Assembly: GCA_949130485.1 (NCBI GenBank)
Contig: OX422185.1
Span: forward strand, 14,197,011 to 14,261,010
Reading direction: 5' to 3'
DNA: 64,000 bases
From: Agelas oroides
Taxonomy: Eukaryota > Porifera > Demospongiae > Agelasida > Agelasidae
A program made the translations under genes and the position numbers. This document shows, piece after piece, positions 1-64,000 of this stretch. Each line of letters begins with the position of its first letter. Within the stretch, counting starts at the first letter, position 1. The notes under the pieces are model-generated. The model was not told where the DNA came from and made no database searches. It worked only from the letters and a program-made list of their open reading frames with translations.

Positions 1-2400
1 TTGGAACAGGAAGCCTGGGTTCAAGGCTGCGATTTTCGGTTTTGGGCGCAGTTTATACGGAAATCCGTAAAACACCGCGTCACGCAATCCAACTTTAACC
101 CCTAGCGCACTGAAAACTGCAAAAAGTCGTTATCCGAGACAGCGAGCAACAGACAACTTGATAATAGAGCAATAACTACAGTAGACGCCGGCTATGTGAG
201 GGTGATGTTTTTATTATGTTTAATGCCTACAATTAATGTTAGACTGTGTGGTTTTTTGGGCCTCTTCAGAGGGAGTGGCAGGTTTTGGGCACCAATCTTT
301 TATTATTTAGGCCATCTTTGTGGAGCCATTCTTGACCCTCTTGGTATTCTGGCTCAGAGGCAGTGGAAGGTGCTTGAGATTGGGGGGGGGCACCGATGAT
401 GGTGCGTGCGTAAGAATGCACACGATAGGGGGGTCTGGGGGCATGCTCCCCCAGATTAAAATTAGGTGCTCTGAGATCACTTCTGAGATCATATTTGTAC
501 CCAAATGCCACTAGTCCGACTAGAGTGGATGACGGGAGTAGGCCTAATACCGCCGTTCGCCACGATACACGTCAGTCATCACAAGGCGTTTTCAGTCACT
601 ATAGTCATAGATATATTATGAGACATCTCATATATCTATGCTGTAGTCGACCTTGTACGTGTCGGGCCTGATGAAGTGGGCATCTTATAGACAAATTGAC
701 GACCTAGTTTCTACTTTGTACTTCACGTTGAAACTAGTTCAGACTGAAGGGCAGAGACTTGTACTTGCAGTATGCATGCGTAATAGCATAGATATGGTAA
801 TAGTATCAAACACACGAGTTCAAGACCCAAGGTGAGCTTTACTGATCATAGTTACTCAGGCCTACCTCCAGGTTCCAGGTCAAGAATTGGGGGGGCTAAG
901 GCCCCCCCTAGCCCCCCCCCCCCCCGGTTCCACCGCCTATGTTCTGGCTTGTCTTCTCTTGACTCCTCCTTCATTGGTCTTTATACATTGGCTTTCTGCC
1001 ATGAGACCACACAGATGCTATGAAATATAGATGTATAAATACAGCACTCTTTAGGCTGTTCTACTCATAACTATCAGTCCGTCCAAAGTTGTGAAAGGCA
1101 TATGCAATTGTTGAGGTAGGTGTATGAGATCTTTTTTTTTTTTGTAGGCACTGCTGAAAATTACAGAGACTGGAGCCACTGCTTTCTGTCATTTGGTTTC
1201 TGTTCTAAATGTCTTGCATGAGAATCTAGGAACAATCTGTGAATGCAGTAGTGCTGTCATTTTCGCGTTTGAGCATGTACATACAATATAAAAATGTTGA
1301 GGGTGAGTCATAGTATTCTATTCATTTTTGATATACCTCAATCACTTGGCTGAATAAAGCAAGAATTCAGTGATTTGGGTGCATGTATATTATGTTGTAA
1401 ATAAAAGTAACTGAGGAGTCTCACCAGCATTGCCCAGTGGGTTAAAAGGACTACATCTTCATAGCCTTGTTGCTGGAAATTTTGGAAGAACTGGGACCCC
1501 AAAACAAGGACTTGTTTAATATTTAATAATAGAAGCATGTCCTTATCGCAGTCTGTATGATTATCTCTGAAGTTTCCTGCTGGATTAGGTCCATGTATGT
1601 AGCAATGACATGTGTTATTTTATTATCAATAACATGATCAGTTGTGTGTCAGGTACTTGGTCATCAAGCTGTGTTGGTCCCGGAAGTCTACAAGCATGTA
1701 ACAGTAGAACTATTGGTCTCTCTTCAGCAGATGAAAAATATAATTTATAATCATGATACAAATATTGTTATACTCTCTTTTAACTCATAGAAGAGCATAT
1801 AAATGTATGTATGGGTCTTGTTGAAGGATAATAGCAGTGCTCACTGGGATTATCTGAAATGCACTAAACACAATGTTATACTGTAGAGTCCAAATTGAGC
1901 ACCAACAGTTCTTATATAATAATACCTTGGAGTCATTCAGATGGAACCACCATTTACTGTCTTTCAGTGAACGACAAACAGCAGAGTAGTGTCCAGTGTT
2001 GCTGCATATCCTTGTGTACACAACAATCCCAGTCAGCTAGTAAATTCTTCTCTCATTGGGATGCTCAGGGTTGGTTCCTATACATACGTCTACTGTAAAT
2101 TACAGAGTTATGGCATGTACCTGAACTTGGACTTTAGTCGAGCATCTCACTTTATAGTATCACAGGAAAGTATTCTACATAACACAAAAACTTTTTATTG
2201 TGTAGCTATATACATTGCTTACGTCTTCCCACATGAATGCATAGTACTTTGGGTAGTAAAGACAACTTCGTTGTCTTTTCCTGGTGAGTATGTTATTGCA
2301 CCTATAGTGTATTCCATACATGTACTTACAATAAACATCATTTTCAATTTTCATTTTGTAAGCTGGATTCTACCTATTACACTCTGAAGTGACATCTTCT
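1..2400. other. intergenic, no gene supported
   Basis: Only short random reading frames are present in all six frames. A G-run/C-run pair lies near 886-926. I see no splice-bounded exon, RNA gene or clear element ends here. Confidence 0.6.
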
Positions 2401-2557
2401 ACTTGCACACTATACTCTCTAACCTATTTGCAGGAGAGACGTTCAGTACATGTGCAAGATCTCTCTACTCATTGCAGCAAGAGATCTTGTACATGTACTG
2501 AACATCTCTCCTGCAAATACGTTAGAGAGAAAAGGGTGACAAATAGTGTGTAAGTAA
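2401..2557. repeat. long imperfect hairpin (foldback)
   Basis: The 50-base arm at 2415-2464 is nearly the reverse complement of 2480-2529 (core CTCTCTAAC / GTTAGAGAG). An outer arm (acttgcacacta / atagtgtgtaagt) extends the palindrome to 2401-2557. Probably a foldback MITE. No target duplication was recognised. Confidence 0.75.
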
Positions 2558-3218
2558 TGACACAAACAAGTTGTTTACTCACTCCGGCATACAACTGAAG
2601 ATGTAAATGTTGTGTTCTTTGGTCAGATATTTCTCTATACATTCCTTACATCTTACTTCCGAAAAGATGAGTGTTATATTTGATGCATGACAACTACAAA
2701 AACATATACCTCTTTGTGTTCCAGAGCTGGTGTTGGATTAATCAAAAATCATTATGGCACTTGCATTCACAGCTCCTGAACCATAAAGTATATATCAAGT
2801 CATTACATACTCTTACTTCACACTAGTCTTGCTCAGCAAACTCAAAAACAGTGCTGAGGAATTCATGAGCATCACACTGCTCATCTTAACAAAGCAGTGG
2901 TAATGTGTCTGCATGGTATAAAAAAATCATTCCTATAATACAGTGTTCACCACTCTGCTGTACATGATGCATTGTAAACCCTTCAATGCAGCCAGTATTG
3001 TGGTTGGTGAAATGACACTATAGAATATTGGCAGTCACTCCACATTGTTCTAAATGCTGCAAGGTTGCATATTTCACCTATCAGTGTGACTAAGGGGGGG
3101 AAACCAACTTCATTTCGAGTGAAATATATACATGTACATACAGAAGACGGACCCCAGAACTCAAGATAAACAAGTATAAAACTTGGGCTTGGCAAGGGCA
3201 AAAACTGCACAATATGAA
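2558..3218. other. downstream flank of the retroelement, no gene
   Basis: No supported gene. This stretch would contain the 3' UTR and 3' junction of the minus-strand retroelement, but I could not identify a poly-A or simple tail marking the junction. Confidence 0.4.
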
Positions 3219-5837
3219 CTAGACAAAACATAAAAACAATGACCGGAGAAAAGCAATAATGTTATGTATGAACATTAACAGATTTGGTTGAGTTGAGTTC
3301 CATAGTGGGTTGAGGCGAGCACAGAATATTCTGTGTGAAGCAGTTACTGCAGCTTTAGCTGCTGAATCAAGAAGGTGTGTGGCAGCTGACTTGGAGAGTG
3401 AAGAGACCTGCTGCCGTAGTGAGGAGCGAGTGTGTGGCAGCCAGTGGCCTAATGCACCAATTTCAACAGTCACTAGTTCAGATATCATTCCTTTTGTTTC
3501 TAGATCGCTCAAAGCATGCTGGTATATTTCCTTGCTCTCTTTTCTCGATTTTGCATTTTGGAGGCAGTCAGGTGAGTTATACGGAACAGTTAGTTCAATA
3601 AGGATGATTTCGCTAGCACTGACTATGACAATGTCCGGGCGGGCTGAGGTGTCCAGGATTTCAGCTGGGATGGTAGATGGGGGGTTATCAGTAACTCTCA
3701 ATCCCGGTAGATCTGCGTATAGCCTTTCTCCTGGTTGGAGATACTCCCTTAGACCATTAGCCAAGATCTTCAAGGCACTGTCATGTCGCAAGGTATACCT
3801 TCCTTGTGTGAGAGATACAGGGCAACCATTTAATATGTGCTGGACAGTAGGCCATGGGTTGTTGCAGAGAGGGCACTTGGCATCTGGCCTTAATCTCCAT
3901 CGTCGCAAGTTTAGAGGAGTGGGGAGCGTGTCTGACCCAGCCCTCAGCAGAAATGACAGCTGTCCAGCAGGCATTCCTTTCTGGATACGCTTCCAAACAT
4001 TGTTCTGGGATTCTAGTTCTGTGATGTCGGTGAATTTGCTCTGGACTGTCAATTCACTAAGTTTGTCATTCCAGTGTTTGACACGACTTTCCCGATGGAT
4101 ACTTGTGCATTTACGTATGCGTTGACTTCTAGTGAAGCCCTGATCCAATAGCAACTCAGAGATTTCAGTGATCATTGGGTCCTTCGAGGTAAGGATAGAG
4201 GAGAGAAACGTTAATTTTGCTTTCGTACGATACTCTGAGATGGCTGGGATGTCAATAACATTGGGGTGGTGTATAACAGCATTTGTAACTCCTCTTGTGA
4301 GGCCGAGCCAGCTCTTGATCTTTCTGGTGCATTGAGACTGAACTTTCTTGATGCTTGAATCAGGTATCACATCTACTGATAAGACGAAGTGAAATGAGGG
4401 AATAAGGAATCTGCGAAGAATCCATAGTTTGTATTCCCCTCGAATAGGAGATGTGTCCAAGCTATCCAGATTCTCCAGGAAGGAGATCATGAATCTCTTG
4501 CCTGACTCCTTAGTTGTTGCTGGCAGGGTTTGGCAAAGGGTGTGTCCTAGGAACTTAGTGGGACCTGTGGAGATGTTCCTAGTGGAACCATCCTTGAGTG
4601 AGAACGTTATATTGCTGAGCACTTTCTTGCCATTATAGACAAAGGACACACATTTAGAAGGCTTCAGTGTCAGATCAAGATCTGAACAGTGTTTGTCAAT
4701 GATTTGTAAGGCAGTTGCATGGTCATTCATTGAGGAGGAGAAAACAGAGAGGTCGTCAGCGAATCCTTTTACTTTGTGTGTCTTGGAGTGTTTGGTACTT
4801 GTAGTGGTAACTGTAGAGGGGGGGTTAGAAAGATACCATTTGCCATTCCCTGGGGCTGAAAACCAATTAGTCTCGAAAAGGTTGAGTGTTTCCAGCATTC
4901 TCCCTTTACGATAAAGTACTGTTGCTGTGCCATCTGATGATACCGAGATGACTTTGGCTAGATACCAGCCTTGGGGTTCGTCTGAGTCGTCCTCGTCCCA
5001 TTGGACATAAAGGTGTGAGTTCACCTTTGGAAGTTCTTGTGCGGTGGGGTCTGACAGTTTGAGTCGGAAGCCACAGGTTGAAAGCGACTGTGCAAGTTGG
5101 ATGATGGGATTAAAGGTAATCAAGAATATCAGTGGTGACAGTGTGTCCCCCTGAAAGACTCCTTTGCTAATTGGGAAGCTAGGTGTTGACCAGTTCTTTG
5201 TAACTACTCGTGCAGTCAATTGAGAGTAGGCACTGGATATGTATGATCTCACTTCAAGTGGAAGCTGGATGTGAGCTAGCATATCATATATGAGCTGGTG
5301 TGGTACTGACCCAAAGGCATTCTTGAGGTCAAGAAAGGTGACTGAGAGAGGGAGGCCATTCTGAACAGCATTTTGGATTATGGCTGAAGTGGCAAAGATA
5401 TGTTCCATTGTGCCATTAATGTTGGTCAAGAAACCTTTTTGGAGACTGGTATCTATGATATCATTGTCTCGAACGAAGCGTTCCAGTCGGAGAGCCAGGA
5501 TTTTGTTGAAGAGTTTGCCTATTGCTGAAGTCAGTGCTATAGGGCGAAAGTTCTCGGGATTGGACAGATCCTGATTTTTGGGGATAAGGGTAATCTTGGC
5601 CTGGCACCAGGATTCTGGAGCAGCATGATTTTCCAGTAAGATCTTTGAAAACAAGGTCGCCAGGAAGTGGTGGGCAGAGGGTAGCTTTTTCAGATGGTGG
5701 TAAGTAATCTCGTCTTCCCCTGGAGAAGAGTTAGAGGGGCGACTTTTCAGAACCTTTCTGATGGTACTAGGAGTAATGGCAGATAGGTCAAACTCGGTTG
5801 GCTCATCACGTTTGGTGAAGGGCATAACTTGTTTCAC
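3219..5837 (-). pseudogene. reverse transcriptase/endonuclease of R2-like retroelement (main open segment)
   Basis: This 872-codon open segment would copy element RNA into DNA at a nicked genomic target. Numbering from codon 5837, RT motif A is FLDLKNAFGSV (Asp170), motif B is QGDTLSP (229-235) and motif C is FADD (359-362), so catalytic aspartates are intact. A thumb-like region follows. A C-x2-C-x8-H-x4-C knuckle (Cys655, Cys658, His667, Cys672) precedes RPD (733-735) and IELT (Glu748), matching the restriction-like endonuclease of R2-type elements. An extra domain of about 66 residues sits between motifs B and C. The segment begins right after a TGA with a GTG codon, so it is not a natural start: it is the downstream part of a longer protein. 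Frames on the opposite strand are shadows. Confidence 0.9.
4827..5024 (-). other. Tudor/chromo-like domain inserted in the RT palm
   Basis: Residues ~272-337 of the RT segment lie between motif B and the FADD box, where R2-type enzymes normally have a short link. The stretch has the look of a small beta-barrel reader: a YVQWDE start, an acidic loop, WYLAKV, then SDGTATVLY, a GRMLETL strand and a final NW. The resemblance to Tudor/Agenet-like folds is by eye. I recall similar RT proteins from coral genomes, so the insertion is probably a family feature rather than private to this copy. Confidence 0.55.
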
Positions 5838-6143
5838 TCACTCTGGAAGTGTCTGGTAAGTCTGATGACTGCTAGCAGTTGAATCTAGGAAATATGCGTA
5901 AGCTGTTTCAGCACTGAAGTCAGGTTCTGCATGGGTGTTTTTCCCAGAACAGCACTTCTTTGCATAGAGCCAGGGATTGTTTCTGAATGCTCTTTCGTGT
6001 TTACGGATGTTTGTGGAGTTCTCTAAGTTCCTCTTAGCTTTTAAAGCTTTGCTATATGCTCTACATGCATCATGAAAAGCACGTGGTGCATTTTTACGGT
6101 TTTTCCTGCAAACGGACAGTAGTTGCTTCATTCTCTCCACCAC
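5838..6143 (-). pseudogene. retroelement ORF, segment between two in-frame TGAs
   Basis: This ~101-codon stretch is in the same frame as the RT segment and separated from it only by TGA (5838-5840). It is rich in Lys/Arg (RKNRKNAPRAFHDACRAYSK) and resembles the basic linker that precedes RT motifs in this class of protein. The junction reads LPE-stop-VKQVMPF. A Trp (TGG) to TGA change would explain it, though this is inference. Confidence 0.7.
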
Positions 6144-6161
6144 TTTCTCAATTTTCCTAGT

Positions 6162-6446
6162 TCAGCGTATTGGAGCGGAAGGTTTCGTCCCGCCAGGGGA
6201 GCTTCGAGGAAGGATCTCGTGCCGCTCAAGGTGGGCATTTAATAGAGAGGCAAAGATGGAGGCTGCCTCTCTAGGTTGCGTCTCTCCTGAGGAGAGGCGG
6301 TTGTGCACAGGCGAAATAATGGAGGAGAACTCGGCGTCGATAAAGTCCCAGGCCACGTTCACAGTAGCTGTAGTAGCGTCGCTAGGCTGCGAAAGGGGAG
6401 AGCACCTTTCTACCACCATCTCTTGATGACTGATCACGTGAATAAA
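6162..6446 (-). pseudogene. retroelement ORF, 5'-most preserved segment
   Basis: Same frame as the two downstream segments, ending at TGA 6162-6164. The coding-like part (for example VAWDFIDAEFSSIISPVHNR) ends where the MITE begins at 6447. Residues read further upstream come from the MITE and are not retroelement sequence. No N-terminal zinc fingers or Myb domain remain. Confidence 0.6.
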
Positions 6447-7021
6447 CAGTGGCGGATCTAGAAATTTAGAAAGGGGGGTTGAGTCACTGGCGCGCGAAGC
6501 GCGCCGAAAAATTTTTTGGGTTGCCACGCCCACTTTCGGTCACGTGAACGCATTCATACAAAATATAGCTGGAAGGCCGAACCGAGGGGTCCGTCACAAA
6601 AGAAATCTCGTACACTGTCCGACAGTGTTGTTTTAAGAAACCTGTCGGCAGAAATCCAAACTGAAATCCAGAAATCCAAACTGAAATCCAGAAATCCACT
6701 GTGAAATCCAGAAATCCACTCTGAAATCCGAAATCCACGTGAAATCCAGTGGATTTCGAAATCTCGTACGCCGAGGCACGCCGTGGCGGACCCCTCGGGC
6801 CGAACTGAATATCTCGAAGCAACTCTAGGCCTAGTCAAACGTCTGGAGATCAGTAAGGAACTGATACGTGTGTAACTGTGCCTGCATGGTTGTTGTTGCT
6901 GCATGCCACTGCTGCATAATCATTTGATGGACTCGTGCAGTTATGTACGCAAAATACATTACTAGCCGCCAAAGGGGGGTGCATTTGCACCCCCCTTACC
7001 CCCCCCCTAAATCCGCCACTG
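6447..7021. mobile_element. hAT-type MITE inserted in the retroelement
   Basis: Terminal inverted repeats CAGTGGCGGATCTAG and CTAAATCCGCCACTG bound 575 bp. Inside are an inner inverted repeat (GGCCGAACCGAGGGGTCC near 6577 and its complement near 6787) and an array of GAAATCCA-type octamers at ~6655-6750. The CAGTGGCGGATC terminus is typical of non-autonomous hAT elements. No 8-bp duplication is recognisable. Reading frames inside are chance. Confidence 0.8.
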
Positions 7022-7116
7022 AGAAACAGTACGGGCCGAATGGCAACAAATTTTATGATTTGTTACGTGTTGTATGCTTGAACGTGCATGAGTGTCTAGC
7101 TTAGTCCACCCCATGT

Positions 7117-7204
7117 GACTGAGCTGTGTCTACCCTTGATGTCACACACATGATAAATGTACCAGGCTCTTCCCCTCCTCAGTGGAGCATGAGAACGAGG
7201 CTAG
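7117..7204. mobile_element. half copy of a TAGCCTCG-family MITE
   Basis: It ends ...GAGAACGAGGCTAG and contains the internal motif gtctaccCTTGATGTCAC..ACATGATAAATG, also found near 25190, 26280 and 33240. The left terminus is missing or too diverged to see. Confidence 0.5.
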
Positions 7205-7555
7205 CTGGTGGGTACTAATCAGTTTTGTGTTGATCTAATTTAGCGAACTACCAGGAATGAAGCCCCTCAGTTACCAGCCTTGTAACAAGGAAACATGTCC
7301 AACACAATTTGAAGATACCAGGAATGGCATAAACATCCTAGTGTAGCTTGCTGCAGCTGCTACTGTGTACCACGAACCAGTTTGCTTCATTTCTTGGCTT
7401 TAAGAATCTAAAGATTGGGCAGTAACTTGCTGTTTGTCTTGTAAAGTGACCACACCATTACCACCTTTACTATGGTCTAAATTGCTTGAATTGATGGAAG
7501 ACCAATCTAACTTCACTTATTGCATGCTCACTCCAATTAATAATTTGTGTACTTC
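7205..7555. other. no gene seen
   Basis: Spacer between two MITEs. No splice-bounded coding stretch or RNA gene was recognised. Confidence 0.5.
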
Positions 7556-7905
7556 TAGCCACGTTCCCAGGCCTCCTCTGTTTTGTTTACTCTTTGGTTT
7601 GGGTTCAGTATCATACATAGAAGCAAAAGAGTGGTGAAAAATGGGGAAAGCTTGGGAGCACACGAGGTGGACACGAGGTGGACGTAGGGGGGCAGTGCCC
7701 AACTACAAATGCATGTGTACTAGTTGTGCGAGTGAGTTTCTTACCAGTTAAGTGGTGTAGTCTCAGTTTCGAGAGTGTCTGAAGTCCTACCTAGCAGTGG
7801 AGCACTCGATGATGAAGTCTGGTGTGTTACTTGAATGTAAACCCCTCCCCTCCACCAAAACCAAACCAAAGAGCAAAACACAGGGGAGGCCTGGGAACAA
7901 GGCTA
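7556..7905. mobile_element. TAGCCTCG-family MITE, 350 bp
   Basis: Left end TAGCCACGTTCCCAGGCC and right end GGCCTGGGAACAAGGCTA. The inverted arms continue inward as CTCTGTTTTGTTTACTCTTTGG and its complement. The flanking 9-mers do not match, so this copy is old or rearranged. Confidence 0.75.
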
Positions 7906-7949
7906 TGATATAGTCAGTTTGAAGTCAAAGGTCATCATTGCTAATGGTA

Positions 7950-8404
7950 CACTGTAAAAACATTTGGGTTACTTCAACCATATTTTGGTCATCTCAGTTG
8001 CATGCCTGTTGTGTAAGTGAAACATTAGCTATGAATGTCATCAAGGGATGCTTACAATTTGAATCAAAGTGTAGTTGAGAAGCTTCTCCCTTTTGTTAGA
8101 TTAGGATCATCTTGCAGAAAGCCTATAAATCAGCATTTCTGGTAAGGTTTGGTGTTTCTTAGATCCTACACATCCGCCCCTGGAGGAGTTCCTTGGTTGC
8201 ATGGTTATCCAGGAATGTAGCCAAATAGCTAGGCTTTCTGCAAGAAGATCCTAAGTTAACAAAAAGGAGAAGCGTCTCAACTACACTTTTGCTTTCAATC
8301 AAATTGAAAGCATCCCTTGAAGTTTGTAAAGTGTCACGTACACAACAGGCATGCAACTGAGATGACCATAATATGGTTGAAGTAACCCAAATGTTTTTAC
8401 AGTG
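7950..8404. mobile_element. foldback MITE with TA duplication
   Basis: Terminal arms CACTGTAAAAACATTTGGG / CCCAAATGTTTTTACAGTG extend about 175 bp (7950-8125 against 8225-8404), so nearly the whole element folds back. TA flanks both ends. The minus-strand frame at 8159-8602 is a by-product of this structure. Confidence 0.8.
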
Positions 8405-8850
8405 TAGCCTCATTCCCAGGCCAATTAGAGAAAAGGCCTGGTTTCTGCTGTTCACATAGACATTTAATTTCCAGACATTCAGGGAATTCATGATAGTATC
8501 CCCTTGTGTTGTAACATACATAGTGTATACACTTTTGATAATGTGCACAAAACCTGGATTTTGCTGTTTTGTGTGCTTACCAGTGACTCTGAGGTGAAGC
8601 AATGGTGCCTAAACTCAAATAAGAGGGTATATCAAAACTGTTGTCATGTCTTGGGTGATACATGTAGACATGAGTATACATGTATATGATGTCATCGTTA
8701 CAATCACATGATGTAGACTGTAATTTGATGCATGCTTGTATAATTCTACATGAGCTTTATGCACTAATTGTAATTAAGCACATGCATGAACGGTAGCTAC
8801 CAGGCCCATTATTTTCCCTGTATTTTCAAGTCAGCCTAGGAATGAGGCTA
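8405..8850. mobile_element. possible degenerate TAGCCTCG-family element
   Basis: Begins TAGCCTCATTCCCAGGCC and ends CCTAGGAATGAGGCTA. Flanking 9-mers (tttacagtg / caccaatag) do not match, so this pairing of ends is tentative. Confidence 0.4.
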
Positions 8851-9118
8851 CACCAATAGCAGTAACCCATAACCTGCAGGCATTCACCTCCTTATATGGT
8901 AGCCCAAATAGTCATCAAAGTATTTACACTGTAATTAGTATCTTTTTCATATTGCTAGCTGGTCTCGTCCCCACACCAAACTTTCTGTGCATGCCCTGCA
9001 GCCTCGTTAAAAAACACGGTCTGGACACATTCAGTGGGAAAACCTGTCTTTGATTATAACAATATCAGCATGTTGTTGCACCAATCAGATTGCTCAGATA
9101 AGGTAAATTATGTTTATA

Positions 9119-9708
9119 CCGTAAAATCGGGATAATAGGCACTCAAAGAAAATAAGCATCCATGAATATAGCACCCATTGTGATCACAACAACCACATCG
9201 CATTTATAGGCACCCACACAAAAATAGGCACCCCACATGAAAAGGTACCCATTTCTGTGCAAACGGAATTGAATTTGCAGATTCAGCATTTGGAACGTAA
9301 CGGCCAACTTTCGCCAGTATATATATCCTATTGTAAGCAGGATACATCCCAAAATTTAGGCAAGAAGCAGCGTTGATAAAACATATGCAGGAATTAACAA
9401 AACCCTCTTATGGATTCATTAGTTCCTAGCACTTTTCATTGGTTGGCAGGATTTTCAATGATCGTTCGATTGTTGACTGTATCTCTGGTTCTAGAAAAGC
9501 TACCAGTATGAGACAGGAATTGGCAGAAAAAGAACCTCTAGGCCTAAAATATATCACAGTTAACCCATTCCCACACAACTGTACACTACCAGATGCTTAC
9601 ATGCGTTTATTAGCACACCATGAATATAAGCACCCCATGGCTATAAGCACCCATTCTTGTTGCTAATTTTGAAAACAGGCACCGGTAGTTAATATCCTGA
9701 TTTTACAG
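9119..9708. mobile_element. Tc1/mariner-like MITE (CCGTAAAATC ends)
   Basis: Left end TA-CCGTAAAATCGGGATAAT and right end ATATCCTGATTTTACAG form an inverted pair. The interior repeats a motif like ATAGGCACCC several times near both ends. No transposase is present. Confidence 0.65.
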
Positions 9709-10312
9709 TTCATCATTGAAGCCAGCTTGTAGATTTTTTGGTGCCAAAGCTTACACTGCTGGTAGTGGATAATGTAATTAAGATCTGCAATTACTGACCA
9801 TTTTATCTCAACTGGCCCCAGTTTCCCTAGTGAAGGTGTCTAGACAATATTTTTCAGCGTGGCCGCAGGGTGCAGGGTGCGTGAAAAATTTGGTCTGTGG
9901 ATGAGACGAATCGCTAGCAGAATTCTTGTAAGTTAATAATTAGAGCAACAACTGGGAGACATTTGCCTATGATTATGACAAACTACGACCTACTCACTAT
10001 GGTAACATTCATGGCTGACATGAACATCATGTGATGCTGCTGATGACAGTTTTGTATTGTGGTATGTTCTTGCAATAATACATCCCCTTCAAGCAAATGT
10101 CCTCCCTCCTTTTTACCTAACAAGTTCTTACATGAATGCCTCATGTTGAGCGTCTTCGGGGTGTGCTTTTAGTGAGCTTTTTATTGAATAGTTTCGTAAA
10201 CAGAGTGTATTGTTACTGTGCAGTAGACACTATATAGTGTTGTGAAGTTGCAGACTGATCAAGCCACAATCACAAGTAGTGTGTTCATACCATGGTCTAT
10301 TGTACTGTAATA
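9709..10312. other. no gene seen
   Basis: AT-rich spacer. I see no element ends, exons or RNA genes. Confidence 0.5.
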
Positions 10313-11131
10313 AAGTCACAAAAAAGTTTTCTGAATGAAAACAAGTGCATGTAGGGATGGAACCCTCAAAAACCAACCAAACTAGATGGGAATGACACCA
10401 CAACAATTTCACACCATCCCTACATCTTGTGCCATTTTGCCAACTATACTTTGTGTTTGTTAGTTGTGTTCATAGGAGGGTTGTTGAAGGCAGTGGGATG
10501 GGTAGTGCTGGGTGTGGAGTGCATGTTGATGTGCATGGGGGGTGAGTTATGTTGTGGGTGGCTGTGATGTAGTTGCTATGCTGAGGATGGCAGGTATGGT
10601 CTGTCTTGAATTAGTCTTGCAAGCCAGACCCTTTCTGCGCAGCACCAATTGCGTTCAGTATGCGGCACACAGAGGGAAGAAGTTTGATGTTTGGATTTAC
10701 AATTTCACTTCAAAGCATTTATGACGATTCTTAGTGCCTTCCTCTGCGTGCCAATACTGAAAGCGATCTGCACTGTGGAACGGAAAGGGTCTGGCTTGTG
10801 AGACTAGTCTTGAATGCAGAAACTGTCAAGTGCATGAGCTGGGTCTGTTGGAGTAAGTGATGTTGTGAAATTTTATTGCTGCTGAACATGGCAGATATGG
10901 ATTGTCTTTATGTAAAAGGCTGTGGAGTGAGCAGCGCTAACTACAGCTAGTATTCATTTAGTGGGTGTGAATAGACTAGAGAGTTTACTGGTGTGCATAG
11001 TTGGCAAAATGGCACAAGATGTAGGGATGGTGTGAAATTGTTGTGGTGTCATTCCCATCTAGTTTGGTTGGTTTTTGAGGGTTCCATCCCTACATGCACT
11101 TGTTTTCATTCAGAAAACTTTTTTGTGACTT
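10313..11131. repeat. element with 135-bp near-perfect inverted arms
   Basis: Arm 10313-10447 is almost the exact reverse complement of 10997-11131 (outer end AAGTCACAAAAAAGTTTTC). The loop contains a complete younger MITE at 10612-10806. A flanking target duplication was not identified. Confidence 0.8.
10612..10806. mobile_element. TAGTCTYG-family MITE with perfect 9-bp target duplication
   Basis: Ends TAGTCTTGCAAGCCAGACCC / GGGTCTGGCTTGTGAGACTA. The 9-mer GTCTTGAAT lies on both sides (10603-10611 and 10807-10815). A segment of its interior (10678-10737) recurs inverted at 11245-11307. The intact duplication marks a clean insertion. Confidence 0.9.
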
Positions 11132-13182
11132 GTTCCTGCTCTTTTTTTTTTGTATTGCTTTTTAGGAATGGTAAGAGAGAAGTGACATGGGAGGGTAGGC
11201 CGAGGGGAAGATGCATGGTGTGTACAGTATGATAGTAGAAAGAGCTAAGAATTGTCATAAATTCAAACGCTTTGAAGTGAAATCGTCAATCCAAACATCA
11301 AACTTCGGGGGGTTTAGAAGTACAGTCCAAGCAAAGCCTCATACAAACCAAGTGAAAAGCAGATGAGTTTAATAAGGCTTTGCATGCAAGCTTATAAATC
11401 CTGTGCTCATTTCACGTGGACTACTAATGGGTTCACCGAAAAACTCTCCATAGACTGTCACCAGAGTATTGAGTCGTAAGACCCCATTACAGAACTGTTT
11501 GATGGTGAGTAGCTATAGTCTAAATCGGTTTGAAACGAACGCAAAGGGGTCTGTGGAGCTGAACAACTGCCAGTTCTGTGGCCACCTCTATAGTGCAGAA
11601 GTTTGGAATGAAGCCATGTACTGTTGACTCGGTGCTACTAGAGTTTGAGTATACCAAGCTACCAATAGGCTGCCACTTGCTTCGTTGGAGGAATATGAAG
11701 ACTCAGGCACAACACAAAAGGAGGATGTTAAGAAGACACCAGCCAAAGTGCTACCATCAACTCGCAGTAAACATTGTATGTGTACTATATGCATGTAAAT
11801 GACTATAACAAGCAAATTTGAAATGTGAAAGTTGACAATAAAACTTGAAATTGAATATCAGTGGCTAGTGTTCAGGTTAGCTTCAGGCTATTTATCACCA
11901 CGGCTACAAATTTTTGAGTTATTACTTGCCACAGGAAGTCACTGATTGAAGCATGATTAGCTGAAGGTATTTCCCCAAGAAATCACACCGGCATTACTTG
12001 TTCTATCAAGTTTTGTGTGAGTCACAGTGGAAAACTACCTTAGTTGAACTGTCAACCAAATTTCACCATGGGAACATAGCAGCAAGTACCCTCACTGTTG
12101 TTGTATCTTATTCCAAGTTCACTATCAATTCTTGTGACTACTTCCTGAGTAACACAGGTTTGTTTCAACCTAAGGATACCATTGCCTGAACTCAGCTAGT
12201 TCACAAATCACCTTTCCTCATTATCTTCTCTTGTAGTCACTAGATTGGTTACTGTGCATGCACCCTGGGGTTAAAAGAGGTCACATTTGAGGTCACATTA
12301 GTCCATGATCTAAAGCACTATCAGGCCAAATACGTTCAGAATCCTAGACAGTATGGGGAAGCGTTCAGACATCTTGCAATTTTTTTTGGTTTTCACTAAG
12401 GTATAGCTTCTTGGTGCTGGATGTGCCCTTGTTGCTATGGTACCCTGTGTACTCTATGACAACCCATTCATCAATACTGCCAGCTGTGGCATGTAGGGAG
12501 TGATCTATTCTGAACCATGAATTCTATTTCCTTGCACTGGCTTTAGCAAACTTGTTTCTCCAAACATGATACAATGGAGTACCAGTAACTTTGTTAGGCC
12601 ATGGGTTTCAGCATAGATTGCCACTATATACTGTATAGTATTCATGGAATATTAATTTTCATTATTTTTGTGCTAAAATTTTTCACCCATGAAGTTTCGT
12701 AGATACTGCCACTTAGGTTTGGTTCTGTTTCGCTACCTGCACTTTGTTGACAATGCCCTTGATCCATGGGGTCCTCTTTTTTAAGCTGTCTTGCATGTGT
12801 TGATGATGAAGTGAATAGAGGACTAATGACAGACACATGAGCAAATAAGTGAGGCCATTTCCTCTCATTTACTGCAAAAGACAACCACCTGAAACAAACA
12901 GATCAGTACAGTTGCCATTCTCACATTGACGTGGTAGTTCTTCAACATTGACTTTCCAAATCTCATTATAGATGGGTAACATCTCAGGCATGACTCATTG
13001 CTAATGCACTCCACGTTGTTGAAAAGAAATTTTATTCATTTGCACATATGCTCCAAGTTCAAAGCTCATATTAGCCTATCACTATTGCACTATCAAATAT
13101 AAAACAATAATTCTGGGGGGGTTCTTGAGCTTTTCTTTCCACCCACAAATGTAACCTGCTATACAGTAAAGTAAAGAATGCT
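11132..13182. other. no gene seen; contains an inverted MITE fragment
   Basis: At 11245-11307 there is an inverted copy of the interior of the 10612-10806 MITE. The rest is AT-rich without recognised genes. Short frames at 11578-11815 overlap on both strands and have no splice context. Confidence 0.5.
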
Positions 13183-13757
13183 CTTCACATTAACTGTACT
13201 GCAGACCGCAGGGAGAGCTTCCAAGAACCAAATAGTGTACTATATACTGTATGGTTAGTAATTTTCACAAGGGATTTATTTTGACATTTTTTTGCGAGTC
13301 AAGAGCTATTCACGAAAATCAAAATCACAAAATTTGCAGTGCCCATGTGCGCCGGTGAGCAAATCGCATTTCAATCTGGCACTAATTCAAACTATCTAGC
13401 CATCCTAGCTCCAAGAGTGGAAGCAATCGCCTCTATGAACACCCTGGGTATGAGGCTATATTATGCTCAGTCTGGCTGTGGCAGCGTATCTTTTTTCCCC
13501 ATACTGGAACGAAGAGCTCTGTAGACGATTCTAGACATGCTCTTAGCTTTTAGCCGTACAGCTAACGTCCAGGTTCCAAATTAAATGACCATGAAAATTA
13601 AAACCACAAAAATATCTGAAACCTGGATGTTGACCTGTTTTGCGAAATTTGTACCCACAAAAATTACCAACCATACAATAGTAGGAAATGTTCTTAACAT
13701 TAACTGTACTGCAGACCACAGGGAGAGAGCTTCCAAGAACCAAATAGTGTACAATAT
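13183..13757. repeat. pair of ~63-bp direct repeats
   Basis: 13183-13246 and 13693-13757 share the block ATTAACTGTACTGCAGACC..CAGGGAGAG..CTTCCAAGAACCAAATAGTG. They may be ends of one diverged element. The interior has no gene. Confidence 0.65.
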
Positions 13758-15170
13758 AGCGGGAAATTCATGGCACAAGTATTTCATGGTTGTTATATTA
13801 GCTAAATGAAGATTTCATGGTTGCTAGCTCTTTAGTAAAGTGTTGTTGGGTGTATAACAGTCTTGACAGTCTTGCTGATGTCAGCAGTTACCACAATACA
13901 AGAAGCAAACAATCCAACAATACCAGGCACTATTCAGCTAGCCACAGTGCTGTGTCAACTGTAAATTATGAAATCAACTTGAAAATTTTATATTCATGGT
14001 AGTAACATCCTCAGTTGTTGCTTAGCAACCAAATTTCAACCAACCTTTGTGCTCAGCTGCTCCTTCTGGGAATGCAACTTGTTTGTTGAATGTTACCTCC
14101 AGCAACCCACTGCTTTACCCCATTATCACCTCTCCCCTTTCCACTTCATGTTATTCATGTTGAGGGATTTGGTGGCTAAGCAACATCCAAAACTGTTGCT
14201 AGGCAGCCGACATAGCATTGGAATTTTAAGCCATTTGTTGTACAACATGCACACTCAGTGTTCACTTGTATTCAGCTAATTTTGTGCAGCTGCCAGGGAT
14301 TACTGTTGACTGTCAATATCACTGGACTGGACTACTGGACTGGACTGACCTTTTTGCACTAAAAATCATTTTAATGGCCTATGCTGACAGTAGTCCAGTT
14401 CAGTGATTATTGGCAACCATTACTGTTTTAGTCCACCATTGAAAACATGTAGACTTCAGACAGAACTTGTTGCAAGTTGCAGGTATTCGTAGATCTGTTC
14501 ACCTAGTAGAATTACTCTATTTCAGTGTCAAGGCTAGAAGGAAGGTGTGGGTAGGTACCTGCATCATTGTGGTATTCTACAATACCTGTTTTCCTCATAT
14601 TATGCTCCATTCACCACTTGTGTCCAGTGATGTCACGACATGTCGTGGTTGTCCAACTGTCGTTCAGAATTCCTTAGTTATCAAACCACCACTCAATTGC
14701 TTGTGAATATTGATTATTCAGCGTGTCAGTACGAACCCTCCAAATCTTTGTCTGCAAACAGCTATCAGTAAATATCATAAGTCACTACATTGTGTGGGCA
14801 TAATGTATGTCTCCATGTGGTTTGTGGTGCATTACAGGTTGTATGTGATACCACAGAAATAACAGTGCAGACTGTCTTATTTGTACAATGAAATTCCAAT
14901 ACTCTTTATCATGTACCTGTAATAAGGTTATCTTCATTGAGGTGGGATATGGCTGCACATGAATGTGTGGGTATACACCTGTACCTTGTGCTGAGCAACT
15001 AGCCCCATTTTTCCTCATATTATGCTCCATTGATATCACCCACTTTGCTCAGTCATTATGCTTGCAAATAGTAATTGTTGAGCTTGTAAATAAGGAACAA
15101 AACTCTGCATCGTCTCTATCCATGAGTGCAGTGGTAGATTTCTCACGCTGCACCTTATATATGTAATAGT
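13758..15170. other. no gene seen
   Basis: AT-rich spacer without recognised element ends, RNA genes or splice-bounded exons. Confidence 0.5.
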
Positions 15171-15281
15171 TATAGCACAGGTGCCAGGGATTTATGGCAG
15201 TAAACAGACCGAGTCCGAGGGCGTAGCCCGAGGACGAGGTTTGTTTACTACAGCCATAAATCCCTGGCCACCTGTGCTATA
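15171..15281. repeat. 111-bp hairpin MITE
   Basis: TATAGCACAGGTG and CCACCTGTGCTATA pair at the ends. The arms continue through CCAGGGATTTATGG and GTAAACA to a GC-rich loop (GAGGGCGTAGCCCGAGG). Confidence 0.8.
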
Positions 15282-15995
15282 ATTATTATATATCCCACCT
15301 GATTGGTCCTTTGTTGTTATTATTGTAAACACATCTGTACATGTGCAAGTGTTTACAGTAACTTCGATATTATTTACTGTCACAGAAAAATGATGTAAAA
15401 TCTGTACTATAGTCTGACAATGTAGTAGACTGTAAACTAAAAATACATGGAGAGGGAATTATGAGCCATAATTTCCCTTGTAGCCTTGAGGGGACAAATT
15501 ATGACAGTTAAAGTCCACTCTGGCCTATGCATGAAGTATAGTAGGTGGGATATATTGGGGAATAATTTACACACAGCATTTATCATAGACATCATACATA
15601 TGTAACCCAGATTTCCATTACGCACTGCACTAACAGTACCTTATTTTCCTCTCGGCAATACTGTATGGGGTAACTAGAACATGTAGAAGTAGGAACTTCT
15701 CACTTCCTAGTCTAAACAGAGGTCTCTGAATTCCATCAGGTCACTTGTACTACATGTGCTCTTGATCTGGTCCACCTCCTCTAGACATGTCCATTTTTGC
15801 TATGGTATCTTCACTCCTTCTACCACATGTATATTTCCTTATAAGGCAAGTTCACCTTTTGTATTCCTCTGTCCTCTATCCTGCCTGATCAGGAACATAC
15901 CATAGCAATCAAAATGTTACATAATATAATATCTTGTTATCTCATGTTGACACTAATGTTGTAAGTGTTATTGTGCTCTCTTTCTTGACCTCCAG

Positions 15996-16083
15996 TCTTG
16001 GTGCTCGGGAGTTTACTGAGGAAGGAAAAGCACAGCTACGACAGGCAGCAAAAGAAAGGAACCCTGACTTTGTTGAACTTAAG
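15996..16083 (+). CDS. candidate internal exon, unknown protein
   Basis: A polypyrimidine tract and CCAG acceptor (15984-15995) precede an 88-bp open stretch that ends at AAG with a GTTTAT donor. It reads one leftover base, then LGAREFTEEGK...NPDFVELK: charged and coding-like, probably alpha-helical, ending in phase 0. I do not recognise the protein. No partner exon was found within several kilobases on the same strand, so it could be a stray exon of a gene with long introns or a captured fragment. Confidence 0.4.
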
Positions 16084-16500
16084 GTTTATTTTTTTTTAAA
16101 GTAATTAATTATGTGTTTGACCTTTGCATATGATACTATTAGCATAGGTATTTACCTCTTTGTACAATAGTAGGGTAGGTAACAACCTTTTTGATCTTTG
16201 AATGTAGTGCTGCATGTGTTCTAGCTCTTTAGTGCCAGCTTTGTGTTTTGTAACAGTATCACTTTCTCTATCTTTCATATTGAGTATTATGGGAAGGTCA
16301 TACAGAAGGATCGAAGTGCATGTGCAGGTGTACATGACTTCACTGACGGTATTAAGAAACTTTATAGAGTTCTTACAAATATGCTGATGATCACAGCAGC
16401 ATGTCGGGCCCAGCAAGAAGCCCCATGGCAATATTTGACTAACTGCATGGGGATGTTGTAACTCAATATCTAGGCAACACATGATAACGATAATCTTGCT

Positions 16501-16572
16501 AATATCTCTCTTGTACAGTGGTGTTGCCTATAGTCATCTGCTATAGGTAAAAGCTAGAGCAGATGACTATAG
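16501..16572. repeat. hairpin element
   Basis: CTATAGTCATCTGCT (from 16529) pairs with AGCAGATGACTATAG (to 16572). The adjoining ATATCTCTCTTGTACAGTGG is shared with the 43.4 kb hairpin, so both belong to one family. Confidence 0.7.
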
Positions 16573-17282
16573 AAGGATCGTATATGTAGCTGTACACTTA
16601 TAGTACTGCAACATAACATATATTGTTTTGCTGTATTAGAAGTGTAATAACCATAATTTGCTGGTCAAAACCAGAGTACTCCCAAAAAGGAACGGGGTTC
16701 GGATTATTTTACCTACTTTGTTTCACACTCTACACAACTTAGCTACATGCTTCTACTAAAGCTCACCAGTTTTACTCAGCAGGAACATGTCACAAGATCT
16801 CCTGAATACAAGCTAAATTATTTACTGTTGTGTGAGGATGCCACAAGATTGAGTATGAGACTGCCAATTAATATTAATGCCCACTGGCAGCTCAAGCCAG
16901 GGGCCTGGTCAATTCTAGACAATTTCCAGCTTATGATTTTCTCCTACTTCGGCTCTTACTTCATGGCCTTATGAATGCCAAGATCAGAACAAAGTCCCTA
17001 GCTGGTGGTCCACTGTTGGGTGAGGCTACAAGATCCTGTTCCTGCATGGTATGAGACTTGTGTGATGTCACAAGACCTTCCTTCTGCATGTGTATATTAC
17101 TAGTTTATGAGGATTTAATTAATTCACAAGACCTTCATGCATGAGTATGTATGACTGCTGTTGGGTGAGGATGCAATGAGACCCTCTTCCCAGTATGGAC
17201 ACATAACTGGTGTTGTGTGAGGATGATGATTGCACCAAGCCACTCTTTGCTATTGTGTGATATCACAACACCCTCCTGTGTA
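16573..17282. other. no gene seen
   Basis: Spacer. The 75-codon frame at 16747 has no splice or homology support. Confidence 0.5.
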
Positions 17283-17450
17283 TGAGACATTTTGCTATTC
17301 AGCCTATTGTGACAACACCCTCCTTCTGGGTGCATATGAGACATTTTGCTATTTAGCCTATTGTGACAACACCCTCCTTCTGGGTGCATATGAGACATTT
17401 TGCTATTCAGCCTATTGTGACAACACCCTCCTTCTGGGTGCATATGAGAC
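17283..17450. repeat. 54-bp tandem repeat, ~3 copies
   Basis: The unit begins TGAGACATTTTGCTATT and includes GACAACACCCTCCTTCTGGG. Because 54 is a multiple of three, both strands show repetitive open frames, which are artefacts. Confidence 0.9.
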
Positions 17451-17538
17451 TATTTTGCTATTGTTGGGGGTGGAACAATCTACTGTTACTGATGTTTTTG
17501 CTGAGAGAGTGAGAAATAAATCCATGGAAATAAATCCG

Positions 17539-17615
17539 GGATCCAGCTGGGATTCGAACCCAAGACCTTCTGAATACTAGTCAGACGCTCTTACCATTAA
17601 TAAGCCACTTGGACC
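17539..17615 (-). tRNA. tRNA-Thr(AGT)-like sequence, probably pseudogene
   Basis: On the minus strand the 77-nt sequence has a perfect 5-bp anticodon stem (TCTGA/TCAGA) around the loop CTAGTAT, giving anticodon AGT (Thr). The T arm is intact with B box GGTTCGAATCC, and there is an A-box-like TGGCTTATTAATGG. The acceptor pairs at 6 of 7 positions (GGTCCAA with CTGGATC, mismatch at position 7). There is one extra base between the acceptor and D stems. These defects favour a tRNA pseudogene or a tRNA-derived SINE head over a working gene. Inverted TGAGAGAGTGAGAA motifs flank it at ~17499 and ~17690. Confidence 0.6.
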
Positions 17616-18524
17616 CGTGGCAGAGGAACGGAAGACAAGCTACATAAGCAGCATTGCCTAGAGGCCTCAGCCGAATTTCAACTGATTCTCACTCTCTCAG
17701 AGATGGACTGAACTGGAACTGAATTTCACCACCAGCAGTGGAACTGGATTCACCACCAACCTTTGGTTATGGCTACTAGGACTGCTTGGAGGACTATACA
17801 TGTCACGACTGGGCCTTTAAAAGGTTGCAAAGTTCAGCCAGGGTTCACCTCAGTGAGTTAACAATTGAAGTGAAAATTGCTTAAACATTGATGTTTGTGT
17901 GGATGTAGGTCAGTCTTGAGATCTCTGCAATGACAAAAGAACTACATAACTCAAAGATGTATTATTAGTATTTACAATTCTGCAGGACGGGAAGTTTTTG
18001 CTATATTCTCTAACTTTCATGAAGATATTTTGCTGAGAGGCCTGAGCTACAAGTGGGCTCTTATCTCATGTCGACATCTTACTTGTAACCAAACACAATT
18101 TACTGATGAAACTATAGACAACAGACAGCAATAACCAGTTGGCTTGACAAAAATTTATCCCAGAAGGAAATTTCCCACAATACACTAAGTTTCCGAATCA
18201 ACATCACACTGTAATCATACAATGAAAGTGATTGTAAATTTCTTGATTACTCTAGCCAATGAAACTTTTATTTTGCAAATGTTTCGGTAACTATACAGTT
18301 ACCATCATCAATGCAATATGGAAAGACCACTGATACAAGGAGTAAGAGGCCAAGAAATTTACAGCCATGAGTCATCCTAGCCACACAGGACTTTTCTCGT
18401 AAAACCAAGGTATTACCATATAGTGCCGTGTACATACAAGTTTCATTGGCTAGAACGAGTAATCAAGAAATGTACAATCCTTGCCACACAGGACTTTAAA
18501 ACTAAAGTAGTGCCATGTACATAC
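17616..18524. other. no exon recognised; likely intron or 3' side of the minus-strand gene
   Basis: The exon at 18525-18659 ends in a splice donor, so more exons should lie at lower coordinates. I could not identify them here. Confidence 0.45.
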
Positions 18525-18659
18525 CTGGACCTCAATGGGCATCACGGTCATCTGGTCAGCATAGCGGATCTCAACATCACACGAGAATGGCTTGTCTGAA
18601 CAGCCAAACAGATCTCTGATCTCAAATTGAAACTGACGCACTTTGCGCAGAAAAAGATC
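18525..18659 (-). CDS. exon C of serine-rich protein gene (unknown function)
   Basis: Acceptor TTTTTCTCTTAATAG ends just above 18659 and donor GTATGT follows 18525. The 135 bp encode exactly 45 codons in phase 0, beginning DLFLRKVRQFQFEIRD and ending MTVMPIEVQ. It follows exon B in phase and is separated from it by a 352-bp intron. Alternating hydrophobic and charged residues suggest part of a globular domain. Because it ends at a donor without a stop, the gene continues downstream. Confidence 0.75.
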
Positions 18660-19011
18660 CTATTAAGAGAAAAACAAAAGGAAATATTTGAATTCGAAGG
18701 TTCCATGAAACCATGTGATACATTAAGCTATAGATCATGCCACATCAGGTTCGATACCAAACTATAAGACTTAGCATCGTTCCCCAGTTTTTTTAATCTG
18801 TTACATGCAAGAAACAGCCTGAGAATCAGGCTATTGAATATGATATCGTGGATTTACTGATTGGTGGTCTAAAGATGTTACATAGGGAATGTTATCCTGA
18901 TGGGTTTGCTGACAAGTCACCCTAATGTGCACCCCATAGAATGATCTATACTGGACAATGGTGTATCAATGATGTCACAATAATAATACCATGATGACCT
19001 TTGACCCTCAC

Positions 19012-19167
19012 CTTCTCTGTACTAGTGACTACACTGAATCCAAACTCCAGATCCTCTAGAGCTGTTGCCACGGTAAAGTCATCTCCAAATGTGGATACGT
19101 TGCTCCCTTGAAGCTCCTCACATTCCACCAGCCTGTAGCTCTCCAGAGATTTGAGTGATATGAGGTC
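19012..19167 (-). CDS. exon B of serine-rich protein gene (unknown function)
   Basis: Acceptor (..TCTTTCCTAG) ends at 19168 and donor AAG|GTGAGG lies at 19012. The 156 bp give 52 codons in phase 0, beginning DLISLKSLESYRLVECEEL and ending FGFSVVTSTEK. It joins exon A (…NSDELVK) across a 383-bp intron that contains a (GT)n microsatellite. Perfect phase agreement between the three exons is the main evidence that they form one gene. Confidence 0.78.
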
Positions 19168-19186
19168 CTAGGAAAGAGAGATGAGG

Positions 19187-19190
19187 GTGT

Positions 19191-19243
<53 letters not shown>

Positions 19244-19247
19244 TGTG
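19187..19247. repeat. (GT)n microsatellite in intron
   Basis: About 60 bases of GT dinucleotides, interrupted at the left by GTGC, inside the intron between exons A and B of the minus-strand gene. Confidence 0.95.
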
Positions 19248-19550
19248 AATTTAATTTTACATCAAACTCCAAATGTATCTCATAAGACAAGTGCTAAATC
19301 ATTACCACCTGAAGTGGCGTAGAAACAACTTTAGATTGGAGTATGTACATTGTGTTTCTAAGTGCATGACTTTACCCACATTTCAACGAATCATGAAGTC
19401 TAAATTTGGCACAAGAGACTTCATGATTCTGATTGTCAGATAGCACTTGATATGTTGAATAAAACTTTGTCTGGTGAAGGTTGAAATATAAAGCCTAAAC
19501 TGAATGGTGAACTATTTCTAAACACTAACATCACAGAAAGTGTTAAGTAC

Positions 19551-21235
19551 CTTCACAAGTTCATCTGAGTTCTCGACCAGGCAGACTTGGACTGCAAACA
19601 AACTGGCATCCTTGCCAACTCTCGGACAGAAAAATACCAGCGGAACATACTGTCGAATATTGTCAGTACTTGCACTTGAGAGTGTAGAAGTCTGACTTTG
19701 CTCTGTCTGGCTAGCTTGTTGAAACGTGTCCCTGATTTCTGGCAACTCAGAATCTTCATCAAATTCATCGGTAACGCTGAGTTTGTGTCGGTCATGGTAG
19801 CCGGGGCTTGCACTACTGGTATATCCTGTATCATTGGATTCAGTGCTGTTGCGATCAGCTGTTGAGTTGGGGTTGTTAGTCTGCTCACTGCTTCTTCTCA
19901 GTTCTGAGCTTGTGTCATCTCCTTCTCCCTTATCACCTGAGTCAAACATAGCCGGAGGATCGACTAAAATGTTGTCAAGCGAATTCAGACTGGTTACCGA
20001 GTTGTACAGGAAGGAATCGCTGGGTGGGCGTGCAGGAAGCTCGAACACGTCTGGAGAGAAGGGTGAGGGAATTACTCTTTCCTGTGTTGCCTGATTTTCA
20101 CCATCTTTGTCCTCTGGTACTGAATCAACAAGACTCAGTTTGGGTTCAGAAATACTGGCACTATTGCTACCATTTTCTGACAGCGCCTCGGGACTCTTCA
20201 ACCCCCCTAGCGTAACTTTAGAATAGCCTTGGTTTGCCCTCACTTTACAAAGCACACGAGGAGGACTGGATCCTGCACTAGGACCATGTCTCGTATTTAT
20301 TTCAGAGGTACTACTTTGTTCCACTGCAAAATTAGGGCCAACTTTTGTGACATCCTCTTCATTGATCGTCCCATTTGCTCCTCCATTCTCATTTTCACCC
20401 TCCTCATCTGAACTATCAGCTCCGTCCTGCTTGTTGACAAAGAGTGGTTTCTCATGTCGTAGTGTGATTTTACGGTAGCGGAATGATCGTGTCATGTTTG
20501 AGCGTAGAAGAGTGGAATTATCATGCCCAGGTCGACCCATTTCTGGTACAACAGGTAGTTCAAGAAGTTTATGATCATTTTTCGGGCTTTGCTTTTGTTT
20601 CGACCGAGGGCTTGATGATTTCATTGCCTTTTTGCGCTGAAGTCCAGCCGATTTCACAACGAACAGCTTGTCTTCCATCACCCCACCTTGGTCAGTTTCA
20701 TCACGTTCTTTTGCACTTGTGGTACTTTTGGCAGCCAAGGAGGGAGGCGGAACTTTACTAGGTAGATGTTCAAGTGGAAGAAAACTTGAGGCAGCTACAT
20801 GTATGTCCTGTGGGCTACCGATACTCACTGCTCTTTTGTGAGTTGTATCTTTTTTTCGTTCTGAGATAGACATTGGTTTGATTGCAAGTGGAACGGATGC
20901 CAGAGCTCGGCTTCTATCTGGCGAGAACACCGCTGGTGGGTTGCTTCCAACAAAAGATATCCCATTGTGAACTGCGAATGAGCTGGGACGTTGAGGAGGG
21001 GCTGGAGACAATTCCACACTGCTGTCTTGTGATCCCCGCAGGTTTATTGTCTCTGCACTGTCTCGAATGTAGTGCAACAGGGTCATTGTGCTCTTTGATG
21101 CGCCACTTCCATACAGAGTTTTGCTTGGGGAGGTGACTGAGAACCGGTGGGTTGATACGGATGGTTTCACTCTGTGGACAGCATTGTGGTCCTTCGAGTG
21201 CCGCAATCCAATGTCCAACAACTCAATGGTTTCAC
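19551..21235 (-). CDS. large exon A of serine-rich, mostly disordered protein (unknown function)
   Basis: An uninterrupted 1,685-bp exon lies between acceptor TTGTTGTGTGCAG (just above 21235) and donor AAG|GTACTT (below 19551). It starts in the middle of a codon (one base comes from an upstream exon) with ETIELLDIGLRHSKDHNAV, and ends in phase 0 at ENSDELVK. Most of it is Ser/Pro/Asp/Glu-rich and probably disordered, with basic patches (SSSPRSKQKQSPKN) and acidic runs (DSSDEEGENENGG). The last ~40 residues (YVPLVFFCPRVG..SLFAVQVCLVEN) look folded and continue into exons B and C. There is no signal peptide or membrane segment. The residues before the acceptor (MSSYIFTFPPL..) are intronic. I do not recognise the family. 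It could be a signalling scaffold, but that is a guess. Confidence 0.8.
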
Positions 21236-23047
21236 CTGCACACAACAAAGGTGGAAAAGTAAATATGTAACTTGACAATCATGGTAGCAATGTTTCTTAT
21301 ATTCCGATACTGTGATCAAGGGGAATATACCAGGAAACCACCAATAACCTCCATCTTTCAATTTCTGTATGTGATATGGGAGGCGTCAATACCCTATTCC
21401 AATTACTAAATATTTGTTAGTTCTTTTTTGTGTATGCTATGAGATAGTATAGTCACAAGTAGTATGTGGGGGAAAAGATCTCTAACCTACTTAGTAACCA
21501 TTGTCCCTCTCCTTGTTGCAAGTGTGAGCAAGCAATACACTTACTGAAATGTCATATAGCTAAGAGTTTACCAGTGAAGTATCAGATCACAGCACACAGG
21601 CTGTGGCATGTGGCTAAACAAGGTTTGTTACTCTACTGTCCACATAAGGATTTACTTGCTTAGAGAAAATAGTCATTTGCAAAGAATTGCTGATTATAGT
21701 TTGAAACAAGGTACCATCACAGGATGTGATTATTTATAATAACATCTTAATTAGAGCAAATACAGTGAACACAAGCAACATCAAGACAACTGAAGACCAC
21801 TAAATGATCAACACACTTGTTAACTACCTAAACACACCCCCACTAACTTCGTTCATGAACAGTATCAAGTATTATCAGTGGAGTGCAGCTTCCTGGATAT
21901 GCACACTTGTACCAGGAACATACTTGTACATACACACTACAGGGTTTCATTCTACAGTTTTCCTGGTAAGTGAAAACATTAGTATAAGGTTGTGTGACTT
22001 GACTGTGTGATTCTGTAACTAGTACCATACATAATAGTTGAGATGGAGCAGCATGAACCCAAAGGATAAATGCTGTTTTGTCTGGGGAAACAACTTATTT
22101 GTTCAATGTCACCTCTAGCAACTTATTGCAAATAAGATGTATGAGGTCACATCTTAAATGCAAAACTAACAGTTGGTCAGAGCATGTTCTTATTCCCCCC
22201 TTCCCTTGCTCCCCCCTACCCTCTCTGCCTTCATCATCCACCACCCTGTTTTCTAACCCAAGATATCTAGCAAGTGACAGCAAAGTTGCTATGGACAACA
22301 TCAATGACCTGTACGAGTGGATAACAATTGCTACAGTACTCATGCAAGTTTGAGTGGGTGGGAGAGTGGGCACTGAAACTGTCACAGGAAATTGTTACAA
22401 CTTTCACTGGGACCAGCTGGGGACAGTTTTGTGGCTACTACAGATAGCCCAATGTTGGTATCAGCAGTATATATTCATAGCTTGTAGTGGTTTGGCTAAA
22501 TAAAACAAAGCCCACTGATGACCACAGTGTGTTGACAGTTATTCCCCATCCCTCCCGTCCCTCCTTCTTCCCCCACCCTCCTCTCCCTCCCTCCTTCCCA
22601 CAGGGTTAGTCATACCTACATTAAAGCAGGTACGCCTTCTTCCCACCCTTCTCTCCCAGGGCAACCAGCAAAATATTTACATGTGCTGGTACATGTGCTG
22701 GTAATTAGAAATGAGTTGCTATGTACAAATCCCTGACCTTAGGGAAAGTTAGGTAGGTGGATGTCAACATTAATTTAGTCACATCAAAGAACTTGAGCCT
22801 CCTTTCCTCCCACTTGGGGATAGCACTGACTGAAACTGAGGTTTCTAGAAGGATGTCCCCCTTAACTGGTTTCATAGCAACCAGTATGTTGCCTGTATGT
22901 GCATGGTTGTAGCAGTGATGTACGAAATGAGAAGAACGTGTGAGATGCTTCTACCAACCATATGGATATGGATGGCCACCTAACGGCCTTTCTTGCATGA
23001 AGTAGCAACTCAAATATCTCGTGTCAGCTAATAGCACAGCCAAGAAC
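21236..23047. other. upstream intron or intergenic, no exon recognised
   Basis: Exon A begins at an acceptor, so its upstream exon lies at higher coordinates. None was identified. C/T-rich patches occur at ~22190-22260 and ~22545-22640. Confidence 0.5.
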
Positions 23048-23115
23048 TAGTCTTGTTCCCAGGCTCTCCCTTCGCCCTTTCATTGGGGCGAGGGGAGAGC
23101 CTGGGAATGAGGCTA
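23048..23115. mobile_element. 68-bp TAGYCTYG-family hairpin MITE
   Basis: TAGTCTTGTTCCCAGGCTCT pairs with AGAGCCTGGGAATGAGGCTA around a GC-rich loop. Flanking 9-mers gccaagaac / gctagaaac agree at 6 of 9 positions and differ only by transitions, consistent with an old 9-bp duplication. Confidence 0.8.
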
Positions 23116-25160
23116 GCTAGAAACCTTGAAATGTGCTATGTGTGGTGGTTGACTTTGCATAACAATTAAGATCTTCAGCGAGATGTGGTTCACTGATTGT
23201 TCACCGTCAGAGTAATTACCCAGTAGGCAAGACAGCTTGTCCATGGCATATGAGTAAAACTAGTGCATGGTGATTGTAAAACTACCTATTGACTAGTCAA
23301 CAGGCAAAGTTAGCTGGGCTTAATGACTAGGACCTGAGCACCCAGTGTGTACAATGGAACTCTTCTGATGCAGACATGCTTGCCTTTAGAAGATTTAGGG
23401 ATTTTGGGTAGTGAAATAGGGCCTAGGGAGGTCGGAAGGAATACTACTAGAGAATGAGGGAGTATACTTCTTGCCTCTTAGGGAGTATGTGAGTTGAAAG
23501 GTGTTAAATGTATAGTGCTGAGGGTGGAGTAATTTCCACATGTACCCATTCTTTATAAAGTAAGTTCATGTGTATATGTAGTTTTATAAGTAGATATGTA
23601 ATATAATTATCTGCACTAATTAAAACAAATAGCTGTGCTTACCTTAAAATGTAATAGAAGCCAAATATAGACTCTTTGTGTAAAGGTGTGGCTATAAATT
23701 AGTAAACATTGTTTATGACGCTATGATGGCAATTTTGTTGTTAATTTGGAACTCAAATCTGAACTGTGTGGAATTCCTGAGTTTTACGTTGATCCTGTTC
23801 GATTTTGGTTTACAAGTCCCAAATCAACCACAGAGAACTATACTTAACAAACTCATTGCATACGGAAATAATGTTACTGTTTAGTAATGCAGAAATTGTC
23901 CATTAATTGGCACAAGCCTGAGTGAGCCTCATACAACCTTGGACAAATTCACAATCTTCCGTGAAAATAATAATACTGCCCCTTTCTTTCTTTCCAGAGT
24001 GATGATGTCAAAGTGTGGTCTGCGAAGTGCGTACGAGCCCCACCCTCCACATAGCAGCTCTTTGTGCAGGTCTCTTTCTTATTTTGTAAACTACAGTGTG
24101 TCAAACTCGGTGATGCGCTTATAATATGTGATGGAATAATATTCGATTTCTTTTAGGAACTGCCCCATATGGAACTTATATAGCCATCCAACATTGCTAT
24201 TTCATTCAGGCCATTAAACGTTTGGTGCTTCAGGATGCTAATCAGTTTAAATATGGGCCACCCAATTAAGCTGACATTGCAGCACCATGAATAGCCGTGT
24301 TCAGAACACAAGTTTGTGCAGCATCAACACACTATGTTTCGGCTGATAGGGCCATCTTCAGCTGTTTATTAGGCACAACTACATCTGAAGAAGGTATTCC
24401 GGCTGAACTTACGTTTACACTATGTCTATGCTTTGTCTGTGCTAAAATTTGTGTCCCGAATTTGTGTCCCACAGTGAGTGTATGGAATGGTCATATTTAC
24501 AGCATAAACAAACAGCATGTTGTGAGCCACATGCTCCTTGTATGCCATAAACATGGCAATTCATTTACAGTAAACAAAGCCTACAGCAGCGTCACACTGG
24601 TACCATTCATTGAAGATGTGACAATTGAGTTGATTTGTCTATCGAAAGGACAAAGGAGGGAAAATGAAATTCTCCGATGACATACAGTTAATATTTGTAA
24701 ACTGTTTTCAGGGCTGAGTCAACTCCATGTATACGTAGCAGTCCAATTAGTTATACATAATTAACTAATAAACATTTAGTGACATTGGTAACATTACAAG
24801 TACAAATTCTTAGACATAAATGGTTATAGGAAACATCCGGTCAACATGTAACTAATGTGTGTTTACAGGCATAAAAATTCAAGTTTGGCAGAAAGTCATT
24901 GTTCAAGTAGCCAGGCCTTCCTACTGTCTAATTTGTGATTGCTTGCATAAACAATGGAGGAAAGCCTGGGAGCATTTGTCACGTAACATCAATTTTATCT
25001 TAGGTAGAGAGCGGGGAGGCCTGCAACTGAAATAACGATCTCGAAGCCTTTTCGTGGAGTGTGTATCCGAGCATCCAAGCACTGGAGTCCCGAATGTTCA
25101 CAAAGCGAAAGACTTACTGCTAGTTTGGAACAAAGAGTGTGTATGTGAAATGTATTCATT
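23116..25160. other. no gene; degenerate MITE fragments
   Basis: A diverged copy of the 41.3 kb MITE family is visible around 23960-24170 (CAAACTCGGTGATGCGCT, then GGAACTGCC). Inverted motifs TTTCGGCTGAT..CATCTTCAG and CTGAAGAAGG..CCGGCTGAA occur at 24335-24411. The 127-codon frame at 24297 spans these motifs and is not credible as a gene. Confidence 0.5.
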
Positions 25161-25306
25161 TCATCACAGGCCTCTCCCCCCTCTGTCTACCTAGATAGAC
25201 ATTGATGTCACTCACATGATAAATGCTCCCTGTCCTTACCCCCCCATTTATCCATACTGTAAGTGATCAAAAACTGGACAGGAGGAAGGCCTGGGAATGA
25301 GGCTAC
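25160..25306. mobile_element. degenerate TAGCCTCG-family MITE
   Basis: Ends GGCCTGGGAATGAGGCTA and contains TAGACATTGATGTCACTCAC..ATGATAAATG. The left end is diverged. Confidence 0.55.
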
Positions 25307-26204
25307 TGTTCAAGGAGACCCTAGTTAACCAGGACACTGGAGCAAGTTCTAACTGCATCTATTATCTACAATGCTTAGCATGCTATGTCTGAGCACACAT
25401 TGAAAATGGCAATTCACACAAATATGACTATAGTACTGACCAAGTGGCAGTCCCAGATAGAAACCAAACACTATTCCATCACTTGATTTCTGTTTTGACA
25501 CTTAAAGCTTTTTTGGGGGGAGCAATTAAATTCAAAATTGGCAGGAACTCATTGTTACTGGACCAAGTTCAGGTGTGGCAGCCCTGTGTCTGGGCACACA
25601 GCTATGTACGTTCTTTGTCATATTCCTGACTAATAGTCAATGTCTGACTGTGAAAGTTCCTGGATAGGTTGCTAAAGGCAGTGTAATGGACACACAGACA
25701 GGTAGTGGGCACAGCTATGCATTACAATGGTAGGAAAGCAGCTCTACAAGGACAATAGTGTTGTGGTTAGAATCCCATTAAACAGGAAGAGACGAAGGCA
25801 GGGAGGGGAGTTCTAGTGTGCACACAGTCTGAATGTATGGGTGTATAAACCTACACTAGCTATTAAAGTTATGGTTAGAACACAATAGATGTGCTGAGAG
25901 AATTTGATAACTATAAGTTGGGCCCACATATAGCTATGCATACTAAGACCACAATATTATTGAGTGGTCCCCACATTGTAGTGCATGGGTGCACACATGC
26001 TAAGTTGATAGTATTAGTGACCACAATGTATATAGAAGCATGGTGCAACACTTAACCCACAATATGTATGTGGTACATGTACAATAGATCTTGTGCTACA
26101 GGTGTGTGCTTTGCCTTGAACAACATGTTCACTTTGTGAACATGTCCTCCAGCTTCCATCCCTTGAACAAACTCTATAAAGAAAGTCCTCAACATGCATA
26201 TTTG
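25307..26204. other. no gene seen
   Basis: Spacer. At 25444-25480 there is a fragment resembling the GTGGCAGTCC end of the 41.3 kb MITE family. Confidence 0.45.
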
Positions 26205-26362
26205 GCAGTTGTCCTCCTCTTCCTATCTACTACAACATGCAACCTTGGACAGCTTCCCTCCTCTTCCTACCTAGTACATATTGACGACACTCACATGATA
26301 AAGACTCTCCCTCCATTTTTGCATGCCGTAAGTGAAGTAGGAGAGCTTGAAAATAAGGCTAG
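26205..26362. mobile_element. degenerate TAGCCTCG-family MITE
   Basis: Contains ACATATTGACGACACTCACATGATAAAG and ends AGCTTGAAAATAAGGCTA, matching the internal motif and right end of the family. Confidence 0.45.
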
Positions 26363-27639
26363 CAATTATCACTATAAGCCCACTCTATTTCCCATCAGCT
26401 TTTGCAGTTCTAGACAAAATGAATACTATCTCTACCCTAGTTAGCTATAAAAGTTTGGGATATCTAACCGGGTGGGGTATTTACAGTGTGGCAAGGCATG
26501 TACAGGTGGCAAGATTTGCTTGTTGGTATGTAACTTTGGGATATACAGCTGGTTACATATGCTATATATTCAGCCTTCTAAGCAACAAAGATATGACATA
26601 ACTGGTACGCATGCAAAACACAGCTGCCAGTATTGAACTGTTGCTTAGCAGGTGGAAGCGGAACTAGAATGAGATTAGTGAGGGTTTTGTTGGTACAGTA
26701 ACAGGGTAGCTGGACATTCCTTTCTCACCAACTAGCCATGCATGCCATGTGACTATTAGCACTTGTTAAGTGGTGGAAAGCTGGGCGGGGCATGGGAACG
26801 AGGCTACTTCTACAGATGGTTGTAAAGATGTTATCCAGTTAGAAAGACCTTCACTGTTCTGTTCAGTGTATATAGGTTAGTGTTGTGCACTTCAAGAAGG
26901 ACATCAGTCTCAACATTCTCATCACACATTAAACCACATTCAGTAATGCTTTCAATAACACTCCTGTTCTCTGTCATTCTGCAACATCTTTTTGAGCATC
27001 AAGAAACATCTGGTTTAACAGCACTCCATACAGCCTTGTACATACAGTAGTTGGCAGAATACTTTCAACTTTGGCTAGCTGAAGCACTGATCACTGGATA
27101 AAATCCATGAGATTTCTAGATTCTGGGAAGATTTCTAGAGATTTCTCGACTTGTGATCAAACTTAAAATGGAGAGAAACAGAGAACGTTGAGATTTCAAA
27201 TGTCAGATTTTGACAAATATTTTTGTCCAGATTTCAACCACAAGCATGCAAAATTTTAAGGAGCAAGCACCCCTTGGGTTAGCCACTGTTATTAAAACGA
27301 TATCAGTTGACAGTCGTCCTGCAGCTCAACTGACCAAAAAAGAAAACAAAAGTGGGATTGAATTGTTTTTCTAGTGGATATTTCTATTTCAACAATTCTG
27401 GCTAGTTGCTGCAGAACATACAATACACTGAGCCTTTAGTGGAATTTACATGTATATATCTGTCTGCCTGTCTGTTGCAACCAATTAACACACAAGCACC
27501 AAAACACATCTAGTTAACTGTAGTTAGGCTTACCTTAAGCTATAGTCGGTCATGCCAGTGGTTCTTTACCTTCCTTCCTCTTCTGCTCAGTGGAGGGGCT
27601 TTCATCAAGTTGCCAGAGAATACGTTGGTCTTAGTCTTG
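26363..27639. other. no gene seen
   Basis: A lone right end GGGAACGAGGCTA sits at ~26793-26805. No exons or RNA genes were recognised. Confidence 0.45.
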
Positions 27640-27940
27640 GGTGTGATCAAGATGTCAGCCATTCTGACGCTCACTTGCACTCAAGCAGAACTAGCTATGT
27701 CAGCAGCACTGATACACTGCGGATGTTGAAAGTGATCAAGATATCAGTCACATGCATTCTGATACATGTACTGCTTGCATGCAAACAGAACAACTAGCTA
27801 TGTCAGCATATAACACATAAACTGCAGATATTGGAAGGATTTTTGAATAAGATGTCAGTCATATGCGCTCTGACGCTATCTGCATGGAAGCGGGACAAGA
27901 TAGCTAGCTACGTCAGTAGCACCATACCTACGTGTACTAT
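27640..27940. repeat. diverged ~110-bp tandem repeat, 3 copies
   Basis: Three copies of a block with AAGATGTCAGYCAT..TCTGA..CTAGCTAYGTCAG. The open frame at 27552-27797 overlaps the first two and has no other support. Confidence 0.6.
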
Positions 27941-28636
27941 ATTATCCATGATAATACAGTACGGCGTACTGTATTATCTAAGGGAGCACTGGCAGACTGC
28001 TGATTTGTACAAATGACAAGTATTACAAAGCGTGCGCGTGCCATCCCTGCTTTATACAGCTGCTAGCTACCACCTTTGATACCTGAATTTATCCATTGGT
28101 TCAGCTGGGCTCTGGAATCGAAATGCTTGAGTTTTATGATGTTCCGTCTTCTCACAGTGCACAGCTAGCTGGTGTCGGCCGTCCTCTATCTCGGCTTAAT
28201 TAAAATTCCTCGGCTGCGGAGCCGGCCTGAGGTACTTCCACTGATAGCTATGAATATTGTCTCGATCTGTCGGCATGACAAGACAGCTGCTGGTATCAGG
28301 TATGAGATGGCCTGATGTCGGAGTAATCTGAACGCTCGGGGCGGAGAAGTCTCATCCGCATCATGTGCATGGAGCCATGTAAGCTGACTGTAGCAGTGTA
28401 CGTGACCATGCATCTGCATGTGATTCACAGTCTACGTTATTAACGGTTAATATGGGTGCGCAGTGAACGTGTTGTTCAACTTGAACCTGAAACTCAGAAT
28501 GTTACTGAACTGTCTGCTCAGTAGGTAGATAGACAGATACATAAACAAACTTAAGGGATGGCCACTCCTATAGGCACAATGCTTATGTTGTGACTGTGGC
28601 TCTAGAGGATTGTGAGGGCTGGAGGTTGTTGTAGCT

Positions 28637-28795
28637 CATGATCAATGGTCTAGACTCTAGAACACCGGCAGGTCAAGCCAGGGACCTTGGGTTTGATTCT
28701 CAGTGACTGCTGACTCATGATCAGTGGTCTAGACTCTAGAACACCGGCAGGTCAAGCCAGGGACCTTGGGTTTGATTCTCAGTGACTGCTGGCTT
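28637..28795 (+). repeat. tandem pair of 79-bp tRNA-like units (possible SINE)
   Basis: Two near-identical 79-bp units (start 28637 and 28716). Each has an A-box-like TAGCTCATGATCAATGG (altered in unit 2) and a B-box-like GGTTTGATTCT, spaced as in tRNA-derived SINE heads. A third diverged piece (gttgcagctcaag..GAGTTCAATTTCC) lies at ~29095-29140. Clover-leaf folding is poor, so SINE-like is tentative. Confidence 0.4.
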
Positions 28796-29165
28796 TCTGC
28801 TTGATTCATGACTGTTCTATCATACTCCAGATTTTAAGAATTATGCTCATATGCTCACTATTATGCCGGTGTTACAGTGATGTGTGTTTCCCCTGGGGAA
28901 TGTGTGCCCCCAAACACATTTTCCTAGTGATATCTGTTCCCCTTGTGAAAGCATCAGTGGTACGTGTTTCCATCTTCAAAGTTTACAACTGTACAATACT
29001 AATATCACTCAGGAAATGTGTTTGGGGGCACATGTTCACCGGGGAACACATATCACTGTAACACTGACATAATGTACACCTCCCTAGCCTGGTGGTTGCA
29101 GCTCAAGCCAAGTGCCTTGAGTTCAATTTCCAGTGACTGCCAATTTCCAGTACTGTTTAGCTACA

Positions 29166-29287
29166 ATGGATAAATGTGTGAATAATTCCTACAGCAAATA
29201 GCTCAGTGTGTTCATGTACTTTCTCGTCATTGTTTCCACAGAGCATGGTCGGTGACAGGCATCTTTCAGAGGAGAGAAACTGTAGAG
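29166..29287 (+). pseudogene. degenerate copy of the exon carried by the 48 kb element
   Basis: From ATGGATAAATGTGTGAATAA it aligns along its length with 48365-48496, including ..TTTCCACAGAGCATGGTC.. and the final GAGG|TTAG donor context. An in-frame TAG after eleven codons and about 10 missing bases make it non-coding. This shows that the exon-like sequence exists as a family in the genome. Confidence 0.7.
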
Positions 29288-29379
29288 GTTAGAGCAAAGA
29301 AAAGGTTAATACACAGACAGTGGTATACGATGATACATGTACTGTATGATACTCCATGAAATTATGGGGTAGATAGTGC

Positions 29380-29764
29380 TAGTCTCGCAAGCCAGACCCA
29401 CTTCCGCAAAATAAAAGGGATGGGTCTGGTGAACTGCGTATACAAGCCATGTTCCACTGGAATGCAATTAGATGGATGATGTAATAAGATTTCAAATAAT
29501 GGAGTCTTGAATTACCTGTTGCGGAGTAAGCATGCTCCCCGAGGAGTTTTGTCGAAGTGTTTTTACAGCTCCAGCCATAGTGGAAAAGATGCCCTAGCTC
29601 AATTTCACCATTTTCAAGACTGCTTTTGCTACTCAAACGGTGATGTAATGTGTCATGTGACAAAATGTGATTGGACCGCACTGTACAGTGCGGCGGGACA
29701 CGTGTATACGCAGTTCACCAGACCCTTCCCTTTTTTGCGGAAGTGGGTCCGGCTCATGAGACTA
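29380..29764. mobile_element. TAGTCTCG-family MITE with 9-bp duplication (8/9)
   Basis: Ends TAGTCTCGCAAGCCAGACCC / GGGTCCGGCTCATGAGACTA over 385 bp. Flanks agatagtgc / agctagtgc differ at one base. Inverted arms continue inward (CTTCCGCAAAA.. / ..TTTTTTGCGGAAG, then GGTCTGGTGAACTGCGTATAC). Confidence 0.85.
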
Positions 29765-29936
29765 AGCTAGTGCATGTGCAAACATTAGATACCAGGCCAT
29801 TTTTCCTCTTCCAGTGGAGCTGAAAATGATATGATTGGTCGTTGAACAATCTTGGTGGGACATGCGTACAATGAGGCAAACAGGACCTAATACAAAGTAA
29901 GCCATATCAAACTCTTCACTCAGGTTGGCATTTCAG

Positions 29937-30025
29937 TGGGCAATGGGAGCGTACGAAGCTGCACTGAGGCCCCTGGCAGCTGTGATCCCTGATCATCCAA
30001 CAGACTCATCCCCTGTGATCCATCT
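29937..30025 (+). CDS. candidate exon cut by a MITE, unknown protein
   Basis: Acceptor GGCATTTCAG precedes a coding-like stretch reading WAMGAYEAALRPLAAVIPDH, then PTDSSPVIHL. A hAT-type MITE starts at 30026, so the true exon end or donor is obscured. I do not recognise the protein. It could belong with the exon at 30380-30492, but phase cannot be checked across the interruption. Confidence 0.4.
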
Positions 30026-30169
30026 CAGTGGCGTAGGAAAGACTTTTTGATTGAGGGGCACAGTTTGAAACTACACATAGAGTAGTGAGCAATTTGTATA
30101 ACAATTTATGAAAACTTGGGGGGAGGGGGGGCACATGCCCCTGGTGCCCCCCTGGTTCCTACACCTATG
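30026..30169. mobile_element. short hAT-type MITE
   Basis: Ends CAGTGGCGTAGGAA and GGTTCCTACACCTATG, with G-rich and C-rich runs near the right end. CATCT directly repeats on both flanks (30021-30025 and 30170-30174), shorter than the usual 8 bp. Confidence 0.7.
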
Positions 30170-30379
30170 CATCTCGTACTAAAATTTCTCTGGGTAGAGA
30201 GTTTAGGTTTGTACAGACTTTGCACTGCAGCTTTGTGACCGTCTTCTGTCCTGTCTTCATCTTTGTTTTTGTATCGGTCTCACAGTCAAACCACGTAAGA
30301 TACCATTTGACAATCTCGATCCTGGTCCATGCGACACTTCAGGAGTGTATATCTTAGCTAACTATCTGGTTTTTCACAG

Positions 30380-30492
30380 ACAGTTCTTCAGAAACTCCAC
30401 TTTGTGACTTTGAAAGTGACGGCATAGGATCGCAAAGCCAGACTCTCAAGAGATTAGTGACAGCAAGTCAGGACCATGCGCTCGGACACTAA
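30380..30492 (+). CDS. candidate terminal exon, unknown protein
   Basis: A branch-like CTAAC and the acceptor GGTTTTTCACAG (ending 30379) lead into a frame reading DSSSETPLCDFESDGIGSQS and ending at TAA 30490-30492. An alternative frame, spliced from 30292-30346 (KPRKIPFDNLDPG), would stop earlier. The Ser/Asp-rich composition is coding-like, but no family is recognised. Confidence 0.35.
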
Positions 30493-30819
30493 GGCCAATC
30501 ATGTGAATGGTTATTTTGAGCTCTGCTCCCACATGGCGTGGGTATGAGGTGAGAGAGGAGGAGAATGTGAGGGGAGTGGGAGTATACAGGTCTGAGGAGC
30601 ACCATATAATCTCCGAAAATAAGCCCATGGGTGATGACATTTACTGATTGCGTGTTTTTAAGAGTTTTGAATATTCCAGGCCCTGTAGCTGTAAGCATGC
30701 AAGGGCTCAGCATTGTCATGCGTCTGCTTATGCAATAACAGCAAATGTTGCCTGCCTTTATTCGTTAGTCCCTCCTTTTTCACTGTGCTGCCTCTCCAAT
30801 GGTTTCTTGTTTGCTGGCT
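30493..30819. other. no gene seen
   Basis: Spacer after the candidate terminal exon. No polyadenylation signal could be assigned with confidence. Confidence 0.4.
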
Positions 30820-30907
30820 TAGCCTTGTTCCCAGGCCTTCTCACTGTCCAGTTTTTGATCGCTTGTGATCAAAAACTGGACGGTCGGAAGGCCTGGGAAT
30901 GAGGCTA
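30820..30907. mobile_element. 88-bp nearly perfect palindromic MITE
   Basis: TAGCCTTGTTCCCAGGCCTT / AAGGCCTGGGAATGAGGCTA enclose GTCCAGTTTTTGATC and its complement with almost no loop. Flanking 9-mers ttgctggct / gttctggct agree at 7 of 9 positions. Confidence 0.85.
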
Positions 30908-31604
30908 GTTCTGGCTAGGCTTTAAAAAGCAGATGTTTTTGCCCTATTTGGTTAATTTCAGTACTATTTGCATATGGTCATTATGATGAACAAGCTGTTC
31001 ACGCTGGTTTTTATAATGATATTCATATTCCATACTAGTGGGCCCAATACTTGCGTCAGTTTAGCAAAGTAATTTTATTTGCTGCAGAAAATCACAGTTC
31101 TACAGCCTTTCGTACCAAGGTTGACTTGTTTAGTTTTGCCAAAAACTAGTAGGGCTCGAACGACAATAGAAATTTCTAATTGGCATGTAGTTTATACGAC
31201 AAATCGACTAATTGAAGAAGTCGATCCGCTGGTTCGAGGTAGGTCAGGAGCGCCTTGAAGCCCATTCACTGCACGCAATATTCAGAGGGTGAAGATCACG
31301 CGCTATCATCCCCGTGACCAACGCATTGATGCGGCTCGATCTCGATCGCCTTCATACATGTTTTACACGAAGCTAGCCACTTTGGGGTGCTTGCATTTCA
31401 AGTGCTTTTAGGGCTTGAACGATTTCTACAATTAATCGATTAGTTGGCAAGACTTTATTCGTTGACTATTGATAGTGAACATCGATTAATTTCTGCGCAT
31501 GCTCAGTTGTAGCCACACGCTTCTCCATGCAACAAGATGGCAGCCAATTGATCTGGAGAGCTCCCGTAGCTCTGCTAAATGAAAACAGAAGGTTTTTTGT
31601 TGGG
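30908..31604. other. no gene; two hAT-like terminal motifs
   Basis: TAGGGCTCGAACGAC (~31150) and TAGGGCTTGAACGATT (~31409) are direct copies of a hAT-like terminus, followed by TCGATTA motifs. No transposase is present. Confidence 0.4.
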
Positions 31605-31930
31605 AGAGTCCCCCCCCTCGTGTGTCTGTCTGCCTTGTTGTGTGTGTTACGCTGCCTTATTCCCCCCCCCCCCCCCCCCCCCTCGTGTGTCTGCCTGTCT
31701 TGTTGTGTGTGTTACGTTGCCTCGTTCCCCCCTCGTGTGTCTGTCTTGTGTGTTACATTGCCTCGTTCCCCCCCTCGTGTGTCTGAGTCGTGTGTGTTAC
31801 GTTGCTTCGTTCCCCCCCTCGTGTGTCTGTCTTGTTGTGTGTTACATTGCCTCGTTCCCCCCCTCGTGTGTCTGTCTGTGTGTTACGTTGCCTTGTTCCC
31901 CTGTTGTGTGTCTGTCTTGTGTGCGTATAC
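31605..31930. repeat. ~45-bp CT/GT-rich minisatellite, ~7 copies
   Basis: Unit contains CCCCCCCTCGTGTGTCTGTC and GTGTGTTACRTTGCCTCG. Unit length varies around 44-48 bp. Overlapping open frames of 143 and 165 codons are repeat artefacts. Confidence 0.9.
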
Positions 31931-32231
31931 ATGTGACTCAGACTGTGCTTGCTCTTAATCCTTATCAACCCGCTCACTTCTTTCACCTTTCCATTCTTTT
32001 TTCTCTCACCTACCCTCTCCCTCCTTCCTCCCTCCTTCTCTTTATCCTTTATGCCTCTTCTCCCTTCATCAGCTGAAGGTCGTTATATGAAGACAATTTC
32101 ATGAAGAATTTTACCTGTAAAACTGACACATTATCACCTTTGTTTTATATTTGTTATACTTGAGGCACCATGACTGTGTGTGCACTGCCTGCGTAAAATT
32201 TAGCTGATAAGTTCTGAGGCCACTAGCACTA
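31931..32231. other. no gene seen
   Basis: C/T-rich to AT-rich transition. Nothing recognised. Confidence 0.4.
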
Positions 32232-32297
32232 CAGGGGCAGATTGGGGGGGGGGGGGGGGCCATGGGGGCCCTTCTTCAATCTCTGGATCCGCCCCTG
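32232..32297. mobile_element. 66-bp hAT-type micro-MITE
   Basis: CAGGGGCAGATT at the left and CTGGATCCGCCCCTG at the right flank a G-run. Little more than termini remain. Confidence 0.6.
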
Positions 32298-33356
32298 CAT
32301 TAGGCTTTGAAGATTGACTGATCTATAGTGTTTGGTGGAGTTGAAAGTAATAGAAGAAATGATTAGTCTAAGAGTGATTGCAAGGACGCATATACAAACT
32401 GAAAAAAAAAAAGAACGATGTTCAGGGCAGGAGGTAGTCCCACAAGCCAACCACAGCGCATTGATTACTGAAAGTGATCCATGCTGTGGTTGGTTCAGTC
32501 TGGCTTGCGAAGCTAGGCTGGATGGAGGGTAGTGGCATTAAATATTAGTGAAGCAGGTTTTCAAACATGCTAGCAATATGATTGTGTCTGCATGGCCACC
32601 AGTATGTGAATTTCTATTTCATGCACCTTTTTTTGAACTTAGTCTTTGCACCATGTTCATGTTAACGAACTGCGCATGCATGAGTGGATGGAATTAAACT
32701 CTTGAAACCTAAAGCTAGCAGAACAGCTGCATTCCTACTAGCAGCTAAGGCTACCAACTTGTAAAATCTTTTGTAAAACATTAAAAAATGCCAGCAAGAA
32801 AGAAATATATGTAATTGTATCCTAATCCCTGCATGCATTGCACACACTTATACAGGAAGGTGTGAGAGTTTTAGTAGCAATGTTTGTATAAATGGCTCTG
32901 CAAAGGATACACCATTTGTTTCCACTTTAATTGCCCGTTTTTGTAATTGACTTCACATCTTCGGAATCAAACGATGACTTTGAGAAGGGCTCATTTTCTT
33001 GTCTAATTGTGCATGTGTGTCTCCAAGGGTCAAGTAGAAAAGGACAACAATTTGGTGTTACAGCTAGCGGAACTTGTATAGATTCACATCAGCAAACTAA
33101 GTGCACACAATTTAATCTGGAGGAGAAATAAAAATGCATGCCGCTTTGTTTTCAATTTTTTCCGTCATCTTTAAGTCACTTTACAAAAGGGGACAGCCTA
33201 TGGGATTCCCTGCCAGACATTGTTCACATCCCTCCCCTCTTGCCCAGGTAGACATTGATGTCACTCATGTGCTAAAACCTTTGTGCTTACATACTGGCCT
33301 TGTGTGCAAATGGACCATTCATTGAACAATCAACCAGCTATACTGCATATTCAAGG
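32298..33356. other. no gene; diverged MITE remnants
   Basis: Around 32430-32515 a diverged TAGTCTYG-type copy is visible (AGTCCCACAAGCCA / TGGCTTGCGAAGCTA). The rest shows nothing clear. Confidence 0.4.
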
Positions 33357-33505
33357 TAGCCTCATTCCCAGGCCTTCCCTGCCTCCAGAGGTATTTGATC
33401 ACTTGAGTATACTGAGGGAGATATGGCAGGGAAAGCCTGGGATCAAAAACTGGAGGTGGCATGGGATCAAAAACTGGAGGTGGGGAAGGCCTGGGAACAA
33501 GGCTG
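33357..33505. mobile_element. TAGCCTCG-family MITE with internal duplication
   Basis: Begins TAGCCTCATTCCCAGGCC and ends GGCCTGGGAACAAGGCTG. The inner block GGGATCAAAAACTGGAGGTG occurs twice here and again at ~33620, where another partial copy (to ~33664) ends ATGAGGCTTG. Confidence 0.75.
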
Positions 33506-33725
33506 GTCAATGCAAACTTCCACCTCATGGGACTCCATCTGTCTGCCTGACGTTACATGACATCACTGCAGATGACAAGATCGGCCTTCCCTGCCTCCAG
33601 GTTTTGATTGCCTTGTAGTATGGGATCAAAAACTGGAGGTGGAGAAGACCTGGGTATGAGGCTTGTATTGACCAGTCCCAATGAAATGTACTGATGCTGC
33701 CTTGCAAACATTGCGGTCTTCGACA

Positions 33726-34084
33726 TAGTCTTGCAAGCTGGATCCACTTCCAGAAAAAGTGAACTGTTTATACAAGCCATGTCCCGCACACTGCTTAGTG
33801 AGGTCCAATCACATTGTAGTATTTTGTCACGTGATACATTACATCACTGTTTGAGTAGCAATGACAGCCTGGAAAACAGTGTTCATGCTACTGCAGGAGC
33901 TGCAAAAAACACTTCTAGGGAAGCATGCACATTTCACAGCAGGTACAGTGTATTTCAAGAGTGCATTACTTGAATCTGGTTAGGCCATCCAGCTAATCGC
34001 ACTCTAGTGGAATACGGCTTGTGTACACAGTTCACCAGACCTTTTCGTTTTTGCAGAAGTGGCTGAGTCTAGCTTGTGAGACTA
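33726..34084. mobile_element. TAGTCTYG-family MITE, diverged
   Basis: Ends TAGTCTTGCAAGCTGGATCC and GTCTAGCTTGTGAGACTA, with inner TGAACTGTTTATACAAGCC and its counterpart near 34020. The same layout as 29380-29764. Flanking 9-mers do not match. Confidence 0.75.
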
Positions 34085-34674
34085 GGACAGAGATTACAAC
34101 AAGAGCCTCAAGATTATTGGTTGGGCCTTCCATGTGTGTGTCTACCTTCTTTCTACCTGATGCTACATGACATTACCACACTTGATGAGCTCTCCCAGGT
34201 CTCATCCCACCACACTTGCATATCATTAGGTAATCACATACTGGAGATCTGGAAATGAGGATGCATTCAGAGGGTACATGACTCAAAAATTAAATTTTGT
34301 ACAAACTGTCAAGCTCTCATTTGCTGTGAGATCAAGCTGTCAAGCAGCCAATTATCAAACTTTTTGAACCCTGATCTCAGCTGTGACTAGCTAGGCCTAC
34401 AGTAACTGTAGCTGGGAGAACCCACATGACACAAAAATACTGTAGTGGTTGACCAAGCATGCCAAGCTCTTCTTTGTCAACCACTACGCTAGTTCAATCA
34501 TAATTTGTGGCAAACTTAACATTTTATTGCTCACCTTACTTGATGGCTGTATGTAAGCTGAATGAAAGCCTCATCTGCTGTTCATAGGTTCATGGGCAAG
34601 GTACTATCATTGACTATGAGTATGAACATGAAACATGATTCATCTAATATTTCTTTTCATGTTCGCTCAAATAG
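34085..34674. other. no gene seen
   Basis: A diverged TAGCCTCG-type fragment (GTGTCTACC..GATGCTACATGACATTACC..GAAATGAGG) occupies ~34115-34260. The rest is unexplained. Confidence 0.4.
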
Positions 34675-34800
34675 AGAGAGTCGTAGGCTTCTGGCGCGCT
34701 TTTTCGTGGAGGGGCAATGAGTCTTCAGAAACGGGTGCGTTTGAGCAGCAAATGGAGGTCGATTCTGAGGGGAAGAGGAAAAGGAAGGCTCTCCAAGGAG
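34675..34800 (+). CDS. weak candidate exon
   Basis: An acceptor-like CTCAAATAG precedes a stretch open in the frame RVVGFWRAFSWRGNESSE, including ATG..MEVDSEGKRKRKALQG, up to GGAG|GTGTGTGT. It could be a first coding exon with a basic patch. The donor lies in a GT run and no partner exon was found. Confidence 0.25.
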
Positions 34801-34884
34801 GTGTGTGTGTTTGTTAATGTTCTGTCCCTTCACGTTATTTACTGTACAAATTGCCTGCTGTGCAATTGATTATCCCCTACGATA

Positions 34885-35121
34885 TAGATGGTTTCCAAAT
34901 GTCAATTAAGCGCCCTACTTCCGGAGGGCAAACGCGCGATCGATAGGCAGCTGTACGGCGGACCTTCCACCTTGAGAGAAGCAGCTTCTTTTATCTTTCA
35001 GTACTAATGGTAAGGACTCGGTGTAGCACTTATTAGCCTGTATTTTCCATGCAGCTGCACTAAACCCAGACACCGACTTTTGCCCTCCGGAAGTGAAGCC
35101 ACGCCCCATGAAAACCATCTA
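34885..35121. mobile_element. MITE with TA duplication (TAGATGGTTT ends)
   Basis: TAGATGGTTT / AAAACCATCTA termini are flanked by TA on both sides. Inner arms CTTCCGGAGGGCAAA / TTTTGCCCTCCGGAAG are perfect complements. Confidence 0.75.
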
Positions 35122-35330
35122 TAGACAGATGCATGTACAAGACATATGGCCTGTAGAAACGAGGTCAAAATAGAATCAAGTAGCGAACATATTTTGAAGA
35201 GCTGATCAAGGGATCAAGATGAACTCCAAATCACCCAACATCAACAGGCATGTAAAACTGTGGACTGATGGATCACCAAAAATGCAACCATTATTGATTA
35301 TGAAGTGAAAGTGTGTACCATGGTCTCCTA

Positions 35331-35548
35331 TAGTCTCGCGTGGCCACACCCCGTTCCGCAAGAGAGGGAAGGGGTCTGGTAACCTTCGTTGCAGCCGCTC
35401 GTAGCACAGGAATTTCATTTACTCGCATTGCGTAAGCGCTAAGGCCGCATAATTATCTCAAGAAGACTGACGAAGCAGCTGCTTGTGGTTTCACAGTTGA
35501 TTTACACCTTGTAAAACTTGCGGAACGGGGTGTGGCCACGCGAGACTA
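35331..35548. mobile_element. TAGTCTCG-family MITE with perfect 9-bp duplication
   Basis: Ends TAGTCTCGCGTGGCCACACC / GGTGTGGCCACGCGAGACTA over 218 bp. GGTCTCCTA lies on both sides (35322-35330 and 35549-35557). Inner arms CCGTTCCGCAAG / CTTGCGGAACGG. A clean, probably recent insertion. Confidence 0.92.
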
Positions 35549-35656
35549 GGTCTCCTAGACTCTTTAATAATAGCCTCTTTTCCCACCCCCCGCCCAACTT
35601 CCTGTTGTTTTTGCAGTTTGAGAATGGTGACCTCGTGTCCTAGGCCTGTACAAGGC

Positions 35657-35947
35657 GTAGTCACTTATATGCCCTGTGTAGAAGCGTTTGCAATAGGGAT
35701 CAAAATTGAATCAAGCGGTCAAAGCCCAAAGCCCTTTTTGGGGGTGATCAAGGGATCAAGGTGGCCTCCAAGCTGCTAAAGTCAATGAATCAAGAACCAT
35801 GCGGCTGCAATTTGACCTTTGACCCTTGAAAATCAAGCGATCAAGAGCCTCAGAAGGGAACGATTAAGCGATCAACCACGGTTTTTGCCGATCAAACAGT
35901 TTGATCGTGGTCGCAAACGCTTCAACAGGCGATATATAAGTGACTAC
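35657..35947. mobile_element. MITE with GTAGTCACTTATAT ends
   Basis: GTAGTCACTTATAT and ATATAAGTGACTAC bound about 290 bp. The interior repeats GATCAAG-type motifs and has inner arms GAAGCGTTTGC / GCAAACGCTTC. Related half-copies occur at ~35130-35215 and ~36225-36375. Confidence 0.7.
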
Positions 35948-36311
35948 CCCTTGCTGTACATATTGGGGTTGCAGCATTCAGCCTTGGTCATCTGGTGTGA
36001 CCTTTCTGAGACATTCTTGAAGGTCTCCAGCTCTTGGGGGTAGCAGAACTGTGTTTGTGCCCGAGTTAAATCACTTTATGTACACACACACTGACAAGCA
36101 CAGCACAAGTGGCACAGTGTTCTTTACGAATGATGTCATGCTGGACCATCCTCAGGAAACCGAATTAACTGTGTGTCTACGGTACATGGGTCAAATATGA
36201 AGTTACAAAAATGGCATAACAATCCCTGTTCAAGGTTTTTATGCGGGCGGTGGACAGGAAACAACAATGCAATTTACAGTGGCCTAAGATCTCAAGAACT
36301 TTGGAAGGAAC
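35948..36311. other. no gene; MITE half-copy
   Basis: Spacer with a diverged half-copy of the GTAGTCACTTATAT element toward its end. Confidence 0.4.
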
Positions 36312-36400
36312 GATCAAGGGTGATTTTTACCAATCAAAATTCTTGATCCTGGTTGCAAATGTTTCTACAATATTAGTGTTTTGATATCCGTTGTTTTCAG

Positions 36401-36483
36401 GTTGTTTGGTGCCCGGCACACATCCAGAGGAAGCTGTTCGGAGGTTCTCCTCTCATGTGACACACAAGAAACTACTGGACTGA
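36401..36483 (+). CDS. candidate terminal exon, copy 1
   Basis: The acceptor TTGTTTTCAG precedes 83 bp that read CLVPGTHPEEAVRRFSSHVT then HKKLLD and TGA (36481-36483), with two bases completing the incoming codon. Composition is protein-like (mixed charge, no repeats). The C/T minisatellite starts soon after the stop and would be 3' UTR or downstream DNA. The family is not recognised and no upstream exon was found. Confidence 0.45.
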
Positions 36484-36494
36484 GTTGAGAGGTT

Positions 36495-36865
36495 AGTCCT
36501 CTCCATCCTTCTCGCATGCATCCTCTCAACCTCACATATTTGGCCTGTCTCCTCCCCCCTCATCCTTCTCACATGCACCCTCTCAACCTCACATATTTGG
36601 CCTGTCTCCTCCCCCCTCATCCTTCTCGCATGCACCCTCTCCACCTCACATATTTGGCCTGTCTCCTCCCCCCTCATCCTTCTCGCATGCACCCTCTCAA
36701 CCTCACATATTTGGCCTGTCTCCTCCCCCCTCATCCTTCTCGCATGCACCCTCTCCACCTCACATATTTGGCCTGTCTCGTCCTCCCTCATCCTTCTCGC
36801 ATGCACCCTCTCAACCTCACAAATTTGGCCTATCTCCTCCCCCCTCATCCTTCTCACATCTGGCA
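36495..36865. repeat. 57-bp minisatellite, ~6 copies
   Basis: Unit CCTTCTCGCATGCACCCTCT followed by CAACCTCACATATTTGGCC and TGTCTCCTCCCCCCTCAT. A multiple of three, so 19-residue repeats appear in both strands' frames. Confidence 0.95.
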
Positions 36866-37146
36866 AGCATGACAGCTTCTATTGTTCACGAGACAGTGAT
36901 CGGTTCTAGTCAACACACAAGTACAATCACATGCACTGCTGCTGGTTTGGCACTTCAGTGCCTTTCATTGTAGCAATTTTGATGATCTGGAATCTTGTTT
37001 TACGTATGGATTAGCTCAGATATTGAGAAGGTGAATAAAGAGATCAAGGGAAGGATTGATCAAGGGTGATTTTTACCAATCAAAATTCTTGATCCTGGTT
37101 GCAAATGTTTCTACAATATTCGTGTTTTGATATCTGTTGTTTGCAG

Positions 37147-37229
37147 GTTGTTTGGTGCCCGGCACACATCCAGAGGAAGCTGTTCGGAGGTTCTCCTCTC
37201 ATGTGACACACAAGAAACTACTGGACTGA
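37147..37229 (+). CDS. candidate terminal exon, copy 2
   Basis: Identical over all 83 bp to the exon at 36401-36483. The acceptor differs only slightly (TTGTTTGCAG). Two complete copies could act as alternative last exons, but duplication as a by-product of the unstable minisatellite is as likely. Confidence 0.45.
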
Positions 37230-37686
37230 GTTGAGAGGTTAGTCACCTCCATCCTTCTCACATGCACCCTCTCTACCTCACATATTTGGCCTCCCCTCCT
37301 CCCCCTAATCCTTCTTGCATGCACCCTCTCAACCTCACATACTTGGCCTCTCTCCTCCTCCTCTCTCTCCCCTCTCCCCTCATCCTTCTCACAGGCCTCT
37401 TTCAACTGCGAGCAATTGTCCTCTCCTTCCTCTCCCTCACCCTTCATCTTTCTCGCATGCACTCCCTCCACCGCAGACCTTTCCTCCCTCCCCCCTCGAT
37501 CATCATTCTTACATGTACCCTCTCCATCACAAGCATTCCCCCCTCCTCCCCTCCCCCTCATGTGTCCACCTTCTCCGCCACAAGCATTCCCCCCTCCTCC
37601 CCTCCCCCTCATGTGTCCACCCTCTCCGCCACAAGCATTTGCCCCCTCCTCCCCTCCCCCTCATGTGTCCACTCTCTCCGCCACAA

Positions 37687-37947
37687 CAAAAGCGCATAAG
37701 AACAGGCGGCTAGAGTAAGAGCGTGTAACTACGTAAAATTCGAAGCCGGGCGGAAGTTACCGCCAGTACTAAAAATAGTAACACACCTTGCGCACGCTGC
37801 GTTGACATAGGCCCTTATGCATTGTTGCTAAGCGCGCACGTGACCGGGTGTTCTATTTTAAGTACGGTTCAATAATTTTGCCCGGACTACAGGCTTCTAT
37901 TGGAGTTACACGCTCTTACTCTAGCCGCCCGTTCTTATGTGCTCTTG
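37687..37947. mobile_element. MITE of CAAGAGCGCATAA family, 7-bp duplication (copy A)
   Basis: Ends CAAAAGCGCATAAGAAC / GTTCTTATGTGCTCTTG, with arms of about 43 bp reaching AGAGCGTGTAACT. GCCACAA is duplicated at 37680-37686 and 37948-37954, so it inserted into the 51-bp minisatellite. Confidence 0.88.
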
Positions 37948-39160
37948 GCCACAAGCATTTGCCCCCTCCTCCCCTCCCCATCATGTGTCAACTCTCTCCA
38001 CCACAAGCATTCCCCCCTCCTCCCCTCCCCCTCATGTGTCCACTCTCTCCGCCACAGGCATTGCCCCCCTCCTCCCCTCCCCCTCATGTGTCCACTCTGT
38101 CCACTCTGTCCGCCACAGGCATTGCCCCCCTCCTCCCCTCCCCCTCATGTGTCCACTCTGTCCGCCACAGATGTTTGGTCTCTTCTCTTCCCCTTCCTCA
38201 CGTTCTTCTTGTATGTAATTCTTTCCATTAAAACCATTTGTCTTCCCCTCCTCCCCTCCCCCCTCATCCTTCTCACATTCTCTGCACCACAAACATTTGC
38301 CCTCTTCTTCCCTTCTCCTCCTTATCCTTCTTGCATGCACCCTCTTCACCACAAATATTTTATGTTCACTTCTTCTGCTTCTCCTCTCATCCTTCTCGCA
38401 TGCACTCTCTCCACCCAAACAATTTGTCCTCCCCTCCTCCCCCTCATTGTTATCACATGCATCCCTTCTGCCACAAGCATTTGCCCCTCCTCCACAGCGC
38501 GCACGTGACCGGGTGTTCTATTTTAAGTACGGTTCAATAATTTTGCCCGGACCACATGCTTCTATTGGAGTTACACGCTCTTACTCTAGCTGCCCGTTCT
38601 CATGTGCTCTTGGCCACAAGCATTTGCCCCCTCCTCCCCTCCCCCTCATGTGTCAACTCTCTCCACCACAAGCATTCCCCCCTCCTCCCCTCCCCCTCAT
38701 GTGTCCACTCTCTCCGCCACAGGCATTGCCCCCCTCCTCCCCTCCCCCTCATGTGTCCACTCTCTCCACCACAAGCATTCCCCCCTCCTCCCCTCCCCCT
38801 CATGTGTCCACTCTCTCCGCCACAGATGTTTGGTCTCTCCTCCTCTCCCCCTTCCCTCACGTTCTTCTTGTATGTAATTGTTTCCATTGAGACCATTTGT
38901 CTTCCCCTCCTCCCCTCCCCCCTCATCCTTCTCACATTCTCTGCACCACAAACATTTGTCCTCTTCTTCCCTTCTCCTCCTTATCCTTCTTGCGTACACC
39001 CTCTTCACCACAAATATTTTATGTTCACTTCTTCTGCTCCTCCTCTCATCCTTCTCGCATGCACTCTCTCCACCCAAACAATTTGTCCTCCCCTCCTTCC
39101 CCTCATTGTTATCACATGCATCCCATCTGCCACAAGCATTTGCCCCTCCTCCCCTCCCCC
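37832..39160. repeat. 665-bp tandem duplication inside the C/T region
   Basis: 37832-38496 recurs at 38497-39160. The junction lies inside MITE A, so the second copy starts with a truncated MITE (38497-38612). The duplication therefore happened after the MITE inserted. Confidence 0.85.
38497..38612. mobile_element. truncated copy of MITE A
   Basis: Carries only the right half (GCGCGCACGTGACC..TTGCCCGGACC..AGAGCA-type end), produced by the 665-bp tandem duplication. Confidence 0.85.
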
Positions 39161-41284
39161 TCGTGTCCTCCCCCTCGTGTCCACCCTCTCAGCCACAAGC
39201 ATATGCCCCCTCATGTGTCCACCCTCTCTGCAAGGATTTGCCCCCTCCTCCCCTCCCCCTCATGTATCCACCCTCTCCGTAAGGATTTGCCCCCTCCTCC
39301 CCTCCCCCTCATGTATCCATCCTCTCCGTGAGGCTTTGCCCCCTCCTCCCATCCCCCTCATGTGTCCACCCTCTCCGCAAGGATTTGCCCCCCTCCTCCC
39401 CTTCCCCTCATGTATCCATCCTCTCCGTAAGACTTTGCCCCCTCCTCCCATCCCCCTCATGTGTCCTCCCCCTCATGTATCCACTCTCTCCACCACAAAC
39501 ATTTGCCCCCCTCCTTCCCTCCTCCTCATGAGTCCACTCTCTCATCCCCCTTATTTGCCCTCCTCCCCTCCCCCTCATGTGTCCACTCTCTCCACCACAA
39601 ACATTTGCCCTCCTCCCCTCCCCCTCATGTGTCCACTCTCTCCACCACAAACATTTGCCCTCCTCCTCCTTCATTCCCTCACGTCCTTCTTGTATGTACT
39701 CTTTCCACTGAAACTGTTTGTCCTCCCCTCCTACTATCCTTCGCACATCCTCTGCATCACAAATATTTGTCCTCTCCTCCCCCTCTCTCCCTTCATCCTT
39801 CTCACATGCACCCTATCCACCACAAATACTTGTGTCCACTTTCTCCTTCTGCTCCTCCTTCATCCTCCTCGCATGCACCCTCCCCACTTCATAAATTTGT
39901 CCTCCCCCTCCTCCTTCTCCCCCTCCTCCTTCTCGCATGCACTCTCTCCAACACACACATTCGATTTGATTGGTCCTCCCCCCTCATCCCTTTCCTCCTC
40001 GCATGCACCCTCCCCACTTCATAAATTTGTCCTCCCCCTCCTCCTTCTCCCCCTCCTCCTTCTCGCATGCACTCTCTCCAACACACACATTCAATTTGAT
40101 TGGTCCTCCCCCCTCATCCCTTTCCTCCTCGCATACACCCTGCCCACTACATAAATTTGTCCTCCCCCTCCTCCTTCTCCCCTTCCTCCTTCTCCCCCTC
40201 CTCCTTCTCGCATGCACCCTTTCCAACACACACATTCGATTTGATTGGTCCTCCCCCCTCATCCCTTTCCTCCTCGCATGCACCCTGCCCACTACATAAA
40301 TTTGTCCTCCCCCTCCTCCTTCTCCCCTTCCTCCTTCTCCCCCTCCTCCTTCTCGCATGCACCCTTTCCAACACACACATTTGATTTGATTGGTCCTCCC
40401 CCCTCATCCCTTTCTCCTCGCATGCACCCTCCCCACTGCAAAACTTTGTCCTCCCTCTCCCTCCTCCTCTCATCATTATTCTCCCATGCTCTCTCTCCAC
40501 CAAACACATTGTCCTCCCCCTCCCCCCTCCTCTTATCATTATTCTCGCATACACTCTCTCCACCACACACATTGTCCTCCCCCTCCCTCCTCCTCTCATC
40601 ATTATTCTTGCATGTACTTCTCCACCACACACAACACACATACATGTATGCCCTCCCCTCCTCCTCTCATCATTATTCTCGCATGCACTCTCTCCACCAT
40701 ACACATTTGTCCTCCCCCTCTCCCTTCTCCTCTCATCATTATTCTCACATGCACTCTCTCCACCACACACATTGTCCTCCCCCTCTCCCTCCTCCTCTCA
40801 TCATTATTCTCGCATGCACTCTCTCCACCAAACACATTGTCCTCCCCCTCTCCCTCCTCCTCTCATCATTATTCTCCCATACACTCTCTCCACCACACAC
40901 ATTGTCCTCCCTCTCACTCCTCCTCTCATCATTATTCTCCCATGCTCTCTCTCCACCACACACATTTGTTCTCCCCCTCTCCCTCCTCCTCTCATCATTA
41001 TTCTCGCATGCACTCTCTCCACCACACACACCCTCTCCCTCTCCTCTCATCTTCCCTACATGAACTCTCTCCACTGAATGTATTTGTCCTCTCCCTCCTT
41101 CCTCTCCATCCTTCTCACATGCATGCATATATGGCCCCCTTCCACAGTGGATGATATTAGATATAAAAGGTGTGTGGACAATTTGTCCGAGCACAATCAA
41201 TCTTGTTCTGCCATTCTCCACTTTTGATCTGCCATCATTAACGTAGCATAATCACCAAAAAAAAAAAACTCAACAAAAGAATGC

Positions 41285-41542
41285 ATATGTGGCAGTCCCG
41301 AATAGAAATCGAATATTATTCCGTTGCGTATTTCGAGCACATCACAGAGTTTGATGCGCTATAGGCTGAACTTCCGCTAAGGGTGGGGCTCATACGCGCT
41401 ATGTAAACGCATGAATATCTGATACGTCTACGAAGTGCATATGAGCTCCGCCCCTAGCGGAAGCTTAGCGCTACAGTGCGTCAAACTCGGCGATGCGCTC
41501 GAAATACGTGACGGAATAATCTATCCAGGACTGCCACATATG
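41285..41542. mobile_element. MITE with ATATGTGGCAGTCC ends
   Basis: ATATGTGGCAGTCC and GGACTGCCACATAT bound an element whose interior is itself inverted (GAACTTCCGCTAAGGGTGGG against CCGCCCCTAGCGGAAGCTT; GAGTTTGATGCGC against GCGTCAAACTC). No coding sequence. Confidence 0.8.
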
Positions 41543-41785
41543 TATGTGGCAGTTGGAGGTAGATTATTCTGTTGCACAATTTGACTGCGTTACCGCATTC
41601 AAAGCACCGTAGCACAAAACCTCCGTTAAGGATGGGGCTCATACGTGCAGCGAAGATGCATGAGTACCTGATAAGTCTACGTAGTGGATATGAGCCCCGC
41701 CCTTAACAGAAGTTCTGCACTACGGCGCTTTGAATGTGGTAATACGCAACGGAATAATGAATACACTGGCTGTTACGTGATTACG
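41543..41785. mobile_element. second, diverged MITE of the same family
   Basis: Starts TATGTGGCAGTTGG directly after the previous copy and ends near AATACACTGGCTG. Inner arms ACCTCCGTTAAGGATGGGGC / GCCCCGCCCTTAACAGAAG and TTCAAAGCACCGTAG / CTACGGCGCTTTGAA. Confidence 0.7.
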
Positions 41786-42032
41786 CGTGCACATTTGTCG
41801 TTCAGACAGTTTGGCAGAACATATCGATTTTGTTTGGACAAGTGCCACAAATGCTTGGTCCAATGTCCGACTGTTATTTCATCCACTGCTTCGATCACTG
41901 ACGAACTCTCCCCCTCATAAGAATGGTCGCGTTATGTGTCTAAATTCAGGCATTCTGAAAGACTGGCCAGGTCATGTACGTGTCATGCTGTTTCTCCATG
42001 CAGGATACGTCAATTTTTGTGTGTCATATCAG

Positions 42033-42091
42033 CAACCCAACTGGAGTACCTGACTGTGAAGATCAAGGAGGGCTTTGAGCTGGTGATTGAG
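42033..42091 (+). CDS. candidate internal exon, unknown protein
   Basis: Acceptor TGTGTCATATCAG and donor GAG|GTATGTG bound 59 bp reading TQLEYLTVKIKEGFELVIE after two bases of an incoming codon. Composition is coding-like. The 3' part of the exon plus the following intron is repeated once at an 88-bp offset. The protein family is not recognised. Confidence 0.45.
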
Positions 42092-42155
42092 GTATGTGTG
42101 TTCCTACGTACTATTATTAAGTTAGTCTCTTGCCCAGACCCCACCCTCTCACAAG

Positions 42156-42179
42156 GAGGGCTTTGAGCTGGTGATTGAG
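42156..42179 (+). pseudogene. duplicated 3' part of the 42 kb exon with its donor
   Basis: EGFELVIE coding bases and the GTACGTATGTG donor recur here after CACAAG, which supplies a new AG. It arose by an 88-bp tandem duplication of exon end plus intron start. It could act as a tiny alternative exon, but no evidence shows that it does. Confidence 0.4.
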
Positions 42180-42489
42180 GTACGTATGTGTGTTCCTATT
42201 ATTAAGTTTGTCTCGTGCCCAGACCCCACCCTCCCACAAGAGAAAGGAAAAACAGTCAGGCACACCAAGTCTAATTTCTTAGGCCATGCAGCATGTACTA
42301 TTAAGACCAGTGTAACCTAGCAACGTACAAAACATTTTGTGACACACCCACTCAAACATGTTTAGATATGCGAGTAGACATGAAAAATTTTACTGCTGTA
42401 ATTGCTATGTAATAGTTTTCGTATTGTAGATGCCTGAACATCTGATGTGTGTAACAAAGTACACCCTTAACGAAAGTTCAGCAGTGTGG

Positions 42490-42553
42490 TAGCCTCGTTC
42501 CCAGGCTCTCCCTTTGCCCCCAAAGAAGCAAAAAAGGAGTGGGAGAGCCTGGT
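42490..42553. mobile_element. partial TAGCCTCG-family MITE
   Basis: TAGCCTCGTTCCCAGGCTCT pairs with AGAGCCTGG at the right, but the terminal AACGAGGCTA is lost. Confidence 0.7.
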
Positions 42554-42644
42554 ACCAATTCACACGTGGTATCGCGGCATGGCAATGTCAAGCAATAATT
42601 GCAACGTTGTGATGCAATTTTGTAGCCACATGATAGGCTGAGTC

Positions 42645-43345
42645 AACTACAATGGATCCTCTCATGTCCGAAATGGTTGAGGCCAACACTATTTCAGATA
42701 TGTGAAATTTTCAGAAATGTGAAATACTAATTTGTGCATACAATTATGACATCATAATGGGAGCATGTACATACATGCATGTACATATCACATAATTATC
42801 AATACACATACAGTCATTTACGTGTGCTAAGACACAATTGAAGAGTTAGTTGTTTTAAACTTGCATAGCGCTGTTTGGCAGCAAGGTCTCGGATTCTCTT
42901 AAGCAGCATAACTGAGGTTGGTCTAGCATCAGACTGACACTCGTAGCAAGACTGATTTGACACCAAGTACCAAGTAGGTATACAGCCTCATCTACTTTTT
43001 CATCGTCAGCATGGCGCATTATTTTACATTCTTTCGAACATACAGAAAGACTCTCCATGACGAGATGAACGATTGATATCTCCTTTAGATCAGTCACCGT
43101 AGAATTGCCAATATCAAATTCACTAGCAACTTTAGTCGCCTTTTCACCTTTAGCAAGTCTATCGAGTATGCTCAACTTGTTTTCTAGCGATAGAACAACT
43201 CGCGTTTCCTACACGTTGAGGCAGCCCTTTTTACTGCTGTCAACGCGTATTTGAAACGCACGTGGTGAATCACATGAATATTACATAACCAGCTTGTTTA
43301 TTTCGGATAAACCAAGTGTTCGGATAAAAGAGGGATATAACTATT
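42645..43345 (-). mobile_element. Tigger/pogo-type element, internally deleted
   Basis: The end regions share a CCTCT..TRTCCGAA motif in inverted orientation (GATCCTCTCATGTCCGAA at ~42653 and TTCGGATAAAAGAGGGA at ~43319). Between them is a fragment of transposase coding sequence. Boundaries are approximate. Confidence 0.6.
42855..43210 (-). pseudogene. Tigger-type transposase N-terminal fragment (CENP-B-like HTH)
   Basis: The frame RVVLSLENKLSILDRLAKGE continues KATKVASEFDIGNSTVTDLK, the psq-type helix-turn-helix that opens pogo/Tigger transposases and CENP-B-like proteins. MRHADDEKVDEAVYL, from the start of the second DNA-binding helix set, follows after an apparent internal deletion. The sequence then loses resemblance. 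No DDE catalytic domain remains, so it cannot move itself. Confidence 0.75.
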
Positions 43346-43460
43346 ATATAACCTGTTACCTAGGCAACATCACTGTACAAGAGAGATATGGGCAACATTC
43401 TTAGATGTTGCCCATATCTCTCTTCTACAGTGATGTTGCCTGGGTAACGGGTTATATTTG
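43340..43460. repeat. hairpin element
   Basis: TATAACCTGTTACCTAGGC and GCCTGGGTAACGGGTTATA form outer arms, with GAGAGATATGGGCAACAT and its complement inside and a 6-base loop. Shares CTCTCTT.TACAGTG.TGTTGCC with the 16.5 kb hairpin. Confidence 0.85.
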
Positions 43461-43550
43461 TTATTATGCTCACAATATATTATTCATGAGCACATGGTCA
43501 CGTGGTTGTTAACTACCATGTGTCACTAAGTAAACGTGCAATGGTCGATT

Positions 43551-43614
43551 TAGTCACATTCCCAGACCCTCAGTACGATAAACGCATCGTACTGAGGGTC
43601 TGGGAACGAGACTA
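43551..43614. mobile_element. 64-bp hairpin MITE with perfect 9-bp duplication
   Basis: TAGTCACATTCCCAGACCCT / AGGGTCTGGGAACGAGACTA surround a loop of a few bases. TGGTCGATT is present at 43542-43550 and 43615-43623. The smallest clear member of the 9-bp group. Confidence 0.92.
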
Positions 43615-43786
43615 TGGTCGATTGTCCTGCAGTACACTCCACTGTAGAGCCTGTGGAGAGTGAGTTGGCCCGTGAAATTAGCCCTGTACCAGTAGAGGAG
43701 AGTCAGTCTAGTGCTTGTTTTGTCCTAGATACCTAAACTAACTTTCTTTTTGTTGTAGTTGATGAATGTTTAAATTTTAGTATAAA
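43615..43786. other. no gene seen
   Basis: Short spacer before the 53-bp array. Confidence 0.4.
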
Positions 43787-44275
43787 TATGCTCCTAAACA
43801 GTACAATTATGCTCGTAACAGCTCTTCATTATGCCAGCATATGCTCCTAAACAGTACAATTATGCTCGTAACAGCTCTTCGTTATGCCAGCATATGCTCA
43901 TAAACAGTACAATTATGCTCGTAACAGCTCTTCATTATGCCAGCATATGCTCCTAAACAGTACAATTATGCTCGTAACAGCTCTTCGTTATGCCAGCATA
44001 TGCTCCTAAACAGTACAATTATGCTCGTAACAGCTCTTCATTATGCCAGCATATGCTCCTAAACAGTACAGTTATGCTCGTAACAGCTCTTCATTATGCC
44101 AGCATATGCTCCTAAACAGTACAATTATGCTCGTAACAGCTCTTCATTATGCCAGCATATGCTCCTAAACAGTACAATTATGCTCGTAACAGCTCTTCAT
44201 TATGCTAGCATATGCTCCTAAACAGTACAATTATGCTCGTAACAGCTCTTCATTACGCCAGCATATGCTCCTATG
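43787..44275. repeat. 53-bp tandem array, ~9 copies
   Basis: Unit TATGCTCCTAAACAGTACAA then TTATGCTCGTAACAGCTC and TTCATTATGCCAGCA. Copies are almost identical. The unit itself contains three diverged TTATGCYCSTAACAG-like subrepeats. Confidence 0.95.
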
Positions 44276-44504
44276 CTTCCACACTACATTATGCTCAAAA
44301 TTATGCCAGCATAATTCGCCAAGGCCTAGTAATGAGCTCCTAGACCCTCGTGTGTCTCAATAGTGAGGGAAGAAAAACCTGTTGCCATGGTGATGGCCAG
44401 AAGGCATAGAACAGTGTTTTATGCCTTCTGGCAGTTGATGTCACAACATGGGTATATGGAATAGACTCATCTTAAAAATTTTTGTCCCAATCCCATGTGT
44501 GACA

Positions 44505-44645
44505 GTACGGTGTAGAAATCAACGATTATTCTGTTGCATATTTTGAGTGCGTTGCCATGTATAAAGCGCTGTATCGCTGAACTTCTGCTAAGGGTGGGAC
44601 TCATACACACTTTGTAGATGCATCAGATATTCATGCGTCAGTGAA
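44505..44645. mobile_element. left part of a 41.3-kb-family MITE
   Basis: ATTATTCTGTTGCATATTTTGAG..GCTGAACTTCTGCTAAGG matches the interior of that family. A closely similar segment reappears at 48832-48915, beyond the satellite, so the two pieces may once have been joined or duplicated. Confidence 0.55.
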
Positions 44646-44740
44646 GTGTGTGTGATATTATTAAGAGTAGCCTGTGACGAAGCCCTCCATCTCACTGTCA
44701 CAAAACCAAATGGAAGGCGGGGACCTTGATTTGAGACTAT

Positions 44741-45399
44741 GATAAAAAATACTGAGGCAAACTTGCTCCCTGACGCAGGAGAGGGAGTGCTTGGTTTCCA
44801 TGTACTGTACACTGTTTGCATGCACTTGATCACCATGAAATTCAGTGGCAGTCGTGCACGCACATATGCATACGTACACCAATGGTAGCCTTGTTCCCAG
44901 GCCTCCCCACCATCCAGTTTTTGATCGCTTGTAGGTATGCAAAAACAGAGGGGGAAGTGCTGGTATATTTTATTCATGGGCGACCCCTCCCCCCGTCTGT
45001 CTATGCAAGGCGACTGTCTCTAGTGTATTGTATGCAACTACGAGTACAAGGCGACTGTCTCTAGCGTATTGTATTCAACTACGAATACAAGGCGACTGTC
45101 TCTAGCGTATTGTATTCAACTACGAATACAAGGCGATGATAAAAAATACTGAGGCAAACTTGTTCCCTGACGCAGGAGAGGGAGTGCTTGGTTTCCATGT
45201 ACTGTACACTGTTTGCATGCACTTGATCACCATGAAATTCAGTGGGAGTCGTGCACGCACATATGCATACGTACACCAATGGTAGCCTCGTTCCCAGGCC
45301 TCCCCACCATCCAGTTTTTGATCGCTTGTAGGTATGCAAAAACAGAGGGGGAAGTGCTGGTATATTTTATTCATGGGCGACCCCTCCCCCCGTCTGTCT
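44741..45399. repeat. 397-bp tandem duplication at the satellite edge
   Basis: 44741-45002 recurs at 45138-45399. Each block has ~262 bp of unique sequence (including a TAGCCTYGTTCCCAGGCCTC half-MITE) followed by satellite units, so part of the flank was duplicated with the array. Confidence 0.88.
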
Positions 45400-47830
45400 A
45401 TACAAGGCGACTGTCTCTAGTGTATTGTATTCAACTACGAATACAAGGCGACTGTCTCTAGTGTATTGTATGCAACTACGAGTACAAGGCGACTGTCTCT
45501 AGCGTATTGTATTCAACTACGAATACAAGGCGACTGTCTCTAGCGTATTGTATTCAACTACGAATACAAGGCGACTGTCTCTAGCGTATTGTATTCAACT
45601 ACGAATACAAGGCGACTGTCTCTAGCGTATTGTATTCAACTACGAATACAAGGCGACTGTCTCTAGCGTATTGTATTCCACTGCGAATACAAGGCGACTG
45701 TCTCTAGCGTATTGTATTCAACTACAAATACAAGGCGACTGTCTCTAGCGTGTTGTATTCAACTACGAATACAAGGCGACTGTCTCTAGCATGTTGTATT
45801 CAACTATGAATACAAGGCGACTGTCTCTAGTGTCAACTACGTATGAATACAAGGTGACTGTCTCTAGCGTATTGTATTCAACTACGAATACAAGGCGACT
45901 GTCTCTAGTGTATTGTATTCAACTACGAGTACAAGGCGACTGTCTCTAGCGCATTGTATTCAACTACGAGTACAAGGCGACTGTCTCTAGCACATTGTAT
46001 TCAACTACGAGTACAAGGCGACTGTCTCTAGCGCATTGTATTCAACTACGAATACAAGGCGACTGTCTCTAGCGCATTGTATTCAACTACGAATACAAGG
46101 CGACTGTCTCTAGCGCGTTGTATTCAACTACGAATACAAGGCGACTGTCTCTAGCATGTTGTATTCAACTACGAATACAAGGCGACTGTCTCTAGTGTCA
46201 ACTACGTATGAATACAAGGCGACTGTCTCTAGCGTATTGTATTCAACTACGATTACAAGGCGACTGTCTCTAGCGCATTGTATTCAACTACGAGTACAAG
46301 GCGACTGTCTCTAGCGCATTGTATTCAACTACGAGTACAAGGCGACTCTCTAGCGCATTGTATTCAACTACGAATACAAGGCGACTGTCTCTAGCGCATT
46401 GTATTCAACTACGAATGCAAGGCGACTGTCTCTAGCGCATTGTATTCAACTATGAATACAAGGCGACTGTCTCTAGTGTGTTGTATTCAACTACGAATAC
46501 AAGGTGACTGTCTCTAGTGTATTGTATTCAACTACGAATACAAGGCGCTGTCTCTAGCGCATTGTATTCAACTACGAATACAAGGCGACTGTCTCTAGCG
46601 TATTGTATTCAACTAGGAATACAAGGCGACTGTCTCTAGTGTATTGTATTCAACTACGAATACAAGGCGACTGTCTCTAGCGTATTGTATTCAACTACGA
46701 GTACAAGGCGCTGTCTCTAGCGTATTGTATTCAACTACGAATACAAGGCGACTGTCTCTAGTGTATTGTATTCAACTTCGAGTACAAGGCGTCTGTCTCT
46801 AGTGTATTGTATTCAACTACTACGAATACAAGGCGACTGTCTCTAGCGCATTGTATTCAACTACGAATACAAGGCGACTGTCTCTAGTGTATTGTATTCA
46901 ACTACGGATACAAGGCGACTGTCTCTAGTGTATTGTATTCAACTACGAATACAAGGCGACTGTCTCTAGCGTATTGTATTCAACTACGAGTACAAGGCGC
47001 TGTCTCTAGCGTATTGTATTCAACTACGAATACAAGGCGACTGTCTCTAGTGTATTGTATTCAACTTCGAGTACAAGGCGTCTGTCTCTAGCGTATTGTA
47101 TTCAACTTCGAGTACATGGCGACTGTCTCTAGCGTATTGTATTCCACTACGAGTACAAGGCGACTGTCTCTAGCGTATTGTATTCAACTTCGAGTACAAG
47201 GCGACTGTCTCTAGCGTATTGTATTCAACTAGGAATACAAGGCGACTGTCTCTAGCGTATTGTATTCAACTTCGAGTACAAGGCGACTGTCTCTAGCGTA
47301 TTGTATTCCACTACGAGTACAAGGCGACTGTCTCTAGCGTATTGTATTCAACTTCGAGTACAAGGCGACTGTCTCTAGCGTATTGTATTCAACTAGGAAT
47401 ACAAGGCGACTGTCTCTAGCGTATTGTATTCAACTTCGAGTACAAGGCGACTGTCTCTAGTGTATTGTATTCAACTTCGAGTACAAGGCGTCTGTCTCTA
47501 GCGTATTGTATTCAACTTCGAGTACATGGCGACTGTCTCTAGCGTATTGTATTCCACTACGAGTACAAGGCGACTGTCTCTAGCGTATTGTATTCAACTT
47601 CGAGTACAAGGCGACTGTCTCTAGCGTATTGTATTCAACTAGGAATACAAGGCGACTGTCTCTAGTGTATTGTATTCAACTACGAATACAAGGTGACTGT
47701 CTCTAGCGTGTTGTATTCAACTACGAGTACAAGGCGACTGTCTCTAGCGTATTGTATTCAACTATGAGTACAAGGCGACTGTCTCTAGCGTATTGTATTC
47801 AACTACGAATACAAGGTGACTGTCTCTAGT
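45004..47830. repeat. 41-bp satellite, ~65 copies, palindromic unit
   Basis: Unit GGCGACTGTCTCTAGCGTA plus TTGTATTC-AACTAC-GAATACAA. The 8-base arms can form a hairpin in each copy. The array is interrupted at 45138-45399 by duplicated flank. Variants with GAGTACAA keep pairing through a G-T wobble. There are no unique spacers, so it is not a CRISPR. Confidence 0.95.
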
Positions 47831-48058
47831 GCCAGTTGGACAGAACGAGGCTATGTACCATAATCTCCCGAAAATAAGCCCACCTTCGAAAATACGCCCA
47901 CCCCCCTTTTTTGAATGAAGTTGCTGCAAAGGGTGCTTTTCTCTCGAAAGTATGCCCACCCATTTATGCCACTGTGTATGCTGTTATGCAAAAAGCACTG
48001 AAGAAGCAGCACAGTGCAAGAGGAGGGACTAACAAATGAAGGCAGACACCATTTGCTG

Positions 48059-48626
48059 TAGCCTCGTTCCCAGGCTCTTGTGCGGGGGAGGAGGAAAGAG
48101 AGCCTGGTACACACTTCGCGCATGCGCCAAATTCCCTTGGTAACCTGCATACTACTCCGCTACACTAAAATTACGGTCAATTTCTGTTTACCTTCTGAAA
48201 GGCTGCACTGCCTGGTTATGCACCCTGTAGGATACATACGGGCGGTTTTGAAGTCAACAACGATATCGCTTTGACGGTAACAGTCTGCATTGCTTCGTTC
48301 GAGGCGATCGGTAAACTTCAAAGGGAAAGATTGCGTCAGTCACGTGCCGCAGCGTTTAGCTGGAATGGACAAATGCGTGGACAATTCCTGCAAGCGAAGA
48401 GCTGAGTACCTTCGTCGCTCCCTCGTCATCGTCTACACAGAGCGTGGTCAGTGGCAGGCATCTTTTATACGGGAGAAGTCGGCGTGCCTCGCGGAGGTTA
48501 GTGTAACGGAGCAGACTTTACAGAAATTTCCAAATTCCCAGAAATCCTGGGGGAACTGAGCATGCACAAACAGTGTACCAGGCTCTTTTCTCCCCGCCCA
48601 CGCACAAGAGCCTGGGAACGAGGCTA
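48059..48626. mobile_element. TAGCCTCG-family element carrying an exon, perfect 9-bp duplication
   Basis: Ends TAGCCTCGTTCCCAGGCTCT / AGAGCCTGGGAACGAGGCTA bound 568 bp. CATTTGCTG is duplicated exactly at 48050-48058 and 48627-48635. Unlike the short hairpin members, it has a unique interior that includes a 44-codon ATG exon with splice donor. This is the arrangement expected of a MITE that captured a gene fragment. Confidence 0.9.
48365..48496 (+). CDS. exon-like captured coding sequence, unknown protein
   Basis: ATG at 48365 opens 44 codons in phase 0 up to GAG|GTTAGTG, reading MDKCVDNSCKRRAEYLRRSL then VIVYTERGQWQASF. The frame also stays open upstream to 48290, but the ATG matches the conserved start of the decayed copy at 29166. 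It is basic, with two cysteines near the start (CVDNSC). I do not recognise the family. It lies wholly inside a transposable element, so expression would depend on the element or the insertion site. Confidence 0.5.
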
Positions 48627-48831
48627 CATTTGCTGTTATTGCATAAGCAAGCGCATGACAAAAGGGGCATTGAAGAATCACTGCATGCGCAAATAGCAAG
48701 GGCTAGACAAACTGTGTGTGAGGTTGGCGTATTTTCGAGAGAAATATCACAACTCTCGAAAATACTCCCACCCCCTCTTTTAGGAGCCACTTAAGTTCAT
48801 TGCCCATGGGCGTATTTTCAAGAGATTACTG

Positions 48832-48950
48832 TATGTATTTTGAGCATGTTGCCATGTATAAAGCGCTGTATCGCTGAACTTCCACTAAGGTCGGGCTCAT
48901 ACACACTTCTTAGATGCAACTCTAGCGCCGGTTGAACAGAACGAGGCTAT
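48832..48950. mobile_element. MITE fragment matching 44.5 kb
   Basis: TTGCCATGTATAAAGCGCTG and the following TATCGCTGAACTTC are the same as at ~44550. It ends CGGTTGAACAGAACGAGGCTATG, which also resembles 47828-47855 just left of the TA-flanked MITE. Confidence 0.55.
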
Positions 48951-49507
48951 GTAAAAGTTTCCGTCGAAGCTACACTTATTAAAGCCTTGCCAGTGAACTG
49001 TACAACAGCTTTCTAGTGCCAGTGGGGAGGTCCCAGCAACACTCAGAACTCAGCAACACTGGTGGACTCGTTGTTTACAACGCTGGGCTATATTTGAAGT
49101 CAGAGTGTGTGGGCAGTAGTTTGAGTATCAAAACCACACACTCTAGTCACCGTGTAAGTGATCAAATTTTCCAGGCTGTCTCCCCCATTTTTTGCATACA
49201 GGTAGTATGAGATAAAGGTGAGGTGCCTGGGAACTAGGCTAGCCTGTGCTATGCTTGCACAAGAAAATGTACAAACTAGGTCACCTCCTCACCCAACACA
49301 GGACTTGTTGCCATGGCTCCTGAGTACAAGGCTAAACCTGACCTCTGTGTCCTAAATGAATAATGCACCAGTCCCTAGTTGGCTAAACCCCATGGTAGCC
49401 ATGACAACCAGTCTTATCATAATTGGACATTATCAGGCTATGGTGGGTGGGTTGTACAAGGTATGTGGTTACATGTCACTGTGTGGTCAGTTGTCTTGTT
49501 TATGCTG
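48951..49507. other. no gene; MITE right end
   Basis: A lone GCCTGGGAACTAGGCTAG at ~49228 marks a diverged TAGCCTCG copy. Nothing else recognised. Confidence 0.4.
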
Positions 49508-49640
49508 TATCAAGCTTGAGTTGGTGGACAGTCACCAGTTACTCTGTGGTCAGCATAAGAGTACTGCAAGTGGTATCAAGCTCGAGTTGGTGGACAGTCA
49601 CCAGTTACTCTGTGGTCAGCATAAGAGTACTGCAAGTGGT
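49508..49640. repeat. 66-bp tandem duplication
   Basis: Two nearly identical units of ATCAAGCTYGAGTTGGTGGA..TAAGAGTACTGCAAGTGGT. The 116-codon frame across it shows a 22-residue repeat and is not otherwise supported. Confidence 0.9.
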
Positions 49641-49666
49641 AGTGATAGGCCTCTTGGGAGGGAGTC

Positions 49667-50458
49667 AGTAAAACGCAGAATACGGAATAACGGAATAGCG
49701 GAATAATGGAAGAACTTTTAATTGACTGAAAATGAAGACACTTTGAATCACGTCACTGGTACCATTCTCCAGCGAGGTAGCCCCGCCACTGCTATCTTCA
49801 TCTGGACTTGTATAGGAGCTATGAACACTTAGTAGCCGTCCTCGATAGTTGCCCTACAGCTAGAAGAAGCGTGGTAAGCAGGCTGACCGGCGTATAAAGT
49901 CCATTGAATACTAGTTTACTTAGCCTTGTTCCAAGGCTTGACGGTGCCTGTCAGCCGGGCTTTATCATTGAAAAGTATTATGGATGGAAGGCCCTTTGTC
50001 AGTGCTGATATGTCATGGAAAGTCGAATAGCCAAAGGTTAGACATGGAGGCATTACTTGGAAGCATCACCAACCCCTATCTGGGTGGCGCGAGTTAGTAG
50101 CCTTGCATTTTGCTGCAGCCATGGCAGCTTCTGTTAGTCTGCATTTAACCTGAAGTATCGCTCAGACTAGACTATTCATAATTATATTAGTCCTCAGCAG
50201 TGTTGAGCTAAACTTCAATACTCGTAGTTACGCCTTTGCATAAGGTAAGGATGACAGTGCTGCTTAGTTCTGGCTGTAGGGAAACTGTTGAGGGTCTGCC
50301 CAATGTTCATAGTTCCTCTACAACACAATAGTGACCGCGCTATCTCGCTGGATGGCAATTGCATGTGCCGCATGTCAGCAACGTTCAAAGCATTTTCATT
50401 TCTGGATAAAGTTATTCCGTTATTCCGTTATTCTGCTATTCCGTTATTCTGTTTTACT
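49667..50458. mobile_element. MITE with CGGAATAA-rich inverted ends
   Basis: AGTAAAACGCAGAATACGG and its counterpart reading inward from 50458 (AGTAAAACAGAATAACGG) extend about 42 bp as repeats of CGGAATAA. The interior (792 bp in all) has no transposase. Confidence 0.75.
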
Positions 50459-50649
50459 AACTTCCCTCTCGGGATCCACTTTCTCTGCATTACAAGGTGT
50501 CTAAAGTGGGAGAGGGTGTTCACTTGAATATTCAATAATTGTTCTTGACTGTATGCCCCCTGGTTCAACAAGACATTGACAATATTCACAAACGATAACT
50601 GTTCACTACTCTGAAAATAAAAACTTTCACTAAAGTCGTATGTGTACAT

Positions 50650-52753
50650 TAGAGTTGGGCGGTATGCCATTTGGGTATGTACGATTATCACAGTGTATTT
50701 TATCACGATATACGGTATTATCATGATATATAGAACAGAAAGTTACACAATAAACACAAACAATTCATGGCATGTTTTTTGACAGAAATATTAGCATGTT
50801 CACATTGCTTGGCAATAATCTAGCACGGTGTGGATCTACAGTGTATCCACCAGAACTAAATGCACGTCCGATGGGACACTAGTTCCACAAATGCACAAGT
50901 ATTTTCTGACCAGCACTGAAAGCAATGGGAATCTGTCACTATTTTGCTTCCACCAGTCTAAGGGATCCCTGCTTGTTTCCTCTAGTGGCAGGTCACTATA
51001 TGCTACAATCTCTTTTGTTGCTCTTTGATGAGAAGTAAGTTCAATAGGACTCCTCACAGGAACCTTTTTCAGGGTAGCAGCAAGCCCCTTAGCTCTTTTT
51101 GCCGGAGGAGGAGTTTCTTCTTCATGTTCATGAGTGGGAGGCGTAGTCTTGTCAGCCAAAGCAGCAGCTTCTGACATTAACGCCTCAAGAGTACCTTCTT
51201 TATCTTCTAGATACTCTGCCTTGAATCTAGGATCCAAAAAGGAGCACTTGTCTAGAAGCACAGCAATTTCTGGTGAGTTGTAACGTGTGCTCAAGTCTCG
51301 TCTGATGATGTCCTTCATTTCATTGATCAATCCATTGCTATCCAGGTCAACATGAAGAAGATTTGTCAACAAGTGGTTGAGTAGGGGACGGAGAGCTGAA
51401 ACTGTCACGTGGTTTTCACCAGACAACGCATCAGTAAAAACTGACAAAGGTTTGAAGACCTCGACCAGAGACTCCAAAGTAGAAAATTCATTCTCTGAAG
51501 GCATTCGATGCCAATCCTTCCTATCTTCTGCAAGGACAGCACAAATGGCTTGTTGCTGCTCCACAATTCGTGAAACCATGTTGTAGGTTGATCCCCACCT
51601 TGTAGCTACATCCCCTATTAGCTTGTGCTCTTCAAGCCCCAGTTGCACTTGCTTCTCTCTGAGGTCTCTAGTTTTCTTCCAACTGCGGCTGAATACCTCC
51701 ACTAGAGAACAGCATCTTTTAACAGCTCTATGTACACGCTCCACATTAAGTGCTTTGTTTATGGCCAGATCCAGATTGTGTCCAAAACAGCTGATACGAA
51801 TCCACTCCAAGGAGTTGAAAGCAGCAATGAAATTTGACCCATTGTCAGTTGTAGTAGCCACAAGCTTTGCAAGATCAAGACACCAATTTCCCAGCACGTC
51901 TACAAGAGCCTCCGCTATATTCTGGCCACTATGATCTTCAAACAGAGGAACTGTCTCGAGAGTGATGGCCTGAAGTGACCATGAAGGGTCAAGGAAGTGA
52001 ACTGTCAGGCTGAGGTAAGGATGCTTGGCTCGGCTAGTCCACAGGTCAGTTGTGGCAGCAAAGAATTCCATTTCAGCAAGCTTTGTCTTCACCACTGTGT
52101 CTCTCACCTCAACACACAGCTTGGGTATTTCAACCTCAGTGAAGTTCTTCCTTGATGGTAGGCTGTACCGAGGATTCAGCTTAGAGACAAGGAATTTGAA
52201 ACCACTCTTTTCAACGGTGTACACGGGCTGCATGTCCTTTGCTAAGAAGTAAGCAACAGCCCTGTTAAGGGTGGTTGCTTCGGCAGAATGGCGGGAATAC
52301 AGCATGCTTCGCTCAAGAGTCTCGCGTAATGATGGTTGTTTAGAAGACTCACCCTTACTCTGTACACCTTTAGAAGCCTCTGCATAAAGATCGGCATGAT
52401 GGTCCCGTAGATGAGCGAGAAGATTGGAGGTGTTTCCAGATTTCGCACGGACACTCTTTTTAAATGTCCTACATACGGGCTCGTCCTCCATTTCTTGAAG
52501 AACAACTCCATTTTCATTCACTCGTAGCCCAAAGTAGTTCCATACCATGCTTTTTGAGCCCTTCTTTTTTACTAAATTTTGCTCCGCCATTTTCTTTGTG
52601 CAGCATTGAGCATGTGGTGGGTTCGAAGGTCACTGTGGCTGACGCATGCGCAATTGTGATATATCGCAATATCGCGCTATACCGAATGAGTGGTTTTCTG
52701 CTCGATGTGATTATCGCGATAATATCGAAATACCGATATACCGCGCAACACTA
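50650..52753 (-). mobile_element. complete hAT transposon, perfect 8-bp duplication
   Basis: Left terminus TAGAGTTGGGCGGTATGCC and right terminus (inward) TAGTGTTGCGCGGTATATC. GTGTACAT is duplicated exactly at 50642-50649 and 52754-52761, as for hAT insertion. The 2,104-bp element carries one transposase gene on the minus strand. Intact ends and duplication suggest a fairly recent insertion, although the transposase has since been frameshifted. Confidence 0.95.
50765..52590 (-). pseudogene. ZBED-type hAT transposase, frameshifted near C-terminus
   Basis: ATG at 52588-52590 opens 584 codons. A BED finger spans residues ~17-69, but its second cysteine is Phe43 (C40-x2-F43, then H60 and H64/H65). 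The RNase-H-like transposase core keeps TTDLWTS (Asp182), TTTDNGSN (Asp249), CFGHNLDLA (268-276) and ATRWGST. FLDPRFK and DPLDWWK mark the hAT family dimerisation part. At about 50877 one base is missing after CGTSVPS, and the main frame stops at 50836-50838. The conserved continuation (RAFSSGGYTVDPHRARL) follows in the next frame to a TGA at 50765-50767. The terminal dimerisation segment is therefore not made. Plus-strand and alternate frames here are shadows. Confidence 0.92.
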
Positions 52754-52774
52754 GTGTACATGGCACTTGAGGTA

Positions 52775-52876
52775 CCGTAAATCTGGAAATATTCGTTGTA
52801 AAAATATTTTCGTGGTCTGTGTATACCACGAAAATAAAAAACACGAGATATATTTTACAACGGATAGTTATTACAG
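52775..52876. mobile_element. short TA-flanked MITE (hairpin)
   Basis: TACCGTAAATCTGG / ..ATTACAG ends with inner ATTCGTTGTAAAA / TTTTACAACGGAT and TTTTCGTGGT / ACCACGAAAA arms. Confidence 0.7.
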
Positions 52877-53054
52877 TCAACACATTTTTGTACACATGGT
52901 TCACAGCACAGCTAGCTAGTTATTTCGTGTGAGACAGCCTCTTCTTCCATACCCGCGGGTGACTCATGGCAAACGTGTTACAACTTTCCGCTCAGTGTCC
53001 GATAAACCATCTGTCTTTACTACCACAGTACGTGCCTACCCATATAGAAAAAAC

Positions 53055-53335
53055 TAGGTTGTGACAACCTTGTCACAAGGTAGTACAGCCAGCTTGTACC
53101 AACCTTGTAACAACCTGGCTACAAGGTAGTGGCAAGGTTGGAACAAGGTTGTCGCATGGTTGGTACAAGGTTGTGACAAGGTTGTGACAACCTTGCCAGA
53201 AGGTTGTCCAAACCCTGGATTTGTCACGCCCGCTAGCTGGTTTCAAGGTTGTAACAAGGTTGTAACAAAGTAGTCACAAGGTTGTAAATAAGCAGGTGAT
53301 TCCTGCAGGGTTGGTACAACCTTGCTACATGCTTG
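53055..53335. repeat. subterminal ACAAGGTTGT repeats (left)
   Basis: About twenty copies of ACAAGGTTGT/ACAACCTTGT in both orientations, a potential array of transposase binding sites. Confidence 0.8.
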
Positions 53336-53653
53336 TAAACACAGGTGTATCGATCAGTATACTTCACATGCAAAACAACCAGATGGTAAAATAATCACAT
53401 AGTATGTACACACATATATTATACATATTATATATACATGTATATCTACGATGTATGGATACAGCACATGACATACTCTTTACCCTTTACCTCTTATGCG
53501 CATGCATGATCAGAAATCAATCACATGCTCACGAGAGAAACTTATAAACTAGCTGAGTTCAGACATTCGTATTAACTTGGCTGAAAACAAACCTGCTTAA
53601 GTGTATCTATCACAAACGTTTAAAGAGAGTGCCTGTATGCACTTCCAAGTTAA

Positions 53654-54308
53654 CCCTCTGAACGCGGTGACCATATATATATGGTCACATTAAACTTCCT
53701 GTCGTCGCGGCGACCATATATATATGCTCACGATAAGTTCGTGCGCTTTCCGCGCAAAGCTAAGAAGCTTAACGAGATTTGAGGGTAGGCCCCTCCATGA
53801 TAAGTGCTAATGAGGCTAGGCCACACCTTTTGACTGACATCATCGGCTTGAAAGACAGGAAGAGGCGGTACTTATTCGCGGGGTATCGTCAATGAGCCGA
53901 GGGCTGCCAAACACAAAGCTTTTTCTCGCCCACAGGGAGCAAGCGTTCTCCACATTTGACTTCAGGTAGGAGTAATAGCTTCAAATAACTTGTAAATCGG
54001 CTGATTTTACCGTGGCTGGGGGTATCAGGTGAGAAAATCGGCACCGTTTCCAACCGCTCGAAGCTACAATGTATAGTCAGCACAAAATGGCTTCAAACAA
54101 GTAGAAATGACTTACTACGCACTTATCAGTCATTTAGATAAACTTGTCCAGCCTATTTGCACCCTATCTATACAAATCAAGTCACTAGAACAGCCAAAGA
54201 CTTGTTAGCACGCTTGTCACTAAAACCGTTCGAGTCAATAACGTTGAGATGGAACAACTTCCGCGTTAATAAACTGTCATGAGTAAGATCACTTCCGCGT
54301 TCAAAGGG
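53654..54308. mobile_element. piggyBac-like MITE (TTAA target)
   Basis: CCCTCTGAACGCGG and CCGCGTTCAAAGGG are inverted ends flanked by TTAA (53650-53653 and 54309-54312). Tiny GACCATATATATATGGTC palindromes occur near the left end. Its interior (53880-54030) is homologous to 54636-54717 plus 55802-55850. Confidence 0.82.
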
Positions 54309-55087
54309 TTAATTAGCTTCTGGCTCTTTGCTACCACTGTAGCTGTACATGTATACTTTAAAACTTTGGGCGCATGTGGGCACATCAAAGGGTAAAGGGA
54401 TATTATTTAAAAGCATCACTGTCTGTACTTATACACATGTAATGTCTAATCATAGCTTAAAGCTACTTTCTGCAACAGTTGGCACACTTGTCATTGATAG
54501 TGTTGACAAGGAAGCTCTTGGCAACAGGGTGGGATGACTGCACACATGCCCTGTTTAGAACAAGCAAAATTAGAATTTTAAAATGCTGCCATGCAGTGTA
54601 TAATTCCTACTTAAAGCCTCCCTGCATGGATTGTCAATGGGCCAATTAAGAGGTAGCTTGCCAAACATGAAGCTTTTCCTTAAACGCATGCAGGGAGTAA
54701 ACAGCATTTCAGGTAGCTAAAAGTACCGTAGTCTCATGAAAGAGCACCCACGGGTGAAGCACCTTACAAGTCCGCCAGAGAGGGGGGTGTGTGCTCTTTC
54801 GAATGCTTTTGGATTTAATCACAAAAGAGCGCCCTTTCGTGTTTACAGTGACTCGATGCCCTTGAATTCGGCTTGAAGCAAATAATTGGACAAGCAGTAA
54901 CATACATCGGAACCACCAGCAGCTTTGAAGTTATGTCCTGACGGCACATAACACTCTGAACGGCACCACTGATGTAAGCATAGTTTACCTTATGGTGCGC
55001 ACCGCGTTAGCTATGTTCGTCTACGCAAAGCTGCTTTGTAGTAACCTTCAGTGAAGTATAACACACGAAGTTTCTTACCTCAGATAT

Positions 55088-55636
55088 CAAGAGCGCATAA
55101 TGACGTCATTTGTATTTGGGAGGGAGGAGGAAGAGCGTGTAACTTCCTATTCTGGCCGTGGTGAAAGCGGAATCTTTCGCGTGTACTATAAATAGCACAT
55201 CCGGTCGAGTTGTAGCTAGTGTGCAGGTGAAGCGTGAGTAAAAGTAGCTGCCAAACAATCGAGTTAGAGCCTTATCCGTTGGATAAGGATCACGCGTTAC
55301 CCAAGGAGATGCTCGAGAGTTTGACTGAAAGGCTACGCGGCCCTCTTCGACTGTCAGGCGTGGATAGCATCGTAACACAAAGTTCCTCGCGTCAGGAAGG
55401 GCCGACAACCGTTCCTGCGTAGGTAGAACTTGCCAGGTAAGCTTCGAGCGTTCTCATCTTGTTGACTACGGGGGTAGCACTGCGTTGTGAGGTCGTAGAT
55501 CGTGGAACTGTGAACTTGTGCGAAAGCGTGTTCTATTTTTAGTACACGCGGGAGATTCTGCCTGTTTCGAAATTTTGCCGGTTACACGCTCTTCCTCCTC
55601 CCTCCCAGATACAAATGACGTCATTATGCGCTCTTG
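55088..55636. mobile_element. MITE of CAAGAGCGCATAA family, 7-bp duplication (copy B)
   Basis: Ends CAAGAGCGCATAATGACGTC / GACGTCATTATGCGCTCTTG, with arms of ~54 bp running to AGAGCGTGTAAC. CAGATAT is duplicated at 55081-55087 and 55637-55643. Same ends and 7-bp target as the copy at 37687-37947. The longer interior holds a TATA box, a 60-codon open stretch and a good splice donor. Confidence 0.88.
55187..55194 (+). promoter_or_regulatory. TATA box inside MITE copy B
   Basis: TATAAATA lies ~40 bp upstream of an open stretch (SCQTIELEPYPLDKDHALPK from ~55244, stop TAG at 55420-55422) and ~240 bp upstream of a consensus donor CAG|GTAAGC at 55436/55437. This is a promoter plus first-exon layout, though the frame's only ATG is internal (55309). 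Confidence 0.4.
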
Positions 55637-55852
55637 CAGATATGCATAGCGCTTGGGGATGTGCTTCTCAAATTCCACATGTGCACTCATTAGCCACGCG
55701 ATACTCGCTCCAGGGTGGGCGCTCATTCGAACAAACTTTGACCCTATACAGGAAATTGGGCCAAAAGTAGGGGGTGGACGCTCTTTCACGAAACTACGGT
55801 AATAGATTGTAAATTGGCTGATTTTGATGAAGCTGTAAACATATCAGAGTTA

Positions 55853-56233
55853 CCGTATTTCCTTGATTTTTTTCCCGCCCTTGAATTAACCCCGCGCACC
55901 CGAGAGCACGTTTGAGCTGAAGAAAGCCCTTGATTAGTTCCCACACGGTTACGCAGCCACACTCATTACTGGCAACGAGGACAACTTGGATGACTCAGAT
56001 CACTTGTCTAGCCGGTCTGTACTCACGTACTTTACTGCACTGTACGTACCTAGTATTTGTGCTGTACAAAGATGTCAAGTCGTGTGCATTTCGATGGCGC
56101 ACGTGCGCGACTGGAGTGCACGCCGGACTTGGCTGAAGTTAATTGAACCCGCCCTCGTTTTGTTCCCGCCCTGGTATTGTACCCACGGGTAAGTACGGTC
56201 TAGTACCCACGGGAAGTAATCAAGGAAATACGG
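55853..56233. mobile_element. TA-flanked MITE (CCGTATTTCCTTGAT ends)
   Basis: CCGTATTTCCTTGATT and AATCAAGGAAATACGG, each next to TA, over 381 bp. Inner CCCGCCCTTGAATTAACCC / GTTAATTGAACCCGCCC words recur. No transposase. Confidence 0.85.
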
Positions 56234-57316
56234 TAGTTAATTAAGTAAAGTATACAACCAAACGTATAGAGGAATGGCCGACTTGCATGATAGAAAATCA
56301 CGTGATACAGCTGGGGATCAGGGTCTGTGAAATTGCCATAGAAAATGAATGGAGAGTGCGAACAGCACAGTACAAAGACGATGGATGGAACCTATAGACT
56401 ATTTGTGGCTGTTCTGTTGGGGATCGTCTGTGACCATGAACACTATTTGAGCCAATCATGGAATGCCAGCCAACTCAGGTGAGCCAAAAGCCATGAAAAA
56501 CTTGGCTACTAGCTTTGTGTGCACATTATTAATGGGCGGGCGTAGGGGGATAAAGCTAGTTCCAGCTGCTGTACAAACAGCACTTAAATCTAGCTAGTTA
56601 CTGCTGGCATTAAAGTTTCTGTGTGGAGTCATCCGCAATAAAAATGATAATACCCACTGCATGCATGCTACTTTAAAGATGTCATTGTGTCTATGTAGGT
56701 ATACTCATTTCCTGATGAAACAGAGTTATCATCACAGTGGACAGAGTGCAGCAACTGACCATTCATGAGCAGGTTGACAAAGATCACAGACCTGAGTTAT
56801 GATTGAACGTTCTAGCTTCTGTGGACCACTGCAAGAAAAAAGTACTTGTAGGCACAGTGCTTATAGTTGTGTGGGCATGTGTATTTCATATGTGTGAGTC
56901 ATTAAAATTTGAGGGTAGGTCTATGGTGGCCATGGCTCAGTGACAGTATTTTCACCTCAGGAACTTGAGTGTTCTGCTATGCAATAAAGGGAGCATTTTC
57001 TCTAGCTGTCAAAGCAGAAGCTGTTTAAGTCAGTTTTTAGCTGATTTAGCTGATGTTCCAGCATCCTGTCAACAGAATTTGCCATATTTGTGCCGCGTAC
57101 GAAGCGCTTCAACACATTAGCTATATACTGTGGCAAAGCTTTTAGTATCCACGATAATCTCAAAATGATGGCTGAAGGACACGCTTTTGCATGAGCAGCA
57201 AGCTATTTTATCAACCACGGCGGTCATTTTCCATACATTTTGTATGGAGAACGAGAAGAACCTGACCCCCAGAGGGCTAGGGGCGTGCCAACGTGATCCT
57301 ATCGTGCAAGTCGGCC
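56234..57316. other. no gene supported
   Basis: ATGGAATGCCAGCCAACTCAG|GTGAGC at 56458-56478 resembles a minute first exon with donor, but no partner exon could be assigned. Confidence 0.35.
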
Positions 57317-57592
57317 ATGGAGAAGCAAATTTTATCTTCCCCTTATGTAATTATACTATTACCTTTACTCCTGGATCCTTCGGAGTACAGCCTTGTACAA
57401 CGTCCTGTTCCTCTTCATCATCAATATGCGCAGCGCCTTTTGTGGCGGAGAGGGGATCACACCTTCAGTTTCGTCGGACAACCAACGGACAAGAACAAAC
57501 TTCGTAGGCGTCTTCTGCGCTGTATTCACGATCGCTTAGCCTTCGATGATATGGCAGCACGTCGATCGTGTCCGACGTGTGGCTCTTACTAG
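57317..57592 (+). CDS. hypothetical ORF, 91 codons
   Basis: ATG at 57317 to TAG at 57590-57592, in a patch richer in G and C than its surroundings. The protein is Leu/Arg-rich, with LVQRPVPLHHQYAQRLLWRR in the middle and CPTCGSY at the end (a single C-x2-C). I recognise no family, and a minus-strand frame of 77 codons overlaps it. Position inside the possible 6.4-kb element suggests transposon cargo. Confidence 0.25.
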   Translation: MEKQILSSPYVIILLPLLLDPSEYSLVQRPVPLHHQYAQRLLWRRGDHTFSFVGQPTDKNKLRRRLLRCIHDRLAFDDMAARRSCPTCGSY

Positions 57593-58009
57593 CCGCAGCT
57601 GTCAGCTTCACTGCAAGCAGCTGTCGCAAGCGCGTGCTGCCAAATTTGCGCATGCGTGCTGCCTTTAACAGCCCGGAGTGGGTGTGGTCTAAGCGCACCG
57701 GCGCCGCGCAGCTGGCTACAGCCTTAGCCTGTCATGCTCATAGGCAAACTTTCTGGTTTTGTTGTAAGGCGGATTAATGTGCACTGTAGGTTACCTTCTT
57801 GTTTAATAAACTTTACAAGGGTTTAGTATATGTAGCTAGCTACCTTGTGTGACAAGCCAGATGCAACCAACAGTAGTATGGGATTGCATTTGATAACTTG
57901 AATACGTACGGGAAATGCTTCGTGATACTGTCTCTGATACTAAAAGCCATCTACGTTGAGGTTGGTTGGCTAGTGGGGTTTCAGCATACATTCGGGTGGC
58001 ATTAAAATT
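57593..58009. other. no gene seen
   Basis: Spacer without recognised elements. Confidence 0.4.
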
Positions 58010-58290
58010 TCGTCAGTCCCCCTGATGCATTGGACTTTTTGGTCTTGTGACTGTCAGTCCGATGTGTTGAACTTCTTGGTCTTGTGACGGTCAGTCTGAT
58101 GTGTTGGACTTTGTGTGGTCATGTGACTGTCAGTCGATCTGCTGTGTTGGACTTTGTGGTCATGTGACCGTCCGTCTGATGTGTCAGACTTTGTGGTCAT
58201 GTGACCGTCAGTCTGATGGGTTGAACTTTGTGGTCTTGTGACTGATGTGTTAGACTTTGTGGTGGTACAACTGTCAGTCTGATGCGTTGC
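58010..58290. repeat. ~37-41-bp tandem repeat, ~7 copies
   Basis: Unit like GATGTGTTGGACTTTGTGG plus TCATGTGACYGTCAGTCT, with variable length. The minus-strand open frame of 80 codons is repeat-derived. Confidence 0.9.
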
Positions 58291-58439
58291 ACTCATGCTT
58301 TGTGCTTCACCTTACAGTACTCGAAGTGGCTTAGAAGGTGCAACTTAAGATGAAGTACACCTGAAATTGGGAGGAGAGAATATAGTTGTTGCTGTAGTTA
58401 TTATTATTTCCTCTAAATTCCCCTATTACAGAGCTGTTG

Positions 58440-58915
58440 TCTGCATCAAGATGGGAAAGCAGATGAAAATAGAACAGAGGAAGCATCAGAAAGCTAAACA
58501 CAAGCTGAAATTTACACCAAATGCTAAACCTGCAATCACATATGTAGGAAGTGTCCCATCATCACCTGATGCAGAAATGAAATGGCAAAGAACACTGATG
58601 AAGAACTTGAGGTTGATTTGGATGTTGTTGAGATGACTTTTGCCAATCCTGACAGTGCATATAGCTAACTCTTTGCTTGAGTTTAGGAAAAGGCTCATGT
58701 TAGATGCTTATCGATGTGAGCTTGTTAGAAAAAGCTAACAGCTTTTAAACATCGAGAACAGATTAATCATATCATGTCCTTTTATCAAACTTGCATTTAC
58801 AACCACAACTGGCAAGATTGTGAAGACTGCAATGGAAAGAAGTAGTGCTGCTGCTAGCATAAGAAACAACTGGCGTCTGCCTACAAATGACTATAACAAT
58901 ATTGTCCTGTATTGA
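58440..58915 (+). pseudogene. degenerate coding region near the element's right end
   Basis: An acceptor-like CCCCTATTACAG (~58419-58430) precedes a lysine-rich frame (MGKQMKIEQRKHQKAKHKLK, then NAKPAITYVGSVPSSPD). After a frame change near 58590 it continues as DEELEVDLDVVEMTFANPDS. A second frame change leads to LLEFRKRLMLDAYRCELVRK, an in-frame TAA, and then TTTTGKIVKTAMERSSAAAS ending NNIVLY at TGA 58913-58915. Successive frames read like one decayed ~155-residue protein. The family is not recognised. Confidence 0.4.
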
Positions 58916-59074
58916 TGTTTTACGGTATGGTGCAATGTTGTGATGATACACAATGTCATGTGATTATTTCAAACTATATAATAATCCATTCACAAAGTTT
59001 TGCACATAACCACAATCCATTTACAACCTTGTAATGAACCTGTGCATGTAGACTACAATCTCTCCACAAGGTTG

Positions 59075-59400
59075 TGTCTAACTTGTAATTATTCAACAGT
59101 CTTCTCAAAACCTATACACAGTTACCAACAACCTCTCCACAAGGTTGTGTCTAACTTGTAATTATTCAACAGTCTGCTCACAACCTATACACAACCTCTC
59201 CACAAGGTTGTGTCTAACTTGTAATTATTCAACAGTCTGCTCACAACCTATACACAACCTCTCTACAAGGTTGTGTCTAACTTGTAATTATTCAACAGTC
59301 TGCTCACAACCTATGCACAATCTCACAACAAGGTTGTGTCTAACTTGTAATTATTCAACAGTCTGCTCACAACCTATACACAATCTCACAACAAGGTTGT
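59075..59400. repeat. 63-bp subterminal tandem repeat, ~5 copies
   Basis: Unit ACAAGGTTGTGTCTAACTTG plus TAATTATTCAACAGTCTGCTC and ACAACCTATACACAACCTC. The 85-codon frame across it is a 21-residue repeat artefact. Confidence 0.92.
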
Positions 59401-59769
59401 AACATGCATGTAAGGTTGTGCCATGGTTGTTACAAGGTTGTTACAAGGTTGTTACAACCTAGTTTTTTCTATATGGGTACAGTGTTCTTCGGTTCTCTTT
59501 CCCACGCGAGTAGTTTGCCAACAGCTGCGTGGCAATCATGAACACAGCAAACTTTTCGTACTCCACGTTTTCTCGGCGTACATAGTCTCGTTCCAGATCA
59601 CCAAACCTGGGAACGTAGGATCGATTTAATACTGGGTATCCTAGACCATGAAAATATTTTTACAGTACCCCTCCACACTGCAAACCCTTGATAGCCATCA
59701 CCATGGTAACATGTTTTTCTCTGTTATTGAGACACATGTGGAGAGTCTAAGAGTTCCTTAGTCAGTTAA

Positions 59770-60255
59770 CCCTTTAACCACCGCTAACGCCATTTGACTT
59801 TGGCCACATGTTATCAGTTGGCCCAATCTGTTTTGAGGATAGGTTTTGCGCTAGCAAAAGGGCGGGATAGGTTGGTGGGTTTCAGCACGGGGTGCCATAC
59901 ACATGGCAGCTGCTTTAACTGGCTGTAGAGTGGCCTTAGTTGGCACTGGCTGGACCATTTCTCACCTTGTTAGCACAAACGGGTGTAGAGACCACTCCTC
60001 TCCCCCTGTAGGGCACCAATTCTGTTACTGTAGGCAGTTTTAAGTCAGGAGGAGCGCACGCTGGTCGGAGAACCCTGATCATTGAAAGCTCACTAATGGT
60101 GGGTGTGGTCAAGGTCAGACCACCCAGAGAATAGCTCAAAGAAGTTTTAGCTCAAGTTTCCAGTGCTAGCTCCCAGCAGAAGTGGAAATATAGACCAAAG
60201 AAGGTATCCATAGCCTAAAAACAGACATGTAATGAAAGGCCTACGGTGGTTAAAG
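59770..60255. mobile_element. piggyBac-like MITE (TTAA target)
   Basis: CCCTTTAACCACCG and CGGTGGTTAAAG are inverted ends flanked by TTAA (59766-59769 and 60256-60259). Non-autonomous, 486 bp. Confidence 0.82.
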
Positions 60256-60670
60256 TTAATGAGGACAGGGACAATGGCTGCCATGTATGTTTCACACAGT
60301 CATACAAACCGCAATCAGTGTGTACATGTGAAAAATGTCCATGTGCAGGTACTCCTTTGCCCTCACATACATGACGGTAACCAAGGGTGATAGCATGTAG
60401 GCACCAGTCATTGATGTTGAAATTCAGTGATGTCACAACCAGGTCATTTCATTGTCACAGCCAATGGGTATTGGTACCAGGGATATTAAGAATAGCCTGT
60501 GAACAAGTCCTCCCTCTCTTTGTCACAAGATTGAAGGAGAGGGTGTAGCATTGCCGCCAGCTGTAGTATCGCTGCTATACAAAATGGTAGCTATGATACA
60601 GCCATTGCTTGGCAGTAGGCAGTCATAAATTTTTATTAAGATTTTCTATGATTGAGTTAATTGTCATTAG
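60256..60670. other. no gene seen
   Basis: Contains a TAGCCTGTGAACAAGTCC-type fragment at ~60494 (similar to ~44668). Otherwise unexplained. Confidence 0.4.
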
Positions 60671-60768
60671 CAGCCATGCAACCTAAATTAGTAAGATACC
60701 TGAAAACTAGTATCTCCACCTCTAAGAGACATTACTGCATGCTACATCAAAACCTGAACATTCTCAAA
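60671..60768 (+). CDS. candidate exon 1 of a coiled-coil protein gene
   Basis: An acceptor-like TTGTCATTAG precedes 98 bp ending in a consensus donor AAA|GTGAGT. ATG at 60676 gives MQPKLVRYLKTSISTSKRHY then CMLHQNLNILK, ending in phase 0. It could be a first or second exon. It is followed 81 bp downstream by another exon-like block on the same strand, which strengthens both calls. Confidence 0.4.
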
Positions 60769-60849
60769 GTGAGTATATTATGTTACATATGTTCTCCCAA
60801 CATGCATACATTGATTATATCCATCCTCCTCCCCACAACTCTCTCACAG

Positions 60850-60938
60850 CTGAGAAGGCAAGGGAGATACTGAAGGAGGTCAAGCAGACTCAGGAGATAT
60901 TCAAGAAACAACGGGAGACAACCAAACTGGAAGCAGAG
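60850..60938 (+). CDS. candidate exon 2, coiled coil
   Basis: A pyrimidine-rich tract and ACAG acceptor (60846-60849) and donor GAG|GTACTT bound a Lys/Glu/Gln-rich stretch reading EKAREILKEVKQTQEIFKKQ then RETTKLEAE, a clear coiled-coil pattern. Using the alternative AG at 60853-60854 gives phase 0, which joins exon 1 without a shift. With the first AG one extra base is needed. No downstream exon was found before the next element. Family not recognised. Confidence 0.5.
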
Positions 60939-62088
60939 GTACTTTGTACACATTACAGCTTTGTGCCTGTAGCTGTGTACTGTACAGTGAGTTACTTTCA
61001 CTGGAGAAACCTTTTGTTTGCAAATTTCACGTTTCTCCGGCAATTCACAAAACTGTTACCTACATAAAATTCACCTAAACCCAGAGTCAGTCCTGAACAA
61101 TGTCCATAGTCTATTCTCTGCTAGTCATGGCCTCCCTATGTTATTACTAGAGTGCTGATTTTGTGCTACCAAAGCCAAATGTCTCAGACTGTTATTGGTG
61201 GTTGCTCCTGTTTCAAGTACCGTCACCCTTGAAACTGTGACAGACTTGGGATGTTACCGCCCTCTCACTGACAAGGAAGAATTTTCCTAAATGCTGTTCA
61301 CCAGAGTCTTAACTTCATAGCAGTCCATGATTTGCAGCGAATATTTGATTAGTTCGCATCCAAATATTTAGGCTGGACTTAGAAAATGCTGATATGCTAA
61401 TTTGCCTTAAAGTTGCGATGAACAACCTGTCCTATCTCAGAATTCAATAAATGCGCCTGAATGTCAGCGTTATAACTCTAGAGTGCTTGGAGGTATTTTA
61501 GCGCTTCAAAAGCCTATGGAGATACCAAAGACCAGGCTATACACAATGCTCTTTTGGTCATAACAGCTCTAGCAGCTTATAATCCACACCATCCAGAACA
61601 AAGCCTTCACATAAACTCTCTTGCGTCAAATATCTGCTTACTGACGGCCCTCAAACTCACCGTTTTCGGTTACTAGTCTCCTAGCACAAGTATCTAGGTC
61701 GACTCGATGGCAATTTTCAAGCAGCACTCGAAATGTGGGCGCTACATAAAATTTTGAGTAGCGTTCTTCGTAAACCACGACCGAAAAGGCCATTTTCTGA
61801 TGGTTTGTCCAGAACTTTTTTGGCAAAACTTGACGAGTCGACTTCGAAAATTTAGTACGGAAGGCCGTTGAGCTGTTATCTTCCGCAGAAAATAAAAGTA
61901 GTTCGCTAAAATTGACGCAAAGTTAGTAACGGTAGGAATGCATTTGGACTTGCGGGTATACATCATGAATATAATTATACATAAGCGTGCGCACAGCTTG
62001 TTCATCGTAACCTTAATAAGAACCTCCCTGCATTGTCTCTGGTGTAAACTTAAACCCCCCCTAATTAAGTTGGGACCTCCTAACAATC
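60939..62088. other. no gene seen
   Basis: No splice-bounded exon or element ends recognised. Overlapping frames on both strands at 61740-62230 have no support. Confidence 0.45.
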
Positions 62089-63562
62089 TAGCCTTGTCCC
62101 CAGGCCACTCCCAGATTTTATCTCGCAGCTGTGGAGAAAACTGCAGAAGGCCTGGGACCATTACTATGTTACAGACCAGAAATGGTACGTGGTGGACTCG
62201 GTTTCGTAATGATGGTAAAACGTGCCCACGCAATAAGAAACCAGTACAGCAAGCGATCGAACAGTAAAACTACCTAGACGTTTTGCCAACAGCTACAGAC
62301 TTTGTAAGTACCAAGTGACTAACGAAGAATGTGTAGACATAAGTGGAAGGCGTTATGCGTGTACATCGACTGAAGAAAGCAGCAGGCTGAGGGCAAGCAC
62401 AGAGCACAAAATAAGATCTAATATTTGGTAGGCCATTTGTCAGACCAATATCAAATTTGATTGGCCACTTTTCCAAATTGCTTGGACAATAAGAGGAACA
62501 CCCGCTACCACTCGCTCTAGCATGCTCTTGCTTCAGCAAACTCATTGCATAAATATGCTGGTCTGCTCATCCATGGTTGTGAATGTTGCTGGTGCATACT
62601 GACTCGGCACCAAGAAGCCATCGTTCACTGAAGTTTCTTCTAGTAGCGATTCTTCTCTTGATCTTGGCACATACACTGCATCGAAGCTTCGTGACTATCT
62701 TTTTTCTACCGCTCAGTTCCGTGTCACAATCAAGCCATGTGACTATCAGGCACTCATGATCCATATCCGATTCCATTTTTGGTACGTAGCATACACTACA
62801 TTCCTTTTCTTGGGCTCTGGGGCCGACGCATCACTCGAACTCTGGGCTGTTTTCATGCTGCACTAGCTATAAACGCACTACTACAACTGACTACATAACC
62901 ACGAAGTGCTGATCTAGCAATTTGACTCCACGTGCTTGTAGCGCGTGTGCGCATGCCTAGACCCCACCCATAAAACTCTTGTGATCGATTGTTCGGAAGG
63001 TAAGACTGACCGCGTAACATTTAACGCGGTCACTTTAGTTAAATGTCCGGAAATTGGCCGATGGCCGGCTGTTATTTTATGCTCTGCAAGCATGTCGCTC
63101 TGTGTCAAAGTGAGTGTCTGTACTCGGGCCACTATTCTCAAGGAGGCTCAGAGCCGGGGCTAGAACAGCTTAGATAATTTGTACATACCTACAAGTAGCC
63201 TTGCCATCTGTTTCTCCGTCCTTGAGGATAGTGGCCCGAGTGCAGACACTTTAATATTTTGACATGGAGGGACACGCTTGCCCTCAGCCTGCTGCTTTCC
63301 TCAGTCGACGTACACACATAACACCTTCCACTTATGTCTACACATCCTTCATACTTGCAAAGTCCGTAGCTGTAGGCAATATGTCCTGGCAAACTTCACT
63401 ATTTGATCGCTTACTGGCCACTTATTGCGCGGGAACGTTGCCATCATTACGAAACCGAGTCCACCATTTCCAGTCCATGACATAGTAATGGTCCCAGGCC
63501 TTCTGCTGAGTTTTCTCCACAGCTGCGAGATAAAATCTGGGAGTGGCCTGGGGACAAGGCTA
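62089..63562. mobile_element. TAGCCTYG-family element with ~300-bp inverted repeats and gene cargo
   Basis: Ends TAGCCTTGTCCCCAGGCC / GGCCTGGGGACAAGGCTA. The arms (62089-62396 against 63273-63562) are diverged inverted copies. Flanks ctaacaatc / ctaacagtc match at 8 of 9 positions, as expected for a 9-bp duplication. The 0.9-kb middle contains a zinc-finger-like coding fragment on the minus strand and unique sequence, so this is the largest cargo-bearing member of the 9-bp group in the window. Confidence 0.85.
62500..62776 (-). pseudogene. captured zinc-finger-like exon (ZNF862/KRBA2-type, hAT-associated)
   Basis: ATG at 62774-62776 opens MESDMDHECLIVTWLDCDTE, then VTKLRCSVCAKIKRRI (Cys33, Cys36), RRNFSERWLLGAESV and TSNIHNH. 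This order of C-x2-C, RNFS..W..G and TSN...H is the N-terminal module of ZNF862/KRBA2-like, hAT-derived proteins. A TGA at 62567-62569 interrupts the frame, and the expected continuation ADQHIYAMSLLKQEHA follows directly in the same frame. Further on the resemblance ends, so only the first module was captured. Assignment is from motif memory without a search. Confidence 0.55.
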
Positions 63563-64000
63563 CTAACAGTCTTTGATACTGTGGTTTGTGTGTACTTTGC
63601 GTGTGCTTGGAAGTCTTTGATTCGATGTTTGCATGTTTGAACCAATTTTCTGGGTATTCGTTTGCTAGGACATCCACATATCTGGATTGCCAAAACCAGC
63701 ATTCGTTGCAGCCCTAATGATTGTCACGTAGGTCATAGCTCTCGTGACTTGTCACTCATGATAGTCTTGGGTTACGTTCCCATGTAGTTAGGGTTCACAC
63801 AATTCTCAACAAAAAAATTTCTGTGAAAGATCATCTGTTTTCAAGTTTTCTCTTGTGAAGGAACAGTACAGTACATTACACTCTGTGGTTTGTGTAAGTG
63901 TATTCCCAGTCTCGTTCACAGACCATCAGTATGGTACTGGGTCTCACTGAGGGTCTGGGTGAGTGTATTCCCAGTCTCGTTCACAGACCATCAGTAGGGT
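63563..64000. other. no gene; short direct repeat at the window edge
   Basis: GTGTATTCCCAGTCTCGTTC occurs at ~63898 and ~63964 (64-bp offset), with GACCATCAGTA..GGTCTGGGT between, resembling the TAGTCTCGTTCCCAGACC hairpin family. The window ends inside this repeat. Confidence 0.6.

Follow-up and report, generated by a model that had tools for sequence, protein, structure and literature searches.

TAGYCT-ended miniature transposons with 9-bp target duplications in the genome of the sponge Agelas oroides

A stretch of 64,000 bp of the Agelas oroides genome (the window) harbors elements that are non-autonomous DNA transposons with terminal inverted repeats, or MITEs, of one end-type, mostly 50–830 bp long and inserted with a 9-bp stagger. 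They carry terminal inverted repeats (TIRs), are flanked by a target duplication of fixed length with empty sites elsewhere, and are short, present in high copy number and devoid of a transposase gene. Among 31 elements collected, 29 measure 50–831 bp and the two larger ones (1,474 and 3,443 bp) carry foreign inserts; judged by frame length only, the longest stop-to-stop frame in elements of at least 300 bp, outside the locus L037 described below, reaches 150 codons. Members of widely differing length have mainly their ends in common, and one member of the group is nested inside another.

Direct reading of the window bore out the coordinates of all seven elements listed in the earlier note, with flanking repeats matching at 9/9 (four elements), 8/9 (two) or 7/9 positions (one) (Table 1). 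A TAGYCT start, claimed there for all, is found in six of the seven, the 43551 element reading TAGTCACATT instead. The further claim of unrelated interiors over a range of 64 bp to 1.5 kb was only partly right, as the largest member is a ~0.8-kb MITE with imperfect inverted arms of ~310 bp plus a foreign insert, which we read as hAT-like from its ends (roughly CAGAGCAY..). The element at 29380 contains a subterminal CCAGACCC..GGGTCTGG dyad (fold z −3.7 relative to shuffles). An additional, degraded member was retrieved with a 20-bp weight matrix trained on ends with duplication support, and a hAT element of the window provides an internal contrast.

Table 1 TAGYCT elements and related features of the window
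Feature	Position	Strand	Length	Target duplication	Remarks
Extra member, degraded	8960..9909	.	950 bp	ATTGCTAGC/ATCGCTAGC, 8/9	found via 20-bp weight matrix
TAGYCT element	10612..10806	.	195 bp	GTCTTGAAT, 9/9	duplication at 10603-10611 and 10807-10815
TAGYCT element	29380..29764	.	385 bp	AGATAGTGC/AGCTAGTGC, 8/9	
TAGYCT element	30820..30907	.	88 bp	TTGCTGGCT/GTTCTGGCT, 7/9	
TAGYCT element	35331..35548	.	218 bp	GGTCTCCTA, 9/9	perfect 32-bp TIR
Micro-element	43551..43614	.	64 bp	TGGTCGATT, 9/9	near-complete palindrome; left end TAGTCA
TAGYCT element	48059..48626	.	568 bp	CATTTGCTG, 9/9	host site is a dispersed repeat
hAT element, non-member	50650..52753	-	2,104 bp	GTGTACAT, 8 bp	internal contrast
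TAGYCT element	62089..63562	.	1,474 bp	CTAACAATC/CTAACAGTC, 8/9	length includes foreign insert
Foreign insert within 62089-63562	62401..63093	.	693 bp		borders by alignment, +/- few bases

The 9-bp duplication stands out clearly against chance. Among 165 window pairs of TAGYCT...AGRCTA spaced 30–6000 bp apart, three are flanked by exact repeats of 9 bp, where 0.0006 would be expected; exact repeats of 5–8 bp are absent, and one of 10 bp occurs at 17354-17452, a pair excluded from the elements because its inverted ends do not match (10/20 bases alike). The weight matrix yielded 48 window pairs, eight of them with 9-bp matches at up to two mismatches and none with matches of 8 or 10 bp. A wider set comprised 64 deduplicated nearest end pairs from fetched sequence, with inverted ends alike at 13/20 bases or more and a spacing of up to 1 kb. 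The longest exact flanking repeat in this set measured 0 bp in 29 pairs, 1 bp in 15, 2 bp in two and 9 bp in 18, the last group with 17 distinct 9-mers; exact repeats of 3–8 or 10–14 bp were not found among the 64 pairs. With mismatches allowed, 9-bp repeats add ten pairs at one mismatch and five at two, lengths of 10, 11 and 12 bp give zero, and at 8 bp four pairs match with one mismatch, a group that includes copies of a single A-rich 173-bp array pair. Hence, the excess of matching flanking 9-mers, named in the earlier note as a check, is clear within the fetched sequence. No 9-bp repeat is detected in 31 of the 64 pairs even at two mismatches, and decay or wrong pairing therefore affects many copies.

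Empty sites were identified by searching the joined flanks of the seven window elements elsewhere and scoring the best 40 of 1,708 candidates. As judged from the match rows rather than from the letters, all 40 cross a junction with no element-sized gap. These uninterrupted loci belong to the elements at 48059 (27), 10612 (9) and 43551 (4), and none of the best 40 candidates matches the other four sites. Two array insertions, GTTCCTATG and AAAACCACC, have five and four spanning matches to paralogous empty units, and the three units inspected for each all contain a single 9-mer; those of GTTCCTATG show six further base differences immediately left of it. A third array case, TGTACATGT, lies in simple-repeat surroundings and is not clean. 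Within fetched sequence, 20 of 23 elements tested have no spanning match. The dispersed uninterrupted counterparts constitute a set ready for dating.

A genome-wide search, as proposed in the earlier note, was run for both end patterns, flanking 9-mers being scored in fetched sequence only, and returned 17,280 exact copies of TAGYCTCGTTCCCAGRC and 763 of TAGTCTCGCAAGCCAGACC, compared with 0 for reversed controls. Among 100 places listed for TAGTCTCGCAAGCCAGACC, all 15 neighbor pairs closer than 1.5 kb face inward, at 70–642 bp, as TIRs must point. Many ends are built of three alternating copies of an AGYCT motif: TAGYCT and CCAGRC, then farther inside a GYCTGG that points back. In elements of at least 180 bp, bases 12–17 of the end recur further in as their reverse complement at 24 of 40 ends (shuffled mean 0.8); the inner dyad is absent as scored in the remaining 16, in some of which the motif is merely shifted by one base. 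This count supersedes one of 34/63 ends, in which the opposite end of short elements fell within the range scored. Across 63 clustered ends, bases 4 and 16 co-vary (C-G 46, T-A 8, T-G 7, T-C 1, C-T 1, C-A 0; Fisher p 3e-6 with the relatedness of ends ignored), and before clustering a single C-A pair occurs among 195 ends. Of six stretches that were folded, four beat their own shuffles (z −3.7 to −12.2) and two do not; a terminal AGYCT/AGRCT hairpin is accordingly noted here and not claimed as a structure.

The smallest members deserve separate consideration. Beyond the array that contains the 64-bp element, 30 scored loci carry relatives of 57–76 bp that cover its whole or near-whole length, near-palindromes of ~64 bp are found genome-wide, and two of three that were fetched have a 9/9 repeat of their own. 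These two, L049 and L050, are similar in their centers and differ in their 9/9 duplications; the third, L048, has no 9-bp repeat (five mismatches). Moreover, 4 of the 15 TAGTCTCGCAAGCCAGACC-type pairs among the 100 places listed measure 70–72 bp. Micro-elements of 50–76 bp could be remnants of longer copies deleted in place rather than mobile units, since a target duplication would persist after deletion; palindromic arms favor deletion, and L048 would fit. We consider this unlikely given the recurrence of similar lengths at 30 loci and among the second end-type, and the distinct duplications around the like centers of L049 and L050. Duplex DNA of 50–72 bp is stiff, and bending two ends together is therefore hard. 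A speculative reading, to which we attach little probability, leaves the superfamily without assignment and takes the smallest members (50–72 bp) as cargo-free palindromes that move as units. Cruciform extrusion would then present the two ends to the transposase, and the AGYCT dyads seen at many ends would be vestiges of this route or a seed for it. Elements of ~64 bp with duplications of their own bear on the minimum length of a transposon and on how its two ends meet.

We regard it as somewhat probable that the TAGYCT elements are MITEs of one end-type mobilized by an enzyme supplied in trans, for which Mutator-like is the likeliest class, a guess favored because of the 9-bp step (duplication length alone). 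In such a scheme, a DDE transposase would recognize the ends, excise the element and insert it at a target whose two strands are cut with a 9-bp offset, with the alternating AGYCT motif copies as putative binding sites. The earlier note suggested looking for a long member that encodes a transposase; none with TAGYCT ends came to light at the loci examined for MULE, Merlin and PF20700. At PF10551 (MULE) loci, TAGYCT ends bound none of eight fetched from at least 119 hits, in 7-kb stretches that would miss farther or strongly decayed ends. The L030 family starts near GGAATGGGAGACAATT, and L033 and L035 have T-run TIRs. A 532-codon frame of the window was rejected as a dispersed transposon, as the matches listed all lie on C3, in a tandem array. 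Two exact pattern hits on viral contigs, both without a partner end, were taken as chance.

The 3,443-bp candidate, L037 116-3558, has PF20700 within TAGYCT ends and the target duplication GGTATACTG, and first looked autonomous, which would make the PF20700/YqaJ transposase the driver of the group. Comparison with L038-L041 led us to reject this, and we hold it barely credible: elsewhere the same gene is accompanied by GGTGGCGG adjoining TTAA, at both ends of L038 and at the right end of L039, the one end fetched there; L039 also has short derivatives of its own. On its left side, L037 passes from a TTAA that belongs to the MITE directly into GGTGGCGG, and on its right side it ends in a deletion joint, which refutes the proposal at this locus. 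From sequence comparison, we read L037 as a TAGYCT MITE into which an element of another superfamily, similar to KolobokE, has inserted. That the group consists of Merlin MITEs is very unlikely; a Merlin-type transposase (PF12762) is present with 23 hits listed, but the one locus examined has no TAGYCT end and a different TIR of >100 bp, with outermost shared bases near GGATCAATC, and Merlin duplications are of 8 bp in the excerpted text of PMC10045372, against 9 here.

The elements may instead be MITEs of an undescribed non-Mutator superfamily characterized by TAG..CTA termini and a 9-bp step, though this is clearly less probable than mobilization by a Mutator-like enzyme. The lack of an autonomous copy in the loci examined speaks for it, as do five end strings of 14–17 bases without a literature text match, in a search covering few subscription papers. 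Transposon consensus sequences are rarely printed in papers, and such a text search is therefore weak. Eight-base end strings combined with transposon words returned only matches that, judged by title, are unrelated, and from listings of literature on 9-bp-duplication or very short MITEs none was recognized as the TAGYCT group. Against a new superfamily, the tests covered a small number of transposase families, each represented by few copies, and MULE duplications are most often of 9 bp in the part of PMC6446971 consulted.

Together, the two end-types account for ~18,000 exact ends in the 259-Mb Agelas oroides genome, which has therefore been shaped by an enzyme with a 9-bp step. P elements combine an 8-bp duplication with a P/THAP transposase. 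To our knowledge, the TAG..CTA terminus matches no known MULE. The hAT element of the window likewise starts with TAG; however, its duplication is 8 bp, the usual hAT length in excerpts of PMC12730594, versus 9 bp in TAGYCT elements. KolobokE, described with a lambda-exonuclease-like nuclease in passages of PMC9587614, has a co-resident likeness in the element nested in a TAGYCT MITE at L037, but it differs from the TAGYCT group with its 9-bp duplication in having TTAA, the duplication given there for Kolobok, beside GG..CC (RR..YY) ends. The interpretation in the earlier note, which called a 9-bp duplication typical of Mutator-like elements and gave 8–9 bp for Merlin, is partly supported: a transposon group with 9-bp duplications stands, backed by empty sites; Merlin, also a TIR element with a duplication near 9 bp, is disfavored by its 8-bp duplication (PMC10045372, in part) and by the other ends of the examined copy. 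The MULE class is compatible only: no MULE transposase lies within TAGYCT ends at the eight loci, whereas MULE duplications span 8–11 bp, mostly 9 where the length is given, and MULE/MuDR MITEs share with the TAGYCT group both a 9-bp duplication and TIRs of very variable length (PMC6446971, excerpts).

Seven elements reported with TAGYCT..AGRCTA ends for the window (C3:14197011-14261010) in an earlier note are found in place by direct reading (10612-10806, 29380-29764, 30820-30907, 35331-35548, 43551-43614, 48059-48626, and 62089-63562). Their proposed 9-bp target duplication likewise holds: of 64 deduplicated end pairs in the fetched sequence, 18 are flanked by an exact repeat whose greatest length is 9 bp and 46 by one of at most 2 bp, with none at 3-8 or 10-14 bp. 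With up to two mismatches tolerated, 33/64 pairs match at k=9 and none at k=10, 11, or 12, while k=8 with one mismatch is found in 4/64. The sequence examined for end pairs is a non-random sample, with L001-L008 chosen around ends and L040, L041, and L048-L050 around known members. A first scan of a 200-kb stretch returned 31 pairs at repeat length 9, 8 at 3, and 732 at 0; as this stretch is mostly a tandem array of ~18-kb units, a handful of insertions, duplicated along with the units, account for most of the 31, and the 64-pair set collapses most array copies. Judged by eye, the 9-mers of 31 sites display no strong target preference. Of all the evidence for TAGYCT elements, the length of the duplication carries the most weight.

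TAGYCT elements, classed here as non-autonomous transposons (MITEs), are insertions, not chance end pairings. Both flanks of each window element were joined with one duplication copy and searched in the genome. All of the best 40 of 1,708 candidates, which were scored, run uninterrupted over a junction as judged from the alignment (27 for 48059-48626, 9 for 10612-10806, and 4 for 43551-43614, whereas the remaining four elements have none), and no length difference from the query exceeds small indels. Paralogous units lack the array insertions with GTTCCTATG and AAAACCACC, with 5 and 4 matches, respectively, spanning the site, and the three empty units inspected for each show a single 9-mer, with 6 extra bases directly left of it for GTTCCTATG. 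Members also nest in members, at 3161-3581 within 3119-3631 of the ~18-kb-unit array and at 223-279 within 116-3558 of L037; in L033, we read a 71-bp member as inserted at the duplication that flanks a 50-bp member. The tandem array (L009-L028, C1:1,280,001-1,480,000) is useful for presence/absence dating of insertions.

The genome-wide search that the note had proposed (259.3 Mb, 141 contigs, presumably eukaryotic from size and content) found both end patterns abundant, with 8,491 + 8,789 exact TAGYCTCGTTCCCAGRC and 385 + 378 exact TAGTCTCGCAAGCCAGACC ends and controls of 0 for each. In the 100 of 763 TAGTCTCGCAAGCCAGACC places examined for pairing, which come from C1 and the beginning of C2, neighbouring ends form 15 pairs <1.5 kb apart, all inward-facing and spanning 70-642 bp. 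Hand-collected elements, included if their 9-mer duplication had at most two mismatches, span 50-3,443 bp; 29 of the 31 are ≤831 bp, and the two largest both hold foreign inserts. One insert, 693 bp at 62401-63093 in the 62089 MITE, has copies elsewhere in the genome; in our reading, its ends resemble CAGAGCAY, with a possible 6-bp duplication CAAGCA. The consensus of 52 ends is TAGCCTCGTTCCCAGGC, plus a TAGTCT..CAGAC branch. Letters co-vary between the first and second AGYCT-type motifs, and a third, back-facing copy (GYCTGG) lies further inward in 24/40 ends scored in elements ≥180 bp (0.8 expected). Most simply, these repeated motifs would be putative binding sites of one protein. Separately, a TAGYCT..AGRCTA pair at 17354-17452 has an exact 10-bp flanking repeat, TTTTGCTATT, without matching inverted ends.

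Among near-palindromic micro-elements, the halves of the 64-bp window copy pair almost completely, and the best 40 of its 122 candidate matches, covering its whole or nearly whole length, include 10 within the C3 array that carries it (the copy itself counted) and 30 elsewhere, of 57-76 bp. Of three relatives fetched, two are flanked by 9/9 duplications that differ in sequence from each other, namely L049 (68 bp) and L050 (64 bp), and L048 (63 bp) is without one. The main alternative is that micro-elements arise by in-place deletion; in our reading, a 60-70-bp unit has spread as such.

The long member with its own transposase, sought at the note's suggestion, did not materialize among the PF20700, MULE, and Merlin loci examined. 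Its sole tempting lead, a PF20700 gene inside TAGYCT ends in L037, was rejected on both junctions and by comparison with L038 and L039. On the left, MITE sequence (as in L040 and L041) breaks off at a TTAA that belongs to the MITE, and GGTGGCGG starts there; on the right, the gene region meets MITE sequence at a 4-5-base microhomology, with ~370 bp of MITE interior missing. GGTGGCGG adjoins TTAA at each end of L038 and, in L039, on the right; the PF20700 genes of these two loci have a downstream YqaJ domain, which is of lambda-exonuclease-like fold. With ≤1 mismatch, TTAAGGTGGCGG occurred only in these three loci in the sequence fetched up to then, and L039 has short derivatives of its own. 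These features match KolobokE as described in PMC9587614.

Among other features, all listed matches of the 38556-40154 frame fall on C3:14.0-16.7 Mb. L042 carries a repeat with TGTCACAGGATATT ends and, likely, a 4-bp duplication CCGT.

Coding and mobile features of the window and of the PF20700 loci
Feature	Location	Details
LINE-like 872-codon frame	3219-5837	reverse transcriptase and zf-RVT domains
586-codon frame	19518-21278	no Pfam match
532-codon frame	38556-40154	no Pfam match; repeated in large array
hAT element	50650-52753	TIR TAGAGTTG; 8-bp duplication GTGTACAT; 584-codon frame encoding a hAT dimerisation domain
KolobokE-like element nested in TAGYCT MITE	L037 116-3558	PF20700
KolobokE-like element	L038 852-5963	PF20700 transposase and YqaJ nuclease; GGTGGCGG ends beside TTAA; uninterrupted 887-codon frame
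KolobokE-like element	L039	PF20700 and YqaJ; GGTGGCGG beside TTAA

At the eight Mutator-like (MULE) loci and the single Merlin locus examined, the ends are different ones or not visible, and none is a TAGYCT end. Two of the MULE loci (L033 309-5525 and L035 599-6556) are bounded by inverted repeats that begin with a T run and have CTTTCGACTTAG in common; no clear target duplication was seen at either. Because the PF20700 lead fell and the MULE and Merlin loci have other or no ends, the 9-bp step is the one feature that assigns a class, and it tips the balance modestly towards a Mutator-like transposase as the driver of TAGYCT MITEs. MULE duplications are 8-11 bp, and 9 bp in most groups with a length given in parts of Table 1 of PMC6446971; that of Merlin is 8 bp according to PMC10045372, and the window's own hAT element makes 8 bp, in contrast to the 9 bp of TAGYCT elements.
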